From contig NZ_JYKA01000020.1 in the NCBI RefSeq assembly GCF_001676875.1, forward strand, positions 26,335 to 90,334: a stretch of DNA of 64,000 bases, in the 5' to 3' direction. Within the stretch, counting starts at the first letter, position 1. Every line of letters begins with the position of its first letter. The stretch is from Chromobacterium subtsugae (lineage in GTDB: Bacteria; Pseudomonadota; Gammaproteobacteria; Burkholderiales; Chromobacteriaceae). A program made the position numbers and the translations under genes. The notes under the pieces are model-generated. The model was not told the origin of the DNA and ran no database searches. It saw only the letters and a list, made by a program, of their open reading frames with translations. Positions 1 through 64,000 of this stretch are shown here, piece by piece.

Positions 1-199
1 GGGCCAGCGCGAAACGCGGCGGCGGCACGGCGATCAGCCCCCCTAGCCGCTGCAGGAAGGTTTGGTCGGCGCGGACGAAGGCGATGCCGGCGGCGTTCTG
101 GTCGCCCAACTTGCCCATCACCAGGCTGTCGGGCAGCAGCCTGCCGGCGGCTGCGGGCAGGGCGAGGCATAGACAGAGGGCGGCGATGGGCTTTTTCAT
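1..199 (-). CDS. N-terminal part of an unknown secreted protein (truncated by window edge)
   Basis: Only the first 66 residues lie in the window, reading leftward from the ATG at 199-197. The N-terminus is a clear signal peptide: a short KK charge, a hydrophobic stretch rich in Ala, Leu and Cys, then an AAAG-like cleavage region near residues 18-20. The protein is therefore exported. The visible mature part (LLPDSLVMGKLGDQ and onward) matches no family I can name. The start is preceded by an imperfect purine stretch only. The gene lies downstream of the antiporter gene on the same strand, 85 bases away, with a GC-rich dyad (239-254) between them. Confidence 0.55.
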   Translation of the reverse strand, partial: MKKPIAALCLCLALPAAAGRLLPDSLVMGKLGDQNAAGIAFVRADQTFLQRLGGLIAVPPPRFALA

Positions 200-238
200 A
201 GCAATTTGAACGCTTTGCGCGCGATTCTACCATAGACG

Positions 239-254
239 GCCCGACTGGTCGGGC
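239..254. other. GC-rich dyad between the antiporter and the secreted-protein gene
   Basis: GCCCGAC, a 2-base loop and GTCGGGC form a perfect 7-bp stem. No T-run follows on either strand, so this is not a convincing intrinsic terminator. Confidence 0.35.
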
Positions 255-284
255 GGGGCCAGATGTTTATAGCATTTTTTCCGG

Positions 285-1487
285 CTACTCGGCCGCCAGC
301 GCCGCAGGCCGAAAGCGTTCGGCCAACGCGAACATCATCGGGTTGAGCAGGATGGAAACGATGGAGCCGGCCAGGATCAGCGCCTGGCCGCGCGGGCTGA
401 GCAAGCCCAGCGACATGCCCAGCCCGGCCAGGATGAACGAGAATTCGCCGATCTGCGACAGGCTGGCGGCGATGCGCAGGCTGGTGGCGCGGCCGCGGCG
501 GAACAGCCGCACGATGCCGTAGGCGGCCAGCGATTTGCCCAGCACGATGATCAGCACGGTGGCCAGCAGCGTCGGCGCGTCGTTGAGCAGCACTTGCGGA
601 TTCAGCAGCATGCCGACCGACACGAAGAACAGCACCGCGAACGCCTCCCGCAGCGGCAGCGACTCCTCGGCCGCGCGGTGGCTGAACGGCGATTCCGCCA
701 TCACCATGCCGGCGAAGAAGGCGCCCAGCGCGAACGAAATCTGGAACAGCTGGGTGGCGCCGTAGGCCACGCCCAGCGCGGTGGCCAGCACGCCCAGGCG
801 GAACAGCTCGCGGCTGCCGGTGTGGACGACGCGCTCCAGCATCCAGGGAATGAAGCGGCGCCCGACCACCAGCATCAACGCGACGAAGGCCGCCACCTTG
901 CCCACCGTCAGCATCAGCGTCCAGCCCAGTTGCTCGAGCGACGGCGCGGCCTGGGCGCCGCCCAGCGCGCCGGCCACCGCCGGCAGCAGCACCAGGGTCA
1001 GCACCATCACCAGGTCTTCCACCACCAGCCAGCCGACGGCGATCTTGCCATCCTCGGTTTCCAGCCAGCCGTGCTCTTCCAGCGCGCGCAGCAGCACCAC
1101 CGTGCTGGCCACCGACAGCGCCAGGCCGAACACCAGGCCTTCGCCCAGCGGCCAGCCCAGGAAGTGGGACAGCCCCATGCCCAGCAAAGTGGCCACCGCG
1201 ATTTGCGCCAGCGCGCCCGGCACGGCGATGGCCTTCACCGCCATCAGGTCCTTGATCGAGAAGTGCTGGCCGACGCCGAACATCAATAGAATCACCCCCA
1301 GCTCGGCCAATTCCGGCGCCAGCGCGGTGTCGGCCTGGAAGCCGGGCGTGAACGGCCCCACCAGGATGCCGGCGCACAGATAACCCACCAGCGGCGGCAG
1401 GCGCAGGCGCAGCGCCAGCATGCCGAAGGCGAAGGCGAATACCAGGCCGCCGACGATGGTGGTGATCAGGGGGGTGTCGTGGGGCAT
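285..1487 (-). CDS. CPA2-family cation:proton antiporter lacking the RCK/TrkA domain
   Basis: A 400-residue polytopic inner-membrane protein with about 11-12 hydrophobic segments. The sequence is typical of the Na+/H+ exchanger domain of KefB/KefC/YbaL proteins (VGYLCAGILVGPFTPG near residue 35, VEDLVMVLTLVLLP near 155, ASLSQIGEFSFILAGLG near 345). It is expected to exchange K+ or Na+ for H+. Full-length Kef/YbaL proteins have about 550-600 residues because a cytosolic Rossmann-type TrkA-N domain follows the membrane part. Here the protein stops right after the last membrane helix, so ligand gating through that domain is absent. I see no frameshifted remnant of the domain in the 85 bases before the next gene. 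The start ATG at 1487 has only a weak GGAATTCC ribosome-binding site. Confidence 0.85.
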   Translation of the reverse strand: MPHDTPLITTIVGGLVFAFAFGMLALRLRLPPLVGYLCAGILVGPFTPGFQADTALAPELAELGVILLMFGVGQHFSIKDLMAVKAIAVPGALAQIAVATLLGMGLSHFLGWPLGEGLVFGLALSVASTVVLLRALEEHGWLETEDGKIAVGWLVVEDLVMVLTLVLLPAVAGALGGAQAAPSLEQLGWTLMLTVGKVAAFVALMLVVGRRFIPWMLERVVHTGSRELFRLGVLATALGVAYGATQLFQISFALGAFFAGMVMAESPFSHRAAEESLPLREAFAVLFFVSVGMLLNPQVLLNDAPTLLATVLIIVLGKSLAAYGIVRLFRRGRATSLRIAASLSQIGEFSFILAGLGMSLGLLSPRGQALILAGSIVSILLNPMMFALAERFRPAALAAE

Positions 1488-1676
1488 GGGCGGAATTCCG
1501 GTTGAATGGCTGGATGGTATAAAGACGGAATATCAGGAACCGAGTTCCGATAAATTTATTATTTCATTCAGCTTTCATCATGGCGCGAAGCCAGGCCGCG
1601 AGCCTTGATCTGCTCGCGATGAGGCGTCCGCGGCGGCGGAGCAAGGCGCAGCGCCATCAAATGGAAAGCCGGAGGC

Positions 1677-1705
1677 GCCAGCCCGCGCGGCGGAGTCGGG
1701 CTGGC
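1677..1705. other. GC-rich stem-loop downstream of the pseudouridine synthase gene
   Basis: GCCAGCCCG and CGGGCTGGC are separated by 11 bases and form a perfect 9-bp stem, just after the stop of the leftward gene ending at 1721. There is no U-tract, so it may be a weak or Rho-assisted terminator. Confidence 0.35.
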
Positions 1706-1720
1706 TGGCGCGGGCAAGGG

Positions 1721-2422
1721 TCAGAAGCGTTCGAACGGCTGCAGATAGCGCCATTGTCCCGGCTGCAGTCCGGCCAAGGCCAGGCGGCCGATGCGGATGC
1801 AGCGCGCGCTTTGCAGGCGGACGCCGAGCTGGCGGCTGATTTCGGCGAAGAAACCGGCGCGCGGCGCGTAAACCGCGCAGCGCAGCTGATGGTCGCTCTG
1901 GCGGCTGATCTTGCATTGGCGCAACGGTTTGCCGTCCAGGCGGATGGCTGCGACGCGCGCTTTAAGCTCGTCGGCCGCCGGCGCCTGCTCCACTTGCAGC
2001 AGGAATTCCATCTCGCACTCGGCCAGATGGCGGGGCAGTTTTTTATCCTGGGTCAGCACCAGCAGGCCGTGGCATTGCTCATCCACGGCGCCGAAGGCGC
2101 TCAGGTGCTGGCGGTGGCGCGCCAGCCAGACTTGCTCCGACGCGTCCTGCGGCGAACGGCTGTCTTGCCCCAGCAGTTGCGCCGGCGGCGCGTCCTCGCC
2201 TGCCGGGCGGTGCAGCAGCATCGTCACCGGCAGCGCGGCCAAGGCCTGCGGCTTGCCGGCCAGCGTGATCTCTTGCTCCGGCCGCACCCGCGCGCCCAGC
2301 GTATTGACGACTTTGCCATCCACTTTCACCAGGCCCTGCTCGATGCAGGCATCGGCCTCGCGGCGCGAGCACAGGCCCAGTTCCACCATGCGCTTGGACA
2401 GGCGCACGCTTGTATCATCCAT
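1721..2422 (-). CDS. RsuA/RluF-family rRNA pseudouridine synthase, atypical active site
   Basis: A 233-residue protein. It begins with an S4 RNA-binding domain (about residues 6-50: RLSKRMVELGLCSRREAD, then VKVDGKVVNTLGARV). The pseudouridine synthase fold of the RsuA/RluB/RluE/RluF group follows. The family usually carries GRLDxxTxGLLLLT around the catalytic Asp. Here the segment reads GAVDEQCHGLLVLT, so Asp114 is kept while the Arg-Leu before it is Ala-Val. It is predicted to isomerise a uridine in rRNA, but the altered loop makes activity or target uncertain. It is transcribed alone, with its start near the divergent toxin/immunity block. The stem-loop at 1677-1705 lies just past its stop. 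Confidence 0.75.
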   Translation of the reverse strand: MDDTSVRLSKRMVELGLCSRREADACIEQGLVKVDGKVVNTLGARVRPEQEITLAGKPQALAALPVTMLLHRPAGEDAPPAQLLGQDSRSPQDASEQVWLARHRQHLSAFGAVDEQCHGLLVLTQDKKLPRHLAECEMEFLLQVEQAPAADELKARVAAIRLDGKPLRQCKISRQSDHQLRCAVYAPRAGFFAEISRQLGVRLQSARCIRIGRLALAGLQPGQWRYLQPFERF

Positions 2423-2563
2423 TGGTTACATCCTTGCGTATGTGGCCGGCGATTATCCGTTGCCGGCGCGCGGCTGACAAATCCAGTGTAGCGGGCTGGG
2501 CAGGCCGGAGGATGGCTGGCGCGGCCGACTGCGGGGTAAAGGTAATTTGCCTTTTAAAATATT

Positions 2564-2598
2564 TGATATAATATATACTTTGATAAACATTTTATCAA
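2564..2598 (+). promoter_or_regulatory. Extended -10 promoter with an operator-like dyad at the predicted start site
   Basis: In an A+T-rich island (about 2540-2600) a perfect extended -10 element, TGA-TATAAT, lies at 2564-2572. The -35 is weak. Seven bases downstream begins a perfect inverted repeat, TTGATAAA, CAT, TTTATCAA (2580-2598), which would sit exactly over +1. This layout suits repressor control of the downstream toxin/immunity block. The regulator is unknown. Confidence 0.5.
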
Positions 2599-2658
2599 TT
2601 GGGTCGCGGTGGGCTCCTGCACGGAGCGTGAGGGCTGCGGCAGTCATGGGGGGGCACG

Positions 2659-3246
2659 ATGTCGTGCGGGAAAGTTTTGTTGGCAGCGGCGGTATGCGCT
2701 GGGTTGTTGAGTGGGCAGCAGGCGATGGCCGCGGAGAATGAGGGGCCGGAAGTCACTTTCACCTCTCTGGGGCAGACGGCCTTGGCTGATGGCAGCGTTT
2801 GCGTGGCGGGCGGCGAAACCGAGGACTTCGTCGACAGCAAGTCGGTGGTGCTGGTGAAAAAGAACGGGGCGGTCCGGCAGAGAATCGCTCTGCCGTTGCC
2901 GGATCCCAATTACAGCGATGGGAGGGCCATGGCCTGCTTGCAGAAAGGCGCGGCCTTGTACGTCGTCGAAGAGCTGGATACCAGTTCCATCATGACCGAC
3001 AAGCGGACATTGCTGTTTGTCGATCGCATCGAGCATGGCCGCCTGCAGAAGCGGGTCATGTTGCCGGTGCGATACAGCAGCCAGAATTTCGGCGTGGCCA
3101 GAGTGGGGGAGGGGCCTGCCGCCTTCATGTGGGACGGCGCGGGCCAACTGGTGGTGCGCGGCAAAGTTTATCGAGACGCGATGGGCGGCAAGCCGGGCAA
3201 GGCATTCTCCGTGAAATTGCAGGCTGATCTGACGGTCGCCAAGTAA
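2659..3246 (+). CDS. Secreted protein, candidate periplasmic immunity protein for the following cell-wall hydrolase
   Basis: A 195-residue protein with a type I signal peptide (a hydrophobic stretch at residues 5-17, predicted cleavage after AMA near residue 24). The mature part is a small beta-rich domain with no family I recognise. The start ATG at 2659 follows a G-rich tract that can act as a ribosome-binding site. The gene ends 36 bases before a putative peptidoglycan hydrolase, on the same strand and behind the same promoter. In bacterial-killing loci a periplasmic immunity protein usually sits just upstream of its cell-wall-degrading effector, so immunity is the most economical role. 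This is inferred from context only. Confidence 0.55.
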   Translation: MSCGKVLLAAAVCAGLLSGQQAMAAENEGPEVTFTSLGQTALADGSVCVAGGETEDFVDSKSVVLVKKNGAVRQRIALPLPDPNYSDGRAMACLQKGAALYVVEELDTSSIMTDKRTLLFVDRIEHGRLQKRVMLPVRYSSQNFGVARVGEGPAAFMWDGAGQLVVRGKVYRDAMGGKPGKAFSVKLQADLTVAK

Positions 3247-3282
3247 TCAGGCTGTCATTCGAACAATTTTAAGGAAACCGTG

Positions 3283-5619
3283 ATGGCAGAAAAGAAGCAT
3301 TACTCTCAACAGGACAAGATCAATTTCATCGTTTCCCTCTATCCGGCGGCGAGAGAGGCCTCGCGCAAGAGCGGCATGTCGTGGGAGCTGATTCTTGCCC
3401 AGGCGGCGCAGGAGACCGGCTGGGGCGAGAAGGTGCTGCCGGGCAGCAACAACGTCTTCAATATCAAGACGGGGTCGTCCTGGAAGGGCGACTCCAAGGT
3501 TTACCATGTCTGGGAAAAACAGAACGGCAAGAAAGTTTGGGTGGATGATGCTTTCCGCGTTTATCCCTCGGTAGCGGATTCTCTGGCAGACCGGATGCAA
3601 ATGTTGCAGAACAGCTCGCGTTATGCCAAGGCGGGGCTGATGGATCCCGGCGTGAAGGGCAATATGGAGAAGGAAGCCCATGCGTTGAAGAAAGGCGGCT
3701 ACGCTACTGCAGAAAATTACGCGGAAAGCATGATCGAACTGTTCCATGGCCGCACCATGCGCCATGCGCTGGCTGAAGCCCGCAAGCGGCATCCGGAGTT
3801 TGACGCGGCGGGCCAGGCAAAGCCGGCCGTCGCCTCGCAGGCGCCGCATTCCAGCGCCGCGCAGGCCTCCCCGCCGCCGGTCAAAGCCGTTTCGGCATCT
3901 GTCGCGCATGATAAGCCGGCCCAGCCTGTCGCCGCGCATGCTGCTCAGCAGCAAGCGCAGCAACCGAAACAATCGCAGCCATCCGCCGCGGCGGCTTCCG
4001 CGCCCAGCGCGGAGCGGGTGCAGACCCTGTTGCCGGAGGCGCAGCAGCATCTGGTGCAGGAAGCCAAAAACGCCGTGCAGGCGCTGCAACAGCGCGACGC
4101 CCGCCTGCAGAAGCTGGACGCCGCGCAACTGGACAATCTGAGCGGCCAACTGGCGGTCGACGCCGCGCGCCAAGGCATGGCCAAGATCAACGGTGCGGTG
4201 GTCAACGCCGCCGATCCGGGCAAGATCAGCCTGGTGGGGCAGGATGCCGGCAACAAGCTGCAACAGGTCAGCGCGGAATTCGGCGCGGCGCCGGCCGCGC
4301 CCTCGCCAAACCAGCCGGCATCGACGGTCGCTGCCCAGCCCCAGTCCGGCGCCAGTCCGGCGCAGCCTACGCCAGCCAAGCCTGTGGAGCAGGCCGCGGC
4401 GGCCAAGCCGCAGATCGAGCAGGCGAAGCCCGCCGCGCCGCAGGCGGCTCATGTTTCGCATCCGCCAGCACAGGGTGCCCATGGCCCAGCCAAAGCGACG
4501 GCGCCTGCCGGGCCGGCGCAATCGGCTCACGCTCAGCATATGCCGGCACAGGCAGCCCATGCTCAAGCCAAAGCGGCGGCGCATGCCGGCCAGGACAAGT
4601 CGCAGCATCCGCAGCCGGTTGCCGGCAACGACCGCGGCTCGCGCATGGTCAACGCCGCGCTGGAGCATTTCGGCGACGGCACTTTTGAATATGGCCGCGC
4701 CGACATGGCGGGCCAGTTGGCCAACAAGAAGAAACCCAACGGCAATCGCATCGATGGCAGCCGGCTGGAGGCGGACACGGATCACGATGGCAAGAAAGGC
4801 GTGGATTGCTCATCGCTGGTATGGCGCACGCTGCAGCTGGGCAATACCAAGGTGACCGATGATTTCAAGAGCGCGGCGAACTTCACCACTCACACCTTGT
4901 TCAACGGCGGACACGGCGGCCAGCATCCCCACGCCAATATAACCGACTACGCCAAGCGCAACTTCAATGTGATCGACAACAAGAAAGACCTGCAGCCGGG
5001 CGACATCCTGATGTTCAAGATGGCGGGCGGCGGCCAGCACGTGGCGGTCTACAAGGGCAAAAACGAGAAGGGCGAGCAGATGTTCTACGGCTCGCAAACC
5101 TCCACCGGCCCGGCGGAAGTCAATCTGAGCAGCAATCCTTACTGGAGCAAGCAGGCCTTCCTGGGCGCGCTGCGGCCCAAGGATGACTTCTACAAGCCTG
5201 ACGCCGCGCCGCAGGCGGCCCAGCACGCGGGCCTGTCCGACGGCAAGCAAAGCCTGCTGGAGCAGACGCGGCAGCACGTGGGTTCGCTGCAGCAGCGCGA
5301 CGGCCGCTTGAAAGACCTGGCGTCGCACCAGGTGGACAACCTGAGCGCCGCCCTGGCGGTGGAAGGGTGGAAAAAGGGCATCGAGAAGGTGGGCGCGGTG
5401 ATGGTGAACGCCGTCGACCCCGGCAAGATCAGCATGCTTTACAAGAGCGCGGCCAACAAGGTCGAGCACGCCGCGGTGGAGCTGAGGGATGCGATCAAGC
5501 AGTCGGCGCAGCACTCGCTGTCGCTGCTGGCGGCGGCGCCTGAGCATGGCCAGCCAGCGGCCAAGGCGCAGGCGCACCAGCCGCCGGCGCGCGCCAAGCA
5601 GCCGGCGATGGGGATGTGA
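3283..5619 (+). CDS. Large candidate antibacterial effector: GH73 glucosaminidase + NlpC/P60 peptidase with two XVIPCD-like modules
   Basis: A 778-residue protein without a signal peptide. Residues 10-165 form a FlgJ-type GH73 glucosaminidase, with the catalytic Glu predicted at 44 in QAAQETGWGEK. A Pro/Ala/Gln linker follows, then module 1 (249-334). A second low-complexity Ala/His/Gln/Pro linker leads to an NlpC/P60-like domain (about 448-645) with Cys509 (VDCSSLVW) and His586 (GQHVAVY). Module 2 (655-744) and an Ala/Gln-rich tail end the protein. Both modules carry the pattern LQxRDxRL, DNLSxxLAV, GAVxNAxDPGKIS, and resemble the C-terminal XVIPCD delivery domain of Xanthomonadales type IV effectors. 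The protein could cut both the glycan strand and the peptide stem. ATG 3283 follows AAGGA at 3271-3275; a GTG directly before it is a worse start. Confidence 0.8.
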   Translation: MAEKKHYSQQDKINFIVSLYPAAREASRKSGMSWELILAQAAQETGWGEKVLPGSNNVFNIKTGSSWKGDSKVYHVWEKQNGKKVWVDDAFRVYPSVADSLADRMQMLQNSSRYAKAGLMDPGVKGNMEKEAHALKKGGYATAENYAESMIELFHGRTMRHALAEARKRHPEFDAAGQAKPAVASQAPHSSAAQASPPPVKAVSASVAHDKPAQPVAAHAAQQQAQQPKQSQPSAAAASAPSAERVQTLLPEAQQHLVQEAKNAVQALQQRDARLQKLDAAQLDNLSGQLAVDAARQGMAKINGAVVNAADPGKISLVGQDAGNKLQQVSAEFGAAPAAPSPNQPASTVAAQPQSGASPAQPTPAKPVEQAAAAKPQIEQAKPAAPQAAHVSHPPAQGAHGPAKATAPAGPAQSAHAQHMPAQAAHAQAKAAAHAGQDKSQHPQPVAGNDRGSRMVNAALEHFGDGTFEYGRADMAGQLANKKKPNGNRIDGSRLEADTDHDGKKGVDCSSLVWRTLQLGNTKVTDDFKSAANFTTHTLFNGGHGGQHPHANITDYAKRNFNVIDNKKDLQPGDILMFKMAGGGQHVAVYKGKNEKGEQMFYGSQTSTGPAEVNLSSNPYWSKQAFLGALRPKDDFYKPDAAPQAAQHAGLSDGKQSLLEQTRQHVGSLQQRDGRLKDLASHQVDNLSAALAVEGWKKGIEKVGAVMVNAVDPGKISMLYKSAANKVEHAAVELRDAIKQSAQHSLSLLAAAPEHGQPAAKAQAHQPPARAKQPAMGM

Positions 5620-5726
5620 GGGCGCGCATTTCGGGATTTTTGCAGCTTGTGCCGGATGGCTGCCGTGCTTGAGCATGGCGGTCTGTCACCAGCTCGCACC
5701 GGATGTGCGAAATGAAGGAGCGTTGA

Positions 5727-6320
5727 GTGTCCCATCCCCAAAGTCGTCGTGTTCTTTTGCTGATGATTTTTGTGCTGGCCATCGGTTTGGCGGTCAGCAT
5801 GTTTTTCTATTGGCGGGAGCGCACGCAAGACCGCTATTGGTTTGTCCAGCCTCAGGCGCCGATGAGTTTTGACTTTCCAATGGATAGGCCTGGCCAAAAA
5901 GTAAGTTCAGTTTTTTGGATTGTTCCTGGAAAGTTTAACCCACACCTTAACCGCTATGGCGTGATTGCCCGGTTTGTTTTCAAACGGCCAGAGGATGTGG
6001 TTCCCGATTTGCTGGAGCAAGTTAAACTTGAGTTTCGGGTGCATGTCTCCCGTTTCGATGGGGTGAAGTGGTCGCCAGTTGTCTTATATGGCGAGAAACC
6101 TGAGAAAGGAGAGAGCGCTGTCGGAGATGTTTATCTGTCTGGGGACTTGTCCGGCAAGGGCAGCGAGGATGAAAAACAGGTGTATATTGATCTGGATGTG
6201 CTTGATTATAAATTTGAACCAGGCCAGTATCATGCCAGTGTCGAACTTGTGAAGGGCGATGCTCGTTTGAAGGGCTTGGACTCCAGAGTTGTATTTGATC
6301 ATATTGTTTATGGGAAGTAG
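5727..6320 (+). CDS. Membrane-anchored protein, candidate immunity protein for the following hydrolase
   Basis: A 197-residue protein with one N-terminal membrane anchor (residues 9-26, then YWRERTQDRYW), so most of it faces the periplasm. The mature part (FVQPQAPMSFDFPMD, PGQKVSSVFWIVPG) recalls small DUF5625-like proteins, but I am not sure of that. The start is GTG at 5727, immediately after an in-frame TGA and 6 bases after AAGGAG (5715-5720). The DNA here is much richer in A+T than its surroundings, which suggests recent acquisition. It lies 11 bases upstream of the second candidate effector, repeating the order anchored protein then hydrolase seen at 2659-5619. Immunity is an inference from that order and topology. 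Confidence 0.6.
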   Translation: MSHPQSRRVLLLMIFVLAIGLAVSMFFYWRERTQDRYWFVQPQAPMSFDFPMDRPGQKVSSVFWIVPGKFNPHLNRYGVIARFVFKRPEDVVPDLLEQVKLEFRVHVSRFDGVKWSPVVLYGEKPEKGESAVGDVYLSGDLSGKGSEDEKQVYIDLDVLDYKFEPGQYHASVELVKGDARLKGLDSRVVFDHIVYGK

Positions 6321-6331
6321 CGGGGAGAATC

Positions 6332-7291
6332 ATGCCTTACACATTGAGCATTTATGTGGCAGCGCCAGGCACCAAGCTGATGGGCGACAAGAATGACCCG
6401 AATGCGACTTCTGCGGCTGGGCATGTGTGGTTTGGAATTTCTGATGGGAAAAAGGTTGATGATTATGGCTTCGCCCCTAAAAATCATGGAAGCACGCATG
6501 GGGCTGGCATAGTTGAGCATGGCGATACGAAGAGATATAGTTCTCCGTACTATGTCCGTACTATAGAAATAACTAAAGAGCAGTATGAAAAGCTGAAAGA
6601 GTATGGTGAGGCCGCTAAGAATCATTCTAACAAGTATTTCGACTTGAATTATAATGGACTTACCAATAGCTGCATCGACTTTACGTGGAAAGGTTTGAAC
6701 CATGCAGGTTTGAATATGCAAGCGTATGGCCTGGCAGGCCAGCAAGCGCTTCCCAAGTACGAAGGCTCTCTCAAGCCGGTCAACAATGCCAATGATTTTG
6801 ACTCCATTCCTGCACCTATTCCACATAGCCGATTGAATCATCGGCAAACCAACCCCTTGCCGGAAAACCGGACGTTGCTGCAGAAGCTGCTGACCGAAAA
6901 CGACGCGCTGTCGCCGGAAAAGCAGAAATTCGCCACGCAAACCGCGCAGGCGGTGGAGGCGCTGCAGCGGCGCGAGCCCAAGTTGGCGGCGCTGCAGCCC
7001 GGGCAGATAGACAATCTGAGCGCGTCGCTGGCGCACAGCGGCTGGAAAAACGGCATGGCCAAGGCCGATGGCGCGGTGCTGAACGCCGCCGATCCGGGCA
7101 CGGCCACGCTGATCGGCCGCGACGGCGGCCAGAAAATCCAGCATGCCAGCGTGGAGGTGGACAGCGCGATCCGGCAGCCGGCGGCGACGGCGCTGGCAGC
7201 GCTGGCGGCGACGCCGGACAAGGCAGCGCCCGCGCCGGCCCAGGCGGTGCGGACCGCCTCCCGTTCGGCTGGGGGCATGAGCCTGGGCTGA
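6332..7291 (+). CDS. Candidate effector: papain/LRAT-like His/Cys hydrolase with C-terminal XVIPCD-like module
   Basis: A 319-residue protein without a signal peptide. The N-terminal domain (1-180) has a His31 motif (AGHVWFGIS) and a Cys114 motif (TNSCIDFTW), the order seen in circularly permuted NlpC/LRAT-like hydrolases. Small effectors of this kind (GHxW, YGFAP, NSCxDF, LNHAGL, SIPAPIPxSxLN) accompany XVIPCD domains in Xanthomonadales. Residues 195-280 are the same module as in the upstream protein (IDNLSASLAHSGWKNGMAKA, NAADPG). The first 500 bases are A+T-rich and the module is strongly G+C-rich, so the gene looks like a mosaic. ATG 6332 follows GGGGAG. The substrate may be peptidoglycan or lipid; the sequence does not decide. 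Confidence 0.75.
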   Translation: MPYTLSIYVAAPGTKLMGDKNDPNATSAAGHVWFGISDGKKVDDYGFAPKNHGSTHGAGIVEHGDTKRYSSPYYVRTIEITKEQYEKLKEYGEAAKNHSNKYFDLNYNGLTNSCIDFTWKGLNHAGLNMQAYGLAGQQALPKYEGSLKPVNNANDFDSIPAPIPHSRLNHRQTNPLPENRTLLQKLLTENDALSPEKQKFATQTAQAVEALQRREPKLAALQPGQIDNLSASLAHSGWKNGMAKADGAVLNAADPGTATLIGRDGGQKIQHASVEVDSAIRQPAATALAALAATPDKAAPAPAQAVRTASRSAGGMSLG

Positions 7292-7321
7292 GCGCCGGCA
7301 TTCTTTTTCTCTACCCTATTG

Positions 7322-7350
7322 GTCCGCGGTTTTACCCGCGGACTTTTTTT
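7322..7350 (+). terminator. Intrinsic terminator closing the toxin/immunity block
   Basis: GTCCGCGG, loop TTTTAC and CCGCGGAC give an 8-bp GC-rich stem followed by seven T residues (7344-7350), 30 bases after the stop at 7291. Confidence 0.9.
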
Positions 7351-7434
7351 GCCTGCGGATTTGCCGCATCCAGCATTTCCGGTCAGGACGGCGATTGCCG
7401 TTTTTGGCATAGTCGGCGTGGCGAAGGAGGTGTC

Positions 7435-8301
7435 ATGGGCAGATCCAGGGCCGGCGACTATGCGCGGCGTTTCACGCGGGTTTTCGATCATATCGATCAA
7501 CATTTGCAACAGCCGCTCAATATCGAGCGGCTGAGCCAGGTCGCGCATTTTTCCCGCTTTCATTTTCAGCGCCAGTTTGCCGCTTATTGCGGCGCCAGCG
7601 TGGCGCGCTACATCCAGCTGCAGCGCCTGCGGCGGGCATCGTATCAACTGGTGTTCCAGCCCTTGTTGCGGATCACCGACATCGCGCTGGATGCCGGCTT
7701 TGAAAATCCGGAGTCGTTTTCCCGGGCTTTCAAGCACGCTTTCGGCCAGACGCCCAGCGCCTTTCGCCGCGCGCCGGATTGGGCGCATTGGCAAACCCGG
7801 TTTCCTGTTCCCGTCAGAGAGAGGATGGAGGATATGGACGTGAAGATCATGGTCGTGGATACGGTGCGGGTGGCCGCGCTGGAGCATCGCGGCGCGCCGG
7901 AGCGGGTAAACGACAGCGCCAGCCGCTTCATTGAGTGGCGCAAGGAGAGCGGCCTGTCGCCGTTGACCAGCAGCCAGACTTACGGCATCGCTTACGACAA
8001 CCCGGATACCACCGCGGCGGCGGATTTCCGCTTCGACATTTGCGGCAGCGTGGCGGGGCCGGTGCCGGCCAACCGCCAGGGGGTGGTGGCCAAGGAGATT
8101 CCCGGCGGCCGCTGCGCGGTGCTGCGCCATGTCGGCTCGCATCAGCGGCTGGGCGAAAGCGTGTACTGCCTGTACCGGCAGTGGCTGCCGTCCAGCGGCG
8201 AGAGCCTGCGCGACTTCCCGGTGTATTTCCTGTACCTCAACCTGGTCGGCGCAACACCGGAACATTTGCTGCAGACGGACATTTATTTGCCCTTGAGCTG
8301 A
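7435..8301 (+). CDS. AraC-family transcriptional regulator with GyrI-like effector domain
   Basis: A 288-residue protein. Residues 10-112 form the double helix-turn-helix DNA-binding domain of the AraC/XylS family, including the second-helix signature ITDIALDAGFENPESFSRAF and GQTPSAFR. Residues about 135-288 form a GyrI/SbmC-like small-molecule-binding domain, as in Rob and BmrR-type drug sensors. It therefore probably senses a hydrophobic or cationic ligand and activates a stress or efflux gene. It lies alone between the terminator at 7350 and hypX. The ATG at 7435 has a strong AAGGAGG site 6 bases upstream. No target can be assigned from the window. Confidence 0.88.
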   Translation: MGRSRAGDYARRFTRVFDHIDQHLQQPLNIERLSQVAHFSRFHFQRQFAAYCGASVARYIQLQRLRRASYQLVFQPLLRITDIALDAGFENPESFSRAFKHAFGQTPSAFRRAPDWAHWQTRFPVPVRERMEDMDVKIMVVDTVRVAALEHRGAPERVNDSASRFIEWRKESGLSPLTSSQTYGIAYDNPDTTAAADFRFDICGSVAGPVPANRQGVVAKEIPGGRCAVLRHVGSHQRLGESVYCLYRQWLPSSGESLRDFPVYFLYLNLVGATPEHLLQTDIYLPLS

Positions 8302-8439
8302 GGGCGGCATCGACGCACTGGTATTTTGGCCAGGGCATGGTTCTCAACAGGATGAGACTTGGCGTCAATCAAATGTCATTGCGATGGCCCGGCCTAGCAT
8401 CCCCGGTTTCGACTGATCGATCCCGTGGGGAAGAACGCA

Positions 8440-10143
8440 ATGCAAGCCTTGAGAATCGTCCTGTTGTCCTCGGCCTTCAACGGCCTTACCCAGCGCGCCT
8501 GGTTGGAGCTGCGCGAATCGGGCCACGAGCCCAGCGTGGTGCTGTTCAACGATGCGGACGATGTCTGCCGGCAGATAGAGGCGGCGGCGCCGCAGCTGGT
8601 GATCTGCCCGTTTCTGAAAGACCGGGTGCCGGCGCGGCTGTGGCGCGACGCGCCTTTTCCGGTGGTGATCATTCATCCGGGCATCGTCGGCGACCGCGGC
8701 GCGTCGGCGCTGGACTGGGCGATCAGCCTGCAGCAGAAGCGCTGGGGCGTGACCGCGTTGCAGGCGGTGGAGGAAATGGACGCCGGCCCGGTGTGGTCCA
8801 GCCGCGAGTTCGATCTGCCCGCGGGGCTGCGCAAGTCCGAACTTTACAACGGCCTGGTCAGCGACGCCGCCATCTATTGCCTACGCGACGTGGTGGAGAA
8901 GTTCGTCGGCGGCTACCAGCCGCAAGCGGTCGACTATGCCGATCCGGCGGTGCGCGGCCGGCTGCAGCCGAATATGAAGCAGGCGGATCGGGCATTCGAC
9001 TGGCGCGAGCCGGCGGAGGCGATCAAGCGCCGCATCGACGCCGGCGACGGCCAGCCCGGAGTGCTGGCGGATCTGGCCGGCGGCCGCTACTACCTGTACG
9101 ACGCCCACCTGGATCATAGGCGCGGCAGCCCGGGCCAGATTCTGGCGGTGCATGACGACGCGGTGCTGGTGGCAACCGGCGACGCCAGCCTGTGGCTGGG
9201 CGCGCTGCGGCGCGCGCCCGAGGCCGGCGAAGAAACTTTCAAATTGCCGGCGCGCCATCTGCTGGCGGACCTGCTGGATGAGGTGCCAAGGCTGGAATGG
9301 TCTATCGCCACCCATCCGCATTGCGAAGAATCCTATCAGCCTATCCGCTACCGCCGGGTCGGCAAGGTGGGCGAGCTGACCTTCGAGTTCTACAACGGCG
9401 CGCTGAGCACCGAGCAATGCCGGCGCCTGCAGCGGGCGCTGCAATGGGCCAAGCGGCAGGATTGCGAAGTGCTGCTGCTGCGCAGCGGGCGCGGCAGCTT
9501 TTGCAACGGCATCCATCTGAACGTGATCCAGGCGGCGCAGGACCCGGGCGCCGAGGCCTGGCGCAATATCCAGGCGATAGACGATGTCTGCCTGGAGATA
9601 TTGACCGCGCCGCAACTGGTGGTGGCGGGCGTGGCCGGCAACGCCGGCGCCGGCGGCGCGATGCTGGCGTTGGCCGCCGACGTGGTGCTGGCGCGCCAGG
9701 GCGTGGTGTTCAATCCGCATTACCAGACCATGGGGCTGTACGGCTCCGAGTACTGGACCTACACGCTGTCGCGCGCGGTGGGGGCCGAAACGGCGGTCAA
9801 GCTGTGCAACGACTGCCTGCCGCTGGGCGCCCGCCAGGCCTGGCGGCTGGGCATGGTGCAGGACATTGGGCCGCGCGACGAGCAGGAGTTCGGCCGCTGG
9901 CTGCTGCAAGCGGCGAAGCAGGCTTTGTTGACGCCGGCTTGGCAGGCCTGGCGCGAGCGCAAAGAGACGCTGGATCTGGCGCAGCTGGAGCGATGCCGGC
10001 AGGCGGAGCTGGGCGAAATGCGGCTGGACATGTTGCGCAACCGCCGCCAGTTCATCGAGAAATGCGGCAACTTCGTCCACAAGCGCCGGGCCTGCGGCAC
10101 GCCGCAGCGCTTGGTCGCGCCATGGGCGCGGCAGGGAGGCTAG
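8440..10143 (+). CDS. hypX: HypX/HoxX-like CO-producing maturation protein (formyl-THF transferase + enoyl-CoA hydratase fold)
   Basis: A 567-residue two-domain protein. Residues 1-270 resemble the formyl-tetrahydrofolate hydrolase/transferase fold (HPGIVGDRGASALDWA from His79, then AEEMDAGPVW-type motifs). Residues about 300-540 are a crotonase (enoyl-CoA hydratase) domain carrying the HypX signature YGSEYWTY (from Tyr434, with Glu437). HypX proteins transfer a formyl group from N10-formyl-THF to CoA and release CO for the [NiFe]-hydrogenase active site. No hydrogenase structural or hyp gene is in the window, so the gene is orphaned here. The ATG at 8440 has GGGGAAG at good spacing and is preferred over the GTG at 8425. 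Co-transcription with aidB, 181 bases downstream, is possible but not shown. Confidence 0.8.
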   Translation: MQALRIVLLSSAFNGLTQRAWLELRESGHEPSVVLFNDADDVCRQIEAAAPQLVICPFLKDRVPARLWRDAPFPVVIIHPGIVGDRGASALDWAISLQQKRWGVTALQAVEEMDAGPVWSSREFDLPAGLRKSELYNGLVSDAAIYCLRDVVEKFVGGYQPQAVDYADPAVRGRLQPNMKQADRAFDWREPAEAIKRRIDAGDGQPGVLADLAGGRYYLYDAHLDHRRGSPGQILAVHDDAVLVATGDASLWLGALRRAPEAGEETFKLPARHLLADLLDEVPRLEWSIATHPHCEESYQPIRYRRVGKVGELTFEFYNGALSTEQCRRLQRALQWAKRQDCEVLLLRSGRGSFCNGIHLNVIQAAQDPGAEAWRNIQAIDDVCLEILTAPQLVVAGVAGNAGAGGAMLALAADVVLARQGVVFNPHYQTMGLYGSEYWTYTLSRAVGAETAVKLCNDCLPLGARQAWRLGMVQDIGPRDEQEFGRWLLQAAKQALLTPAWQAWRERKETLDLAQLERCRQAELGEMRLDMLRNRRQFIEKCGNFVHKRRACGTPQRLVAPWARQGG

Positions 10144-10324
10144 CTGGCGGAAAGCTTGGCGCGGACAAGCGGACTGCTCGTTTTTGCCGCGCGGACGCGC
10201 GATTCGCCTGGGCGGGAAACTGGCCTGAATCATGGATTTTCTGGCCGGACGACGCCCTTATACTGTGCGCATCGCCAGTTTGGCGGCGGCCAGCGCAGGC
10301 TGGCATTCATCCAGGAGTCGGGAC

Positions 10325-11977
10325 ATGGGCTGGCAAACGCATGAAGTGAGCAATCAGTTCGACGAACTGACGGACTACAAGCTGCTGGACAGCGACCCGG
10401 CCTTGGGCGAGGCGCTGAGTCGGGCCGGCGCCGAGTGGGCCGTGCCCTGGCTGCGGGGCTACGGCGAGACGCTGGGCCGCGCCGAAACCTTTGAACTGGC
10501 CGAGGAGGCCAATCTTTTCCCGCCGCGGCTGCGGGCGTTCGACCGGCGCGGCCGACGCGTCGACCAGGTGGATTTCCACCCGGCCTGGCACCGGCTGCTG
10601 CAGATGTACCGCGGCCAGGGGCTGGTGTCGCTGCCTTTCGCCGAGGAGCGGGGCGGGCGCTGGGCGGCCACGCTGGCCGGCAGCTATCTGCACGGCCAGG
10701 TGGAGGCGGGCACGCTGTGCCCGGCCACCATGACGCAGGCGGCCATTCCGCTGCTGCGCAGGGAGCCGGCGTTGTGGGAGGTGCTGCGGGACAAGCTGTT
10801 CAGCCATGTCCATGACGGCCGCGACCTGCCGCTGGCGCAGAAGGCCTGCGCCTGGATCGGAATGGGGATGACGGAAAAGCAGGGCGGTTCGGACGTGCGC
10901 GCCAACACCACCCGGGCCGAGCCGCTCGGTCATGGCGGCCGCGGCGGCGAATACCGGCTGCGCGGCCATAAATGGTTTTTCTCCGCGCCGACCAGCGATG
11001 CCCACCTGGTGGTGGCGCAGCTGGCGGACAGCGGGCCGTCGTGCTTTTATGTGCCGCGCTGGCTGCCGGACGGCAGCCGCAATGCGGTGGCGATCCAGCG
11101 CCTGAAGGACAAGGTGGGCAACCGCAGCAACGCCAGCAGCGAAGTGGAACTCCAGGACGCCTGGGGCGTTCTGCTGGGCGAGCCCGGACGCGGCATTCCC
11201 ACCATCATCGAAATGGCCACCTATACCCGTCTCAATTGCGTGATCGGCAGCGCGGCGCTGTTGCGGCAGGCCGCGACGCAGGCGTTGGCGTACACCCGCC
11301 GGCGGATGGCCTTCGGCAAGGTGTTGGCGGAGCAGGCGGCGATGCGCGCGGTATTGGCCGACCTGGCGCTGGAAAGCGAGGCGGCGCTGGCGCTGGCGAT
11401 GCGGTTGGCGCAGGCTTTCGAGCGTGACGGCGAGCCGGCCGAGCGGGCCTGGAAGCGCATCGTCACGCCGGCCGCCAAGTTTTGGGTGTGCAAGCGCGCG
11501 GTGGAGTGGAGCGGCGAGGCGATGGAGATCTTCGGCGGCAACGGCTATGTCGATGCCGGGCCGATGGCGCGCTTGTTCCGCGAGGCGCCGGTCAACTCCA
11601 TCTGGGAAGGTTCAGGCAATGTGATGTGCCTGGATGTGGCGCGCGCGGTGCGGCGCGAGCCGGAAGCCTGGGAGCGGCTGCTGGCGGATCTGGCGGCGAT
11701 GGCCGCGGGCGAGGCCGGGCTGACGGATGCGATCGGGGATTTGCGCGCGCAGGCGCAGGCGGGGCCGGAGCAACTGGAGGCGCGGGGCCGCCGTTTTGCC
11801 CAGCTGCTGGCCCTAACCGCGCAGGCTTGCCTGCTGCGCGCGCAGTCGCCGGCTTTCATCGCCGACGCTTTCATCGCCAGCCGCCTGCGCGACGCGGCAT
11901 GGGGCCGGGTGGCTGGCGCGCTGGATGCCGGCGGGATGGATGTGGAATCCATCCTGCGGCGCAGCCTGCCGGTTTGA
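10325..11977 (+). CDS. aidB: AidB-type acyl-CoA dehydrogenase
   Basis: A 550-residue protein, the usual AidB length (about 540-550). It starts with MGWQTHEVSNQ, followed by FHPAWHRLLQ and QVEAGTLCPATMT, which are AidB landmarks. The flavin-binding acyl-CoA dehydrogenase core is present (GMGMTEKQGGSDVRANTT near 180, IFGGNGYVDA near 405). AidB is an FAD protein of the alkylation (Ada) response that also binds DNA; isovaleryl-CoA dehydrogenase activity has been reported as weak. No ada gene is nearby. The ATG at 10325 follows CCAGGAGTC. A TATACT -10-like box lies at 10259-10264 with a poor -35. The gene converges on sbnB with 8 bases between stops and no visible terminator. Confidence 0.88.
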   Translation: MGWQTHEVSNQFDELTDYKLLDSDPALGEALSRAGAEWAVPWLRGYGETLGRAETFELAEEANLFPPRLRAFDRRGRRVDQVDFHPAWHRLLQMYRGQGLVSLPFAEERGGRWAATLAGSYLHGQVEAGTLCPATMTQAAIPLLRREPALWEVLRDKLFSHVHDGRDLPLAQKACAWIGMGMTEKQGGSDVRANTTRAEPLGHGGRGGEYRLRGHKWFFSAPTSDAHLVVAQLADSGPSCFYVPRWLPDGSRNAVAIQRLKDKVGNRSNASSEVELQDAWGVLLGEPGRGIPTIIEMATYTRLNCVIGSAALLRQAATQALAYTRRRMAFGKVLAEQAAMRAVLADLALESEAALALAMRLAQAFERDGEPAERAWKRIVTPAAKFWVCKRAVEWSGEAMEIFGGNGYVDAGPMARLFREAPVNSIWEGSGNVMCLDVARAVRREPEAWERLLADLAAMAAGEAGLTDAIGDLRAQAQAGPEQLEARGRRFAQLLALTAQACLLRAQSPAFIADAFIASRLRDAAWGRVAGALDAGGMDVESILRRSLPV

Positions 11978-11985
11978 GCCGCCGC

Positions 11986-13017
11986 TCAGCCGTTCCAGCG
12001 CTGGGTGTCGGCGAAGAAGCCCGGCACCGGATGGCTGGCGCCCTCGGTTTCGCTTTTCCGGTACAAGAACATCGCCAGGCACAGGTCCAGCACGCCCAGG
12101 CCGAAGGGCGAGAAGATGGTCGGTTTGGCGGGATCCAGGCGGATTTCGCCCTGCATCACTTGCGCCAGCGTGCCGTCGATGAAGCCGCGATGGCCGTAGC
12201 GCTGCTCCGCCAGGTGTGGCGAGGTGTTGGCTTTCATGCAGTGCTCGACGTCGTCCAGCACATTGTTGGCGCCGACGATGGTTTCCGGCGCCAGGTCGCG
12301 CAGCGAGACGTTGAGGATCAGCTGCGACGGCGCGAAGGCGTGGCCGGCGGGAATCCACGGCGTGCCGGCGGTGGTGGCGAGCACCACGATGTCGGCTTGC
12401 AAGGCCTCGTCCCGGCTGGCGGCGCGGATCGGGTAGCGCAGGCTCGCGCCCATATTGCGGGTGAACGCCGCCAGATGCGCATCGTTGATGTCGTAGGCGC
12501 GCACGTCGTCGAAGTGCCAGCCGGCGGCATCGAAGAAGGACAGGATGCTGCCGGCGATCACGCCGCCGCCGATGATGGCCAGCGAGCCGGCGCGCCGGCC
12601 GTGGGGCCATAACTGCTGCGCGGCCAGCACCGCCGACGCGGCGGTGCGCGCCGAGCTGATCTGGGACGCTTCCAGGCAGGCGAACGGATAGCCGGTGCGG
12701 TAGTCGTTGAGCAGCACCACCGCCGAAGCCCGCTGCAGATTAGCGTCGACATTGCCCGGATAGCTGGCTATCCACTTGATGCCGGAGACTTCCAGCGCCG
12801 AATCGGCGTCGCGGATCGCCGCCGGCAGCGCGATGATGCGCGCCTCGGGCCTGTCGGCGAAGCGGAGGAAATAGCTGTCCGGATTGACCGTCTTGCGCTG
12901 GTGGTGCAGCAAATAGGCCTGGCGGATGATGTCGATCACCTCGGTTTTGGCCTGCGCCAGCGCGCCATGGATGAAGTCGCCGGTGATCACGCTGAAATTC
13001 GGGGCGGAGTTATGCAT
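11986..13017 (-). CDS. sbnB: SbnB-like N-(2-amino-2-carboxyethyl)-L-glutamate dehydrogenase
   Basis: A 343-residue member of the ornithine cyclodeaminase/mu-crystallin family. It has the NAD-binding Rossmann motif (SLAIIGGGVIAGS near 145) and the conserved Lys81 in SGIKWIASYPGN. SbnB oxidatively cleaves the SbnA product to L-2,3-diaminopropionate, 2-oxoglutarate and NADH. Its start overlaps the end of sbnA by 8 bases (ATGCATAA), indicating translational coupling. It is the last gene of the leftward serK-sbnA-sbnB unit. In staphylococci this pair feeds staphyloferrin B; here the divergent NRPS and sulfotransferases point to a monobactam instead. Confidence 0.9.
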   Translation of the reverse strand: MHNSAPNFSVITGDFIHGALAQAKTEVIDIIRQAYLLHHQRKTVNPDSYFLRFADRPEARIIALPAAIRDADSALEVSGIKWIASYPGNVDANLQRASAVVLLNDYRTGYPFACLEASQISSARTAASAVLAAQQLWPHGRRAGSLAIIGGGVIAGSILSFFDAAGWHFDDVRAYDINDAHLAAFTRNMGASLRYPIRAASRDEALQADIVVLATTAGTPWIPAGHAFAPSQLILNVSLRDLAPETIVGANNVLDDVEHCMKANTSPHLAEQRYGHRGFIDGTLAQVMQGEIRLDPAKPTIFSPFGLGVLDLCLAMFLYRKSETEGASHPVPGFFADTQRWNG

Positions 13018-13999
13018 AGGTCAGATTCTCGTTGAGCGGTTGGGAGGCCTGGCGCCATGCCGGGCCGAAGCGTTGATCGCACCAGTCGTCGTCGTAGACC
13101 GTGTCCAGGTAGCCGTTGCCCAGGTCGGGCGAGATGGCCACCACCACGGCGTCGGCCGGCAGTTCGGCGTGCAGGCGCCGCACCGCGGCCAGCACCGTGC
13201 CGGTGGACGCGCCGCCCAGATAGCCGTAGCGCAGCGCGACATCGCGGCAGGCGGCGATGGTTTCGGCTTCCGGAATCTGGATCAGCCGGTCCACCGCGGC
13301 GGCGTCGAAGAAGTGGGGCTGCACGCTGGAGCCCAGCCCAGGCAGATAGCGCGCCTGCCCCGGCGTGCCGAAAGTCACCGAGCCTACCGAGTCGACGGCG
13401 ATCAGCCGGGTTTGCGGCGAATGGCCGCGGAAGAACGCGGCGCAGCCCATCAGGGTGCCGGTGGTGCCGGCGCCGACGAACAGGTAGTCGACGCTGCCGA
13501 ACTCGTTCAGGATGGCGCGCGCGGTCATGTCGGCATGGACCGCCGGGTTGGCCGGATTCTGGTACTGGTTCAGCCAGATCCGCTCGGGGTCGCGCGCGAT
13601 GGCCTGGCGGATGTAGGCGAGCCGGTTGCCCAGATAGCCGTTGTGCTCGTCGCGCTGCTCGATCACCACCACGGTGGTGCCCAGCGCGCGCATCATGCCG
13701 ATGTTCTGGGCGCTGGTGTTCTTGTCGACGACGCAGACGAAGTCATAGCCGCGCGCCGCGGCGATCTGGCTTAGCGCCAGGCCCAGATTGCCGGAACTGG
13801 ACTCTATTATCTTCTTGCGGGCCGCGAGCTGGCCGCGCTCCTCGGCGTCGCGGATCAGCGCCATCGCGGTCTTGATCTTGATCGATCCGCCCGGATTGAA
13901 GCCTTCTATCTTCAAGTGCACGTCGCCCGATGGGGAAAATTGCTCGAGCCTCAGGAAAATATCGTCGGAGACGGCTTGTTCGATGGAGTCGTATCGCAT
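13010..13999 (-). CDS. sbnA: SbnA-like N-(2-amino-2-carboxyethyl)-L-glutamate synthase (PLP)
   Basis: A 329-residue cysteine-synthase-fold enzyme. The PLP lysine is Lys41 in GFNPGGSIKIKTAM, and the substrate loop SSSGNLG begins near residue 67. The glycine-rich phosphate loop is GAGTTGTLMG. SbnA condenses O-phospho-L-serine with L-glutamate to give the precursor of 2,3-diaminopropionate, which SbnB releases. The longer open frame up to 14182 is rejected. Its extra 61 residues are Arg/Pro-rich and overlap the upstream gene, while ATG 13999 has an AGGA site 7 bases upstream and gives the family N-terminus. It lies 70 bases after the serK-like gene. Confidence 0.92.
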   Translation of the reverse strand: MRYDSIEQAVSDDIFLRLEQFSPSGDVHLKIEGFNPGGSIKIKTAMALIRDAEERGQLAARKKIIESSSGNLGLALSQIAAARGYDFVCVVDKNTSAQNIGMMRALGTTVVVIEQRDEHNGYLGNRLAYIRQAIARDPERIWLNQYQNPANPAVHADMTARAILNEFGSVDYLFVGAGTTGTLMGCAAFFRGHSPQTRLIAVDSVGSVTFGTPGQARYLPGLGSSVQPHFFDAAAVDRLIQIPEAETIAACRDVALRYGYLGGASTGTVLAAVRRLHAELPADAVVVAISPDLGNGYLDTVYDDDWCDQRFGPAWRQASQPLNENLTYA

Positions 14000-14069
14000 G
14001 CAAGATTCCTGCAGCAGGTGAAAGGAAAATACCGCCGGCAGGCGGGAAGGGCGCGGCCGGGCGCCTGGC

Positions 14070-14501
14070 TCAGGCCCGCGGCGGCAGCAGCTCGTCCAGC
14101 GCGAACCAGCAGCTGCAATCCAGCGCCGGCACCGGCGTGTGCCGGGTGGATTTGGGCGGGTACGGCCGGCCTTCCAGGCCACGCGCGATCACCTCTTCCG
14201 GCGTGACCAGCAGGTCGTCGCGGCGGGCCTCCAGCGCGACGTCGGCGTAGTCCAGCAACAGGCAGGGCACCAGCATCAAGCCGTGGCGCAGCGCGAATTC
14301 GCGGCGATGATGGCCGTCCATCACCACCAGCGTGCGGCGCTCGACCAGGATCGGCGTCTTCCATCCGCCATCGGCCAGCACCCGCGCGGCCACCTCCCCC
14401 AAGCGTTCCGGCAGGAACTCCTCGGTCGGCTTCAGCCGGTCCGGCGGCAGCAGCGCAAGCTTGGGCCTGGCTGCGGCGGTCTCGATTGGCCTCGGATTCA
14501 T
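14070..14501 (-). CDS. SerK/SbnI-like ParB-fold serine kinase supplying O-phospho-L-serine
   Basis: A 143-residue protein consisting mainly of a ParB-N-terminal-like domain. It has the two motifs of the free serine kinase group: an acidic PTEEF segment (Thr26-Glu28) and VVMDGHHRREF (Asp62-Arg66). Archaeal SerK and staphylococcal SbnI phosphorylate free L-serine. O-phosphoserine is the substrate of SbnA, which is encoded directly downstream, so provision of that substrate is the likely task. It is much shorter than SbnI (about 250 residues), lacking most of the C-terminal regulatory part. ATG 14501 is preceded by AAGGGGTG. It is the first gene of the leftward unit, about 100 bases from a good promoter at 14610-14638. 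Confidence 0.75.
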   Translation of the reverse strand: MNPRPIETAAARPKLALLPPDRLKPTEEFLPERLGEVAARVLADGGWKTPILVERRTLVVMDGHHRREFALRHGLMLVPCLLLDYADVALEARRDDLLVTPEEVIARGLEGRPYPPKSTRHTPVPALDCSCWFALDELLPPRA

Positions 14502-14609
14502 GTCACCCCTTGTGCGGAATATCTAAACCACCGGCCGGTCCCGCATGCGCAGGGCGGCCATGGATTGATCAGGGAAAGCGCTTATATGTTTTTTGCATAA
14601 TCAAATGAC

Positions 14610-14638
14610 ATTAGACAATGCAGGTATGAGATTGTCAA
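14610..14638 (-). promoter_or_regulatory. Sigma70-type promoter for the serK-sbnA-sbnB unit
   Basis: On the minus strand TTGACA (14638-14633), a 17-base spacer and TCTAAT (14615-14610) match the sigma70 consensus at 11 of 12 positions. Transcription would start near 14602 and give a leader of about 100 bases before the ATG at 14501. Confidence 0.65.
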
Positions 14639-14743
14639 CTTAAGCTCACGCGCGTGATGCGCGATCGGGAATCCCTGCTAATGGCCAGTTCGAAGCTGCT
14701 CTTTGGGATGAATTTCCGGATTGAATTGTTTGAGGAAATTTTT

Positions 14744-14784
14744 ATTCATAATGAATTGAATTTTTGATATGTGTAATGTATAAG
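14744..14784 (+). promoter_or_regulatory. Sigma70-type promoter with adjoining dyad for the NRPS-side unit
   Basis: TTGAAT (14756-14761), a 17-base spacer and TATAAG (14779-14784) predict a start near 14791. A perfect dyad ATTCAT-A-ATGAAT (14744-14756) abuts the -35 box and may bind a regulator. The 14502-14887 stretch is markedly A+T-rich compared with the flanking genes and otherwise holds no gene I can support. Confidence 0.55.
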
Positions 14785-14887
14785 TTCGTCATATACCAAA
14801 GTCATTTGTTCATTTGCTGTGGCGAGGCGGCTGGTCCGGCGGCATCGCGGCGCCTTGCCCAGCCAAACCGAAATTTGCGAGGCATGG

Positions 14888-15505
14888 ATGGGCAACCGCA
14901 TTTCTCCCGATTACGCCACCCCCCACTCTCCCCAGCCGCTTACCGGCGCGCCGGCGGTGTTGTGGCTGACCGGCATTTCCGGCGCCGGCAAAACCACCAT
15001 CGCCAGCCATCTCAAGCAGTTGTGCCTGGCATCCGGCCATGCGGCGGCGATGCTGGACGGCGACGAGCTGCGCGGCCGGCTGAACGCCGATCTGGGTTTC
15101 TCTGAGAGCGACCGGGCCGAGAACGTGCGGCGCATCGCCGAAGTCGCGGCGCTGATGGCGGACGCCGGCCTGCTGGTGATCGTGTCCTGCATTTCGCCGC
15201 TGGCGTCTTTCCGCCTGGCGGCGCGCGACATCGTCGGCGCGCAGCGCTTCGTCGAGGTTTACATCGACACGCCGATCGATGTCGCCGAAGCCCGCGACCC
15301 CAAGGGCCTGTACCGGCTGGCCCGCGCCGGCAAGATCACCGGCTTCACCGGCCTGCACGCGGCTTACGAGCCGCCGCGGGAGCCGGCGATCCGGATCGAT
15401 ACCACGGTCACCGGCGTGGAAGCGGCGGCGGAGCGTCTGCTCGGCCATTACCAGGCGATGGCGCGCGCGGCGGCCACCCGCGCCGAGGCTGGCGTTTGTG
15501 GCTGA
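14888..15505 (+). CDS. cysC: Adenylylsulfate (APS) kinase, PAPS supply
   Basis: A 205-residue P-loop kinase. It has Walker A GISGAGKT (29-36), the DGDELRGRLNADLGF segment typical of APS kinases with the following SDRAENVRR, and FTGLHAAYEPP near the C-terminus. It phosphorylates APS at the 3' position to give PAPS, the sulfonate donor. It stands alone, without cysD or cysN, as the first gene of an operon with two sulfotransferases. A dedicated PAPS supply for product sulfonation is therefore likelier than assimilatory sulfate reduction. The ATG at 14888 has GAGG 5 bases upstream. A longer frame back to 14819 lacks a good start. Confidence 0.9.
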   Translation: MGNRISPDYATPHSPQPLTGAPAVLWLTGISGAGKTTIASHLKQLCLASGHAAAMLDGDELRGRLNADLGFSESDRAENVRRIAEVAALMADAGLLVIVSCISPLASFRLAARDIVGAQRFVEVYIDTPIDVAEARDPKGLYRLARAGKITGFTGLHAAYEPPREPAIRIDTTVTGVEAAAERLLGHYQAMARAAATRAEAGVCG

Positions 15506-15535
15506 GCGCGGCGCCGGAACGAGGGAGCGCTGGCG

Positions 15536-16819
15536 ATGGCCTTAGCTGCGCTGCGCGCCTGGTGGGCGGATCTGTCAGGCCCGTTCGCGTACCGAACCTT
15601 CACCGTCGTCTGGCTGACCAGCCTGGCTGCCAATGTCGGCTATACGGTGCAGGGCGTGGGCGCGTCCTGGGCGATGGCGTCGATGGCGCCGACGCCGACG
15701 ATGGTGGCGCTGGTCCAGACCGCGGCCAGCGTGCCGATCGCCCTGTTCGCATTGCTGTCCGGCGTGGCGGCCGACGCCTGGGACCGCCGCGCGGTGATGC
15801 TGGCGTCGCAGGCGCTGGTGTTCGCCGTCGCCGCGGCCTTGACCGGCTTCAGCGCCGCCGGCTATCTGGCGCCGGCGATGATTCTGGCCTGCACCTTCCT
15901 CAATGGCTGCGGCGCGGCCTTGTTTCAGCCGACCTGGCAGTCGTCGGTGGCCGAACAGGTGCCGCGCAGCCAGCTGTCCGCCGCGATCGCCCTGGACAGC
16001 TTTTCCTTGAATTTCGCGCGCGCCGCCGGGCCGGCGTTCGGCGGACTGATCGTGGCCAGGTTCACCCCTGGCGCGGCGTTCTTGATCAGCGCACTGGCCG
16101 GCGCGGTGATGATCGCGGCGCTGTTGTCGTGGAAACGGCCGCCGCCGCGCCGGCACCCGCGCGAGAAGCTGTTGGCGGCGCTGGCCGGCGGCGTCGCTTA
16201 TTGCTGGCGCGCGCGGCGGATGCGCGACGCGCTGTTCCGCAGCGCGCTGTTCGGTTTTCTCGGCAGCCCGGTTTGGGCGTTGCTGCCGCTGTTCGCCAAG
16301 CAGCAGTTCGGCGGCGCCGCCGGCACCTACGGCATGCTGCTGGCGGCATTCGGCGTCGGCGCCACCGCCGGCGCGCTGGGCGGAGCCGCGCTGCGGGCGC
16401 GCCACGCCAAGGAAACGGTGGTGCGCGGCGGCGCTTTCGCCTTTGGCCTGGGCATTATCGCCGCCGCCGTGAGCCCGGCGCTGCCGGGCACGCTGCTGGG
16501 CCTGTCCGTCGCCGGCGCCAGCTGGGTGGCGTCGGTGTCCACTTTCAATCTTTCGATTCAAACCGGCGCGCCCGACCGGCTGGCGGGCCGGGCATTGTCC
16601 CTGTTCCATTCCTGCATCATCGGCGGCATGTCGCTGGGCAGCTTCGCCTGGGGCTGCGTGGCGGAGCCGCTCGGCGTGGGGGCCGCGCTGCTGATGTCGG
16701 GCCTGTTGATGTCGGCGTCGTGCCTGCTGGGCTGGCTGCTGCCGCTGGCGGAGGCGGACGAGCCGGACGCGGTCCTGGCGGTGAGCGGTGCCGGCGGAAT
16801 GGACGGCCACTGCAAATGA
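15536..16819 (+). CDS. MFS exporter (EntS/DUF894-like)
   Basis: A 427-residue transporter with about 12 hydrophobic helices. It has the cytoplasmic loop 2-3 motif GVAADAWDRRAVML and FQPTWQSSVAEQVPRSQL, as in the EntS-like group of major facilitator exporters. Members export siderophores and other secondary metabolites with proton exchange. Its position inside the biosynthetic operon makes it the likely product exporter and possibly the main self-protection. It lies 30 bases after the APS kinase gene. Its stop codon overlaps the next start (ATGA at 16816-16819). Confidence 0.85.
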   Translation: MALAALRAWWADLSGPFAYRTFTVVWLTSLAANVGYTVQGVGASWAMASMAPTPTMVALVQTAASVPIALFALLSGVAADAWDRRAVMLASQALVFAVAAALTGFSAAGYLAPAMILACTFLNGCGAALFQPTWQSSVAEQVPRSQLSAAIALDSFSLNFARAAGPAFGGLIVARFTPGAAFLISALAGAVMIAALLSWKRPPPRRHPREKLLAALAGGVAYCWRARRMRDALFRSALFGFLGSPVWALLPLFAKQQFGGAAGTYGMLLAAFGVGATAGALGGAALRARHAKETVVRGGAFAFGLGIIAAAVSPALPGTLLGLSVAGASWVASVSTFNLSIQTGAPDRLAGRALSLFHSCIIGGMSLGSFAWGCVAEPLGVGAALLMSGLLMSASCLLGWLLPLAEADEPDAVLAVSGAGGMDGHCK

Positions 16820-18267
16820 ACAAGAGCGAAGCGATGAAGACGATTGCGATTATCGGCGCCGGTTTTTGCGGCGCGACTCTGGCGGCGCGGCTGTTGCGGC
16901 AGCCGCCGGCCACGCCGCTGCGGGTGGTGCTGATCAATCGGTCCGGGCCGATGGCGCGCGGCGTGGCGTATGGCAGCCGCACCGCGACCCAGGTGCTGAA
17001 CGTGCCGGTGGGCAGGATGGACGCGCTGTCGGAGCGGGGCGACGGGTTTTACCGTTATGTCCGCCAGCGGATCGCCGACGCCGCGCCCGGCAGCTTCGTC
17101 GCGCGCAGCCTGTACGGCGATTACCTGGAGCAGCTGTTGCGGGACGCCGAGCGCGACGCGCCGGCGGGAGCGAGCTTGCGCACCGTGGTTGGCGGCGTGG
17201 CGGCGTTGCGGCCGCGCGCCGATGGCGAGGGTGCGCGCTTGACGCTGGATGACGGCAGCGCGCTGGACGCCGACCGGGTGGTGCTCTGCGTCGGCAACTA
17301 CGCGCCGCTGGATCCGCCCATCGCGGCGGCGCAGCGCAGGTTTTACGCCAGCCGCCGCTACATCCGCGACCCCTGGGCGCCGGGCGCGCTGGCGCGTGTC
17401 GCGCCGGAGCAGCCGGTGCTGGTGATAGGCAGCGGCCTCACCATGCTGGACATCCTGCTGGAGCTGCGCGAGCGCGGCCATCGCGCGCCCATCCACGCGA
17501 TATCGCGCCGCGGCCTGGCGCCGCAGGCGCACCGGGCGCTGGACAACCCGCCGCATTACGACGAGTCGCTGTTGCACGCGATGCTGAGCGAGCCGACCGC
17601 GCGCAACTACCTGAGCCTGGTGCGCGGCGCGGCGGCGCGCCATGCGCGCGGCGGCGGCGACTGGCGCGACATCGTCGGCGGCTTGCGCGCCCGCACCCCG
17701 GAGCTATGGCAGGCCTTGCCGCTGCCGGAACGGCGCCGCTTCCTGCAGCGGCTGCGGCCGTTCTGGGAGGTGCATCGGCACCGCTGCGCGCCGCAACTCG
17801 GGGAAAGGCTGCGCGCCGAACTGGCGAGCGGCTCGCTGCGCCTGCTCGCCGGCCGGGCCATCGCCTACCGCGAGACCGGCGACGGCGTGGAGGCGACGCT
17901 GCAGCCGCGCGGCGGCGGCGAGGCGCTGCGCCTGCAAGTGGGGGCGGTGATCAACTGCACCGGCCCGCGCGGCGATGTCCGCCGGCTGGACGAGCCGCTG
18001 CTGGACAGCCTGCAAGCCGACGGCCTGCTGGTGCCGGACGCGCTCGGCCTGGGGTTCGAGCTGGACGAGCGCTACGCGCTGCGCGACAGCGCCGGCGTCG
18101 CTTCCCGCTGGCTGCACTACGTCGGCCCTTTCCTTAAGGGCCGTTACTGGGAGGCGACCGCGGTGCCGGAATTGCGCGTTCATGTCGCGCGGCTGGCCGA
18201 GGCCTTGAGCCTGGACTGCGGCGATGAAACGCGGCTGCGGCAGCCGGCGCAACCGGCAAGCGCGTGA
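16816..18267 (+). CDS. FAD/NAD(P)-binding protein of unknown role in the NRPS operon (COG4529-like)
   Basis: A 483-residue protein. It has an N-terminal FAD-binding glycine motif (IGAGFCGATLAARLL, starting near residue 11) and ARGVAYGS, typical of the NAD_binding_9/COG4529 group. A second dinucleotide motif, VLVIGSGLTMLDILLEL, lies near residue 204. These proteins are related to flavin monooxygenases, but their reactions are mostly unknown. It is translationally coupled to the exporter (ATGA) and overlaps the possible GTG start of the NRPS. An internal ATG at 16834 is an alternative start. A tailoring oxidation is possible, but the expected monobactam chemistry has no obvious need for it. Confidence 0.75.
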   Translation: MNKSEAMKTIAIIGAGFCGATLAARLLRQPPATPLRVVLINRSGPMARGVAYGSRTATQVLNVPVGRMDALSERGDGFYRYVRQRIADAAPGSFVARSLYGDYLEQLLRDAERDAPAGASLRTVVGGVAALRPRADGEGARLTLDDGSALDADRVVLCVGNYAPLDPPIAAAQRRFYASRRYIRDPWAPGALARVAPEQPVLVIGSGLTMLDILLELRERGHRAPIHAISRRGLAPQAHRALDNPPHYDESLLHAMLSEPTARNYLSLVRGAAARHARGGGDWRDIVGGLRARTPELWQALPLPERRRFLQRLRPFWEVHRHRCAPQLGERLRAELASGSLRLLAGRAIAYRETGDGVEATLQPRGGGEALRLQVGAVINCTGPRGDVRRLDEPLLDSLQADGLLVPDALGLGFELDERYALRDSAGVASRWLHYVGPFLKGRYWEATAVPELRVHVARLAEALSLDCGDETRLRQPAQPASA

Positions 18268-18299
18268 GCGCCGCCGACGACATTTTCCGAAGAGCGGCG

Positions 18300-21200
18300 A
18301 TGAATTCAAGAATAGAGATGAGAGAGCCGATGCTGGCGCGGGAGGAAGCCCCGCCGGCGGACGCGGCCTGGACGCCGTTGCGCGCCGGCGCCGACGGCGT
18401 GCCGCGCGCCTGCGACATGACCGCGGACGACTGGCTGCTGGCTTACGACGTCGATGCCCAGCTGGCCGACGGCGGCGCGCCGGCAGCCGCCGGCCTGGAA
18501 AGCGCGCTGCGGGAGATCTGGCAGTCGGTGCTCGGCGTCGAGGGACTATCGGCGACCGACAATTTCTTCGCCGCCGGCGGAGACTCCATCGCCTCGGTGC
18601 AACTGGCGGCGCAGGCGCGCGCCAAGGGCATAGCCTTGTCGGCGCAAGACCTGCTCCGCCACCAGACCATCGCGGCGCTGGCGGCGAGCGCCAGCCAGGC
18701 CTCGCCCGAACGGCAGCCCAGCCAGGGGCGGTTGGCGCTGCGGCCCGCGCAGCTGGCGGCGCTGGATGGCGGCGCGGTGAGCCGCCGGTTGCTGCAAGTG
18801 CCGGAAGAGATGGACGAGCGTTTTCTGCAGGCCTGGCTGCGGGCGCTGCATGCCGGCCACGATGCGCTGCGGCTGCGGTTTGCGCGCCAGGGCGGCGAAT
18901 GGCGCGCGGAATTCCGCGCCGATGCCGACGCGCTGGCGCGCGAGGCGCGGGATGGCCGCGCGGCGTCGTCGATGCCGCCGCAGCCGCAGGCCGATGCCGG
19001 TCCCGTGTTGATGGCGGCGCTGGAAAAGGGGCGCGATGGCGCGCGGCTATGGCTCAGCGCCCGGCAGGCGGCGGTGGATGCCGCATCGTGGCGCACGATT
19101 CTGGCCGACCTGCGCGCGGCCTTCGACGAATGGCGGCGGCGCGGCGCCATTTCCGCGCGCGGCGCAGCCGGGTTTGGCCGCTACCAAGAGTGGTGTGAGA
19201 AGCGGGAAGGCGAGCCGCGGCAAGCAGCTTGGCTGGCGGCGGGCGGCGAATGGGTCTTAGCGCCGGTTGCCGAGCTGGATGCGGCGCGCAGCGCCGCCAT
19301 GCTGGAGAGCGGTTTGCGCAAGCATCGGGCGCGGCCGGAGGAGCTGTTGCTGGCGGCCGCGCTGTTGGCGGCTTGCCGCTGGTCGGGCGAGAGGGCGCTT
19401 ACTCTGCGGCTGGCGCAAGATGGCCGCGCGGCCGACGCCGAGCTGGCGGCCACGGTCGGCCAGTTCGATGTCGAACGCGGTTTGACGCTGGCGCTGGCGG
19501 CCGGCGAGCTTGCGCCGGGGGCGGCGATCCTGGCGGCCAAGGAAGGCTGCCGCGCGCAGACCCAAGAGCTGGGCGACGCTGGCCGAACCGCGCGCCTGGC
19601 ATTCCGTTACGACGGCGATTTCGACGCGCCGGCAGCGGCGCGCGCCGGCATCGCGCGGCTGGCGCTGCCGAACGACGATGACGACGCCGGCGGGCCGCCG
19701 TTGCGGCTGCGCGGCGAGCGGCGCGACGGCTGCTTGCGGCTGACGCTGAGCTGCCGCGCGGCGGCCGTGCCGGCGCAAGGGCTGGACGTGCTGGCGGCGC
19801 GGCTGGACGAGGCGCTGCGCGAGCTGGCGGAGCACTGCGCCGACCCGGCGCAAGCCGCCAGCCTGAGTCCGTCCGACTTCCCCGGCCTGGGCCTGACGGC
19901 GGCCGAACTGGCCGGCTGGCGGCAACGCTTTCCGGCGCTGGAGCAGTTGAGCCCGGCCACCGGCATGCAGATCGGCATGGTTTTCCACAGCCAGTTGCCC
20001 GGCCATGCCGACGCTTATACCAACCAGGCCTATCTGACCCTGGAGGGCGAGCTGGATGCCGGCTGGTTCCGCGAGGCTTGGCGCATCGTCATCGAACGCC
20101 ACCCGGCGCTGCGCGCCGGCTTCGTCGGTTTCGAGCGCGAGCAGCCGCTGCAGCTGGCGGTGGCGGCGCCGGCGCTGGACTGGCGCGAGGAAGACCTCCG
20201 CGGGCAGGCGCCGGACGCGTTCGAGCGCTGGCGCCAGGCCGATCGCCAGACGCCGTTCGATTTCGGGCGGCCGCCGTTGATGCGCTTCCTGCTGGCGCGG
20301 GTGGGCGAGCAAAGCCACCGTTTTTGCTGGACCCATCACCACAGCATCATCGACGGCTGGAGCGTGACGCTGGTGTGGGACGAGGTGTTCGAGGCTTACC
20401 GCGCCTTGCGGGCAGGGCAGGAACCGGCGCTGCCGCCGGCGCCGTCTTTCGCCGAGGCGGCGTTCTGGCGGCATGGCCAGCCGCGGGAAGAGGGCTTGCG
20501 CTACTGGCGCGAGACGCTGGCCGGCATCGGCCCGCGCGCGGCGCTGCGGATAGAGCAGCCGGGCCTGCCGCCGCTGGGCGGCGAGGCGTCCAAGTCGCGG
20601 CGCCGGCTGAGCGAGCAGGCGACCCGCCGGCTGACGGAGATGGCGCGCGCCGGCCAGACGACGCTGGCCGCGACGATGCAGGCGGCCTGGGCGTTGCTGC
20701 TGGCGCATTACAGCGGCCAGTCCGACGTGGTTTTCGGCGTGACTTCGGCGGGGCGGACCATCGATCTGCCCGGCGTCGAGCGCATCGTCGGGCCGCTGAT
20801 CAACACCGTGCCCGCCCGATTTGCGCTAGACCCCGGCGCCAGGCTGGGTGACTGGCTGCGGACCGTGCGCGACATGCATCTGCTGCGCGACCGGCATGCC
20901 AGCATCGACCTGATCGACATCCAGCGCCAGAGCGGCCTGCGCGCCGACCAGCCGCTGTTCGACAGCGTGGTGATTGTAGACAACTACCCGGCCGCCGATT
21001 ACGGCGCGGCGACGGCCCTGCGCGTATCGGAACGCGGCTACGCCGGAGAAACCCATTACGGGCTCACCTTGTCGGTAATGCCCGGGGCGCGGCTGGCCTT
21101 CGACATTGAATTTGACTCATCGCGGTTTCACAAAAAGGACATTGACGCCATGGCCGATAAACTCGAATCGGTGCTTACCCGCATGCCCCAGAACCTGGCC

Positions 21201-23861
21201 GAGCCGCTGAGCGCGGCGGTCGGCGCCGCCGCGCGCGCCGAAGCCGCAAGCGACGCCGCCGGCCTCAGCATGGCGCGGCGCCAGGGCGACCTGCGGCTGG
21301 GACGGGATCTGGTGCCGCATCTGGTGGAAAACCACGCCCAGGACACGCCGGAGCAGATCGCGCTGATCTGCAACGAGCGCAGCTACAGCTACGAACAGTT
21401 GAACCGCGCCGCCAACCGGCTGGCCAATCACCTGCTGGAGCAGTTTCCGCAGTTGGGCGCGGACAGCCTGGTGGGCGTGCGCATCCCGCGCGGGGACAAG
21501 CTGGTCATCGCCATCCTGGCCTTGTGGAAGGCCGGCGCCGCCTATATCCCGCTCGACCCCGTCCTGCCGGCGCAGCGGGTGCGGGACATGCTGGAAACCG
21601 CCGGCGCGGCGTTCGTGATCGCCGACAGCGTCGAGGCGGCTGCCGACAACGCCGCCGCGCTGGGTATGCGCGCGGTGTCTTACGACGCCGTCGAACAGTT
21701 GCCGGGACTGGACGAGCGCAATCCGGATGTGCACATCTCCGGCAACGACCTGAGCTACGTGCTGTACACCTCGGGCTCCACCGGCAAGCCCAAGGGGGCG
21801 ATGGTCGAGCATATCGGCATGCTCAACAACATCGTCAACAAGGCGATCGACTGCAAGGTGACCGAATCCAGCCGGGTGGCGCAGAACGCGTCGATGAGTT
21901 TCGACGTGTCGGTCTGGCAGATGTTCATCGCGCTGGCGCGCGGCGGCGCCACCGTGGTGTACGACGATCGCGCGGTCAACGATGTCGCCGGCCTGCTGGC
22001 GCGGCTCGCCGCCGACCGGGTCACCGTGCTGGAAGTGGTGCCGACCTATCTGTCGGTGCTGGTCGAGCATATCGAGGACAAGCACCCGGGTGGGCTGGCG
22101 CTGAGCGTCCAGTACCTTTTGGTGACCGGCGAGACGATAGAGGCGTCGCTGCTCAAGCGCTGGTTCAAGCTGTTCCCGCACACTCACGCGGTGAACGCCT
22201 ATGGGCCGACCGAGGCGTCGGACGACATCACCCATCACCTGATGTCGGCGGGCGATGCGCTGGAGAATCCGGTGCCGATCGGCCGCGCGCTGGCCAACTT
22301 CGACGTGTACATCGTCGACGACGAATTGCGGCCGCTGCCGTACGGCGAGATGGGTGAAATCGTCGTCACCGGCGTCGGCGTCGGCCGCGGCTACGTCGGC
22401 ATGGCCGGCGCCACCGCGCAGGCCTTCCTGGACAGCCCATTCCCGGACAAGTACCGCGGCCGGCTGTACAAAACCGGCGACCTGGGCGTGATGCGGCCGG
22501 ACGGCGTGCTGCTTTATCACGGCCGCAAGGACAAGCAGGTCAAGATCCGCGGCATGCGCATCGAGCTGGAAGACGTGGAGCTGGCGCTGCAGGCCTTGCC
22601 GGCGGTGCGGCAGGCGGCGGTGCTGGAAATCCGCCCGGCGGGGCGCGAGGCTTTCCTGTGCGCCTTCGCGGTGGCGCGCGCCGACGGCGAGCGCGAAGCC
22701 ATCGTCGCCGAACTGAAGGAAAAACTGCCGCCCTATATGGTGCCGTCGGTCTTCCGCTTTGAAAGCGAGCTGCCGCAGCTGCCCAGCGGCAAGATAGACC
22801 GCCGCGCGCTGCTGGCCGGTTACGAAGAGACGGCGCCGCGCGCCGCCTGCGTCGAGCCGACCAACGAGGTCGAGCGCCGGCTGGCGGATATCTGGCGCGA
22901 GGTGATCGGCAGCCAGGCCATAGGCATCAGCGACGACTTCTTCGATGTCGGCGGCGACTCCTTCAAGGCGATCCGCATCGCGGCCAAGTACGGCGCGCCG
23001 CTGGAGGTCACCCATCTTTACGACTACCCGACGATAGCGGCACTGGCCGAACATCTGGCCGGGCTGGACGGCGACGCGCAAAAGACGCTGACGCCGATCG
23101 CCGGCGATCCGGTGCAAGCCGAGGCGATGCTGCTGTGCATCGCCAATTCGGGCGGCGGACCGGTCAGCTTCATCGAGATGGGCCGGGCATTCTCCGCCGC
23201 TGGCGTGCCGTTGGCGGCATGCGCGGTGAACCTGCCGCGCAACGAGGTGGACGACGATGCCGCGATGGTGGCGGAGGTGGAGCGGCTGGCGGCGGAGGTC
23301 TGCGACGAATTGGGCCGGATGTCGTCTTTGCCGCTGATGGTGTTCGCGCAGTGCAACGGTTCGGCGCTGGCGCTCGGCGTCGTGCGCGAATGGAAGCGGC
23401 GCGGCGCCGACCTGCGCGCGCTGTGCATAGGCGGGGCCTTGCTGCGCACCGAGCCGACGCCGAAGGATGTGCGCAGCGACGAGCAGATCGTGGCCTTTCT
23501 CGGCTCCATCGGCTCCACGCTGCCGGCCGAGGCCGACGAGCGGGCGTTCTTCCTGCACGACTTCAGCTACGACTGCCACATGGCGGACAGCTACTACAAC
23601 CACTTGGTGCGGGAGCGGGCCGCTGAGGCCGGCGAGCGCATCGGCGCGCCGGTGTTCTGCCTGGTGGGCACCGAGGACCCCATCGTGTCCGGCTACGCCG
23701 AGCGTTATCGCGACTGGGGCCTGCTCTCCGACGAGGTGAGCCTGATCGAGTATCCGGGCATCGGCCATTACCTGCTGCGCGATTGCCCGGCCGAACTGGC
23801 CGCCTCGCTGGCCGACATCTGGCGCCGCGTCGGCGGCAAGGAGGCGAGAAATGGCCGCTGA
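18300..23861 (+). CDS. NRPS: T - inactive E-like - C - A - T - cysteine thioesterase (candidate monobactam synthetase)
   Basis: 1853 residues from ATG 18300 (GTG 18264, ATG 18318 and ATG 18330 are alternatives). Domains in order: carrier T1 (Ser96 in AGGDSIAS); a condensation-fold domain of epimerase type (about 147-520) whose HHxxxDxxSW motif is replaced by ARQAAVDAASW, so probably dead; a condensation domain with intact HHSIIDG (680-686); an adenylation domain (about 1003-1504) with all core motifs (YTSGSTGKPKG, NAYGPTE, YKTGDLG, LPSGKIDRR); carrier T2 (Ser1554); and a thioesterase (about 1600-1850) with Cys1685 in AQCNG replacing the usual Ser, plus Asp1793 and His1823. The specificity code read against GrsA is D-V-W-E-L-T-A-D-D-K, an acidic pocket suited to a diamino acid. 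With Dap genes divergent, Dap is the likely substrate. A cysteine TE closes the beta-lactam in sulfazecin. Confidence 0.9.
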   Translation: MNSRIEMREPMLAREEAPPADAAWTPLRAGADGVPRACDMTADDWLLAYDVDAQLADGGAPAAAGLESALREIWQSVLGVEGLSATDNFFAAGGDSIASVQLAAQARAKGIALSAQDLLRHQTIAALAASASQASPERQPSQGRLALRPAQLAALDGGAVSRRLLQVPEEMDERFLQAWLRALHAGHDALRLRFARQGGEWRAEFRADADALAREARDGRAASSMPPQPQADAGPVLMAALEKGRDGARLWLSARQAAVDAASWRTILADLRAAFDEWRRRGAISARGAAGFGRYQEWCEKREGEPRQAAWLAAGGEWVLAPVAELDAARSAAMLESGLRKHRARPEELLLAAALLAACRWSGERALTLRLAQDGRAADAELAATVGQFDVERGLTLALAAGELAPGAAILAAKEGCRAQTQELGDAGRTARLAFRYDGDFDAPAAARAGIARLALPNDDDDAGGPPLRLRGERRDGCLRLTLSCRAAAVPAQGLDVLAARLDEALRELAEHCADPAQAASLSPSDFPGLGLTAAELAGWRQRFPALEQLSPATGMQIGMVFHSQLPGHADAYTNQAYLTLEGELDAGWFREAWRIVIERHPALRAGFVGFEREQPLQLAVAAPALDWREEDLRGQAPDAFERWRQADRQTPFDFGRPPLMRFLLARVGEQSHRFCWTHHHSIIDGWSVTLVWDEVFEAYRALRAGQEPALPPAPSFAEAAFWRHGQPREEGLRYWRETLAGIGPRAALRIEQPGLPPLGGEASKSRRRLSEQATRRLTEMARAGQTTLAATMQAAWALLLAHYSGQSDVVFGVTSAGRTIDLPGVERIVGPLINTVPARFALDPGARLGDWLRTVRDMHLLRDRHASIDLIDIQRQSGLRADQPLFDSVVIVDNYPAADYGAATALRVSERGYAGETHYGLTLSVMPGARLAFDIEFDSSRFHKKDIDAMADKLESVLTRMPQNLAEPLSAAVGAAARAEAASDAAGLSMARRQGDLRLGRDLVPHLVENHAQDTPEQIALICNERSYSYEQLNRAANRLANHLLEQFPQLGADSLVGVRIPRGDKLVIAILALWKAGAAYIPLDPVLPAQRVRDMLETAGAAFVIADSVEAAADNAAALGMRAVSYDAVEQLPGLDERNPDVHISGNDLSYVLYTSGSTGKPKGAMVEHIGMLNNIVNKAIDCKVTESSRVAQNASMSFDVSVWQMFIALARGGATVVYDDRAVNDVAGLLARLAADRVTVLEVVPTYLSVLVEHIEDKHPGGLALSVQYLLVTGETIEASLLKRWFKLFPHTHAVNAYGPTEASDDITHHLMSAGDALENPVPIGRALANFDVYIVDDELRPLPYGEMGEIVVTGVGVGRGYVGMAGATAQAFLDSPFPDKYRGRLYKTGDLGVMRPDGVLLYHGRKDKQVKIRGMRIELEDVELALQALPAVRQAAVLEIRPAGREAFLCAFAVARADGEREAIVAELKEKLPPYMVPSVFRFESELPQLPSGKIDRRALLAGYEETAPRAACVEPTNEVERRLADIWREVIGSQAIGISDDFFDVGGDSFKAIRIAAKYGAPLEVTHLYDYPTIAALAEHLAGLDGDAQKTLTPIAGDPVQAEAMLLCIANSGGGPVSFIEMGRAFSAAGVPLAACAVNLPRNEVDDDAAMVAEVERLAAEVCDELGRMSSLPLMVFAQCNGSALALGVVREWKRRGADLRALCIGGALLRTEPTPKDVRSDEQIVAFLGSIGSTLPAEADERAFFLHDFSYDCHMADSYYNHLVRERAAEAGERIGAPVFCLVGTEDPIVSGYAERYRDWGLLSDEVSLIEYPGIGHYLLRDCPAELAASLADIWRRVGGKEARNGR

Positions 23862-24633
23862 GCTGCCGAAACTGGCATTCGTGCATATTCCCCGCACCGC
23901 CGGCACCGCGTTCGGCCATGCTCTGGACCAGCTGTACCAGGGCCGCCGGACGGCGAAGTTCTACGCCGACGAGGAGGTCAAGGTGGCCAATGGCAAGATC
24001 GAGGCCTTCTGCCGGCTGGATGGCGCGGACAAGCAGGGCTTCGATCTGCTGCGCGGCCATTTCGTCCACGGCTTCGACCCGGCGCTGCGCGGCTTCGACT
24101 ACGTCGCGCTGCTGCGCGAGCCGGTGCGGCGGCTGATTTCCTATTACTTCTACGCGCTGAAGGACAAGCGCAACTACCTGCATTCCTATCTGCTGAAGCG
24201 GCGGCTGGGCCTGGAGCCCTTCCTGCTCAGCGACGCCAGCATAGACCTGGACAACTACCAGGTGCGGGCGATATCGGGCGCGCAATTCGCCTCGGTGCGC
24301 GAACCGGTGTCGCAGCAGCATTGCGACGAAGCCAAGCGCAAGCTGGCCGAGGAGTTCGCCGCCTTCGGCTTGACCGAGCGCTTCGACGAGTCGATGGCGC
24401 GCTTCGCGCGCAAGTTCGGCTGGAACTTGCCGGCGCCCGGCAAGATGAACGCCGGCAGCTACGGCCCCGAACTGGAGCTGTCGGCCGCCTGCAGGGAGCG
24501 GGTGCTGGAGAAGAATCGTTTCGACGTCGAGTTGTACCAGTTCGCCTGCCGCCTGTTCGAGGCCGGCGGCGCGGCGGCGGAACAGGCCGGGATACCCATT
24601 GCACAGGAGAGGACAGAAGATGGCTACGCTTGA
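23851..24633 (+). CDS. PAPS-dependent sulfotransferase (Sulfotransfer_2-like), candidate N-sulfonating enzyme
   Basis: A 260-residue protein. The 5'-phosphosulfate-binding motif is FVHIPRTAGTAF (residues 10-21) and a 3'-phosphate-binding motif LLREPVRRLISYY starts near residue 87. This pattern is that of the Sulfotransfer_2 group of carbohydrate and small-molecule sulfotransferases. It overlaps the NRPS stop by 11 bases and has a strong AAGGAGG site (23837-23843), so it is made together with the synthetase. In sulfazecin a sulfotransferase sulfonates the carrier-bound chain in trans before the cysteine TE acts. This gene, adjacent to the TE, is the best candidate for that step. Confidence 0.85.
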   Translation: MAAELPKLAFVHIPRTAGTAFGHALDQLYQGRRTAKFYADEEVKVANGKIEAFCRLDGADKQGFDLLRGHFVHGFDPALRGFDYVALLREPVRRLISYYFYALKDKRNYLHSYLLKRRLGLEPFLLSDASIDLDNYQVRAISGAQFASVREPVSQQHCDEAKRKLAEEFAAFGLTERFDESMARFARKFGWNLPAPGKMNAGSYGPELELSAACRERVLEKNRFDVELYQFACRLFEAGGAAAEQAGIPIAQERTEDGYA

Positions 24634-25489
24634 AATTCGCCCGCTCAGCGGCACCATAGGCGCGGAAGTGCGCGGCTGCGACGTCAGCCTGACGCCGTCG
24701 CCGGAGTTGGCCGGCGAAATCCGCCGCGCGCTGCTGCAATACAAGGTGCTGCTGTTCCGCGGCCAGCCGGCCTTGTCGATGGCGCGGCAGATCGCCTTCG
24801 CCCAGGCTTTCGGCGAGATCGAGACCGAGTTCCCGTCGTTCGCGCCCAAACTGGCCGAGAACCCGGAAATCACGCTGTTCGACAGCCGCAACGGCAGCGG
24901 CCGCGCCGAAATGTGGCATACCGACCTGACGGTGTCGGAGACGCCGACCGCTTTCGGCGTGCTGTGCGTGAAGGAGCGTCCGGCGCGCGGCGGCGACACG
25001 ATGTGGGCGGATTCCGAGGCCGCCTACGCCTCGCTGTCGCCCGGCATGCGCGCCTTTCTGGAAGGCCAGCGCGCGGTGCACGACATGTACTCGCCGGAGT
25101 ACGCCGCGCGGCCGGGCGGCAACAAGCGCACCGATCTCGACATGTCGCGGATTTCCCGCGCCGAGCATCCGCTGGTGCGGGTCCATCCGGAAACCGGCCG
25201 CAAATGCCTGTTCGTCAATCCCTTCTTCACGTCCCACATCGTCGGCTTCAGTTCGGAAGAGAGCGCCAACATCCTCAACTTCCTGTACGCCCGGATGGAG
25301 CGGCCGGAGTTCATCGTCCGCTGGCATTGGTCGGAAGGCGATGTCGCGATGTGGGACAACCGCTGCACCACCCACGTGGCGGTCAACGACTACGGCGACG
25401 CGCATCGGCTGGCGCAGCGGGTGTGCGTGAAGGGCGACGCGCCGTTCGGCGTGGGCGAAGCCCGGCGCGCCGCGCTGGAAACGGCCTGA
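24620..25489 (+). CDS. TauD/TfdA-family Fe(II)/2-oxoglutarate dioxygenase
   Basis: A 289-residue protein with the iron-binding triad His100-x-Asp102 (MWHTDLT) and His252 (CTTHVAV), followed by HRLAQRV, whose Arg binds 2-oxoglutarate. The start VRGCDVSLT and SFAPKL segments fit taurine-dioxygenase-like enzymes. It would hydroxylate the Dap-derived C3 position of the ring or its precursor. The next gene, a methyltransferase, could then convert the hydroxyl to methoxy. ATG 24620 overlaps the preceding gene by 14 bases and has AGGAGAGGA upstream. The longer frame from 24599 is less likely. Confidence 0.88.
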   Translation: MATLEIRPLSGTIGAEVRGCDVSLTPSPELAGEIRRALLQYKVLLFRGQPALSMARQIAFAQAFGEIETEFPSFAPKLAENPEITLFDSRNGSGRAEMWHTDLTVSETPTAFGVLCVKERPARGGDTMWADSEAAYASLSPGMRAFLEGQRAVHDMYSPEYAARPGGNKRTDLDMSRISRAEHPLVRVHPETGRKCLFVNPFFTSHIVGFSSEESANILNFLYARMERPEFIVRWHWSEGDVAMWDNRCTTHVAVNDYGDAHRLAQRVCVKGDAPFGVGEARRAALETA

Positions 25490-25517
25490 CGGCCGGCGGC
25501 GCAGCCGCGGATAAAGA

Positions 25518-25541
25518 GCGGCCGGGCATCGCGCCGGCCGC
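25518..25541 (+). other. Stem-loop in the operon before the methyltransferase gene
   Basis: GCGGCCGG and CCGGCCGC pair perfectly around an 8-base loop and are followed by GTGGTTTTC. The T-run is too short for a firm terminator. It could attenuate transcription or protect an mRNA end within the operon. Confidence 0.4.
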
Positions 25542-25562
25542 GTGGTTTTCACTCACTTCAAT

Positions 25563-26429
25563 ATGGGTAGCAAGATGTCGAACCAAGCAGGCGTGGCAGT
25601 CGTTGACTTCAATGGATCGATATTCCTCGAATCCAGCAATGTGCGGGCGCAGGCCAATCGGTTGAATTGGCGCTCCGAGGTGTTGATGGGCCGCAACCCC
25701 GATTGTTTCAAGGGCAAGCGCGTGCTCGACCTGGCCAGCCATGACGGCCGCTTCATGCACGCGGCGCTCAAGCACGGCGCCAGCAAGGTGATAGGGGTGG
25801 AGGCGCGCGAAGAGCACGTGATCCACGCGCGCCACAATCTGAGCCGCGCCGGACACGCGCCGGACAGCTACCAGGTGCTGTGCGGCGACCTGGTCGAGCA
25901 CCTGAAGCAGATCGAGACCGGTTCGGTGGACACCGTGCTGTGCTTCGGCGTGTTCAGCCACCTGATCGAGCAGGTGGAGATCATTCGCGAGATCCGCCGC
26001 ATCGCGCCGGGCGCCTTCATTCTGGACACCTGGGTGGCGAAGGAGCAGTGGAACCTGCGCGAGCGGCTGCGCAACCACAAGGTCAACCTGTGGGTGCGCG
26101 ACACCCAGCAGGGCGGCGACCGCGGCCTGTCCTTGCTGGCGCGCTTCAAGCGGCTGATGGCCAGCGTGTTGCCGGGGCCGGGCAGCAAGGTGGGCAGCAT
26201 GGTGCTGCTGTACGAGGACCCGCAGGCGCCGGGCGCGACGGTGCGCCCCAGCGGGCTGATGGCCTGGGCCAACCGCTCGGCGCTGGAAATGCTGTTCGAG
26301 CACTTTGGCCTGGAGCATGCGCGGGTGGACTGGATGGCGCAGCGGGTCAGCGACTGGACCGACCTGGAAGACTACCGCAACGGCTCGCGCGAGAGCTGGG
26401 TGGTGCGGCCGGGACGCCGCGCGTCCTGA
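25563..26429 (+). CDS. Class I SAM-dependent methyltransferase, candidate O-methyltransferase
   Basis: A 288-residue protein. Motif I is VLDLASHDGRFMHAAL (starting near residue 53), followed by VIGVEAREEHV (motif II) and DTVLCFGVFSHL (motif IV). This is the Rossmann-like SAM-binding fold. The methyl acceptor is not shown by the sequence. Its place directly after the TauD-type hydroxylase suggests methylation of the new hydroxyl to a methoxy group, the C3 decoration of methoxy-monobactams. The start is uncertain: ATG 25563 and ATG 25575 are both possible, neither with a strong ribosome-binding site. Confidence 0.8.
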   Translation: MGSKMSNQAGVAVVDFNGSIFLESSNVRAQANRLNWRSEVLMGRNPDCFKGKRVLDLASHDGRFMHAALKHGASKVIGVEAREEHVIHARHNLSRAGHAPDSYQVLCGDLVEHLKQIETGSVDTVLCFGVFSHLIEQVEIIREIRRIAPGAFILDTWVAKEQWNLRERLRNHKVNLWVRDTQQGGDRGLSLLARFKRLMASVLPGPGSKVGSMVLLYEDPQAPGATVRPSGLMAWANRSALEMLFEHFGLEHARVDWMAQRVSDWTDLEDYRNGSRESWVVRPGRRAS

Positions 26430-26436
26430 AGCGTTT

Positions 26437-26457
26437 GCCGCGCCCGCCGGGCGCGGC
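26437..26457 (+). other. Stem-loop between methyltransferase and second sulfotransferase genes
   Basis: GCCGCGCCC, loop GCC and GGGCGCGGC form a 9-bp all-GC stem just after the methyltransferase stop. No T-run follows, so it is a possible pause or mRNA-processing element. Confidence 0.35.
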
Positions 26458-26475
26458 GCTTGAAAGAGCGATGGC

Positions 26476-27474
26476 ATGAGAAAGATATACCTGCGCCGCG
26501 TGAGCGGCGTGACGCATGGCGAGAGCACCAGGATGGTGCGGCCGGACGATTTCGCCAGCGATATCGTCGCCGCGGTGGATGCGGCGGCGCAGATAGAGGA
26601 CTTCGGCCGCTACCTGCCGCTATGCGTGGACTGGCGCGCCGAGCGCCTGCGCTACAGCCGCTGGGAGGACGCGTCGCCGCTGTCGGACGCGCCGTTCCTG
26701 TACCAGCGGCAGCGACGGCAGGCGGCCATGCTGGCCGACATCCCGTTCGAGCGGCTGCCTGAACTGGGACAGGCCGAAGGCATGACGCCGACCTTCATCT
26801 TCTCGATCGGCCGCTGCGGCTCCACGCTGCTGTCCAGGATGCTGGCCGCGGTCGGCGAGCAGGCGGTGTCGGAGCCGGACGCGCTGACCAATATCGCCCT
26901 GGTCGACAACGCCGAACAGGGCCGGCAGGCGGCCGAGGCGGGCGAGCTCATCGTGCGCAGCTGCGTCGAGGCGTTGCGCCGCGCCTGCGGCCCGTCGCCG
27001 GTGATCAAGCTGAGGGCGGTGTGCAATCTGGCGGCGGCGGCGTTTGTCCGCGCGCTGCCCAACGCCCGCTATGTGTTCATGTTCCGCGGGCGGGAGGACT
27101 GGGTGCGTTCCTATTCGCGCGCGTTCGGCGACAGCGCGGCCGAGCTGGAGGCCCTGCTGCGGCAGTCGGCGCAGGCGTTTCAGCACCTGCGCGCGGCCGG
27201 GGCCGAGCCGGAGCTGGTGTGGTACGAGGACCTGCTGGCCGACCCGGCCGCCGCGCTGCGGCGCATCTTGCCGCACCGCGCCGACCTGGCGGCGTTCGAG
27301 GCGCCATTGGCGGAGGCCTTGCGCGCCGACGCGCAGCAAGGCTCCATCCTGGCGCGCTCGACGCTGGCGGCGCGCCCGGTGGCGGATGGCATCGTCGAGG
27401 AGTTCGAGGATTTGTGGCGGCAGTCGCGGCCGGAGGGCTTGTTGCGGGAGGCGGGGCTCGCGCGCCTGCTGTGA
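26476..27474 (+). CDS. Second PAPS-type sulfotransferase-like protein
   Basis: A 332-residue protein. Residues about 107-121 hold FIFSIGRCGSTLLSRML, a P-loop-like 5'-phosphosulfate-binding motif of a sulfotransferase group distinct from that of the gene at 23851. AVSEPDALTNI follows, and a 3'-binding candidate is FMFRGREDWVRSYSRAF. The first 100 residues are an extra N-terminal domain without a family I recognise. It closes the biosynthetic operon, 46 bases after the methyltransferase and before a bidirectional terminator. Either this protein or the earlier one could be the N-sulfonating enzyme. A second sulfation, or a kinase-like role, cannot be excluded. Confidence 0.7.
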   Translation: MRKIYLRRVSGVTHGESTRMVRPDDFASDIVAAVDAAAQIEDFGRYLPLCVDWRAERLRYSRWEDASPLSDAPFLYQRQRRQAAMLADIPFERLPELGQAEGMTPTFIFSIGRCGSTLLSRMLAAVGEQAVSEPDALTNIALVDNAEQGRQAAEAGELIVRSCVEALRRACGPSPVIKLRAVCNLAAAAFVRALPNARYVFMFRGREDWVRSYSRAFGDSAAELEALLRQSAQAFQHLRAAGAEPELVWYEDLLADPAAALRRILPHRADLAAFEAPLAEALRADAQQGSILARSTLAARPVADGIVEEFEDLWRQSRPEGLLREAGLARLL

Positions 27475-27510
27475 GGGCGGGCCGGCTTGGAAGCTGGCCG
27501 GCGGAAAAGC

Positions 27511-27539
27511 AAAAAGCCAGCTCGGAGAGCTGGCTTTTT
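27511..27539. terminator. Bidirectional intrinsic terminator between the NRPS operon and tRNA genes
   Basis: AAAAAGCCAGCTC, a short GGA loop and GAGCTGGCTTTTT give a strong stem with A- and T-runs on either side. It can stop the rightward biosynthetic operon and the leftward tRNA transcript. Confidence 0.9.
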
Positions 27540-27547
27540 GACTGCGC

Positions 27548-27624
<77 letters not shown>

Positions 27625-27659
27625 GCGAGAAACCGCTTGCGCGTTTTCTCATCAAACTG

Positions 27660-27736
<77 letters not shown>

Positions 27737-27766
27737 ACATTTCGATGCCTTCGCACCGAGACGCGA

Positions 27767-27795
27767 ACTATACTTAGGCCCCCTCGGGCTGTCAA
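27767..27795 (-). promoter_or_regulatory. Near-consensus tRNA promoter
   Basis: On the minus strand TTGACA (27795-27790), a 17-base spacer and TATAGT (27772-27767) are followed by a GC-rich discriminator (TCGCGTC), the hallmark of stringently controlled stable-RNA promoters. Confidence 0.85.
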
Positions 27796-27823
27796 GCGCC
27801 TTTTGCGAGATTGTGGCGAAGCC

Positions 27824-28981
27824 TCACAGCGTGTAGCAGCGGTCGCCGCGGGCGAAGCCCTGCCAGTCTATGTCCACGCCCTTGCCGAAGCCTATCGCCT
27901 TGAAGGTTTCGCCCATTTCCTGCGGCGACAGCAGCCGCTGCACGGCCTTGGCCACCGGCAGGTAGGCCTTGACGTCGTTGGGATCCAGCCGCTGCAGCGC
28001 CTCGACGATGCCGCAGTTAAGCAGGAACTGCGCCTGGCTGGCGTAGCCTATCAGGTCCAGCCCGGCGTCGAGGCCGCTTTGCGCGACCGCGCTGAAGTCG
28101 ACGTGGCAGGTCAGGTCCATCAGGCCGGGCAGGTAGAACGGGTCCTGCACCGTGTGGTGGCGGTAGTGGCCCAGCAGCGTGCCCATGCTGCGCTCCGGGT
28201 GATAGTACTCGGACGCGGCGTGGCCGTAGTCGATCAGCAGGATGGCGCCGCGGCTCAGCGCGCCGGCCACGGTGGCGACGAAGGCGCGGTTGGCCAGGCT
28301 GATTTCGGTTTCGTAGCGCGGAATGTCCGGCACCAGTTGCGCGGCCAGCTCGGCCAGCCGGGCGTCGGCGAAGTCGCGGTCCTCGTAGGCCAGCGCGCCG
28401 TCGCGGACGGTGACGCCGCGCTGGCGCAGCCGGCGGCTTTCATCGCGGAACACCATTTCGCAGGGCATCGCGTCCAGCAGCTCATTGCCGATGACGACGC
28501 CGTCGATCGCGTCCGGCAGGCGGCTGGCCCATTCGACGCGGTCGGCCAGGTGAGGCAGCGCGGCGCGGATGTTTTGCCGTTGCCGCTCGATCAGGTCCGG
28601 CGACAGGTCTAGGATCACGTATTTTTGCGGCAGGCAGCCCAGCGCCTCCAGCTCGGCGAGCACGTCTATCGCCAGCTTGCCGGTGCCAGCGCCGAATTCG
28701 TAGATCGCGCCGGCGGTCTGCGGCAGCAGCTCGGCCAGCTGGCGCGCCAGCGCCTGGCCGAACAGCGGCGTCAGCTCCGGCGCGGTGATGAAGTCGCCGG
28801 CCTCGCCCAGCTTGCTGCTGCCGGCGGCGTAATAGCCCATTCCCGACGCGTACAGCGCCAGTTCCATATAATGCGAAAAAGGTATCCAGCCGCCGGCGTC
28901 GGCGATGGCCTGGCTGATGCGGCCGCTCAGGGCCTGGCTGATGGCCAGCGCCTCGGGGCTGGCGGCGGGTAGGGTGCTCAT
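27824..28981 (-). CDS. MidA/NDUFAF7-family SAM-dependent methyltransferase (DUF185)
   Basis: A 385-residue protein with family landmarks FSHYMELALYASGMGYY, GDFITAPELTPLFGQALARQ and the SAM-binding motif YEFGAGTGKLA, then VIGNELLDAMPCEMV. The eukaryotic relative NDUFAF7 dimethylates an arginine of complex I subunit NDUFS2; a similar protein arginine methylation is plausible here but not proven for bacteria. It is divergent from the SDR gene, sharing an 81-base intergenic stretch. Confidence 0.85.
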   Translation of the reverse strand: MSTLPAASPEALAISQALSGRISQAIADAGGWIPFSHYMELALYASGMGYYAAGSSKLGEAGDFITAPELTPLFGQALARQLAELLPQTAGAIYEFGAGTGKLAIDVLAELEALGCLPQKYVILDLSPDLIERQRQNIRAALPHLADRVEWASRLPDAIDGVVIGNELLDAMPCEMVFRDESRRLRQRGVTVRDGALAYEDRDFADARLAELAAQLVPDIPRYETEISLANRAFVATVAGALSRGAILLIDYGHAASEYYHPERSMGTLLGHYRHHTVQDPFYLPGLMDLTCHVDFSAVAQSGLDAGLDLIGYASQAQFLLNCGIVEALQRLDPNDVKAYLPVAKAVQRLLSPQEMGETFKAIGFGKGVDIDWQGFARGDRCYTL

Positions 28982-28992
28982 GGTGGTCGTCC

Positions 28993-29001
28993 TGCTACAA
29001 T
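28993..29001 (+). promoter_or_regulatory. Extended -10 promoter for the SDR gene
   Basis: TGC-TACAAT (28993-29001) is an extended -10 element in the divergent gap. It gives a leader of about 55 bases to the ATG at 29063. The -35 is poor. Confidence 0.4.
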
Positions 29002-29062
29002 GTGGCGCGATTGTGGTGCAAAGCGCCGCGCCCGTGAAGAGGCAATTCTAAACGAGGAAACA

Positions 29063-29821
29063 ATGCTGACAGAGCGACAACAAGATGAGCGCGTGATTCT
29101 GGTCACCGGCGCCGCGCGCCGGGTGGGGGCGGGCATTGTCAGGCTGCTGCATGCGCGCGGCTTGAGGCTGGTATTGCACTACCGCGGCTCGCAGGCCGAT
29201 GCCGAGGCGCTGGCGGCGGAATTGAACGCGGCGCGGCCTGGCAGCGCCAAGCTGGTCCGGGCCGATCTGCTGGACACCGCGGCGCTGCCGGAGTTGGCGG
29301 CGCGCGCGCTGGCGGCGTTCGGCCGCATCGACGGCCTGGTCAACAACGCCTCCAGCTTTTCCCCGACCGAGGTCGGGCGGATAGACGAGGCCGCCTGGCA
29401 CGACTTGATGGGCAGCAATTTGAAGGCGCCGCTGTTTCTCAGCCAGGCGTTGGCGCCGGAGCTGGCGCGCCGCGGCGGCGCCATCGTCGGCATCGCCGAC
29501 ATCCATGCGGAGCGGCCGATGGCGCGCCACGTGGTGTACAACCTGGCCAAGGCCGGCCACGCCCAGTTGATCCGCAGCCTGGCGATAGAGCTGGCGCCGG
29601 CGGTGCGCGTCAACGGCGTGGCGCCGGGCGTCAACCTGTGGCCGGAAGACGAGACGTCGTTCAGCGCCGAGGCCCGCGCCAGGATAGAGGAAACCATCCC
29701 TTTGCGGCGCGCCGGCGTGCCGGAAGACATCGCCCGGGCGGTGGCTTTCTTGCTGCTGGACGCGACGTATGTCACCGGGCAGATCCTGGCGGTGGACGGC
29801 GGCCGCGGCATCGTGTTGTGA
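29063..29821 (+). CDS. folM: Short-chain dehydrogenase, pteridine reductase (FolM/PTR1)-like
   Basis: A 252-residue SDR. The cofactor motif is TGAARRVG (15-22), the Arg-rich form typical of NADPH-dependent pteridine reductases. The structural motif NNAS is followed by the catalytic pair Tyr159-xxx-Lys163 (YNLAK). The protein has LxVDGGRG near the C-terminus, as in PTR1/FolM. It would reduce dihydropteridines such as dihydrofolate or dihydromonapterin. ATG 29063 has CGAGGA 7 bases upstream. The open frame back to 29000 lacks a good start. It precedes ttcA by 75 bases on the same strand. Confidence 0.8.
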   Translation: MLTERQQDERVILVTGAARRVGAGIVRLLHARGLRLVLHYRGSQADAEALAAELNAARPGSAKLVRADLLDTAALPELAARALAAFGRIDGLVNNASSFSPTEVGRIDEAAWHDLMGSNLKAPLFLSQALAPELARRGGAIVGIADIHAERPMARHVVYNLAKAGHAQLIRSLAIELAPAVRVNGVAPGVNLWPEDETSFSAEARARIEETIPLRRAGVPEDIARAVAFLLLDATYVTGQILAVDGGRGIVL

Positions 29822-29896
29822 CGGTTTTGCGCCGGCATGGCTTTTGCCGGCGGGAAACGGTAAAATCGCCTGTTTTTCAATTTCTTAGCCGTACCC

Positions 29897-30868
29897 ATGT
29901 CCGAACTGAACGCCGCGCTCGACGACAAGGCCAAGAAGGCCGCGTTTGAAGGCAACAAACTGGCCAAGCGCCTGCGCCACCATGTCGGTGACGCCATCAA
30001 TGATTTCAACATGATCGAAGAGGGCGACCGCGTGATGGTCTGCCTGTCGGGCGGCAAGGACAGCTACACCCTGCTCGACATCCTGCTGGGCCTGCAGAAG
30101 TCCGCGCCGATCGACTTTTCCATCGTCGCGGTCAACCTCGACCAGAAGCAGCCGGGCTTCCCCGAGCATGTGCTGCCGGAATACCTCAAGTCCATCGGCG
30201 TCGAATACCGCATCGTCGAGGAAGACACCTATTCCATCGTCAAGCGCCTGGTGCCGGAAGGCAAGACCACCTGCAGCCTGTGCTCGCGCCTGCGCCGCGG
30301 CATCCTGTACCGCGTGGCGGACGAACTGGGCGCCACCAAGATCGCGCTGGGCCACCACCGCGACGACATCCTGCACACGCTGTTCCTGAACATGTTCTAC
30401 GGCGGCAAGCTGAAGTCCATGCCGCCCAAGCTGGTGTCCGACGACGGCCGCCACATGGTGATCCGCCCGCTGGCCTACTGCCGCGAGAAGGACATCGAAC
30501 GTTACGCCCAGCTGCGCGAATTCCCGATCATTCCGTGCAATCTGTGCGGCTCGCAGCCCAATCTGCAGCGCCAGGTGGTGAAGGAGATGGTCAACGACTG
30601 GGACAAGCGTTTCCCCGGCCGCGTCGAGAGCATGTTCCGCGCGCTGCAAAACGTCGTTCCGTCGCATCTGGCCGACACCAAGCTGTACGATTTCGCGTCC
30701 TTGACGACCGGCGACGCGCCGTTCGCCGGCGGCGATACCGCCTTCGACAAGGAAGAGTTCCGCGATCCGGCGCCGCACGAGGACGACGCGGCCGAGGCCG
30801 CGCCCAAGAAGCGCACCATCAGCATTCTCGACTCGCGCAAGCCGGAGGGCAGCGGCTGTGGCGCGTAG
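29897..30868 (+). CDS. ttcA: tRNA 2-thiocytidine(32) synthetase TtcA
   Basis: A 323-residue protein with the PP-loop ATP-binding motif SGGKDS (51-56). The TtcA cysteines are Cys126-x-x-Cys129 (TTCSLC) and Cys214-x-x-Cys217 (IPCNLCG), the sets used for an Fe-S cluster and sulfur transfer. It thiolates cytidine 32 in a subset of tRNAs. The sequence [20 protein letters not shown] is a strong family signature. The C-terminus has an acidic tail longer than in E. coli. A TAAAAT box at 29861-29866 may be its -10. The end overlaps the next gene's GTG start. Confidence 0.95.
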
Positions 30869-31658
30869 GGCGCTGCACCCGTTCCGCCGCCGCGTGAGGC
30901 CGGCGGTGGAGGCGATGCCGGAGGTGGAAATCTCGGAAGAGGGCAATATCCGCTCGCTGCACCTGGGGTCGGAAACCATCCAAAGCTCGATGGATCTGGA
31001 CGATCCGCCGGAGCTGGTGCTCAGCTACAGCCGCGCGATGATGGGTTTCCTGCTGTGGAACGACGATCCCAAGCATATCCTGCAGATCGGCCTGGGCGGT
31101 GGATCGTTCGCCCGCTTCATCGACGAATACCTGCCGGACGCGGTCAGCGTGGCGGTGGATATCAATCCGCAGGTGATCGCGGTGGCGCGCGCCTTCTTCC
31201 AGTTGCCGGAGGAGGGCGATTTCTTCGAGATCGTCGAGGCCGACGGCGCCGACTATGTGAAAATTTTCCGCGGCTCCACCGACGCCATCCTGGTCGACGG
31301 TTTCGACGGCCTGCAGATCGTCGACGCGCTGACCACCGAGGACTTCTTCGAGGACTGCAAGCGGGCCTTGAGCCCCAAGGGCGTGTTCGTCACCAACTGG
31401 TGGAGCGGCGACAAGCGCTATCAGGCTTTCATCGAGCGTTTGTTGAACGTTTTCGAGGGCCGGGTGATCGAACTGCCTGCGGCCACCCATGGCAATGTCG
31501 CGGTGATCGCCTTCCGCCAGAGCCCGAGCCTGACGCAGTGGGAGGCGCTGAAAAAGCGCGCCGACGAGCTGGAATATCGCTTCGGCCTGGAGTTCGGCGA
31601 GTTCGTCAACCGCATCAAGCAGACCAACCAGCAGACCGCCGGCCACTTGCTGATCTGA
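30858..31658 (+). CDS. Spermidine-synthase-like (SpeE fold) protein
   Basis: A 266-residue protein with the spermidine synthase/SAM-binding fold: [15 protein letters not shown] (motif I), [23 protein letters not shown] and [10 protein letters not shown]. True aminopropyltransferases have about 280 residues with a GGxGG and a DSSDP region. Here the acidic active-site loop reads VDGFDG, so this may be one of the many SpeE-fold proteins with another function. GTG 30858 overlaps ttcA by 11 bases, which supports coupling. ATG 30915 is an alternative start but has its GGAGG too close. Confidence 0.75.
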
Positions 31659-31732
31659 GCGGCGGGCGGAGTCCGGCGCGGAATCGTCGATGCGGTTACG
31701 TTTGCTTACCCAAAAACCGCGGCGACGGAGCG

Positions 31733-31738
31733 TATAAT
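31733..31738 (+). promoter_or_regulatory. Perfect -10 box upstream of the glycan locus
   Basis: TATAAT lies 150 bases upstream of wbpA. No -35 at standard spacing is visible (TTGCTT is 25 bases away), so activation or another sigma contact would be needed. The 31659-31888 gap otherwise holds only the hairpin at 31835-31856. Confidence 0.4.
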
Positions 31739-31834
31739 GGCCAGTTGCGCGCGCTTTGGGCGCTGTTGCGGGCTTAGGCTCCGGCGGCGGCGTCGCCGGG
31801 CGGCATCGAAGCTGGCGCAGTACCGAGTTACCGG

Positions 31835-31856
31835 GCGGCAGACGGGCGTCTGCCGC
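31835..31856 (+). other. Perfect hairpin in the wbpA leader
   Basis: GCGGCAGACG, GG and CGTCTGCCGC make a 10-bp stem with a tiny loop, ending 32 bases before the wbpA ATG. No T-run adjoins it. It could affect elongation or mRNA stability at the head of a 15-kb locus. Confidence 0.45.
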
Positions 31857-31888
31857 TCAAGCTTTTACATCCTGTTGGGACATTCATC

Positions 31889-33196
31889 GTGATCAAGCAG
31901 CAACTGCTCAATCGTATCGCGGACAAATCCGCTGTGATCGGCATCGTGGGCCTGGGCTATGTCGGCCTGCCCCTGATGCTGCGTTTCGCCGAAGTCGGCT
32001 ACAAGGTGCTGGGTTTCGACATCGACCAGAGCAAGGTCGATGCCCTGATGGCCGGCAAAAGCTATATCGAGCACATTTCCGCCGACAGCATCGCCACCGC
32101 GCTGGAGCGCGGCTTCGAGGCCACCACCGACTTCAGCCGCGTGCCGGAAGCCGATACCCTGATCCTGTGCGTGCCGACGCCGCTGAACAAGTACCGCGAG
32201 CCCGACCTCAGCTTCGTGCTGGACACCATGGACAGCCTGGTGCCCTACCTGCGCGAAGGCCAGCTGGTGTCGCTGGAATCCACCACCTACCCGGGCACCA
32301 CCGACGAAGAGCTGCTGCCGCGGATGGAGTCGCGCGGCCTGAAGGTCGGCGACAACGCCTTCCTGGTGTTCTCGCCGGAGCGCGAGGATCCGGGCAACCC
32401 GAACTTCACCACCCGCACCATTCCCAAGGTGTGCGGCGGCGTGACCGAGGCCTGTCAGGAAATCGGCGTCGCGCTCTACAGCGCGGTGATCGACAAGGTG
32501 GTGCCGGTGTCGTCCACCCGCGCCGCCGAAATGACCAAGCTGCTGGAGAACATCCACCGCGCGGTCAACATCGGCCTGGTCAACGAGATGAAGATCGTCG
32601 CCGACAAGATGGGCATCGACATCCACGAAGTGATCCGCGCCGCGGCCACCAAGCCGTTCGGCTTCGTGCCCTACTACCCGGGCCCGGGCCTGGGCGGCCA
32701 CTGCATCCCGATCGACCCGTTCTACCTGACCTGGAAAGCGCGCGAATACGGCGTCAACACCCGTTTCATCGAACTGGCCGGCGAAGTGAACAGCAATATG
32801 CCCGACTACGTGGTGTCCAAGGTGGCCGCCGCGCTGAACCAGCGCAAGAAGTCCATCAACGGCAGCCGCGTGCTGGTGCTGGGCATCGCCTACAAGAAGA
32901 ACGTCGACGACATGCGCGAGAGCCCGTCGGTGTTCCTGATGGAAAAACTGCGCGACCTGGGCGCCGAAGTGGCGTACAGCGATCCGCACGTGCCGGTGTT
33001 CCCGAAGATGCGCGAGCACAAGTTCGACCTGAAGAGCGTGGCGCTGAATGCCGAAACCGTGGCCGGCTACGACTGCGTGCTGCTGGCCACCGACCACGAC
33101 AAGTTCGACTACGCGATGCTGAAGGCCAACGCCCAGTTGCTGGTGGATAGCCGCGGCAAGTACCTGGAGCCGGCCGGGCACATCGTCAAGGCCTGA
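31889..33196 (+). CDS. wbpA: UDP-N-acetyl-D-glucosamine 6-dehydrogenase (WbpA-like)
   Basis: A 435-residue nucleotide-sugar dehydrogenase with an N-terminal NAD motif ([13 protein letters not shown], from about residue 19). The catalytic Cys272 is in [16 protein letters not shown], and the C-terminal UDP-binding domain begins near 320 ([19 protein letters not shown]). The [16 protein letters not shown] segment is of the WbpA/WbpO UDP-HexNAc type rather than the UDP-glucose type. With wbpB, wbpD and wbpE downstream it starts the route from UDP-GlcNAc to UDP-2,3-diacetamido-glucuronate (UDP-GlcNAc3NAcA). It is the first gene of the surface-glycan locus. Confidence 0.9.
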
Positions 33197-33199
33197 TCC

Positions 33200-33781
33200 A
33201 TGTGGCAGCGCTTTCCCCGTCTGGGCGCGTGGCTGGCGGCAGTGGGCGGCATCGCCCTGCTGGCCGCGCTGGCGCTGGCGCCGCTGATCCGCTATTCCAA
33301 GACCCTGCTGGTGGCGGAAACGCCGCAGCAGCGCGCCGACTGGATCGTGGTGCTGGGCGGGGAGAGCGGGCAAAGGGTAATCGGCGCGGCGGAACTGTTT
33401 CATCAGGGCCGCGCGCCGTTCGTGTTTGTCAGCGGCGAGGGCGATTGCAGGCTGATCGTCAAGCGGCTGGTGATGGCGGGCGTGCCGCGCTCGCGCATCG
33501 GCTACGAGTGCCTGTCGAAAAGCACTTACCAGAACGCGCAGTTCACCCGGCATTACCTGGCCGCGCAGCAACCCAGGCGCATCACGCTGGTGACCTCGTG
33601 GTTCCATTCCTGGCGCGCGCTGGAAACCTTCCGCCAGGCCTGGCCCGGCGTGGAGTGGGGCATGCACGCGGTGTACCCCGGCGACGACCTGTACCACAGC
33701 CTGGCGCTCAATGAAGCCGGCGCGGTGCTGTCCGAATATTTGAAGATACTGGTGTATTCAGTACGTTACTGGACTTTCTGA
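33200..33781 (+). CDS. DUF218 (YdcF/ElyC/SanA-like) membrane protein
   Basis: A 193-residue protein with one N-terminal membrane helix (about 12-30) followed by a DUF218 domain: DWIVVLGGESGQRVIGAAEL, then FVFVSGEGDC, SKSTYQNAQFTRHYL and LVTSWFHSWRAL. Relatives ElyC and SanA act in envelope or peptidoglycan homeostasis; the chemistry is unknown. It sits between wbpA and wbpB with 3-base and 0-base gaps, so it is cotranscribed and may help envelope polysaccharide assembly. A second, unrelated-context DUF218 gene is at 52558. Confidence 0.8.
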   Translation: MWQRFPRLGAWLAAVGGIALLAALALAPLIRYSKTLLVAETPQQRADWIVVLGGESGQRVIGAAELFHQGRAPFVFVSGEGDCRLIVKRLVMAGVPRSRIGYECLSKSTYQNAQFTRHYLAAQQPRRITLVTSWFHSWRALETFRQAWPGVEWGMHAVYPGDDLYHSLALNEAGAVLSEYLKILVYSVRYWTF

Positions 33782-34840
33782 ATGTTAGTGACTCCTCCGA
33801 TTACCGATCGCAAGATCCGCTTCGCCCTGGTGGGCTGCGGCCGCATCGCCAACAACCACTTCGGCTCGCTGGAAAAGCACGCCGACCGCGCCGAGCTGGT
33901 AGACGTCTGCGACATCGACCCGGCCGCGCTGCGGGCCGCTGTCGAGCGCACCGGCGCCCGCGGCCACGACAACCTCACCGCGATGCTGGCGCAGACCAAC
34001 GCCGACATCGTCATTCTCACCACGCCGTCCGGCCTGCACCCGCGCCAGAGCATCGAGTGCTCGGAAGCCGGCTTCCACGTGATGACCGAAAAGCCGATGG
34101 CCACCCGCTGGGAAGACGGCCTGGAAATGGTCAAGGCGGCCGACAAGGCGCAGAAGCACCTGTTCGTGGTCAAGCAGAACCGCCGCAACGACACGCTGCA
34201 GCTGCTCAAGCGCGCGATGACGGAAAAGCGCTTCGGCCGCATCTACATGGTCAACGTCAATGTGTTCTGGACCCGTCCGCAGGAGTATTACGACGCGGCC
34301 GGCTGGCGCGGCACCTGGGAATTCGACGGCGGCGCCTTCATGAACCAGGCCAGCCACTATGTCGACCTGCTGGACTGGCTGATCGGCCCGGTTGAGAGCG
34401 TGCAGGCCTACACCGCCACTTTGGCGCGCAATATCGAGGTGGAAGACACCGGCACCGTCAGCGTCAAGTGGCGCTCCGGCGCGCTGGGCAGCATGAACGT
34501 CACCATGCTGACCTACCCGAAGAACCTGGAAGGCAGCATCACCATCCTGGGCGAAAAGGGCTCGGTGCGCGTGGGCGGCATGGCCGTCAACGAAATCCAG
34601 CACTGGGAATTCGCCGAGCCGCACGCGATGGACGACGAAATCAAGAACGCCAGCTACGCGACGACCAGCGTGTATGGCTTCGGCCACCCGCTGTACTACG
34701 ACAACGTGATCAAGACCATGCGCGGCGAAGCCACGCCGGAAACCGACGGCCGCGAAGGCCTGAAGTCGCTGGAGCTGCTGATCGCGATGTACCTGTCGGC
34801 GCGCGACGGCCGCCGCGTCAGCCTGCCGCTGGATTATTGA
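33782..34840 (+). CDS. wbpB: WbpB-like UDP-GlcNAcA 3-dehydrogenase (Gfo/Idh/MocA)
   Basis: A 352-residue oxidoreductase. The NAD motif is FALVGCGRIANNHFGSLE near residue 12, and EKPMATRWEDG holds the conserved Glu-Lys-Pro of the Gfo/Idh/MocA family. The catalytic region is WRGTWEFDGGAFMNQASHYVD. WbpB oxidises the C3 hydroxyl of UDP-GlcNAcA, and the 3-keto product is aminated by WbpE. The start ATG follows the previous stop directly. Confidence 0.88.
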   Translation: MLVTPPITDRKIRFALVGCGRIANNHFGSLEKHADRAELVDVCDIDPAALRAAVERTGARGHDNLTAMLAQTNADIVILTTPSGLHPRQSIECSEAGFHVMTEKPMATRWEDGLEMVKAADKAQKHLFVVKQNRRNDTLQLLKRAMTEKRFGRIYMVNVNVFWTRPQEYYDAAGWRGTWEFDGGAFMNQASHYVDLLDWLIGPVESVQAYTATLARNIEVEDTGTVSVKWRSGALGSMNVTMLTYPKNLEGSITILGEKGSVRVGGMAVNEIQHWEFAEPHAMDDEIKNASYATTSVYGFGHPLYYDNVIKTMRGEATPETDGREGLKSLELLIAMYLSARDGRRVSLPLDY

Positions 34841-34897
34841 TGATGGCATCCGGCCGGCCCGACTGGGCCGGCCTTGTTACGTGGATATTGGCTAGCG

Positions 34898-35428
34898 ATG
34901 GCTGAAGAGAAAAAAGAACCCTGGCTTAACTATTTGGCGCTCACCACGGTGATACTCGCGGTGTGCGCCACGCTGTCGACCTTCAAGGGCGGCGGCTATT
35001 CCACCCGCAGCGTCATCGCCCAGGCCCAGGCATCGGACCAGTGGGCGTATTACCAGGCCAAGGGCATCAAGGGCAATCTGTACGAGATGGAGCGCGACCG
35101 GCTGCAGTTCGAGCGCGACAACCTGCCGGCGGGCGATGCGCAGCGCCGGCGCTACGATGCGGCCATCGACCAGGCGGCCAAGCGCGCGGAGCGCTACAGT
35201 GCAGAGCGCAAGGCGATTGAAAAGAGCGCCCGCCAGCTGGAAGACGAGCGCAACCAGGCGCAGCGCCAGGGCAAGCCGTTCGGCATGGCAGTGATCTTCC
35301 TGCAGGTGGCGATCCTGATTTCGTCGATCGCCGGCCTGTTCAAGCGCAAGCGCATCTGGCTGGCGGCGCTGCCGGTGGCCGGCCTCGGCCTGGTGTATTT
35401 CGCCGACGGCTTTTTCCTGTTTTTCTGA
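34898..35428 (+). CDS. DUF4337-like membrane protein
   Basis: A 176-residue protein. It has an N-terminal membrane helix (about 10-27, LNYLALTTVILAVCATLSTF), then a predicted helical, Arg/Gln/Glu-rich coiled-coil section (about 45-130). Two C-terminal membrane helices follow (about 133-150 and 155-174). The QASDQWAYYQAKGIKGNLYE segment is characteristic of DUF4337. Function unknown. It lies inside the wbp gene run, so a structural role at the membrane in glycan assembly is possible but unsupported. ATG 34898 is preferred over a TTG at 34874. Confidence 0.7.
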   Translation: MAEEKKEPWLNYLALTTVILAVCATLSTFKGGGYSTRSVIAQAQASDQWAYYQAKGIKGNLYEMERDRLQFERDNLPAGDAQRRRYDAAIDQAAKRAERYSAERKAIEKSARQLEDERNQAQRQGKPFGMAVIFLQVAILISSIAGLFKRKRIWLAALPVAGLGLVYFADGFFLFF

Positions 35429-35444
35429 TTAGAGGTTTCGCACC

Positions 35445-36011
35445 ATGGAATACACGGTCCATAGCTCCGCCATCGTCGACGAAGGCGCGCAGATCGGCGC
35501 GGGCACCCGCGTCTGGCACTGGGTCCACATCTGCGGCGGCGCCAGGATCGGCGCCGGCTGTTCGTTCGGCCAGAACGTGTTCGTCGGCAACGACGTGCTG
35601 ATCGGCGACAACGTCAAGGTGCAGAACAATGTGTCGATCTACGACGCGGTGACGCTGGAAGACGACGTGTTCTGCGGCCCGTCCATGGTGTTCACCAACG
35701 TCAACAATCCGCGCAGCCACGTCAACCGCAAGAACGAATACCGCCGCACCGTGGTGAAGAAGGGCGCGTCGATCGGCGCCAACGCCACCATAGTCTGCGG
35801 CCACACCGTCGGCGAGTACGCGTTCATCGGCGCCGGGGCGGTGGTGACGCGCGACGTGCCGGCCTACGCGCTGATGGTGGGCGCGCCGGCCAAGCGCATC
35901 GGCTGGATGTGCGGCTGCGGCGAGCGCCTGCCCAACGACATCGGCACCCATTCCTGCGCGTCTTGCGGCATCCATTACGAAGTCGGCGGCAATCACTGCA
36001 CGCCGGTGTGA
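35445..36011 (+). CDS. wbpD: WbpD-like UDP-GlcNAc3NA N-acetyltransferase
   Basis: A 188-residue left-handed beta-helix acetyltransferase. It has hexapeptide repeats through about residue 150 ([47 protein letters not shown]). The C-terminal Cys cluster (CGCGERL, CASCG) looks metal-binding and is common in this family. It acetylates the 3-amino group to complete UDP-GlcNAc3NAcA. It directly precedes wbpE, its upstream partner enzyme in the pathway. Confidence 0.9.
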
Positions 36012-36063
36012 GTTTTGTCCGGGCGGCCCGCCTGGCCGCCCTCATCCGAATATCGAGAAGACC

Positions 36064-37161
36064 ATGTCCATCCAGTTTATTGATCTGAAAGCGCAGTACC
36101 AGCACCTGAAGGCCGACATCGACGCGCGCATCCACGCGGTGCTGGACCACGGCCAGTACATCATGGGGCCGGAAGTGAAGGAATTGGAGGAGCAACTGGC
36201 GGCCTACACCGGCGCCAAGCACGCCATCGGCGTCTGCGACGGCACCAAGGCGCTGCTGATCGCGATGATGGCGCTGGACATCGGTCCGGGCGACGAAGTG
36301 ATCACCACGCCGTTCACCTTCATCTCCACCGGCGAGATGATCGCGCTGTTGGGCGCCAAGCCGGTGTTCGTCGATATCGACCCGATCAGCTACAACCTGG
36401 ACCCGAACCTGCTGGAAGCGGCGATCACGCCGGCCACCCGCGCCATCATGCCGGTCAGCCTGTACGGCCAGGCCGCCGATTTCGCCGCCATCAACGCCAT
36501 CGCCGCCAAGCATGGCATCGCGGTGATCGAGGACGGCGCGCAAAGCTTCGGCGCCAGCCAGCATGGCAAGAAGTCGGGCAATCTGTCCACCATCGCCACC
36601 ACCAGCTTCTTCCCGAGCAAGCCGCTGGGCTGCTACGGCGACGGCGGCGCCTGCTTCACCAACGACGACGCGCTGGCGAAGAAGATGCGCGAAATCCGCA
36701 TCCACGGCCAGGACCGCCGCTACCACCACCCGTCCATCGGCATCAACGGCCGGCTGGACACCATCCAGGCCGCGGTGTTGCTGGCCAAGATGCCCAGCTT
36801 CCCCGACGAAGTGGCCGCGCGCGAGCGCATCGGCGCGCGCTACAGCCAGCTGTTGAAGGATGTGGCCCGGGTGCCGGTGGTCGGCGCGGGCAACACCCAC
36901 GTCTACGCCCAATACACCATAGAAGTGGACGACCGCGACGCGGTGCAGGCGCGCTTGAAAGAGCTGGGCGTGCCCACCGCCGTGCATTACCCGATTCCGC
37001 TGCACCTGCAGCCGGCTTTCGCCCACCTGGACCAGGGCGAGGGCAGCTTCCCGCTGGCCGAGGCCGCCGGCAAGCGCGTGATGAGCCTGCCGATGCATCC
37101 GTTCCTGACGGAAGCCGCGCAGGACGCCATCGTCGCCGCGGTGAAGCAGGCGCTGGGTTGA
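36064..37161 (+). CDS. wbpE: WbpE-like UDP-3-keto-GlcNAcA aminotransferase (DegT family)
   Basis: A 365-residue PLP aminotransferase of the DegT/DnrJ/EryC1 family. The PLP lysine is Lys186 in FFPSKPLGCYGDGG, and the conserved VIEDGAQSFGA and HGQDRRYHH segments are present. It transfers an amino group from glutamate to C3 of the sugar. No epimerase of the WbpI type is in the window, so the gluco rather than the manno sugar is expected unless the epimerase lies elsewhere. Confidence 0.9.
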   Translation: MSIQFIDLKAQYQHLKADIDARIHAVLDHGQYIMGPEVKELEEQLAAYTGAKHAIGVCDGTKALLIAMMALDIGPGDEVITTPFTFISTGEMIALLGAKPVFVDIDPISYNLDPNLLEAAITPATRAIMPVSLYGQAADFAAINAIAAKHGIAVIEDGAQSFGASQHGKKSGNLSTIATTSFFPSKPLGCYGDGGACFTNDDALAKKMREIRIHGQDRRYHHPSIGINGRLDTIQAAVLLAKMPSFPDEVAARERIGARYSQLLKDVARVPVVGAGNTHVYAQYTIEVDDRDAVQARLKELGVPTAVHYPIPLHLQPAFAHLDQGEGSFPLAEAAGKRVMSLPMHPFLTEAAQDAIVAAVKQALG

Positions 37162-37165
37162 GGGG

Positions 37166-38437
37166 ATGCTGACGCTGGCTTCCCTGCGCATGCCTAAAAG
37201 CGGCTTCATCCGCCACATCATCACCCTGGTCACCGGCGCCGCCGTGGCCCAGGTGGTGCCGCTGCTGGCGTCGCCGCTGATCACCCGGCTGTACAACCCG
37301 CACGAGGTGGGCATCCAGACCGTGTACGTGTCGTGGATGTCGACGCTGGCGGTGCTGGCCACCGCCCGTTACGAAATGGCCATCGTGCTGCCGGCCGACG
37401 AGAAGCGCGCCAGCAACCTGATGGGCCTGTCCTTGCTGTGCGCCAGCGCGCTGGCCCTGCTGATCGGCCTGGTGGTGCTGCTGGGCGGGCATTCGCACAT
37501 CGCCGCCCATCTGGGGGCGCCGGAGCTGGAGTCCTGGCTGCTGTTGCTGCCGCTGTCGGTATGGCTGGCCGGGCTGATGCAGGCCTGGACCAACTGGAAC
37601 AACCGCCACCGCCGCTACCAGGCCAACGCCAACGGCCGCATGACGCAGTCGCTGGGCATGGCCGGCACCCAGGTGCTGGCCGGCTGGCTGGGCGCCGGCG
37701 CTGGCGGGTTGATCCTGGGCCAGCTGGCGGGGCAGCTGGGCTCGCTGCTGTCGCAAGCCTGGGCCGACTTCAAGTCGCGCATGCCCTGGCGCCGCGAGCT
37801 CAGCCGCCAGGGCATGCGCGAGGCCGCCGCCGCCTATATCGAGTTTCCCAAGATCAACGCGCCGCACGCGCTGAGCACCGCGATGCTGGATTCGGTCACG
37901 CTGGTGGTGCTGGCGATGCTGGCCAGCACCTCGGCCGTCGGCTTTTACGGGCTGATGATGCGGGTGCTGAAGCTGCCGGCGGCGCTGATCGGCCAGGCGG
38001 TGGCGCAGGTGGCCTACCGCGAGCTGGCCGAGGCGCGGAACCTGGGCAAGCCCTTGCGCCCCATCCTGCGCAAGATGATGCTGACGCTGTTTGGCATGGC
38101 GCTGTTTCCCTTCCTGGTGATCCAGATCTTCGGCGAGCCGCTGTTCACGCTGGTGTTCGGCCACAATTGGGCCGACGCCGGCCGCTACGCCGAGGCGATG
38201 TCGCTGTACATCCTGTTCCACTTCGTCGCCTCGCCGCTGGGCATGGTGCCGCCGGTGATCAATCGCCAGCGCTTCGCGTTTTTCCTGTCCCTGGTGCAGG
38301 CCGTGCTGTTCCTGGGATCGCTGTGGCTGGGTTTCCACATCTGGCAGGATGCCGTACCCACTTTCCAGCTGGTGTCGGTGGTGATGGCCGGCTATTTCAT
38401 TGCATATTTCACCTGGCTTTATAAGGCAGCTCGATGA
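37166..38437 (+). CDS. Wzx-like polysaccharide flippase
   Basis: A 423-residue polytopic protein with about 12 hydrophobic segments, belonging to the oligosaccharide flippase (MOP) group (LVTGAAVAQVVPLLASPLITRLYNP at the start, split here by charged loops). It would flip undecaprenyl-linked glycan units across the inner membrane. The ATG at 37166 has a GAGGGG directly upstream with short spacing; ATG 37190 is possible. Its end overlaps the next gene by ATGA. No Wzy-like polymerase accompanies it. Confidence 0.82.
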   Translation: MLTLASLRMPKSGFIRHIITLVTGAAVAQVVPLLASPLITRLYNPHEVGIQTVYVSWMSTLAVLATARYEMAIVLPADEKRASNLMGLSLLCASALALLIGLVVLLGGHSHIAAHLGAPELESWLLLLPLSVWLAGLMQAWTNWNNRHRRYQANANGRMTQSLGMAGTQVLAGWLGAGAGGLILGQLAGQLGSLLSQAWADFKSRMPWRRELSRQGMREAAAAYIEFPKINAPHALSTAMLDSVTLVVLAMLASTSAVGFYGLMMRVLKLPAALIGQAVAQVAYRELAEARNLGKPLRPILRKMMLTLFGMALFPFLVIQIFGEPLFTLVFGHNWADAGRYAEAMSLYILFHFVASPLGMVPPVINRQRFAFFLSLVQAVLFLGSLWLGFHIWQDAVPTFQLVSVVMAGYFIAYFTWLYKAAR

Positions 38438-39015
38438 ACTGGAATGGATTTTTCAGCCGCATCCGCTTTCGGCTGTCGGCGTGGGTGCGGCCGCGGATGG
38501 TGTACGGCTTCCAGCGCGGCGACGGCGTTTTCCTCAAGCGCACCCGCGTCTCCAACATGACGCGGATCGAACATATCGACAAGCTGATGGTCGAGGACAA
38601 TGTCTATATCGGCCATTTCAACCTGATCGACTCTTCCGGCGGCCTTTACATCGGCGAGGGCTGCCAGATCACCAACTACGTGTCTTTGCTGACCCACTCC
38701 AGCCATGTCGCCATCCGGCTGTACGGCCGCGAGTATCTGGACCGCGACAACCACGCCGGCTACCTGAAAAAGCCCACCAAGCTTGGCAAGTACAGCTTTG
38801 TCGGCCCGCATTCGGTGCTGATGCCGGGCGTGACGCTGGGCAAGGGCAGCATCGTATCGGCGTACAGCTTCGTGCCGGCCGGCGAGTATCCGGATTTCGC
38901 CATCCTGGCCGGCAATCCGGCGCGGGTGGTCGGCGATACCCGCGACATGGACGCCGAATGGCTGGCGCAGCACCCGGACCTGCATCCGCTGTACGAGGCC
39001 TGGGCCGATGAGTGA
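38434..39015 (+). CDS. Left-handed beta-helix O-acyltransferase (WcaF-like)
   Basis: A 193-residue hexapeptide-repeat transferase (VEDNVYIGHFNLIDSSGGLY, IGEGCQITNYVSL, LGKYSFVGPHSVLMPGVTLG, AGNPARVVGD). It probably adds an O-acetyl group to a glycan residue. The start overlaps the flippase stop (ATGA) and its end overlaps the next glycosyltransferase start by 8 bases, so the genes are tightly coupled. The exact acceptor is unknown. Confidence 0.8.
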   Translation: MNWNGFFSRIRFRLSAWVRPRMVYGFQRGDGVFLKRTRVSNMTRIEHIDKLMVEDNVYIGHFNLIDSSGGLYIGEGCQITNYVSLLTHSSHVAIRLYGREYLDRDNHAGYLKKPTKLGKYSFVGPHSVLMPGVTLGKGSIVSAYSFVPAGEYPDFAILAGNPARVVGDTRDMDAEWLAQHPDLHPLYEAWADE

Positions 39016-40099
39016 AGCGATACGCCGCCTGCTGGTGGTGGGCTCGGCCTCGGTGCATACCTGGCGCTTCCTCGCCGGCATCGCGCCGCACGTGGGCGAA
39101 ATCTACCTGGCCTGCAACGGCGAGCCGCCGGCGGACAAGTGCCCGGCCAATCTGAAGGGCGAGCTGCGCGTCGATTTCAGCCTGAAGGCGCTGGGAAGCG
39201 CCGGCAAGCTCAAGGCCTGGATCCAGCAGATCCAGCCGGACGTGGTTCATGTCCACCAGGCCAACAGCGTGGCCTGGCACGCGCGCCGCGCGCTGGCGGG
39301 CTCGGACGTTCCGACGCTGCTGACCGCCTGGGGCTCGGACGTGCTGCTGCTGCCGCGGCAGAACCGGCTGCTGCGCGCGATGGTGCGCGGCAACCTCCAG
39401 GCCGCCGCCGCGGTGACGTCGGATTCGCTGTACATGGCGGCGCAAATCCGCGAGCTGGCCGGCGACTGCCGCATCGCGCTGCTCAATTACGGCATAGACG
39501 CGCTGCCGCCGGAACCCGCTGTCGCCGCCAAGAAAAAGCAGGTGCTGTCCTGCCGGCTGCACAAGCCGCTGTACCGGATAGACGCCATCCTCAAGGGCTG
39601 GGCCGAAGTGGAGAGGAGCGGCCGCTGCGCCGACTGGAACCTGGTGGTCGCCGCCAGCGGCGGCGAGACCGACAATTTGAAACAACTGGCGGCGGCGCTG
39701 GGGCTCAAGCGGGTCGAGTTCGCCGGTTTCGTCGACAGCGCCACTCTGGGCAAGCTGTACGCCGATTCCCGCGTGTTCGTCAGCGTGCCGCGCTCCGACG
39801 CCACCAGCATCAGCCTGCTGGAGGCGATGGGCCATGGCTGCCTGCCGCTGCTGTCCAATCTGCCGGCCAACGGCGAATGGGTGATAGACGGCCTCAACGG
39901 CGCCATCGCCGAGGACGTGAGCCGGCTGGGGCCGGAACTGCTGCGAGCGATGGCGCAAGCCGAAGACGACGCCGCCCTGCAAAGCCTGGCGGCGACCAAT
40001 CGCGGCCTGGTGGCGGCCAAGGCGCTGCACCAGGCCAATATGGCCGGTTTCGCCGATCTGTACCGCGAGCTGGCCGCCGACAAGGGTAGAAAAATATGA
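39008..40099 (+). CDS. GT4-type glycosyltransferase
   Basis: A 363-residue GT-B protein. The N-terminal half contains PDVVHVHQANSVAWHAR and LTAWGSDVLLLP. The C-terminal nucleotide-sugar site carries VEFAGFVDSATLGKLYADS and SISLLEAMGHGCLPL, the EX7E-like region of GT4 enzymes. Donor and acceptor are unknown. It overlaps both neighbours by a few bases. Confidence 0.82.
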   Translation: MSEAIRRLLVVGSASVHTWRFLAGIAPHVGEIYLACNGEPPADKCPANLKGELRVDFSLKALGSAGKLKAWIQQIQPDVVHVHQANSVAWHARRALAGSDVPTLLTAWGSDVLLLPRQNRLLRAMVRGNLQAAAAVTSDSLYMAAQIRELAGDCRIALLNYGIDALPPEPAVAAKKKQVLSCRLHKPLYRIDAILKGWAEVERSGRCADWNLVVAASGGETDNLKQLAAALGLKRVEFAGFVDSATLGKLYADSRVFVSVPRSDATSISLLEAMGHGCLPLLSNLPANGEWVIDGLNGAIAEDVSRLGPELLRAMAQAEDDAALQSLAATNRGLVAAKALHQANMAGFADLYRELAADKGRKI

Positions 40100-41205
40100 A
40101 GATAGCCCATCTGACCTCCGCCCATCCGCGCCACGACATCCGCATCTTCGTCAAGGAGTGCAGCTCGTTGGCGGCGGCCGGCCATGAGGTGACCTTGATC
40201 GTCGCCGACGGCCAGGGCGAGGAAATCCGGGGCGGCGTGCGCATCCACGACGTCGGCCCCAAGACCGGCGGACGCCTGTCGCGAATGACCGGCACCGTCA
40301 AGCGCGTCTACCAGGCCGCGTTGAAGCTGCGTCCGGACGTGGTGCATTTCCACGATCCGGAGCTGATTCCGGCCGGCGTGCGCCTGAAGCAGGCCGGCAT
40401 CAAGGTGGTGTACGACGTGCACGAGGATGTGCCGCGCCAGATTCTGGCCAAGCACTGGATACCCGGCGCGGTGCGCCCGCTGGTGTCCGGCGGCTTCGAG
40501 ACGCTGGAGGACTGGGCGGCGCGCCGCTTCGACGCCATCGTCACCTCCACCCCGCACATCCGCAAACGCTTCGAGAAGCTGGGGGCCAATGCGCTGGACG
40601 TGTGCAACTTCCCGATACTGGAAGAGCTGGTGCGCGACACGCCGTGGGAAAGCCGCCGCAACGAGGTGTGCTATATCGGCGGCATCAGCCGCATCCGCGG
40701 CATCGAACCCATCGTCGCCGCTTTGCCGGGCACCGCCACCCGGCTGAACCTGGCCGGGCCGTGGAGCGAGAGCGATCTGCGCGCCAAGGTGCAGGCCGAG
40801 CCCGGCTGGGCGCGGGTCAACGACCTGGGCGTGCTGGACCGCAAGGGCGTGGCCGAGGTGCTGGCGAAAAGCAAGATCGGCCTGGTGACCTTGTTCCCCA
40901 CGCCCAACTACGTCGACGCGCTGCCGATCAAGCTGTTTGAATACATGGCCGCCGGCATGCCGGTGATCGCCAGCGACTTCCCGGTGTGGCGCGAGATCGT
41001 CGACGACGCCGGCTGCGGCGTGCTGGTGGACCCGCAGGACGCCGCAGCCATTTCCGCCGCCATCAACGAACTGCTGGGCGACGAGGCGCGGATGCGCGCG
41101 CTCGGCGAAGCCGGCAAGCAGGCAGTGCTGGGCAAATACAGCTGGGCGGCCGAGGCGGAAAAGCTGGTCGGCCTGTACCGCCAGCTGGAAGGCCGCGCGC
41201 AATGA
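40096..41205 (+). CDS. GT4-type glycosyltransferase
   Basis: A 369-residue GT-B protein with an N-terminal sugar-acceptor domain (SAHPRHDIRIFVKECSSLA, PDVVHFHDPELIPAG). The C-terminal site has LPIKLFEYMAAGMPVIASDF, typical of GT4. The start ATGA overlaps the previous stop. The specific linkage is not predictable. Confidence 0.82.
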   Translation: MKIAHLTSAHPRHDIRIFVKECSSLAAAGHEVTLIVADGQGEEIRGGVRIHDVGPKTGGRLSRMTGTVKRVYQAALKLRPDVVHFHDPELIPAGVRLKQAGIKVVYDVHEDVPRQILAKHWIPGAVRPLVSGGFETLEDWAARRFDAIVTSTPHIRKRFEKLGANALDVCNFPILEELVRDTPWESRRNEVCYIGGISRIRGIEPIVAALPGTATRLNLAGPWSESDLRAKVQAEPGWARVNDLGVLDRKGVAEVLAKSKIGLVTLFPTPNYVDALPIKLFEYMAAGMPVIASDFPVWREIVDDAGCGVLVDPQDAAAISAAINELLGDEARMRALGEAGKQAVLGKYSWAAEAEKLVGLYRQLEGRAQ

Positions 41206-41633
41206 CGTGGCGTACCGCCGCGCTGAGCTTGCTGTTGGCGCTGCCGTTGGGCGCGCTGATGGCGGCGATCAACTGGCAATTCAAGGGCACGCCCTTTTCC
41301 GCGCAGACGGTATGGCTGCACAGCCTGGTGGCCTTGCTGGCGGCGGCGCCGCTGTTGGCGCAGAGCGTCTGGCTGCGAAGCATGCTGGCCAGCGGTCGCT
41401 GGCCGCAAGTGGCGGCGGGCGGGCAAATGCGCTTTTTGCTGCTGCATGGGGCGATAGGCCGGGGCGGACCGATGCTGGCTTTCGTGCTGGGTATGGAGTG
41501 GCTGGGCAGCGGGCGTTTGCCGTTGTTGAACGGCTCGCTGTTCACCCTGGCGTTCTGGATGGCCTTCGGCGCCTATTTCGCCAGCCGCGACTGGCGGCGG
41601 CTGCAACGCGCCGCAATGGAAAACAAGCAATAG
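41202..41633 (+). CDS. Small four-helix membrane protein in the glycan locus
   Basis: A 143-residue protein with about four hydrophobic segments (residues 5-22, 35-55, 76-93 and 105-125). No family is recognised. ATG 41202 overlaps the upstream glycosyltransferase stop (ATGA). It could be a small accessory for glycan transfer or export. It is far too short for a Wzy polymerase or ligase. Confidence 0.65.
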   Translation: MTWRTAALSLLLALPLGALMAAINWQFKGTPFSAQTVWLHSLVALLAAAPLLAQSVWLRSMLASGRWPQVAAGGQMRFLLLHGAIGRGGPMLAFVLGMEWLGSGRLPLLNGSLFTLAFWMAFGAYFASRDWRRLQRAAMENKQ

Positions 41634-41638
41634 AAACT

Positions 41639-42868
41639 ATGCGCATTCTCTACATCAATCACTACGCCGGCAGTCCGCGCCACGGCATGGAATTCCGTCC
41701 CTATTACCTGGCGCGCGAATGGGTGCAGGCCGGGCACGAAGTCAACATGCTGGCGGCCGACGTGTCGCACCTGCGGCAGACTCATCCGCAAGTGGACGGC
41801 AAGTACCGCGACGAGGACATCGACGGCATCCGCTACACCTGGTGCAAGACCCGCCCCTACGCAGGCAACGGCTTGGGCCGGGTGTTGAACATCTTCAGCT
41901 TCCTCGCCAAGGTGATGGGCCTGTCCGGCCGCTATTTGAAACAGTGGAAGCCGGACGTGGTGATCGCCTCGTCTACCTATCCGCTGGACACCATCCCGGC
42001 GGCCTGGATCGCCGGCAAGACCGGCGCGCGGCTGGTGTACGAGGTGCACGACCTGTGGCCGCTGACGCCGGTGGAAGTGGGCGGCATGTCGCCGAAACAC
42101 CCGTTCATCCGCCTGCTGCAGTGGGCGGAGGACTTCGGTTACAGAAAAGCGGACACCGTGGTGTCGATGCTGCCCTGCGCCAGGGACTACATGATGGCGC
42201 ATGGCATGGTGCCGGAAAAATACGCGGTGATCCCCAACGGCGTGGATGTGGGCGAATGGCAGGGCGAGGCGCAGCCTTTGTCCGCCGAGCACCGGATGCG
42301 GCTGGCGGAGCTGAAGTCCCACGGCCGCTTCATCGTCGGCTACGCCGGCGGCCACGGCCTGGCCAACGCGCTGGATTACCTGCTGGAAGCGGCGGCCTTG
42401 ATGCAGGACGCGCCGGTGACTTTCGTGTTGGTTGGCGACGGCCCGGACAAGGCAGCGCTGGTGGCGCGCGCCGCCGAGCTGAAATTGAACAATGTGATGT
42501 TCCTGCCCGCCATCGCCAAGCGCAGCGTGCCGGCCTTCCTGGCAGAATGCGACGCGCTGTACATAGGCTGGCGCAAGCTGCCGATCTACCGTTTCGGCAT
42601 CAACCCGAACAAGCTGTTCGACTACATGATGGCCGGCAAGCCGGTGATCCACTCGGTGGAGGCCGGCAACGACATGGTGAAGGATGCCGGCGCGGGCTTG
42701 AGCATAGGCGTGGAAGACCCAGCCGTCATCGCCGACGCGGTCAAACGCATGGCGGTGCTGCCCTTGGCCGAGCGCGAAGCGATGGGCGCGGCCGGCAAGG
42801 CCTATGTGCTGGCCAACCACGATTACGCGGTGCTGGCGCGACGCTTTCTGGCGGCGGTGAAGCTGTGA
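41639..42868 (+). CDS. WbuB-like GT4 glycosyltransferase
   Basis: A 409-residue GT-B protein starting MRILYINHYAGSPRHGMEF. It has YEVHDLWPLTPVEVGGMSP and a C-terminal donor site FGINPNKLFDYMMAGKPV, as in WbuB-like L-fucosamine/GlcNAc transferases of O-antigen loci. The start ATG at 41639 lies 5 bases after the small membrane protein gene. The upstream part of the longer open frame is a shadow. Sugar specificity is uncertain. Confidence 0.85.
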   Translation: MRILYINHYAGSPRHGMEFRPYYLAREWVQAGHEVNMLAADVSHLRQTHPQVDGKYRDEDIDGIRYTWCKTRPYAGNGLGRVLNIFSFLAKVMGLSGRYLKQWKPDVVIASSTYPLDTIPAAWIAGKTGARLVYEVHDLWPLTPVEVGGMSPKHPFIRLLQWAEDFGYRKADTVVSMLPCARDYMMAHGMVPEKYAVIPNGVDVGEWQGEAQPLSAEHRMRLAELKSHGRFIVGYAGGHGLANALDYLLEAAALMQDAPVTFVLVGDGPDKAALVARAAELKLNNVMFLPAIAKRSVPAFLAECDALYIGWRKLPIYRFGINPNKLFDYMMAGKPVIHSVEAGNDMVKDAGAGLSIGVEDPAVIADAVKRMAVLPLAEREAMGAAGKAYVLANHDYAVLARRFLAAVKL

Positions 42869-42873
42869 TTTTG

Positions 42874-42970
42874 GCGTAGGGCGGAAGCCCGCATAGCGGG
42901 CGTTCCGCCTCTGCCGTTGCAAGAGATAAATGGAATGGCGGAACGCCCCTTTGGGGCTTCCGCCCTACGC
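42874..42970. repeat. Pair of inverted REP-like palindromes
   Basis: Two hairpins stand tail to tail. The left one (42879-42909) and the right one (42937-42964) are each palindromic around GGCGGAA...TTCCGCC. The outer 17 bases (42874-42890) match the complement of 42954-42970 perfectly, and 42898-42909 match 42937-42948, so the whole block can also fold on itself. It fills the gap between the glycosyltransferase and pglE-like genes. No transposase is nearby; it resembles REP/BIME elements. Confidence 0.8.
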
Positions 42971-43056
42971 AAGATTTTGCAGGCCGCGCGCGAGGCGCGC
43001 GGCGATGGACATGGACGGCGGCCATGCTAGGCCGCGCTAAGACGAAAGACTGAGAA

Positions 43057-44220
43057 ATGAGCGAACAGAAATTTTTGCCGTTTGCCTTGCCGGACATCGG
43101 CGAGGAAGAGATCAACGAAGTGGTCGACGCGCTGCGTTCCGGTTGGGTCACCACCGGCCCCAAGACCAAGCAGTTCGAGGCTGACTTCGCGCAATTCCTC
43201 GGCGACGGCGTCGAGGCGATCGCGGTGAACTCCGCCACCGCCGGCCTGCATCTGGCGCTGGAGGCCATCGGCATCCGCGAGGGCGACGAAGTGATCGTGC
43301 CGTCCTATACCTTCACCGCCACCGCCGAAGTGGTGCGCTATCTGGGCGCGCACCCGGTGTGCGTGGACGTGGACGCGGCCACCTTCAACATCCGCCCGGA
43401 CGCCATCCGCGCGGCGATCACCGGCAAGACCAAAGCCATTATCCCGGTTCACTTCGCCGGCCTCGCTTGCGAGATGGACGAAATCATCGCCATCGCCCGC
43501 GAGCATGGCCTGAAGATCGTCGAGGACGCCGCCCACGCGATGCCCACCTACTACAAGGGCAAGCTGGTGGGCACGCTGGATTCCGACGTGACCGTGTTCA
43601 GCTTCTACGCCAACAAGACCATGACCACCGGCGAAGGCGGCATGGTGGTGTCGAAGAACAAGGACATCATCGCCCGCTGCAAGGTGATGCGCCTGCACGG
43701 CATCAGCCGCGACGCCTTCGACCGCTATGTGTCCAAGACGCCGGCCTGGTTCTATGAGGTGGTGGCTCCAGGCTACAAGTACAATATGCCGGACACCGCC
43801 GCGGCGATGGGCATTCACCAGCTGAAGAAAATCCGCGGCTTTTACGACAAGCGCGAAGTCATGGCCCAGCGCTTCGACCGCGAGCTGGCCGGCCTGCCGC
43901 TGATCCTGCCGGCGCGCGCCAAGGACGAGGGCAGCAACCACGCCTGGCACTTGTACCCGGTGCGGATCAAACCGGAAGCCGGCGTCAGCCGCGACGACTT
44001 CATCGCCAAGATGGCGGAGAAGGGCATCGGCTGCTCGGTGCACTTCATCCCGCTGCACCGCCAGCCGGTATGGCGCGACGGCTACCAGCTGACGCGCGAG
44101 CAATTCCCGGTGGCTGACGCCGCGTTCGAGGCCGAGGTGACGCTGCCGCTGTACACCAAGATGACCGACGACGACCAGACCCGCGTCATCGCCGCGGTGC
44201 GCGAGATCCTGGGCGCATGA
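43057..44220 (+). CDS. pglE: PglE-like UDP-4-keto-6-deoxy-GlcNAc aminotransferase
   Basis: A 387-residue DegT-family PLP enzyme. The lysine is Lys187 in [15 protein letters not shown], and the Asp-containing VEDAAHAMP segment is present. With the PglF-type dehydratase at 45346 it would make UDP-4-amino-4,6-dideoxy-GlcNAc, the precursor of N,N'-diacetylbacillosamine. The start lies after the REP-like repeat with GACTGAGAA upstream. Its end overlaps the sugar transferase gene by 4 bases (ATGA). Confidence 0.85.
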
Positions 44221-44885
44221 GCGATCGGTTGGAAAAAGAGGGCGGCGAGTTGTTGCCGCCTTGCTGCCAGCCGCGCCGCCATGGCTCGCGTTTGCTGAAG
44301 CGGCTGTTCGACATCGCCGCTGCCGGCGCGGGTCTCGCCGTGCTGGCGCTGCCGCTTATGGCGGTGGCGCTGTGGGTGAAGCTGGATTCGCCGGGGCCGG
44401 TGTTTTTCCGCCAGGTGCGGGTGGGGCGCGGCGGCGCGCTGTTCCGCATCCACAAATTCCGCACCATGCAGGTGGATACCGAACGCCATGGCCAATTGAC
44501 GGTGGGCGCCGACAGCCGCGTCACCGGCGCCGGCCGAGTGCTGCGCAAGACCAAGCTGGACGAGCTGCCGCAGCTGCTGGACGTGCTGTTCGGCGACATG
44601 AGCCTGGTCGGCCCGCGGCCGGAGGTGCCCAAATACGTCGCGCACTATCCGGCCGAGGTGAAGGACATCGTGCTGTCGGTGCGCCCAGGCATCACCGACT
44701 GGGCGTCGATAAAGATGATCGATGAAAACGAGATACTGGGCCGCGCCGCCGATCCGGAGCGCGCCTATATCGACGAGGTGCTGCCGGAGAAGCTGGGCTA
44801 TTACGTCCGCTACGCCGAAACCCATAGCCTGCTCGAAGACATCCGCATCATTGTCGCCACCCTGATGAAGATCGTCAGCCGATGA
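44217..44885 (+). CDS. pglC: PglC/WcaJ-like phosphoglycosyl transferase (initiating enzyme)
   Basis: A 222-residue monotopic phosphoglycosyl transferase. It has one N-terminal hydrophobic segment (about 30-50), then [26 protein letters not shown], the [16 protein letters not shown] motif with the catalytic Asp-Glu pair, and [13 protein letters not shown]. It transfers a phospho-sugar, likely diacetylbacillosamine, to undecaprenyl phosphate to start glycan assembly. It lacks the acetyltransferase domain fused to it in neisserial PglB. The next gene could provide that acetylation. Confidence 0.85.
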
Positions 44886-45349
44886 CCATCACGATCCGCG
44901 CCGCCATGCCCGCCGACGCCGATGCATTGGCCGGCATCTACCTGGATTGCCGCCGCGCGATGCCCTATGCGCCGTTGGCGCATGGCGAGGCCGCCGTGCG
45001 GACCTGGTTCGCCGAGGCCTTGCTGCCGGCGGGCGATGTCTGGCTGGCGGAGCGGGGCGGCGAGATCGCCGGCTTCGCCGCCTGTTCGGCGCAAGATGGC
45101 CTCAGGTGGCTGGATCAGCTGTATGTCGCCGCGCGGCATCAAGGCGCGGGCATAGGCGCGGCTTTGTTGCAGCGGGTTGTGGTGGAGCGGGCGCAGGCTT
45201 GCCGCCTGCATGTGTTCCAGGCCAATGCCGGCGCGCGGCGCTTTTACGAGGCGCATGGCTTCGCATTGCTGAGCCTGGGCGATGGACTGGATAACGAGGA
45301 ACGCTGTCCGGACGCGCTGTATCAATGGCGGCCGGATAGGAAAGAATGA
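44882..45349 (+). CDS. GNAT acetyltransferase, candidate C4-amino acetylase
   Basis: A 155-residue GNAT-fold protein with the acetyl-CoA motif RHQGAGIGAALL near residue 85 and RRFYEAHGF near the end. In bacillosamine loci the C4 amine is acetylated by PglD, a beta-helix enzyme. Here a GNAT sits exactly between the pglC-like and pglF-like genes, overlapping both by 4 bases. It may therefore replace PglD, as GNAT enzymes do for similar amino sugars. That substitution is inference. Confidence 0.65.
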   Translation: MTITIRAAMPADADALAGIYLDCRRAMPYAPLAHGEAAVRTWFAEALLPAGDVWLAERGGEIAGFAACSAQDGLRWLDQLYVAARHQGAGIGAALLQRVVVERAQACRLHVFQANAGARRFYEAHGFALLSLGDGLDNEERCPDALYQWRPDRKE

Positions 45350-47232
45350 CCATGTTTGAAAAACTGCTAGCCTTCTCCCGACACAACAAGATGGCGATGC
45401 TGGCGCTGATGGACGCGCTGCTGCTGCCGCTGGCGTTGTGGAGCGCGGTATTCCTGCGCCTGGGCGGTTATTGGGACCCCAAGCTCAATCCGCACCTGTG
45501 GATCTTCATCGTGCCGCCCTTGTGGGCGATTCCCATCTTCATCAAGCTGGGCCTGTACCGCGCGGTGCTGAAATACCTGGACGACAAGATCATCTTCACC
45601 GTGTTTAGCGGCGTGACGCTGTCGGTGCTGGTATTGCAGGCGGTGATCCAGATGGCCCACGTCTGGGCGATGCCGCGCGCGTCGGTGATCATCTTCTGGG
45701 TGTTCGCGATGGCCTATATTGGCGGCAGCCGCTTCCTGCTGCGCGGTCTGGTCAGGCGCATCGACGCCACCGAGGCGCCGCGCGATCCGGTGATCATCTA
45801 CGGCGCCGGCCAGGCCGGCGTGCAGCTGATGCTGGCCTTGCAGGCCGGCCGCGAGTACCGGCCGATGGCCTTCGTCGACGACAACCCCGAGCTGCGCCGC
45901 CGCACCTATCGCGGCGTGGCGGTGCATGCGCCGGACGAGCTGCCGGCGCTGGTCAAGGATACCCAGGCCAAGTGCATCCTGCTGGCCATGCCTTCGGTCG
46001 GCCGCGGCCGCCAGCGCGAAATCCTGGAGTCGCTGGAGCGGCTGCGGGTGCCGATCAAGCGCCTGCCCGGCATGGCCGACCTGGTGTCCGGCGAAGCGCG
46101 GGTGGAGGAATTGAAGGAGGTGGAGATCGAGGATCTGCTGGGCCGCGATCCGGTGCCGCCGAAGGCCGAACTGTTGGCGCGCAACATCCGCGACAAGGTA
46201 GTGCTGGTCACCGGCGCCGGCGGCTCCATCGGCTCCGAACTGGCGCGCCAGATCGTCAAGAACCGCCCGGCGCGCATCGTATTGTTCGAGTTGTCGGAAT
46301 TCGCGCTGTACAGCATAGACCAGGAACTGGCGCAGATCGCGCCGCGCATCCCGCGCACGCCGATATTGGGCTCTGTCACCGACTATGCGCGGCTGACCCA
46401 GGTGATGCGCGCCTTCCAGGTGGAGACGGTGTACCACGCCGCCGCCTACAAGCACGTGCCGATGGTGGAGCACAATCCGGTGGCCGGCATCGTCAACAAC
46501 GCCTTCGGCACCGACACCACCGCCCGCGCGGCGGAGGACTGCGGCGTCGACACCTTCGTGCTGATTTCCACCGATAAAGCCGTGCGCCCCACCAATGTGA
46601 TGGGCGCCACCAAGCGGCTGGCCGAGCTGACCCTGCAGACCCGCCACGCCCGCGGCAGCCGCACCCGCTTCGTGATGGTGCGCTTCGGCAATGTGCTGGG
46701 CAGCTCGGGATCGGTCGTTCCGCTGTTCCGCCGCCAGATCAAGGCCGGCGGCCCGATCACGCTGACCCATGCCGACATCACCCGCTACTTCATGACCATC
46801 CCGGAAGCGGCGCAGCTGGTGATCCAGGCTGGCGCGATGGGCGACGGCGGCGACGTGTTCGTGCTGGACATGGGCGAGCCGGTGAAGATCATCGATCTGG
46901 CGCGGCGCATGGTGCACCTGTCCGGCCTGGAGGTGAAGGATGCGGATCATCCGGGCGGCGATATCGAAATCCGCGTCACCGGCCTCAGGCCCGGCGAGAA
47001 GCTGTACGAGGAGCTGTTGATCGGCGACAACGTGCTGGCCACCGACCACGCCCGCATCCTGCGCGCGCAGGAGTACCACCTGTCCGACGCCGAAATGGCA
47101 TCGTTGCTGCAGCGGCTGGCCGACGCCTGCCAGCGGCTGGACGCGCCGGCCGCCTTCGCCCTGATGCAGGAGGCGGTGCATGAGTTCCAGGCCGCGGAGG
47201 CGACGCAGGACTGGGTGACGCTGCAGGGCTGA
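45346..47232 (+). CDS. pglF: PglF/WbpM-type UDP-GlcNAc C6-dehydratase
   Basis: A 628-residue protein with four N-terminal membrane helices (about 17-115). A Rossmann-like linker domain (YGAGQAGVQL near 150) comes next, followed by a soluble SDR domain with TGAGGSIGSE (about 289-298). The catalytic region reads ISTDKAVRPTNVMGATKR from about residue 407, in which Met replaces the usual SDR Tyr, as is normal for PglF/WbpM. It makes UDP-4-keto-6-deoxy-GlcNAc. It is the last gene of the glycan locus. Confidence 0.9.
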   Translation: MTMFEKLLAFSRHNKMAMLALMDALLLPLALWSAVFLRLGGYWDPKLNPHLWIFIVPPLWAIPIFIKLGLYRAVLKYLDDKIIFTVFSGVTLSVLVLQAVIQMAHVWAMPRASVIIFWVFAMAYIGGSRFLLRGLVRRIDATEAPRDPVIIYGAGQAGVQLMLALQAGREYRPMAFVDDNPELRRRTYRGVAVHAPDELPALVKDTQAKCILLAMPSVGRGRQREILESLERLRVPIKRLPGMADLVSGEARVEELKEVEIEDLLGRDPVPPKAELLARNIRDKVVLVTGAGGSIGSELARQIVKNRPARIVLFELSEFALYSIDQELAQIAPRIPRTPILGSVTDYARLTQVMRAFQVETVYHAAAYKHVPMVEHNPVAGIVNNAFGTDTTARAAEDCGVDTFVLISTDKAVRPTNVMGATKRLAELTLQTRHARGSRTRFVMVRFGNVLGSSGSVVPLFRRQIKAGGPITLTHADITRYFMTIPEAAQLVIQAGAMGDGGDVFVLDMGEPVKIIDLARRMVHLSGLEVKDADHPGGDIEIRVTGLRPGEKLYEELLIGDNVLATDHARILRAQEYHLSDAEMASLLQRLADACQRLDAPAAFALMQEAVHEFQAAEATQDWVTLQG

Positions 47233-47252
47233 TCGTACCCTATCCCTAAATC

Positions 47253-47282
47253 AACGGCTGCAAGCTACCACTTGCAGCCGTT
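47253..47282. terminator. Hairpin at the convergent end of pglF and the TonB-like gene
   Basis: AACGGCTGCAAG, loop CTACCA and CTTGCAGCCGTT form a perfect 12-bp stem. Its right arm lies inside the last codons of the leftward gene. Only short T stretches follow on either strand, so termination efficiency is uncertain. Confidence 0.55.
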
Positions 47283-47816
47283 GTCTTTATCGAAGGCGTC
47301 TTTCAGCAGCATGGGGGCGGCGAGCAAGCCCAGGTTGGCATAGGCCTTGGCGCAGTCGGCGCGCTCGGCGCGATTGATATTGCGCGCCAGCCGGGCCTTT
47401 TCCGGATCCTCGCGCAGAGGTTTGGCGTTGGCGTTTTCCGGTTCCAGCTGCCGCATCTGCTGGCGCAGCCCCTCAATGGTTAGGCGTGGCTCCGCGCGTG
47501 CGGCGCTGGCCGTGGCTTTCCCCTGCCGCGCCGGTCGGGCGGTCGTTTCAACGGCTGTCGCGGCGCGAGCGGCATGCGCCGGGCGTGGCGATCGCGCGGC
47601 GGGCGCCGGCTTCGCCGAAGCGGCCCGTGATGGCGGGTCAGGCGGGGGCAGGGTGATGGGCACCATACTCACCCGCAGCGGCTGCGGCGCGGCAGCCGGC
47701 TGCTGTTGCGCGGCTTTCAAGGCGAACAGCGCCAGCGCATGCAACAGCAGGCTTGCGGCGATGGCCAGCGGCCGTCGTGGCAGCGGCGAAGGGCGGGGAA
47801 CGGTAAGCGCGCTCAT
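47265..47816 (-). CDS. TonB-like single-span protein with Pro/Ala-rich periplasmic stalk
   Basis: A 183-residue protein. A short basic N-terminus is followed by one membrane helix, AIAASLLLHALALFAL, whose SLLLHAL core recalls TonB-type anchors. A Pro/Ala/Arg-rich stretch (about 40-110) leads to a small C-terminal domain (LTIEGLRQQMRQLEP, RADCAKAYANLGLLA, NGCKW) with two Cys. The TonB C-terminal fold is not evident, so this may be an unrelated periplasmic protein. ATG 47816 places the anchor at the start. ATG 47846 adds 10 residues and is an equal alternative, since neither has a clear ribosome-binding site. Confidence 0.6.
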   Translation of the reverse strand: MSALTVPRPSPLPRRPLAIAASLLLHALALFALKAAQQQPAAAPQPLRVSMVPITLPPPDPPSRAASAKPAPAARSPRPAHAARAATAVETTARPARQGKATASAARAEPRLTIEGLRQQMRQLEPENANAKPLREDPEKARLARNINRAERADCAKAYANLGLLAAPMLLKDAFDKDNGCKW

Positions 47817-47980
47817 ATCTGTAAAATAAATGCGGACCTTTGCCATGTTGATGGCATTGTTGTTTGCGTTTGGTGCATGGCTTGTGACATTGCGGCGGCG
47901 GGACTCATGGTAGAGTGCGCGCGCGCCGCAAAGTGCCCCGGCGGTGTACCATCTGGCATCCGCAATCTGGACCTTGAGCG

Positions 47981-48889
47981 ATGGAAACCCGCTGGCTGGA
48001 AGACTTTCTGGTGCTGGCCGATACCGGCAGCTTCACCCGCTCCGCCGAGCTGCGCCACCTGACGCAGCCGGCTTTCTCCCGGCGCATCCGCGCGCTCGAG
48101 AGCTGGCTGGGCGCGGACCTGATAGACCGCACCACTTATCCGACCAAGCTGACCGCGGCCGGCAAGCTGCTGCAGCAGCAAGCGGTGCCGCTGTTGGCTC
48201 AGCTCAACACCACCCGCACCATGCTGCGCGGCCTGCAGCCCTTGCCGCAGGGCACGCTGGAGTTCGCGGTGCCGCACACGCTGTCGTTCTCGTATTTTCC
48301 CAAGTGGCTGACCGCGGTGGAGGACGGTTTCGGCCAGTTGTCCTGCCGACTGCAGGCCAGCAATGTGCACGACGCGGTGCTGGCCTTCGTCGAAGGCGGC
48401 AGCGATTTCCTGATGTGCTACCACCATCCCAAGCAGCCGGTAGAGTTGCATGACGCGCGCTACGGCGGCTTGCGGCTGGGCGTCGAGCGCCTGCGGCCGT
48501 ACGCCATCGCCGCGGACGGCGCGCCCGTGTATGCCCTGCCGGGGCGGCAGGAGGCGCCGCTGCCGTTTTTGGGTTACGCCAGCAACGCCTATTTCCGCTT
48601 GATGAGCGATTTGCTGCTGGTCAGCGGGCCGCAGCCGGCGCACCTGTCGCTGCGCTACGAAACCGATATGGCCGAAGGGCTGAAGCAGATGGCCTTGGCC
48701 GGCCACGGCCTGGCTTTCCTGCCGGAAAGCTCGGTGGCGGCGGAGTGCCAGGCCGGCTTGCTGCTGCCGGCCGGCGGCGACGAGTGGAGCGTGGAAATGG
48801 AGATCCAGCTGTATTGCGATCTGCGCCACGCCAAGCCGGAACAAGAGGCTTTGTGGGCGTATCTGGCGGCGCGCCACCCGGCGGTGTGA
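47981..48889 (+). CDS. LysR-family transcriptional regulator, HypT-like, next to aspA
   Basis: A 302-residue regulator. The winged helix-turn-helix occupies residues 1-60 (METRWLEDFLVL, TGSFTRSAELRHLTQPAFSR), followed by a long linker helix. The periplasmic-binding-protein-like effector domain starts near 90 (GTLEFAVPHTLSFSYFP). The N-terminal sequence is close to the HypT/YjiE subgroup of E. coli, which responds to hypochlorite. It lies 151 bases upstream of aspA on the same strand, with a perfect dyad in between, so aspA is a likely target. The inducer is unknown. Confidence 0.82.
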   Translation: METRWLEDFLVLADTGSFTRSAELRHLTQPAFSRRIRALESWLGADLIDRTTYPTKLTAAGKLLQQQAVPLLAQLNTTRTMLRGLQPLPQGTLEFAVPHTLSFSYFPKWLTAVEDGFGQLSCRLQASNVHDAVLAFVEGGSDFLMCYHHPKQPVELHDARYGGLRLGVERLRPYAIAADGAPVYALPGRQEAPLPFLGYASNAYFRLMSDLLLVSGPQPAHLSLRYETDMAEGLKQMALAGHGLAFLPESSVAAECQAGLLLPAGGDEWSVEMEIQLYCDLRHAKPEQEALWAYLAARHPAV

Positions 48890-48922
48890 GGCGGTAAGCC
48901 CGCGCGGGCCAGGCTGCCGCAA

Positions 48923-48945
48923 GGTTATGCAATTCCTGCATAACC
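48923..48945. promoter_or_regulatory. LysR-type operator candidate upstream of aspA
   Basis: GGTTATGCA, ATTCC and TGCATAACC form a perfect 9-5-9 dyad that contains the T-N11-A core of LysR boxes. A weak promoter, TTGGCC (48962-48967) and CATACA (48984-48989), predicts a start near 48996. The dyad centre would then lie near -62, the usual position of a LysR recognition site. Confidence 0.55.
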
Positions 48946-49040
48946 CCATCCCGATTCGGAATTGGCCAAGCCGGCGGGGCAGGCATACAGTGCGGGGCAT
49001 TGCAGGCCGCGCATGACGGCCGCCCTGAGGAGACCCGCAG

Positions 49041-50444
49041 ATGACCACCCGCATCGAACACGATTTGCTTGGTAACCGCGACGTGCCGGCCACCGCCTAT
49101 TGGGGCGTGCACACCTTGCGCGCCATCGAGAATTTCCCGATCACCGGCCAGACCATAGGCAGCTATGGCGATCTGATCCGCGCGCTGGCCTGCATCAAGC
49201 AAGCCGCCGCCCAGGCCAACCGCGACCTCGGCATTCTCGACTCCAAGCTGGCCCAGGCCATCGTCGACGCCTGCGAGGAAATCCGCGCCGGCAAGCTGCA
49301 TGAAGAGTTCGTCGTCGACGTGATCCAGGGCGGCGCGGGCACCTCCACCAATATGAACGCCAACGAGGTGATCGCCAACCGCGCGCTGGAGCTGCTGGGC
49401 CACGCCAAGGGCGAGTACCAATACCTGCACCCGAACGAGCACGTCAACCTGTGCCAAAGCACCAACGACGTCTACCCGACCGCGCTGCGCCTGGCCGCCT
49501 TTTGGGGCGTGCTGAAGCTGGTGTCGCGGATGGAAGTGCTGCGCAAGGCTTTCGAGGACAAGGCCGGGGAGTTCAAGGACATCCTGAAGATGGGCCGCAC
49601 CCAGCTGCAGGACGCGGTGCCGATGACCCTGGGCCAGGAATTCCAGACCTACGCCGTGATGCTGGGCGAAGATGAACAACGCCTGAAGGAAGCCAGCGCG
49701 CTGATGCTGGAGATCAACCTCGGCGCCACCGCCATCGGCACCGGCATCACCGCCCATCCGGATTACGCCAAGCTGGTTTGCCTGCACTTGTCCGAGCTGG
49801 TGGGCAGCCAGCTGATCACCGCGCCGAATCTGATCGAAGCCACCCAGGACTGCGGCGCCTTCGTGCAGCTGTCCGGCGTGCTCAAGCGCGTGGCGGTCAA
49901 GCTGTCCAAGACCTGCAACGACCTGCGTCTGCTGTCGTCCGGCCCGCGCGCCGGCTTCGGCGAGATCAATCTGCCGGCGCGCCAGGCCGGTTCGTCCATC
50001 ATGCCGGGCAAGGTCAATCCGGTGATTCCGGAAGTGGTGAGCCAGGTGGCGTATGAAGTCATCGGCAACGACATGACCATCACCATGGCCGCCGAAGCCG
50101 GCCAGCTGCAGCTGAACGCCTTCGAGCCGGTGATCGCCTACAGCCTGTTCCGCAGCGCCGGCCACCTGGCCAACGCCTGCGACACCCTGACCGAGCATTG
50201 CGTGAAAGGCATCACCGCCAACCGCGAGCGCCTGCGCCAGAGCGTGGAAAGCTCGATCGGCCTGGTGACCGCGCTGAACCCGGTGATCGGCTACGAAGCC
50301 GCCACCCGCGTGGCCGCCGAAGCGCACGCCAACGGCAGCAGCGTGGCCGAGGTGGTGCTGGCCCATGGCCTGCTGACCCGCGAGCAGTTGGACGACATCC
50401 TGCAGCCCGACATGTTGACCCGGCCGCGCTGGGTGACGCTGTAA
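49041..50444 (+). CDS. aspA: Aspartate ammonia-lyase
   Basis: A 467-residue member of the fumarase/aspartase superfamily, the usual AspA length. It carries the family signature GSSIMPGKVNP (317-327) with the catalytic Ser loop, plus NMNANEVIANRALE and HPNEHVNLCQSTND, which favour aspartase over fumarase. It converts aspartate to fumarate and ammonia, feeding the TCA cycle. The start ATG at 49041 follows GAGGAGA. The gene is likely controlled by the LysR regulator upstream and ends at a strong terminator. Confidence 0.95.
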   Translation: MTTRIEHDLLGNRDVPATAYWGVHTLRAIENFPITGQTIGSYGDLIRALACIKQAAAQANRDLGILDSKLAQAIVDACEEIRAGKLHEEFVVDVIQGGAGTSTNMNANEVIANRALELLGHAKGEYQYLHPNEHVNLCQSTNDVYPTALRLAAFWGVLKLVSRMEVLRKAFEDKAGEFKDILKMGRTQLQDAVPMTLGQEFQTYAVMLGEDEQRLKEASALMLEINLGATAIGTGITAHPDYAKLVCLHLSELVGSQLITAPNLIEATQDCGAFVQLSGVLKRVAVKLSKTCNDLRLLSSGPRAGFGEINLPARQAGSSIMPGKVNPVIPEVVSQVAYEVIGNDMTITMAAEAGQLQLNAFEPVIAYSLFRSAGHLANACDTLTEHCVKGITANRERLRQSVESSIGLVTALNPVIGYEAATRVAAEAHANGSSVAEVVLAHGLLTREQLDDILQPDMLTRPRWVTL

Positions 50445-50474
50445 ACCGTTTCTCCTTTGTTTGACTCGTGATTC

Positions 50475-50501
50475 CCGGCGCCTGGTGCGCCGGTTTTTTT
50501 T
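50475..50501 (+). terminator. Intrinsic terminator of aspA
   Basis: CCGGCGC, loop CTGGT and GCGCCGG are followed by eight T residues (50494-50501), 30 bases after the aspA stop. Confidence 0.92.
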
Positions 50502-50541
50502 GCGCGCTCACATGCGGCTGGCGATGGCGTCCAACAGCGGG

Positions 50542-50566
50542 TATAACTTTATTGTGCACTGCACAA
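50542..50566 (+). promoter_or_regulatory. -10 box with a perfect operator-like dyad
   Basis: TATAAC at 50542-50547 is followed by TTGTGCA-C-TGCACAA (50552-50566), a perfect 7-1-7 palindrome over the expected start site and just before the AAGGAG of the next gene. This is suggestive of a repressor site. The -35 is weak. Confidence 0.5.
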
Positions 50567-50581
50567 AACAAGGAGCGCATG

Positions 50582-50941
50582 ATGAGTCCGATGCTGTGGT
50601 GGAGTTGCGAATTCCCGGCCTGCGCCTGGTCCTGCCTGCAGGACGGCTGGCGCTGCCAGCAGCGCTATTGGCGCTCCAGCCTGTTTCACGGCGCTCGCGT
50701 TTGGCTGAGTCCGGCGCCCTTGCCGGACAAGCTGGCGCGTTTGGCGCGGCGCGGCTGCGCCGACGGCATCGCGTTATGGCACGACAGCAGCCCGGCTGGT
50801 TTCGCATGGCTGGAGCAGGCCGGCGCGCATGCGCTGCCATACGAAGGAGCGCGCCGCCAATGGCAGGACTGCCTGCGGCACAGCCAGCGGGTCTGGCAGC
50901 GCGGCTTGCTGTTGCTGGGGCGGGAATGGTCGAGGATATAA
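50582..50941 (+). CDS. Small Trp/Cys-rich protein of unknown function
   Basis: A 119-residue protein with no signal peptide or membrane helix that I can defend. It is rich in Trp, Cys and Arg (LWWSCEFPACAWSCLQDGW, split by Cys residues at the start) and ends in LLLLGREWSRI. No family is recognised. The start is well supported: AAGGAG at 50570-50575 lies 6 bases before the ATG at 50582, with another ATG at 50579. Its own promoter and dyad lie directly upstream. It is transcribed alone. Confidence 0.6.
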   Translation: MSPMLWWSCEFPACAWSCLQDGWRCQQRYWRSSLFHGARVWLSPAPLPDKLARLARRGCADGIALWHDSSPAGFAWLEQAGAHALPYEGARRQWQDCLRHSQRVWQRGLLLLGREWSRI

Positions 50942-51026
50942 CGGCAGGCCGCGCGCCTTGTTCCCGGAAGCCAGGCAGACCGAAAATGGCACGGACATGC
51001 CAAAGAGGTAAAAATTAGCGTGCGCG

Positions 51027-51049
51027 CATTGCGAGCAATGTTATATGAT
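51027..51049 (+). promoter_or_regulatory. Candidate promoter/dyad of the following secreted-protein gene
   Basis: The dyad CATTGC-GA-GCAATG (51027-51040) lies just upstream of a TATGAT -10-like box (51044-51049). No good -35 is visible. The leader to the ATG at 51149 would be about 95 bases. Confidence 0.35.
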
Positions 51050-51148
51050 ATTTGGATAATTTCTGAGAGGGAAAGTCTGTCGAAGACCACTCAGTCCGCC
51101 TGCGCGCCGATCCGGCGCGCGGGCGTTTGTTCACTTGAGGAAATATTC

Positions 51149-52141
51149 ATGATGCGCAAGGCGTTTTTTGTGATTGGACTGTTTGCCGCGGGCTGGGCGC
51201 AGGCGGATTGGTCGCCAACACTGGTGTCGGACCAGTACCGGGCAACCATCAATTACGGCGGCGGGTCGCTCAGCTACAGCGAGGATGCCAAGTCGATGGG
51301 GCAATTGCGGCAGACCGCCATGGATTTGCAAACCGTGCCCTATACCTTGCAGCAGGGCTTGAACGGACGAGTGTCGCAACTGGTGGCGCAGAACGGCGCG
51401 ACCTTTCTAGGCGGGGTGGTCAGCGGCAACGCGTTGGCAACGATACGCCCGGATGCCAGCGGCGTGGTCTACATGACCTTGTCCGGGCTCAGTTACCAGG
51501 TGCGTAACCAGTATTCCGGCCATAAATGGGGCGTAATCAGCTATACCTGCACCAACACGCTGACGCTGAGCAATATTGTCATTACCGGCCAGTACGGAGC
51601 CGCGAATGGCGCCATCGCCGGCGACAAGACCGGCATGACGGCGACTTCCAGTTCGTCCACCGATTGCGACTCGAACTTGAGCTGGATTCTGCCGGTATTG
51701 GGCGACGCGCTGATCAGCAAGGCCGAAGGCAAGATAGACAGCACGGTGCAGAGCAGCGTGCAGGCGGCCCTGGCCAAGGTCAAGGATACTTTGCTGTACA
51801 AGCCCGACCAGAACTTGCTGATTGGCCTGAACCGGCTGGTTCCGCCCGGCAAGGTGGTGGCCTTGCCCGGCGGCGGCAGTTTTCCGTTGGGTCAGTACAT
51901 CCAGAACAATATCGCTTACCTGCTGGCCAACAGCCAGTTGAGCATACAGCTGGGCAGTCCGATCGCGCTCAAGACGGTGGCCGGCACCAGCGAACCGATG
52001 ACCACGAGCTTCAGCAGCGATTTGGCGACGATTTCCTTGTCATCGCCGGCGATGGCGTTTTCTATCAAGTTGGCTGAGACTGCCGAGGTCAACTGGTTGT
52101 GGCGTTGCCCGGCTGGCGCGCCGAGGTGCCAAATCCCCTAG
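51149..52141 (+). CDS. Secreted or periplasmic protein of unknown function
   Basis: A 330-residue protein with a signal peptide (MMRKAFFVIGLFAAGWAQA, predicted cleavage near residue 19). The mature protein is Ser/Thr/Gly-rich with a predicted beta-rich middle (YSGHKWGVISYTCTNTLTL). A later Gln/Leu part (QNNIAYLLANSQLSIQLGS) follows, and a disulfide near the end (WRCPAGAPRCQIP) is possible. I know no family. ATG 51149 follows TTGAGGAAAT. ATG 51152 is equivalent. The gene stands alone. Confidence 0.65.
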   Translation: MMRKAFFVIGLFAAGWAQADWSPTLVSDQYRATINYGGGSLSYSEDAKSMGQLRQTAMDLQTVPYTLQQGLNGRVSQLVAQNGATFLGGVVSGNALATIRPDASGVVYMTLSGLSYQVRNQYSGHKWGVISYTCTNTLTLSNIVITGQYGAANGAIAGDKTGMTATSSSSTDCDSNLSWILPVLGDALISKAEGKIDSTVQSSVQAALAKVKDTLLYKPDQNLLIGLNRLVPPGKVVALPGGGSFPLGQYIQNNIAYLLANSQLSIQLGSPIALKTVAGTSEPMTTSFSSDLATISLSSPAMAFSIKLAETAEVNWLWRCPAGAPRCQIP

Positions 52142-52236
52142 ACCTTCGGCCCAGGAGAGGGCGCGGGCGGTTTTTGCCTGGCTATCCGGCAGATGGCCGC
52201 CGCGCCATAATCACCCCTTTTGATCCGGACGCGACG

Positions 52237-52476
52237 ATGGCCACCCAATTCCTTCTCAGCGAGCAGCAACTGCAACACCTGGCCCCGCAAGTGCAGGCTT
52301 ATCTGGCGGACCAGCTCGGGCTGGAGATCGGCAGCTTCGACGCCCGCTTCCTGCTGGATTTCCTGGCCGACAAGATGGGACGCGACATCTACAACAAGGC
52401 CTTGCAGGATGCGCAGACCGCGCTGGCGGAGCGCATGGAAACCCTGCAGGCGGCGATCTGGGAGCTGGAGCGCTAG
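52237..52476 (+). CDS. DUF2164-like small protein
   Basis: A 79-residue protein: LSEQQLQHLAPQVQAYLADQ, then LGLEIGSFDARFLLDFLADK and MGRDIYNKALQDAQ. The pattern of a short helical protein with IGSFDARFLLDFL is that of DUF2164, whose function is unknown. The open frame extends 46 codons upstream, but those residues are Pro/Arg/Gly-rich and belong to the intergenic region. ATG 52237 is the family start. Confidence 0.8.
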   Translation: MATQFLLSEQQLQHLAPQVQAYLADQLGLEIGSFDARFLLDFLADKMGRDIYNKALQDAQTALAERMETLQAAIWELER

Positions 52477-52557
52477 CGCCGCCGTTTGACGGCGGCTGCC
52501 GGCCGCCGCCGATTGCGGTTACAATCATTCATCCTTCCCCCTGATGCCGTTGTGCCG

Positions 52558-53157
52558 ATGCTCTATTTGCGTTTGATGATGAAAGGCTTTTTGCTGGCGG
52601 TGCTGCTGGTGGTGCTCGGTTTCGCCTACATCGCCTGGACCATCGTCGACTACGGCGACGGGGACGAGCAGAACGGCGCCGACGCGGCGCTGGTGCTGGG
52701 CGCCGCGGCCTGGGGCAACAAGCCGTCGCCGGTGTTCCGCGAGCGCATCAACCACGCGGTGAAGCTTTACCAGGGCGGCAAGGTGCGCTGGATCGTGTTC
52801 ACCGGCGGCACGCCGCAGCCGGGCTATCCGTCCGAGGCCGATGTCGGCCGCGAGTTCGCCGCGCGCCAGGGCGTGCCGATGACGGCGATGCTGGTGGAGA
52901 CCGAGTCGCGCACCACCTGGCAGAATCTGTCCAACGCCCGCGATCTGGGCCGCCAGTTTGGCATCCGCTCCTATCTGCTGGTCAGCGATCCGCTGCATAT
53001 GCGCCGGGCGGTGCTGATGGCCGCTGATCTGGGCCTGCGCGCCTACCCGGCGCCCACCCAGTCCAGCCGTTTCCGCACGCTGTCCAGCTGGTCGCGCTTC
53101 CTGGCGCGGGAGACCTGGCTATACGTCGGTTATCGGGCGTTTCGCCAGTTGTCGTGA
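52558..53157 (+). CDS. DUF218 (SanA/YdcF-like) membrane protein
   Basis: A 199-residue protein with an N-terminal membrane helix (about 9-29). The DUF218 domain follows: ADAALVLGAAAWGNKPSPVF, VFTGGTPQPGYPSEADVGRE, ESRTTWQNLSNARDL and LLVSDPLHMRRAVLMA. SanA-like proteins support the envelope barrier; the biochemical activity is unknown. The start is uncertain: ATG 52558, 52576 or 52579, none with a strong ribosome-binding site. Transcription ends at the terminator 53214-53242. Confidence 0.8.
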   Translation: MLYLRLMMKGFLLAVLLVVLGFAYIAWTIVDYGDGDEQNGADAALVLGAAAWGNKPSPVFRERINHAVKLYQGGKVRWIVFTGGTPQPGYPSEADVGREFAARQGVPMTAMLVETESRTTWQNLSNARDLGRQFGIRSYLLVSDPLHMRRAVLMAADLGLRAYPAPTQSSRFRTLSSWSRFLARETWLYVGYRAFRQLS

Positions 53158-53213
53158 AGATTGTGGATAAAAGCGAATTTTGCCGATGGCTGTGGATAAG
53201 CCGGGTGGGCAAG

Positions 53214-53242
53214 AAAAAAGCCGGCGTCAGCCGGCTTTTTTT
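53214..53242. terminator. Bidirectional terminator between DUF218 and yggL genes
   Basis: Six A residues, GCCGGC, loop GTCA, GCCGGC and seven T residues. The A/T symmetry allows it to end both converging transcripts. Confidence 0.88.
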
Positions 53243-53259
53243 CTGGGCAGCGTCCGCGT

Positions 53260-53619
53260 TCAGGCGGCGTGCCACAGATCGATCAGCTCGCTGGCTTCCA
53301 GCGATTGCACCTCGGCGCGCGCCTGCAGCCAGGCGACCAGCTCGCCGCGCACCGCATCGGTGATTTGGCTGCCGCTCACCGGGAAGGCCACGCCTTCCAA
53401 TCGGCTCTTGCCGTCGAAATGGCCGCCGAAGCTGATGCCGGCTTCGTCGAAGCGGGTCAGCCAGCCATCCAGCAGCGCGTCGGTGTCCACGCCTTCGCGC
53501 AGTTGGGCCACCAGGTGGAAACCCAGTTCGCGGAACTCGCCGACGCGCATTTTCTTGCGCTGGCGGTTGTTGAGGCGTTTCAGGCGTTGGACGGAGTTGG
53601 GATTGCGCGGGAAGGCCAT
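53260..53619 (-). CDS. yggL: YggL/DUF469 family ribosome-associated protein
   Basis: A 119-residue protein with a basic N-terminus (RNPNSVQRLKRLNNRQRKKM). The body VGEFRELGFHLVAQLREGVD, then FDEAGISFGGHFDG, is characteristic of YggL (DUF469). YggL binds the 50S ribosomal subunit in E. coli. Its length matches the family (about 108-120). It faces the DUF218 gene across the shared terminator and diverges from the M30-like protease gene. Confidence 0.9.
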   Translation of the reverse strand: MAFPRNPNSVQRLKRLNNRQRKKMRVGEFRELGFHLVAQLREGVDTDALLDGWLTRFDEAGISFGGHFDGKSRLEGVAFPVSGSQITDAVRGELVAWLQARAEVQSLEASELIDLWHAA

Positions 53620-53712
53620 GTTCGATCCTTATTTCTAAACAACCGGATGATAGCAGGGGGCGCGGCCAGTGTCTGGAAAAAGGAAGCGCGGGCGGCAGGA
53701 CAGGCGGGTAAA

Positions 53713-53788
53713 TTGACTGGACGGATATTCCGTCTTTATTCTTGGCAATGTTGCGATCATTTTACAAATCCACGGTTTAATTTACACT
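53713..53788 (+). promoter_or_regulatory. Promoter region of the M30-like protease gene with a dyad in the spacer
   Basis: Two candidates overlap. TTGACT (53713-53718), 16 bases and TTTATT (53735-53740) has a perfect dyad GACGGATATTCCGTC (53720-53734) filling the spacer. TTTACA (53761-53766), 16 bases and TACACT (53783-53788) would start only about 5 bases before the ATG at 53800. The region is A+T-rich. Confidence 0.45.
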
Positions 53789-53799
53789 TAATTAATAAA

Positions 53800-55518
53800 A
53801 TGTTGAATAACAAGCAAAACATTCTCGTTCTGTCCGTGATGGCTGCGCTGCTGTCCGCCTGCGGCGGCGGCGGCGGCGACTCCTCTTCTTCCACGACGTC
53901 CGGCAATCAGGTGGCGACGACCCTCAATCCGCCGCAGAAGGCCGCCGTCACTGGCGACCTGAGCTGCCAGGCCGGCGTTTGCGCGCTGCCTGCCAGCGCC
54001 AACGCGGATGCGGTCGGCAAGGTATACCAGCTGCAGAACAATACCGGCCAGGACATGCAGATCACCGTCAACGGCCCGCTGACAGCCCGCTGGGACGCGG
54101 TGATGACCCAGGTGGACAGCGATCCCCTCGGTTACGGCGGCAGCAGCGGCGCCGCGCGCGGCAACAATGCGGCGGCGGAGGCAGTGCTGGAACAGAAGAT
54201 GCAGCAGTTCTACGCGCATGCGGCAAGCTACGGCGCCGTCGCCAGCCGGGCGCAGGCGCGGATGCGCCTGGAGAAACGCGTCCAGATCGCCGCGCGGAGT
54301 TACGCGCTCAACGATAGCCGTTCGTGGTATGACAGCATCGGCAGCCGCGCGTTGAACGCCACGATGAAGGCAAGCCAGGCGCTGCCGAATGGCGGAACCG
54401 TCTATGTCTGGGCGCAAAACGACGCGGCCGCGGTGACGCAGCAGCAGGCGGCTTTCCTGGCCGAGCGCTTCGCCAACAGCGTGTTCCCGATCGAGGCGGC
54501 GGTGATCAGCGAGCCGTGGGGCCCGGTGCATTCGACCTGGCAGGGCATCACCCTGGATGCCGGCACCAAGGATGTGCATCTGGTGCTGGCGCAGCTGAAT
54601 CAGCCGGCCAACGCTTTCCAGGGCTTGCTGGGCTATGCGTACCCTCTCAACGCTATCCTGAAGTCCGCTGCGTCGGACCCCACTTGCGGCAGCGATTGCA
54701 GCGAGTTCGCCAACAGCAATGAAGCGCTGGTGACCTTCCTCAACGTGGACACGCTGGTGGCCGCCGACGATGGCCAGAGCTGGAGCCCGAGCGGCAAAGG
54801 CCCGGCGCTGACGCTGTCGACGCTGGGGCATGAGTACCAGCACTTGCTGTACAGCTACAATAAGCTGTTCCGCCGCATGGTGGGCTCCCCGCGCACCACG
54901 ACTTGGGAGAACGAGCTGGCGGCGCAGACCATGGGCTACCTGGTGGCGGCCGATACCTATGGCGGCGGCCGCGGCGACAGCGCGACCTCGCATCCCGATT
55001 TGCGCTCGGGCGGCGACTTCAGCCAGTTCCTGAAGCAGCCGGCTTGCGATTTGAAGCGCTGGTCGGCGATGAGCGGCGACAGTTTCGGCACCACTTGCTA
55101 TCCGAAAGCGCTGGCCACCGGCATGTTGATGCTGCATCAGTACGGCGCCGGCGTGATGAAGCCCTGGGTCACCGGCGCCAATGTCGGCGAGCGGGCGTTG
55201 GACGACGGCCTGGCGGCGGTAGGCGGCGGCGACTACGGCAGCCTGATGCAGCAGCTGTATACCAGCCTGGCGCTGGCGGACTTCTCCACCTGGCCTGCCG
55301 GCTACGGCTTCCCGGCCAAGCAGCTGGGCTTGCCAGCCAGCCGCTATTTCCCGGCCGGCAAGACCATCGCGCTGCCGCAGATCAACATTAACCCCAGCGA
55401 AGTCCAGCTGTCGGCAGACTCCGCTCAGGAAGCATACCGCTTGACCCTGGCGCCGGTAGCCGGCCAGGTGAGCATCACGGTGCCTGCCAACTCGCGCCTG
55501 AGCCTGGTGAAGCGATGA
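53800..55518 (+). CDS. M30 (hyicolysin)-like zinc metalloprotease lipoprotein
   Basis: A 572-residue protein with a lipoprotein signal peptide (LLSAC lipobox, Cys near residue 20) followed by a Gly/Ser linker. The zinc motif is HEYQH (344-348) in STLGHEYQHLLYSYN, and a downstream Glu in WENELAAQTMGYL (Glu372) suits a gluzincin third ligand. These are features of peptidase family M30. It is likely anchored at the outer membrane and secreted or surface-exposed. No Shine-Dalgarno sequence precedes ATG 53800 (upstream TTAATTAATAAA), which is unusual for this genome. The last codon overlaps the next gene. Confidence 0.82.
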   Translation: MLNNKQNILVLSVMAALLSACGGGGGDSSSSTTSGNQVATTLNPPQKAAVTGDLSCQAGVCALPASANADAVGKVYQLQNNTGQDMQITVNGPLTARWDAVMTQVDSDPLGYGGSSGAARGNNAAAEAVLEQKMQQFYAHAASYGAVASRAQARMRLEKRVQIAARSYALNDSRSWYDSIGSRALNATMKASQALPNGGTVYVWAQNDAAAVTQQQAAFLAERFANSVFPIEAAVISEPWGPVHSTWQGITLDAGTKDVHLVLAQLNQPANAFQGLLGYAYPLNAILKSAASDPTCGSDCSEFANSNEALVTFLNVDTLVAADDGQSWSPSGKGPALTLSTLGHEYQHLLYSYNKLFRRMVGSPRTTTWENELAAQTMGYLVAADTYGGGRGDSATSHPDLRSGGDFSQFLKQPACDLKRWSAMSGDSFGTTCYPKALATGMLMLHQYGAGVMKPWVTGANVGERALDDGLAAVGGGDYGSLMQQLYTSLALADFSTWPAGYGFPAKQLGLPASRYFPAGKTIALPQININPSEVQLSADSAQEAYRLTLAPVAGQVSITVPANSRLSLVKR

Positions 55519-55829
55519 GACGGCTGTTGGCGGGCGTCTTGGCGGCCTGCGGCCTGCTGGCCTCGCTGGGCATGGCCAAGGTGCCGTGGGAACACGGCAA
55601 GCTGGTCAGCGTCGGCAACGCGCCGTTCAACCAGCTGGCGATCCAGCGCAGCGACGGCGCCTTGCTGACCATACTGCCGAGCGATGAAACCGGCGCGCTG
55701 GATAAGCGCCAGCTGGCGCCGTTCGCGGCGCGCGCCGGCGACAAGGTGCGCTTTCGCGCGCTGCGCAGCGCGCAGAGCAAGCTGTCGGGCGAAATGGTGG
55801 TCTTGAGCCAGATGGAGCTGGAGCGCTAG
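55515..55829 (+). CDS. Small secreted protein coupled to the M30-like protease
   Basis: A 104-residue protein with a signal peptide (MRRLLAGVLAACGLLASLGMA, cleavage near residue 21; a possible lipobox is not clear). The mature part of about 80 residues is beta-rich (KLVSVGNAPFNQLAIQRSDG, then AARAGDKVRFRALRSAQSKL). No family is recognised. ATG 55515 overlaps the protease stop (ATGA), so translation is coupled. A role as protease inhibitor, chaperone or accessory is plausible from position alone. Confidence 0.65.
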   Translation: MRRLLAGVLAACGLLASLGMAKVPWEHGKLVSVGNAPFNQLAIQRSDGALLTILPSDETGALDKRQLAPFAARAGDKVRFRALRSAQSKLSGEMVVLSQMELER

Positions 55830-55849
55830 CCGCGTTTCTGGCGGACCAG

Positions 55850-55879
55850 CCCGGCATCGGCGACGATGCCGGGTTTTTT
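55850..55879 (+). terminator. Intrinsic terminator after the M30-like operon
   Basis: CCCGGCATCG, loop GCGA and CGATGCCGGG are followed by six T residues (55874-55879), 20 bases after the stop. Confidence 0.92.
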
Positions 55880-55961
55880 CATCGGCGCGCCGCCGGGGTG
55901 TGGACGGCGGCGGCGCGTCTCTGCAAGATGGCTGTCTTCAGCCTGGACAGGAGCTTGCCGC

Positions 55962-56528
55962 ATGCGGCTATACACCCAAGATGCTTTCCGCCCGATGCCG
56001 TGGGCCAATGGCGGCGGCCAGACCTGCGAATTGTTCCGGCTGCCGCACCCGCGCCGGCAGGACGCCTTCGCCGCGCGGCTGTCCATCGCCGATGTGGCGC
56101 GGGGCGGGCCGTTTTCGCATTTTCCCGGCGTCGACCGGCTGCTGGGCCTGCTGGAGGGAGAGGGCATGGAGCTGCGCCTGGACGATGGCCGCCTGTTGCG
56201 GCTGGCGCAGGCCGGCCAGGTGGCGGCCTTTCCCGGCGAGGCCGGGGTGGATTGCCGTCTGCTCGGCGGGCCGCTGCGCGATTGCAACCTGATGCTGGCG
56301 CGCGACTGGGGCCGGGGAGAGCTGGAGCGCTTGCAACTGCCGGCCGGCGGCGTGTTGCGGGCGCCGGCGGCCGACTTGACCCTGCTGTATCTGCAACAAG
56401 GGGAATGGCATTGCGACGGAAGCGCATTGCCGCCGGGCTGCCTGCTGGCGGCCGAGGACGAAGCGATGGAGTTGCGCGCCAGCGGCGGCGGCGTCGCCTG
56501 GCTGGCGCGGGTCAGCCGGCTGGATTGA
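55962..56528 (+). CDS. HutD/Ves-family protein
   Basis: A 188-residue cupin-like protein with the HutD/Ves opening (MPWANGGGQTCELFRLP) and RLSIADVARGGPFSHFPGVDR, typical of PF05962. HutD is thought to modulate histidine use and Ves is linked to cold survival in E. coli. No hut genes are here, so the role is open. ATG 55962 has AGGAG 8 bases upstream. The longer frame from 55866 lies over the terminator and is not used. Confidence 0.85.
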   Translation: MRLYTQDAFRPMPWANGGGQTCELFRLPHPRRQDAFAARLSIADVARGGPFSHFPGVDRLLGLLEGEGMELRLDDGRLLRLAQAGQVAAFPGEAGVDCRLLGGPLRDCNLMLARDWGRGELERLQLPAGGVLRAPAADLTLLYLQQGEWHCDGSALPPGCLLAAEDEAMELRASGGGVAWLARVSRLD

Positions 56529-56533
56529 GGACG

Positions 56534-56561
56534 AAAAAAAGCCAACCGCGAGGTTGGCTTT
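56534..56561. terminator. Terminator between HutD/Ves and ubiD, stronger on the minus strand
   Basis: Seven A residues (56534-56540), GCCAACC, loop GCGA, GGTTGGC and three T residues. On the minus strand this gives a stem followed by T7, which ends ubiD. Confidence 0.85.
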
Positions 56562-56582
56562 CGGGCCGCGTCGGCACGGCGC

Positions 56583-58058
56583 TTACAGCCCCAGTTCGCT
56601 CCAGATGGCGTCGACGCGCTGGCGGGTGGCGGCGTCCATCACGATAGGGGTGCCCCATTCGCGATTGGTCTCGCCCGGCAGCTTGTTGGTGGCGTCCAGG
56701 CCCATTTTGCCGCCCAGGCCGGAAATCGGGCTGGCGAAGTCCAGGTAGTCGATCGGCGTGTTGTCGATCAGCGTGGTGTCGCGCACCGGGTCCATCCGGG
56801 TGGTGATCGCCCAGATCACTTCCTTCCAGTCGCGGGTGTCGACGTCGTCGTCCACCACCACGATGAACTTGGTGTACATGAACTGGCGCAGGAAGCTCCA
56901 GCAGCCCATCATCACCCGCTTGGCGTGGCCGGGGTACTGCTTCTTGATGCTGATGATGGCCATCCGGTAGCTGCAGCCTTCCGGCGGCAGGTAGAAATCG
57001 ACGATCTCCGGAAACTGCTTTTGCAGGATGGGCACGAACACCTCGTTCAGCGCCACGCCCAGGATCGCCGGCTCGTCAGGCGGCTTGCCGGTGTAGGTGC
57101 TGTGGTAGATGGCATTCTCGCGCATCGTGATGCGGTCTATGGTCAGCACCGGGAAGCTGTCCTGCTCGTTGTAATAGCCGGTGTGGTCGCCGTACGGGCC
57201 TTCCATCGCCATATCGTTCGGGTGGATGTGGCCTTCCAGCACGATTTCGGCGCGCGCCGGCACTTGCAGGTAGGAGCCGATGCATTTGACCAGCTCGGTG
57301 CGGCTGCCGCGCAACAGGCCGGCGAACTGGTATTCGGACAGCGTGTCCGGCACCGGCGTCACCGCGCCCAGTATCGTCGCCGGATCGCAGCCCAGCACCA
57401 CCGCCACCGGGTAAGGCTGGTCCGGGTTCTGCTGGCGGAATTCGCGGTAGTCCAGCGCGCCGCCGCGGTGGGCCAGCCAGCGCATGATCACGCGGTTCTT
57501 GCCTATCACCTGCTGGCGGTAGATGCCCAGGTTCTGCCGTTTCTTGTTCGGGCCGCGGGTGACGGTGAGGCCCCAGGTGATCAAGGGCGCGACGTCGCCG
57601 GGCCAGCAGTGCTGGATCGGCAGCTTTCCCAGATCGACCGCGTCGCCTTCCCAGACGATGTCCTGGCACGGCGCCTTTTTCACTTCCTTCGGCGCCATCG
57701 ACAATACCTGCTTCAACAACGGCAGCTTGTCCCAGGCGTCTTTCAGGCCCTTCGGCGGCTCCGGCTCTTTCAGGTAGGCCAGCGTTTTGCCTATCTCCCT
57801 GAGCTGCATCACCTCGCTGGCGCCCATGCCCATCGCCACGCGCTCCGGCGTGCCGAACAGATTGGCCAGCACCGGGAAGTCATAGCCCCGGTCCGGGCTG
57901 CGCGGCTGTTCGAACAGCAGCGCGGGGCCGCCGGCCTTCAGCACGCGGTCGCCGATTTCCGTCATTTCCAGATGAGGGGATACCGGCGAGGCGATGCGCT
58001 TCAGCAGCTGTTTTTGTTCAAGTTGGGCGATGAATTCCCGTAGATCGGCATATTTCAT
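56583..58058 (-). CDS. ubiD: UbiD 4-hydroxy-3-polyprenylbenzoate decarboxylase
   Basis: A 491-residue UbiD-family decarboxylase of normal length. Landmarks are the [11 protein letters not shown] start, [52 protein letters not shown] and [12 protein letters not shown]. It uses prenylated FMN to decarboxylate the octaprenyl-hydroxybenzoate intermediate of ubiquinone synthesis. It is transcribed leftward alone and diverges from ompW. Confidence 0.95.
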
Positions 58059-58202
58059 GATTTTTTCATGATCTGGCGCAAAGTGTGGAAGAGGGGGCTT
58101 GGATAATCTGCCTTCGAACGCCGCACGCTACTGCCGGCAGGGTTCGCTGTCAACGCCGGCAGGCCGCACGGCTGTTTTTTCAGCCCCATTGGAGAACAGA
58201 AA

Positions 58203-58793
58203 ATGAAGAAGCTCGCTCTCGCCGCCGCGATCGGCATGATTTCCGCCAGCGCTTTTGCCGCCCAGGGCGACATTCTGGCCCGCTTCCGCGTGATCGACGT
58301 GGACCCGTCCGCCAGCTGGAGCAACGGCGCGGCCGGCACCCATGTGGACGCCAAATCGTCCGCCGCGCCGGAGCTGGATTTCACCTATATGATCACCAAC
58401 AATATCGGCGCCGAGCTGATCCTGGGCACTTCGCGCCACAAGATCACCAATAACGGCGTCGATATCGGCAAGGTGTCGGTGCTGCCGCCGACCGTGACCG
58501 TGCAATACCACTTCGCGCCGGAAGCGACTTTCCGTCCGTACGTCGGCGCCGGCCTCAACTACACCCGTTTCTACAATGACGGGCTGGCCAACGGCGCGAT
58601 CACCGTGAAGAAGAACAGCTTCGGCCCGGCGCTGCAAGCCGGCGCGGACATCGCGATCAACAAGAGCTGGTTCGTCAACTTCGACGTGAAGAAGCTGTGG
58701 GTGCAGACCGACGTCAGCGCCGGCAACGTCAAGCTGGGCACGCTGCATGTCGACCCGTGGGTGTTCGGCGTGGGTGTAGGCACCAAGTTCTGA
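58203..58793 (+). CDS. ompW: OmpW-family outer-membrane protein
   Basis: A 196-residue protein with a signal peptide (cleavage after SAFA, residue 19). It is a small eight-stranded beta-barrel, with GDILARFRVIDVDPSASW, IGAELILGTSRHKI, PYVGAGLNYTRF and the terminal Phe (GVGTKF) needed for barrel assembly. OmpW forms a narrow hydrophobic channel of unclear natural substrate, often stress-regulated. The ATG at 58203 follows GGAGAACAGAAA. Confidence 0.92.
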   Translation: MKKLALAAAIGMISASAFAAQGDILARFRVIDVDPSASWSNGAAGTHVDAKSSAAPELDFTYMITNNIGAELILGTSRHKITNNGVDIGKVSVLPPTVTVQYHFAPEATFRPYVGAGLNYTRFYNDGLANGAITVKKNSFGPALQAGADIAINKSWFVNFDVKKLWVQTDVSAGNVKLGTLHVDPWVFGVGVGTKF

Positions 58794-58812
58794 ACGAGAC
58801 GTTCCATCGTGC

Positions 58813-58838
58813 AAAAAGGCGCCGCGAGGCGCCTTTTT
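58813..58838. terminator. Intrinsic terminator of ompW
   Basis: AAAAA, GGCGCC, loop GCGA, GGCGCC and TTTTT, 20 bases after the stop. It is symmetric enough to act both ways. Confidence 0.9.
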
Positions 58839-59310
58839 CTTTTGCCGGCGGTCGGGATTCCGGCATTTGATGGCTTTGGCATGGCGCTGGCGATGACCGC
58901 CGCGCTTGATGCCGTCATAATGCGGCAAAAGGTGAATTTTTCCCGGCGGCGGCGGTCGATCCTGCAGGGCGCGAGGGCAGCAGCCTGCGCCAAAGCGCGG
59001 CTATCGCGCCATGCCATGGCGCCGAAGGCCGCCGCAAAAGCAGCTTTCGGCGCCGGAAAAGCCGTGCTGGGACAAGCTTGTTGTCAAAATACATCATTTG
59101 CAACAATGACAGTCCTGATATTTTTCACCGCGCCAGCCCTTGTCCATAAACGTTTTTTTCATTGAAAAGAGCAACTTATCCAGATGGCTTGCCAGCTTGG
59201 CGCGGCTAGGTGGGAAAATGCGCTGAGGTCTTGAATTTACAAGGGATTTCAGCGGACCCGGAAATTGTTTTTTGTTAAACTGGCGCCCTTTTTCGTGGTG
59301 GGGAAGATCA
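58839..59310. other. Long intergenic stretch before potA, no gene supported
   Basis: No open frame here has a credible start, ribosome-binding site and codon pattern. The left half is GC-rich; the right half (59080-59290) is A+T-richer and likely holds the pot promoter. One weak candidate is an extended -10, TGA-TATTTT, at 59116-59124 with TTGCAA upstream at short spacing. The 5' leader would then be about 180 bases. Confidence 0.3.
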
Positions 59311-60396
59311 ATGGCTCTCCTTGAAATCAAAAACGTGGTCAAACGCTTCGGCGACTACACGGCGGTCAACGACGTCAGCCTGTCGGTCCAGGCGGGCGAG
59401 TTCTTCACCCTGCTGGGGCCGTCCGGTTGCGGCAAGACCACCTTGCTGCGCATGCTGGCCGGCTTCGAACAGCCGGACGCCGGCCAGATTCTGCTGGATG
59501 GCCAGGACATGTCGCAGGTGGCGCCGGAGAAGCGCCCGGTGCATACCGTGTTCCAGAGCTACGCGCTGTTCCCGCACATGACGGTGCGCGAGAACATCGC
59601 CTTCCCCTTGAAAATGGCCAAGTGGGACAAGGCGAAGATCGAGGCGCAAGTGGACAAGCTTCTGGCCGACGTGCGCCTGACGCCGTTCGGCAGCCGCTAC
59701 CCGCACGAAATGTCCGGCGGCCAGCGCCAGCGCGTGGCCATCGCCCGCGCGCTGGTGGACCGCCCGCGCCTGCTGCTGCTGGATGAGCCGCTGTCGGCGC
59801 TCGACGCCAAGCTGCGCGAGGAGATGCAGATCGAACTGATCAATCTGCAGAAGGAAGTGGGCATCACCTTCGTCTACGTCACTCATGACCAGGGCGAGGC
59901 GCTGGCGCTGTCGCACCGCATCGCGGTGATGAGCCACGGCCAGGTGGAGCAATTGGATGCGCCGGAGCAGCTGTACAGCTACCCGAAGAATCGTTTCGTC
60001 GCCGACTTCCTCGGCCAGTGCAATGTGCTGGAGTCCACGGTCAAGTCGCTGGACGGCGGCGCGATGACGGTGGACATCAAGGGCTGCGGCGAGGTGAAGT
60101 GCCTGGCGGTCGACGGCGTCAAGCCCGGCCAGCAGGGCTGGCTGGCGCTGCGGCCGGAGAAGGTGCGGCTGGACAAGTCGCTGGCCGCGCAGCCGGACGA
60201 GGCGCATCTGAAGGGCCGCGTGCATGATTGCCTGTACCTGGGCGACGTCACCCTCTACGTGGTGGAAGTGGCCGACGGCGTGCGTATCGAGGCGATGCAG
60301 GCCAACAACATCCCCGGCGTCGCCAAGTTCTTCGACGACGGCGACATCGTCGAAATCGCCTGGCGCTTCGACGCCGGCAGCTTCCTGACGGAGTAA
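59311..60396 (+). CDS. potA: Spermidine/putrescine ABC transporter ATP-binding protein
   Basis: A 361-residue ABC ATPase. Walker A is GPSGCGKT (36-43), the Q-loop sits in [11 protein letters not shown], the signature motif is [15 protein letters not shown] and Walker B is [14 protein letters not shown]-terminal TOBE-like regulatory domain follows (about 240-361). It drives import of polyamines together with the two permeases and the binding protein that follow. ATG 59311 has GGGGAAG 5 bases upstream; the 13 extra codons from 59272 are not used. Confidence 0.93.
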
Positions 60397-60399
60397 GCG

Positions 60400-61293
60400 A
60401 TGGCCATCCGTGATCGTTTCGGCAAGTGGGCGCTATCCTGGCCCCCCTTGCTGTACTTGGTATTGTTCTTTCTGATTCCGTCGCTGATCATGCTGGTGGC
60501 CGCTTTCCGCCAGCCCGGCGACTACGGCGGCCTGGCGCCCCTGTTCACCATCGAGGACGGCCAGCGTGTCTGGCAGCTGACGCTGGACAACTTCCACCGC
60601 CTGGTGGAGGAGCCGCTGTACCTGGAGCTGTTCGTCAAATCGGCCGGCTACGCCGCCATCACCACCGCGGTGTGCCTGGTGATGGCTTATCCGCTGGCCT
60701 GGCTGATCGCGCGCTCCGGCAAGAAATACCGCGACCTGATGCTGCTGCTGGTGATCCTGCCGTTCTGGTCCAACTTCCTGATCCGCATCTACGCCTGGAT
60801 GATCATCCTCGGCCCGCAGTCGGCGTTCACCAAGGCGCTGAACCTGGTGCTCACTTCGCTGGGCTTCGAGCCAGTGCGCTTGCTGTTCACCTCGTTCGCG
60901 GTGATCGTCGGCCTGGTCTACGTGCATCTGCCCTTCATGGTGCTGCCGCTGTACGCCAATCTGGAAAAGCACGACATGGCGCTGCTGGACGCCGCGCAGG
61001 ACCTGGGCGCCAACGCCTGGCAGCGCTTCTGGCGCGTCACCTGGCCGCAGTCGCTGCCCGGCGTGTTCGCCGGCTCGGCGCTGGTGTTCATTCCGGCGCT
61101 GGGCATGTTCGCCATCCCGGACATCCTGGGCGGCACCGAATCCATCATGATAGGCAACCTGATCAAGCAGCAGATTCTGGATACCCGCGACTGGCCGTTC
61201 GGCTCGGTGCTGTCGATCATGCTGACCGGCGGCGTGCTGCTGATCGCCGCCTTGGGGGCCGTGGTGGCCAGAAGGGGGAAGGGCCGTGGCTAA
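60400..61293 (+). CDS. potB: Polyamine ABC transporter permease PotB
   Basis: A 297-residue inner-membrane permease with six hydrophobic helices. The EAA-type cytoplasmic loop is ALLDAAQDLGANAWQRFWRV, which contacts the ATPase. The N-terminal PPLLYLVLFFLIPSLIMLVA and FWSNFLIRIYAWM segments are typical of PotB/PotH. The start lies 3 bases after potA and the end overlaps potC by 8 bases. Confidence 0.93.
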   Translation: MAIRDRFGKWALSWPPLLYLVLFFLIPSLIMLVAAFRQPGDYGGLAPLFTIEDGQRVWQLTLDNFHRLVEEPLYLELFVKSAGYAAITTAVCLVMAYPLAWLIARSGKKYRDLMLLLVILPFWSNFLIRIYAWMIILGPQSAFTKALNLVLTSLGFEPVRLLFTSFAVIVGLVYVHLPFMVLPLYANLEKHDMALLDAAQDLGANAWQRFWRVTWPQSLPGVFAGSALVFIPALGMFAIPDILGGTESIMIGNLIKQQILDTRDWPFGSVLSIMLTGGVLLIAALGAVVARRGKGRG

Positions 61294-62080
61294 GAAACAA
61301 TCGAAGTGGCTGTGGGCGTCGGCTATCGTCACCTACCTGTTCCTGTACCTGCCGCTGGTGATCGTGGTGCTGTACTCGTTCAACGATTCGCGCCTGAACG
61401 CCGAGTGGGTGGGCTTCACGCTGAAGTGGTACGACAAGCTGTTCCATAACCAGAAAATGTTGACCGCCGCCGGCAACTCGCTGCTGATCGGCGTCATCGC
61501 CAGCTTCTTCGCCACCATTCTGGGCACGCTGGCCGGCGTCGCGCTGCATCGCTACAAGCTGAGGCTGCTGCCCTTCCTGGTGCTGACGCCGATCGCCATC
61601 CCCGAATTGCTGATGGGCGTGTCGCTGGTGATTTTCTTCGTCATCGTCAACCAGCTGATCGGCATTCTGGAGCTGGGCTTCATCACTATCCTGCTGTCGC
61701 ACATCGCCTTCTGCATCGGCTTTGTCGCCATCGTGGTGCGTGCGCGGATGCAGGGCATGGACGACAGCCTGGTGGAGGCGGCGCGCGATCTGGGCGCCAC
61801 CCCGTTCCAGGCTTTCCGCCTGATCACGCTGCCGGTGATCAAGCCCGGCATCATCGCCGGCGCCTTGATGGCGTTCACGCTGTCGATCGACGACTTCGTG
61901 ATCACCTTCTTCACCGCCGGCGCCGGCGCCAGCATGCTGCCGCTGGAGATCTACTCGATGATCAAGATCGCGGTGACGCCGGAAGTGAACGCGGTATCCA
62001 GCTTGCTGATGCTGCTGACGCTGGCGCTGATCGTCATCGCCTCCCGGGTGTCGCCCAGCGCGCTGCGCGCCAACGGCTGA
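61286..62080 (+). CDS. potC: Polyamine ABC transporter permease PotC
   Basis: A 264-residue permease with six membrane helices. The EAA loop is SLVEAARDLGATPFQAFRLI, followed by FTLSIDDFVITFFTAGAGAS, a PotC/PotI signature. It pairs with PotB. The GTG start at 61286 overlaps potB by 8 bases. Confidence 0.93.
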   Translation: MAKKQSKWLWASAIVTYLFLYLPLVIVVLYSFNDSRLNAEWVGFTLKWYDKLFHNQKMLTAAGNSLLIGVIASFFATILGTLAGVALHRYKLRLLPFLVLTPIAIPELLMGVSLVIFFVIVNQLIGILELGFITILLSHIAFCIGFVAIVVRARMQGMDDSLVEAARDLGATPFQAFRLITLPVIKPGIIAGALMAFTLSIDDFVITFFTAGAGASMLPLEIYSMIKIAVTPEVNAVSSLLMLLTLALIVIASRVSPSALRANG

Positions 62081-62174
62081 GACGCGGGGCAAGACGGGGT
62101 CGGGCAGTCCAGAGGGGCGCTGCCCGGTCTTTCTCGTAGTACCACCATGCTGTGCAATACAAAGGAAGCAAAAT

Positions 62175-63239
62175 ATGAAGAAGATTCTCGCGATGCTGGC
62201 GCTGGCGGCCTCCACCCAGGCGTTCGCCGCCGATGAGCTGCATCTCTATAACTGGAACAACTATTTGTCCGAAGCGGCAGCCAAAAACTTTGAAGCCTAC
62301 TGCAAGTGCAAGCTGGTGCAGGACTACTACGGCGACAACGAAGAAATGCTGGCCAAGCTGGCCGCCGGCGCCAAGGGCTACGACATGGTGGTGCCCACCG
62401 GCTTCGCGGTGGACGCGCTGATCAAGCAGGGCAAGGCCCAGCCGCTGGACAAGACGCAGCTGCCCAACTTCAAGAACCTGAACCCGGGCTATCTGAACAG
62501 CTTCTTCGACAAGGGCAACAAGTACTCCGCCCCGTACGCGTTCACCACCACCCTGATCGGCTACAACGAAACCAAGCTGAAGCAGCTGGGCCTGGGCGAC
62601 AAGGTCAACACCTGGGCGCTGATCTTCGATCCGGCGCTGCTGGCCAAGATCAAGGGCAAGGTCACCGTGCTGGATTCACAGCGCGAGCTGGTGTCCGCGG
62701 CGCTGATGTACCTGGGCAAGCCGGCCAACTCCACCAATCCGGCGGACTGGAAAGCCGCGCGCGACGTGATCCTGAAGGCCAAGCCGTACTGGGCCGCCTT
62801 CAACAACCAGTCGTACATCAAGGAGCTGACTGTCGGCAACATCTACGTCGCCTTCGGCTACTCCAACGATATGTTCCAGGCGCAGCAGGACGCCAAGAAG
62901 GCCAAGCGCAACTTCGCGCTGAACTTCAGCCTGCAAAAAGAGGGCAACACGCTGTCGCTGGATAACTTCGTGGTGCTGAAGGACGCGCCGCGCAAGGACC
63001 TGGCCTACAAGTTCATCAACTTCATGTTGGACGGCAAGAACGCCGCCGGCCTGACCAACGAGCTGGGCAACGGCAACCCCAACGCCGCCGCCGGCAAGTT
63101 CGTCAAGACCGAGCTGACCAAGATCCCGGCCATCTTCCCGAGCGCCACCGATCTGCCGCGCCTGCAGCAGCTGCATGACCTGAACGCCAAGGACCGCCGC
63201 GAACTGAACAAGGTGTGGTCGGAGATCAAGCTGAAATAA
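62175..63239 (+). CDS. potD: Periplasmic polyamine-binding protein PotD/PotF
   Basis: A 354-residue protein with a signal peptide (MKKILAMLALAASTQAFA). The mature start LHLYNWNNYLSEAAAKNFEA and GYDMVVPTGFAVDALIKQG are classic for PotD/PotF. It captures spermidine or putrescine and delivers it to PotBC. The gene is 94 bases after potC in the same orientation and ends at a terminator. Whether it prefers spermidine or putrescine cannot be read safely. Confidence 0.93.
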   Translation: MKKILAMLALAASTQAFAADELHLYNWNNYLSEAAAKNFEAYCKCKLVQDYYGDNEEMLAKLAAGAKGYDMVVPTGFAVDALIKQGKAQPLDKTQLPNFKNLNPGYLNSFFDKGNKYSAPYAFTTTLIGYNETKLKQLGLGDKVNTWALIFDPALLAKIKGKVTVLDSQRELVSAALMYLGKPANSTNPADWKAARDVILKAKPYWAAFNNQSYIKELTVGNIYVAFGYSNDMFQAQQDAKKAKRNFALNFSLQKEGNTLSLDNFVVLKDAPRKDLAYKFINFMLDGKNAAGLTNELGNGNPNAAAGKFVKTELTKIPAIFPSATDLPRLQQLHDLNAKDRRELNKVWSEIKLK

Positions 63240-63266
63240 GCTTACTCTATCGTGTGGCGCCAAAAG

Positions 63267-63293
63267 AAAAGGCCGGGAATCCCCGGCCTTTTT
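63267..63293. terminator. Intrinsic terminator of the pot operon
   Basis: Four A residues, GGCCGGG, loop AATC, CCCGGCC and five T residues, 30 bases past potD and before the convergent HAD gene. Confidence 0.9.
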
Positions 63294-63318
63294 CGCGTCC
63301 GCATCTATATAGAGCGTT

Positions 63319-63999
63319 TCAGCCCAATTGCAGCCGCTTCAACTGGCTGATGCGCTCGATGCGGAAATCGACATGCGCCGGCCGGCGCGGCTCCTTGCTG
63401 ACCCAGATCGTCGTCATGCCCAATTCCTTGGCGGTCAGCAGATTGGGCAGCGAATCCTCCACCATGATGCAATGCTCGGCGCGCAGCCCCTCGCGGGCCA
63501 GCACCGTATGGAAAGCGTCTACATGAGGCTTGGGCACGTAATTGAGATTGTCGACGCCGTATACCGATTCGAAATGATGGCGAATGCTCATTCGCTGCAA
63601 AATGCCTTCCACGTAATGGTTGGGGCCGTTGGACAGGATGATCTTGCGGCCGGGCAGCGCCGTCAGGCTGTCGGCCAGCCGGTCTTCAAACTGCAGCCAT
63701 TGAGCCAGCACATCCACCGGGTGGGTATCCACCAGGAACTGCTGCGGGTCGATGCCGTGGTGGGTAGTCAGCCCGTGCATGGTGGCGCCGTACTGCGCCC
63801 AGTAGCGCGAGCGCAGCGCGCAGGCTTCTTCTTCGCCCACGCCGAGGTGGCGCATCATGTATTCGGTCATCAGCTTGTTGATGTGGTCGAAGATGCCGCC
63901 GCTGGCGTGGTGCAAGGTGTCGTCGAGATCGAAAATCCAGGTTTTATGGTTCACGTTGGGACTGCATGCGGTGATGAAGGTGGGACGCAGATTATCCAT
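63319..63999 (-). CDS. HAD-family pyrimidine 5'-nucleotidase-like phosphatase
   Basis: A 226-residue haloacid-dehalogenase-type hydrolase (SDT1-like group). Motif I is WIFDLDDTLHHA with Asp24 and Asp26, motif II is ILSNGP, and motifs III/IV are KPHVDAFHTVL and MVEDSLPNLLTAKELGM. It likely dephosphorylates nucleoside monophosphates. The start ATG at 63999 is one base from the window end, so a longer gene cannot be excluded. A GTG about 15 codons in, just before NHKTWIF, would give the usual family start. Confidence 0.85.
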   Translation of the reverse strand: MDNLRPTFITACSPNVNHKTWIFDLDDTLHHASGGIFDHINKLMTEYMMRHLGVGEEEACALRSRYWAQYGATMHGLTTHHGIDPQQFLVDTHPVDVLAQWLQFEDRLADSLTALPGRKIILSNGPNHYVEGILQRMSIRHHFESVYGVDNLNYVPKPHVDAFHTVLAREGLRAEHCIMVEDSLPNLLTAKELGMTTIWVSKEPRRPAHVDFRIERISQLKRLQLG

Positions 64000-64000
64000 T

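What the first reader, a model, noticed from the sequence alone, without database searches (positions are those of the whole stretch)
11986..27474. Complete candidate monobactam biosynthetic cluster in two divergent units
The sequence shows, in one 15.5-kb block: serine kinase-like, SbnA and SbnB (L-2,3-diaminopropionate); APS kinase; an exporter; an NRPS ending in a cysteine TE; two sulfotransferases; a TauD-type dioxygenase; and a methyltransferase. Published work on sulfazecin showed that a Dap-ended chain is N-sulfonated in trans and then cyclised to the beta-lactam by a noncanonical cysteine TE. C. violaceum is reported to make SQ 26,180, a minimal 3-methoxy monobactam. The gene set accounts for Dap, sulfonation, ring closure and methoxylation. 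I infer an SQ 26,180-type product. I do not know whether this locus has already been assigned.
Basis: partly seen in the sequence, partly recalled or inferred. Interest (0 to 1): 0.95.

Follow-up and report, generated by a model that had tools for sequence, protein, structure and literature searches.

The report
Gene cluster for the simplest monobactam
A 15.5-kb block of eleven genes in Chromobacterium subtsugae matches, in the same order, genes in and beside the cluster that makes the antibiotic sulfazecin, but it lacks the enzyme modules that add sulfazecin's two side-chain amino acids, so it likely makes the stripped-down monobactam SQ 26,180, for which the literature searches made here turned up no assigned gene cluster.

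Summary
Observation confirmed; the monobactam reading is supported and sharpened. The synthetase ends in a QCN cysteine thioesterase nearest to SulM's. The host matches C. subtsugae (TE 99%), the species to which the SQ 26,180 strain ATCC 31532 was moved. New here: the synthetase is a SulM without its first C-A (Ala) module, and its epimerase has lost three motifs. SulI's Glu-loading A-T is absent; only a stand-alone APS kinase remains. The genome gives only generic NRPS matches to both lost modules. A line cut back to T-(dead E)-C-A-T-TE fits an acetyl-only head, the recalled structure of SQ 26,180. The acetyl loader is unknown, so 'complete' is unproven. The second sulfotransferase may instead serve a bulgecin-type potentiator; relatives of four genes beside sul lie on another contig. 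No product was tested.

The parts
11986..13017 (-). SbnB-type dehydrogenase (L-Dap supply)
   Evidence: TIGR03944 387 bits, cut-off 327; 65% to P. acidicola homolog
13010..13999 (-). SbnA-type synthase (L-Dap supply); start taken at the ATG at 13999
   Evidence: TIGR03945 398 bits, cut-off 350; 68% to P. acidicola
14070..14501 (-). short SerK/SbnI-like protein, predicted O-phosphoserine supply
   Evidence: weak SerK match, 32 bits vs cut-off 380; 63% to P. acidicola gene at the same place
14888..15505 (+). stand-alone APS kinase, homolog of the APS-kinase domain of SulI (PAPS supply)
   Evidence: PF01583; 64-65% to SulI residues 302-474, against 45-49% to the three other matches in that genome
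15536..16819 (+). MFS exporter
   Evidence: PF05977; 59% to the P. acidicola gene after sulI
16816..18267 (+).
   Evidence: PF13454; 53% to the gene just upstream of sulM; 31-36% to the N-terminal part of four FAD-APS kinase fusion proteins
18264..23861 (+). NRPS: SulM homolog lacking the N-terminal C-A; T1-(dead E)-C-A-T-TE
18486..18707 (+). T1 carrier domain (aa 75-148), serine motif GGDSI intact
   Evidence: PP-binding 81-141; 0 of 71 changes against P0004
18708..19898 (+). degenerate epimerase domain (aa 149-545)
   Evidence: HHxxxDG reads RQAAVDA, EGHGRE reads AQDGRAA, HHGLGYG stretch missing
19899..21263 (+). C domain with intact HHxxxDG
   Evidence: PF00668; HHSIIDG
21264..22838 (+). 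A domain, predicted L-Dap, code DVWELTADD at the 9 positions read
   Evidence: PF00501; code
22839..23858 (+). T2 carrier and QCN cysteine thioesterase (C1697, D1805, H1835)
   Evidence: 8w2d E 8e-113; residues
23851..24633 (+). SulN homolog, N-sulfotransferase
   Evidence: PF03567; 62% to the gene after sulM
24620..25489 (+). SulO homolog, TauD-type 2OG dioxygenase (C-3 hydroxylation)
   Evidence: PF02668; 65%
25563..26429 (+). SulP homolog, methyltransferase (3-methoxy)
   Evidence: PF13649; 64%
26476..27474 (+). Sulfotransfer_3 protein, possibly for a bulgecin-type compound rather than the monobactam
   Evidence: PF13469; 55% to the P. acidicola sulfotransferase beyond sulP

Best explanation
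This is a sulfazecin-type monobactam gene cluster whose assembly line lacks the modules for both head amino acids, and it likely makes the acetyl-headed monobactam SQ 26,180. Predicted steps: the SerK-like protein, SbnA and SbnB supply L-2,3-diaminopropionate (Dap), and the APS kinase supplies PAPS. The A domain loads Dap on T2. The C domain joins an acetyl group, likely held on T1, to the Dap alpha-amine. The SulN-type sulfotransferase sulfonates the beta-amine. The QCN thioesterase closes the four-membered ring and releases the product. SulO- and SulP-type enzymes add the 3-methoxy group, and the MFS protein exports it. Shown here: gene content, order, homology, the missing modules, the degenerate epimerase and the conserved active-site motifs. 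Carried over from sulfazecin biochemistry: the chemical steps and their order. Inferred and untested: the acetyl head, how acetyl is loaded, and the product.
For: Eleven of 11 window genes have P. acidicola homologs in the same order and orientation. TE: QCN motif, two Arg positions, Asp and His match SulM. A code DVWELTADD: 9 of 9 with B. ubonensis, 7 of 9 with SulM module 3. The synthetase aligns to SulM only from SulM's first carrier onward, with no C-A before it; the C. subtsugae record P0004 (1845 aa) is also without it, starting 18 residues further in. In the own genome the SulI A-T and the SulM C-A find only generic NRPS matches (best 39% and 38%). Epimerase motifs are lost, and the E relic diverges 3.4 times as fast as C-A-T-TE between two C. 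subtsugae sequences, against 1.4-1.7 in five intact-E pairs. TE 99% to C. subtsugae; ATCC 31532, the strain of the SQ 26,180 paper, is C. subtsugae. SulI/M/N/O/P biochemistry: PMC11298585 and PMC6097109.
Against: No enzyme that would put acetyl on T1 was found in the block. The genome holds other NRPS A domains that could load T1 in trans. The APS kinase-A-T fusion was seen only in P. acidicola among the 120 hits listed, so the stand-alone kinase may be the older state and not a remnant of SulI. The strain of this window is unknown, and the cluster was not checked in ATCC 31532 itself. The E-relic rate rests on small counts (12 and 12). The acetyl structure of SQ 26,180 is recalled, not read here.
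Confidence: 0.84

Rival explanations
1. The product is a monobactam with an amino-acid or other acyl head that is loaded on T1 in trans by an A domain encoded elsewhere; it is not SQ 26,180.
For: T1 keeps its serine and is unchanged between two C. subtsugae sequences, 0 of 71; other A domains exist in the genome.
Against: On the window's contig the only match to the SulI A domain is the NRPS itself. The best matches elsewhere to the lost modules are generic (39%, 38%) and sit in large multimodular frames. The species' reported monobactam has, from recall, only an acetyl head.
Confidence: 0.12
2. The cluster is a decaying, non-functional sul cluster: the lost C-A, the dead E and the shrunken gene set are pseudogene steps.
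For: Loss of C-A, an E relic with lost motifs and in-frame gaps, faster change in the relic.
Against: All 11 frames are open; the remaining C-A-T-TE keeps catalytic motifs and differs at only 12 of 1323 positions between two C. subtsugae sequences; a strain now placed in this species is the subject of a paper titled as a monobactam report (reference seen).
Confidence: 0.04
3. A variant of the best explanation (not exclusive of it as to product): the C domain takes acetyl-CoA directly, and T1 plus the dead E are only a structural remnant.
For: No loading enzyme in the block; the E relic is degenerate.
Against: T1 shows no change while its neighbours change (small numbers). In SulM reconstitution the donor was presented on PCP2 (PMC11298585, passage seen).
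Confidence: 0.35

Closest known systems
sulfazecin (sul) cluster of Paraburkholderia acidicola ATCC 31363
   Same: 11 of 11 window genes have homologs in the same order and orientation, including SulM C-A-T-TE, SulN, SulO, SulP, Dap genes, APS-kinase domain, MFS and FAD protein; the eleventh lies just beyond sulP
   Different: No SulI A-T (Glu), no SulM C-A (Ala), degenerate E domain; no outer-membrane-factor-like gene between MFS and FAD (named from its sequence); no ATP-grasp gene before the second sulfotransferase
E-less SulM homolog of Burkholderia ubonensis (P0006), isosulfazecin type
   Same: Nearest named C-A-T-TE outside the species, 65%; sister clade at 100/99 support; identical A code at 9 of 9 positions
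   Different: P0006 keeps the first C-A and has no E domain
SQ 26,180 of C. violaceum ATCC 31532, now C. subtsugae
   Same: Same species; methoxylation and N-sulfonation genes present; no amino-acid head modules
   Different: No product link was tested; the window's strain is not known to be ATCC 31532
bulgecin cluster, recalled to lie beside sul (Horsman 2017, not held)
   Same: The second sulfotransferase is 55% to the one beyond sulP in P. acidicola
   Different: The other genes found there are not in the 64-kb window's cluster; relatives of four of them are on another contig, C12 about 280.4-288.0 kb

Membership tests
sulfazecin-type (SulM TE) monobactam cluster | TE with Gln-Cys-Asn nucleophile motif and catalytic Asp and His | tested here: met
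   Q1696 C1697 N1698, D1805, H1835; these columns are invariant in the 10 TEs aligned
sulfazecin-type (SulM TE) monobactam cluster | positive residues near the substrate (R2849, K2854, R2858 in SulM) | tested here: met
   R1728 and R1737 kept, K2854 position is Pro: two of three. The paper asks for two of three 'arginine positions'; which three was not stated in the sections read
sulfazecin-type (SulM TE) monobactam cluster | last A domain selects L-Dap | tested here: met
   Code DVWELTADD vs SulM DVWEMNADD, 7 of 9 read positions; 9 of 9 with B. ubonensis; substrate not assayed
sulfazecin-type (SulM TE) monobactam cluster | Dap biosynthesis genes SbnA and SbnB | tested here: met
   Both above NCBIfam cut-offs
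sulfazecin-type (SulM TE) monobactam cluster | sulfotransferase SulN next to the NRPS | tested here: met
   62%
sulfazecin-type (SulM TE) monobactam cluster | SulO dioxygenase and SulP methyltransferase | tested here: met
   65% and 64%, same order
sulfazecin itself (gamma-D-Glu-D-Ala head) | SulI A-T, SulM C-A and active E domain | tested here: not met
   A-T and C-A absent, E motifs lost
SQ 26,180 cluster | no amino-acid head modules | tested here: met
SQ 26,180 cluster | an acetyl-loading step | tested here: inconclusive
   No acetyltransferase family and no second A domain among the Pfam matches of the 11 genes; T1 intact
SQ 26,180 cluster | cluster present in strain ATCC 31532 | not tested
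   Only a species match is shown; no record of that strain was opened
SQ 26,180 cluster | NRPS-dependent production of the compound | not testable with these tools
   Needs a knockout and mass spectrometry

The most novel reading that the evidence does not exclude
The cluster is a modular antibiotic assembly line cut back by evolution to its warhead: both amino-acid head modules are gone, and a carrier with a dead epimerase now starts the chain with acetyl without any A domain. The same operon also carries a sulfotransferase for a bulgecin-type potentiator made from a distant locus, and an FAD enzyme tied to sulfate activation, so that antibiotic and potentiator are wired together.
Probability: 0.3. 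Interest if true: 0.8.

Novelty: new variant of a known kind. Interest (0 to 1): 0.66.

Why it matters
SQ 26,180 is among the first monobactams described, the class behind aztreonam (recalled), and no title or abstract start in the listings seen here assigns its genes. The locus makes that link directly testable by one knockout. It also offers a minimal monobactam synthetase with one full module, useful for reconstitution and for asking how an NRPS starts with acetyl when no A domain precedes its first carrier. It shows how a two-amino-acid head can be lost while the warhead machinery is kept, and it points to an uncharacterised FAD protein that sits beside SulM-type genes in two genera and is fused to APS kinase elsewhere.

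Tried and rejected
A role for the flanking AidB-like and HypX-like genes (8425-11977) was rejected as unsupported. In the genus the AidB-like gene and the Methyltransf_28 gene downstream lie less than 3 kb apart in 6 of the 14 other genomes that have both, and none of those carries the TE. Four of these 6 were read: the gap is 0.3 kb in one and holds another long frame in two. In the other 8 the two genes are 8-82 kb apart (3), or far apart or on different contigs (5), so synteny is broken there and says nothing.

A regulatory signal between the divergent units: the sigma-70 scan found none; a lux-box-like pattern (consensus recalled) gave 111 hits over the window, more than the shuffles, but none between 14379 and 15316.

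The APS kinase as a fission product of SulI: kept only as possible, because the kinase-A-T fusion appeared in 1 of 120 listed hits (of 1608) and that hit is P. acidicola itself.

Structure of T1 plus E relic: mean pLDDT 60, pTM 0.44; Foldseek ranks chains with PCP-E or E-C parts first, but with TM about 0.29-0.36 and rmsd about 17-20 A. It says only that the segment still resembles PCP-E and is not used further.

Distribution: the genome-contig scan gave 20 stretches and 1 confirmed locus, so it says little about spread. The protein search scored only the 7993 candidates sharing most words and gave 24 hits: 18 SulM-type at 47-99% (two of them, P0010 and P0015, cut at the start) and 6 distant at 22-27%.
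Full report
Observation. One gene was missed: a PF13454 FAD/NAD(P)-binding protein at 16816-18267 between exporter and NRPS. The window lies in a 4.81-Mb genome of 76 contigs, and the TE is 99% identical to a protein named from C. subtsugae (P0004, 17 member sequences).

Comparison with sulfazecin. A TE alignment used as query in genome contigs confirmed one locus, P. acidicola ATCC 31363, the sulfazecin producer. tblastn of the 11 window proteins against this locus and the DNA upstream of it found all 11, in the same order and orientation: SbnB 65%, SbnA 68%, SerK-like 63%, APS kinase 65% (to a domain of SulI), MFS 59%, FAD protein 53%, NRPS (C-A-T-TE 58%), SulN 62%, SulO 65%, SulP 64% and a second sulfotransferase 55%. 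P. acidicola has extra genes in between: an outer-membrane-factor-like gene between MFS and FAD (named from its sequence, no family search) and a TupA-like ATP-grasp gene before the second sulfotransferase. For the function of SulI, SulM, SulN, SulO and SulP I rely on PMC11298585 (abstract and introduction, and the active-site section, read; passages) and PMC6097109 (passages).

Thioesterase and A domain. The PCP-TE matches 8w2d and 8w2c at E 8e-113 and 2e-89; the call names them only 'Non-ribosomal peptide synthetase', but the aligned sequence is that of SulM's TE (P0018). The beta-lactone TE of ObiF1 follows at 7e-35. Gln-Cys-Asn, the R2849 and R2858 equivalents, Asp and His are kept; the K2854 position is Pro, as it also is in two of the six rows printed from outside the species. 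In the SulM model K2854 sits near the Glu carboxylate, so its loss fits a product without Glu, but weakly. The A code, read by motif anchoring to PheA positions that I recalled, is DVWELTADD at 9 positions (the script added the tenth, Lys, without reading it); 9 of the 19 rows share it, the two C. subtsugae rows included, and SulM reads DVWEMNADD.

The amputated head. SulM is C-A-T-E-C-A-T-TE after an N-terminal segment (Pfam, where the E domain counts as a third condensation-type stretch; the paper's module list). The window NRPS aligns to it only from the first T onward. Its first about 74 residues align to the tail of the lost A domain without the GK motif (weak). The E region keeps about 394 of 483 alignment positions of SulM; HHxxxDG reads RQAAVDA, EGHGRE reads AQDGRAA, and the HHGLGYG stretch is missing. 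For comparison, HHxx[VI]DGVSW is present in all 10 of the proteins that show EGHGR and are not cut before it (an eleventh, P0010, is a partial record). Between the window and P0004 the relic differs at 12 of 394 positions plus a 2-residue gap, T1 at 0 of 71 and C-A-T-TE at 12 of 1323: ratio 3.36, Fisher p 0.005. Five pairs with intact E give ratios of 1.41-1.71, so E domains change faster even when intact, but less so. This fits relaxed constraint on the relic; the counts are small. A tree of C-A-T-TE with 19 rows puts C. subtsugae beside three E-less rows around B. ubonensis (100/99). P0006 of that clade and P0018 and P0020 outside it keep the first C-A by Pfam; the other full-length rows are of like length but were not checked domain by domain. 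Loss of C-A in C. subtsugae is the simplest reading. E-less rows also occur in another part of the tree (P0008, P0015). PMC5472815 (passages) reports an E-less SulM for isosulfazecin, the precedent for E loss.

Initiation module. SulI of P. acidicola is APS kinase plus a Glu A-T (1089 aa). The window has a stand-alone APS kinase, 64% to that domain and 45-49% in the three other matches of that genome. The SulI A-T and the SulM N-terminal C-A were sought in the own genome: 25 and 24 matches, best 39% and 38%, generic NRPS. A protein search with the SulI kinase domain listed 120 of 1608 hits; only P. acidicola has the kinase-A-T fusion there, so fusion in that lineage and fission in this one cannot be told apart. 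Either way the Glu-loading module is absent from the block.

Link to SQ 26,180. Strain ATCC 31532 was published in 1982 as C. violaceum (Wells et al., title 'SQ 26,180, a novel monobactam') and placed in C. subtsugae in 2020 (PMC7648793, passages; Wells seen only as a reference). A synthetase without head amino acids plus SulO and SulP homologs is what such a product would need. The acetyl loader is not identified.

Distribution and borders. The TE is found in 1 of 61 family genomes searched and 1 of 19 in the genus, the window's own in both. Flanking genes are present in 15 of 19 (AidB-like) and 19 of 19 (Methyltransf_28) genus genomes, own included. In 6 of the 14 others with both they lie under 3 kb apart; four were read. 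The cluster therefore looks like an insert between them, within 11978-27823.

The FAD protein. Among the 120 listed hits, four proteins of 1028-1077 aa join PF13454 at the N-terminus to APS kinase at the C-terminus (Pfam rerun on two of them). The window protein aligns to their N-terminal parts at 31-36% over about 420-430 residues. Together with its place beside SulM in two genera this suggests a role in sulfate activation or transfer. That is inference.

The second sulfotransferase. In P. acidicola it is followed by a split transketolase, a 363-aa protein, an acyltransferase and a SerC-like aminotransferase (names from sequence and from the Pfam matches of their relatives). I recall that the bulgecin cluster lies beside sul (Horsman 2017; cited in PMC11298585, not held). 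Four of these genes have relatives at C12 about 280.4-288.0 kb of the own genome (51%, 48%, 33%, 49%), with an asparagine-synthase-like gene and two glycosyltransferase-type genes. Two other transketolase-type matches in the genome reach 47% and 42%. In a draft assembly the two loci are on different contigs; by the contig lengths (C12 395,173, C13 90,334) they are at least 0.1 Mb apart. Neither window sulfotransferase has a match in the 20-kb stretch read there; the rest of the genome was not searched for sulfotransferases. The transketolase half is in 1 of 19 genus genomes at E 1e-60, the window's own, the same pattern as the TE. I recall that C. violaceum was reported to make bulgecin-type potentiators SQ 28,504 and SQ 28,546. 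So this sulfotransferase may act on a potentiator. Untested.

Literature. The ten searches listed no paper whose title or abstract start assigns SQ 26,180 genes or describes this locus. Passages were seen of PMC11019792, PMC4787774, PMC7648793, PMC5686522, PMC8988990, PMC11237616, PMC5472815, PMC6097109 and PMC12283262, and sections of PMC11298585; other listed papers were not opened. PMC11298585 mines SulTE clusters, but its main text does not name Chromobacterium; its supplement was not seen. The main sulfazecin and bulgecin cluster papers are not held, so an earlier mention cannot be excluded.

Verdict. A real monobactam cluster by every sequence test made, a new variant of the sulfazecin kind with a lost peptide head, very likely that of SQ 26,180.

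Noticed in passing
own genome C12:280400-288000 (L028 10339-18036): Candidate bulgecin-type locus on another contig: split transketolase, a 357-aa protein without Pfam match, Asn-synthase-like gene, two glycosyltransferase-type genes, acyltransferase; four genes related to those beside sul in P. acidicola; transketolase half in 1 of 19 genus genomes.
   Followed up: partly
16816-18267: PF13454 FAD protein beside the SulM homolog; four listed homologs are fused to APS kinase. Function unknown, possibly in sulfate activation.
   Followed up: partly
8425-11977: Formyltransferase/enoyl-CoA hydratase fusion (HypX-like, name recalled) and AidB-like acyl-CoA dehydrogenase next to the cluster; the AidB-like gene is in 15 of 19 genus genomes.
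   Followed up: partly
3280-5619: 779-aa protein with glucosaminidase and NlpC/P60 domains, followed at 6332-7291 by a protein with an X-Tfes XVIPCD domain, a domain recalled from interbacterial effectors.
   Followed up: no
31889-47232: Surface polysaccharide genes: UDP-glucose dehydrogenase family, oxidoreductase, two DegT aminotransferases, flippase-like protein, three glycosyltransferases, capsule-type epimerase.
   Followed up: no
53269-55518: 749-aa protein with a peptidase M30 domain.
   Followed up: no
14070-14501: Serine-kinase-like protein of only 143 aa, 63% identical in P. acidicola, far shorter than the 244-position SerK profile.
   Followed up: no
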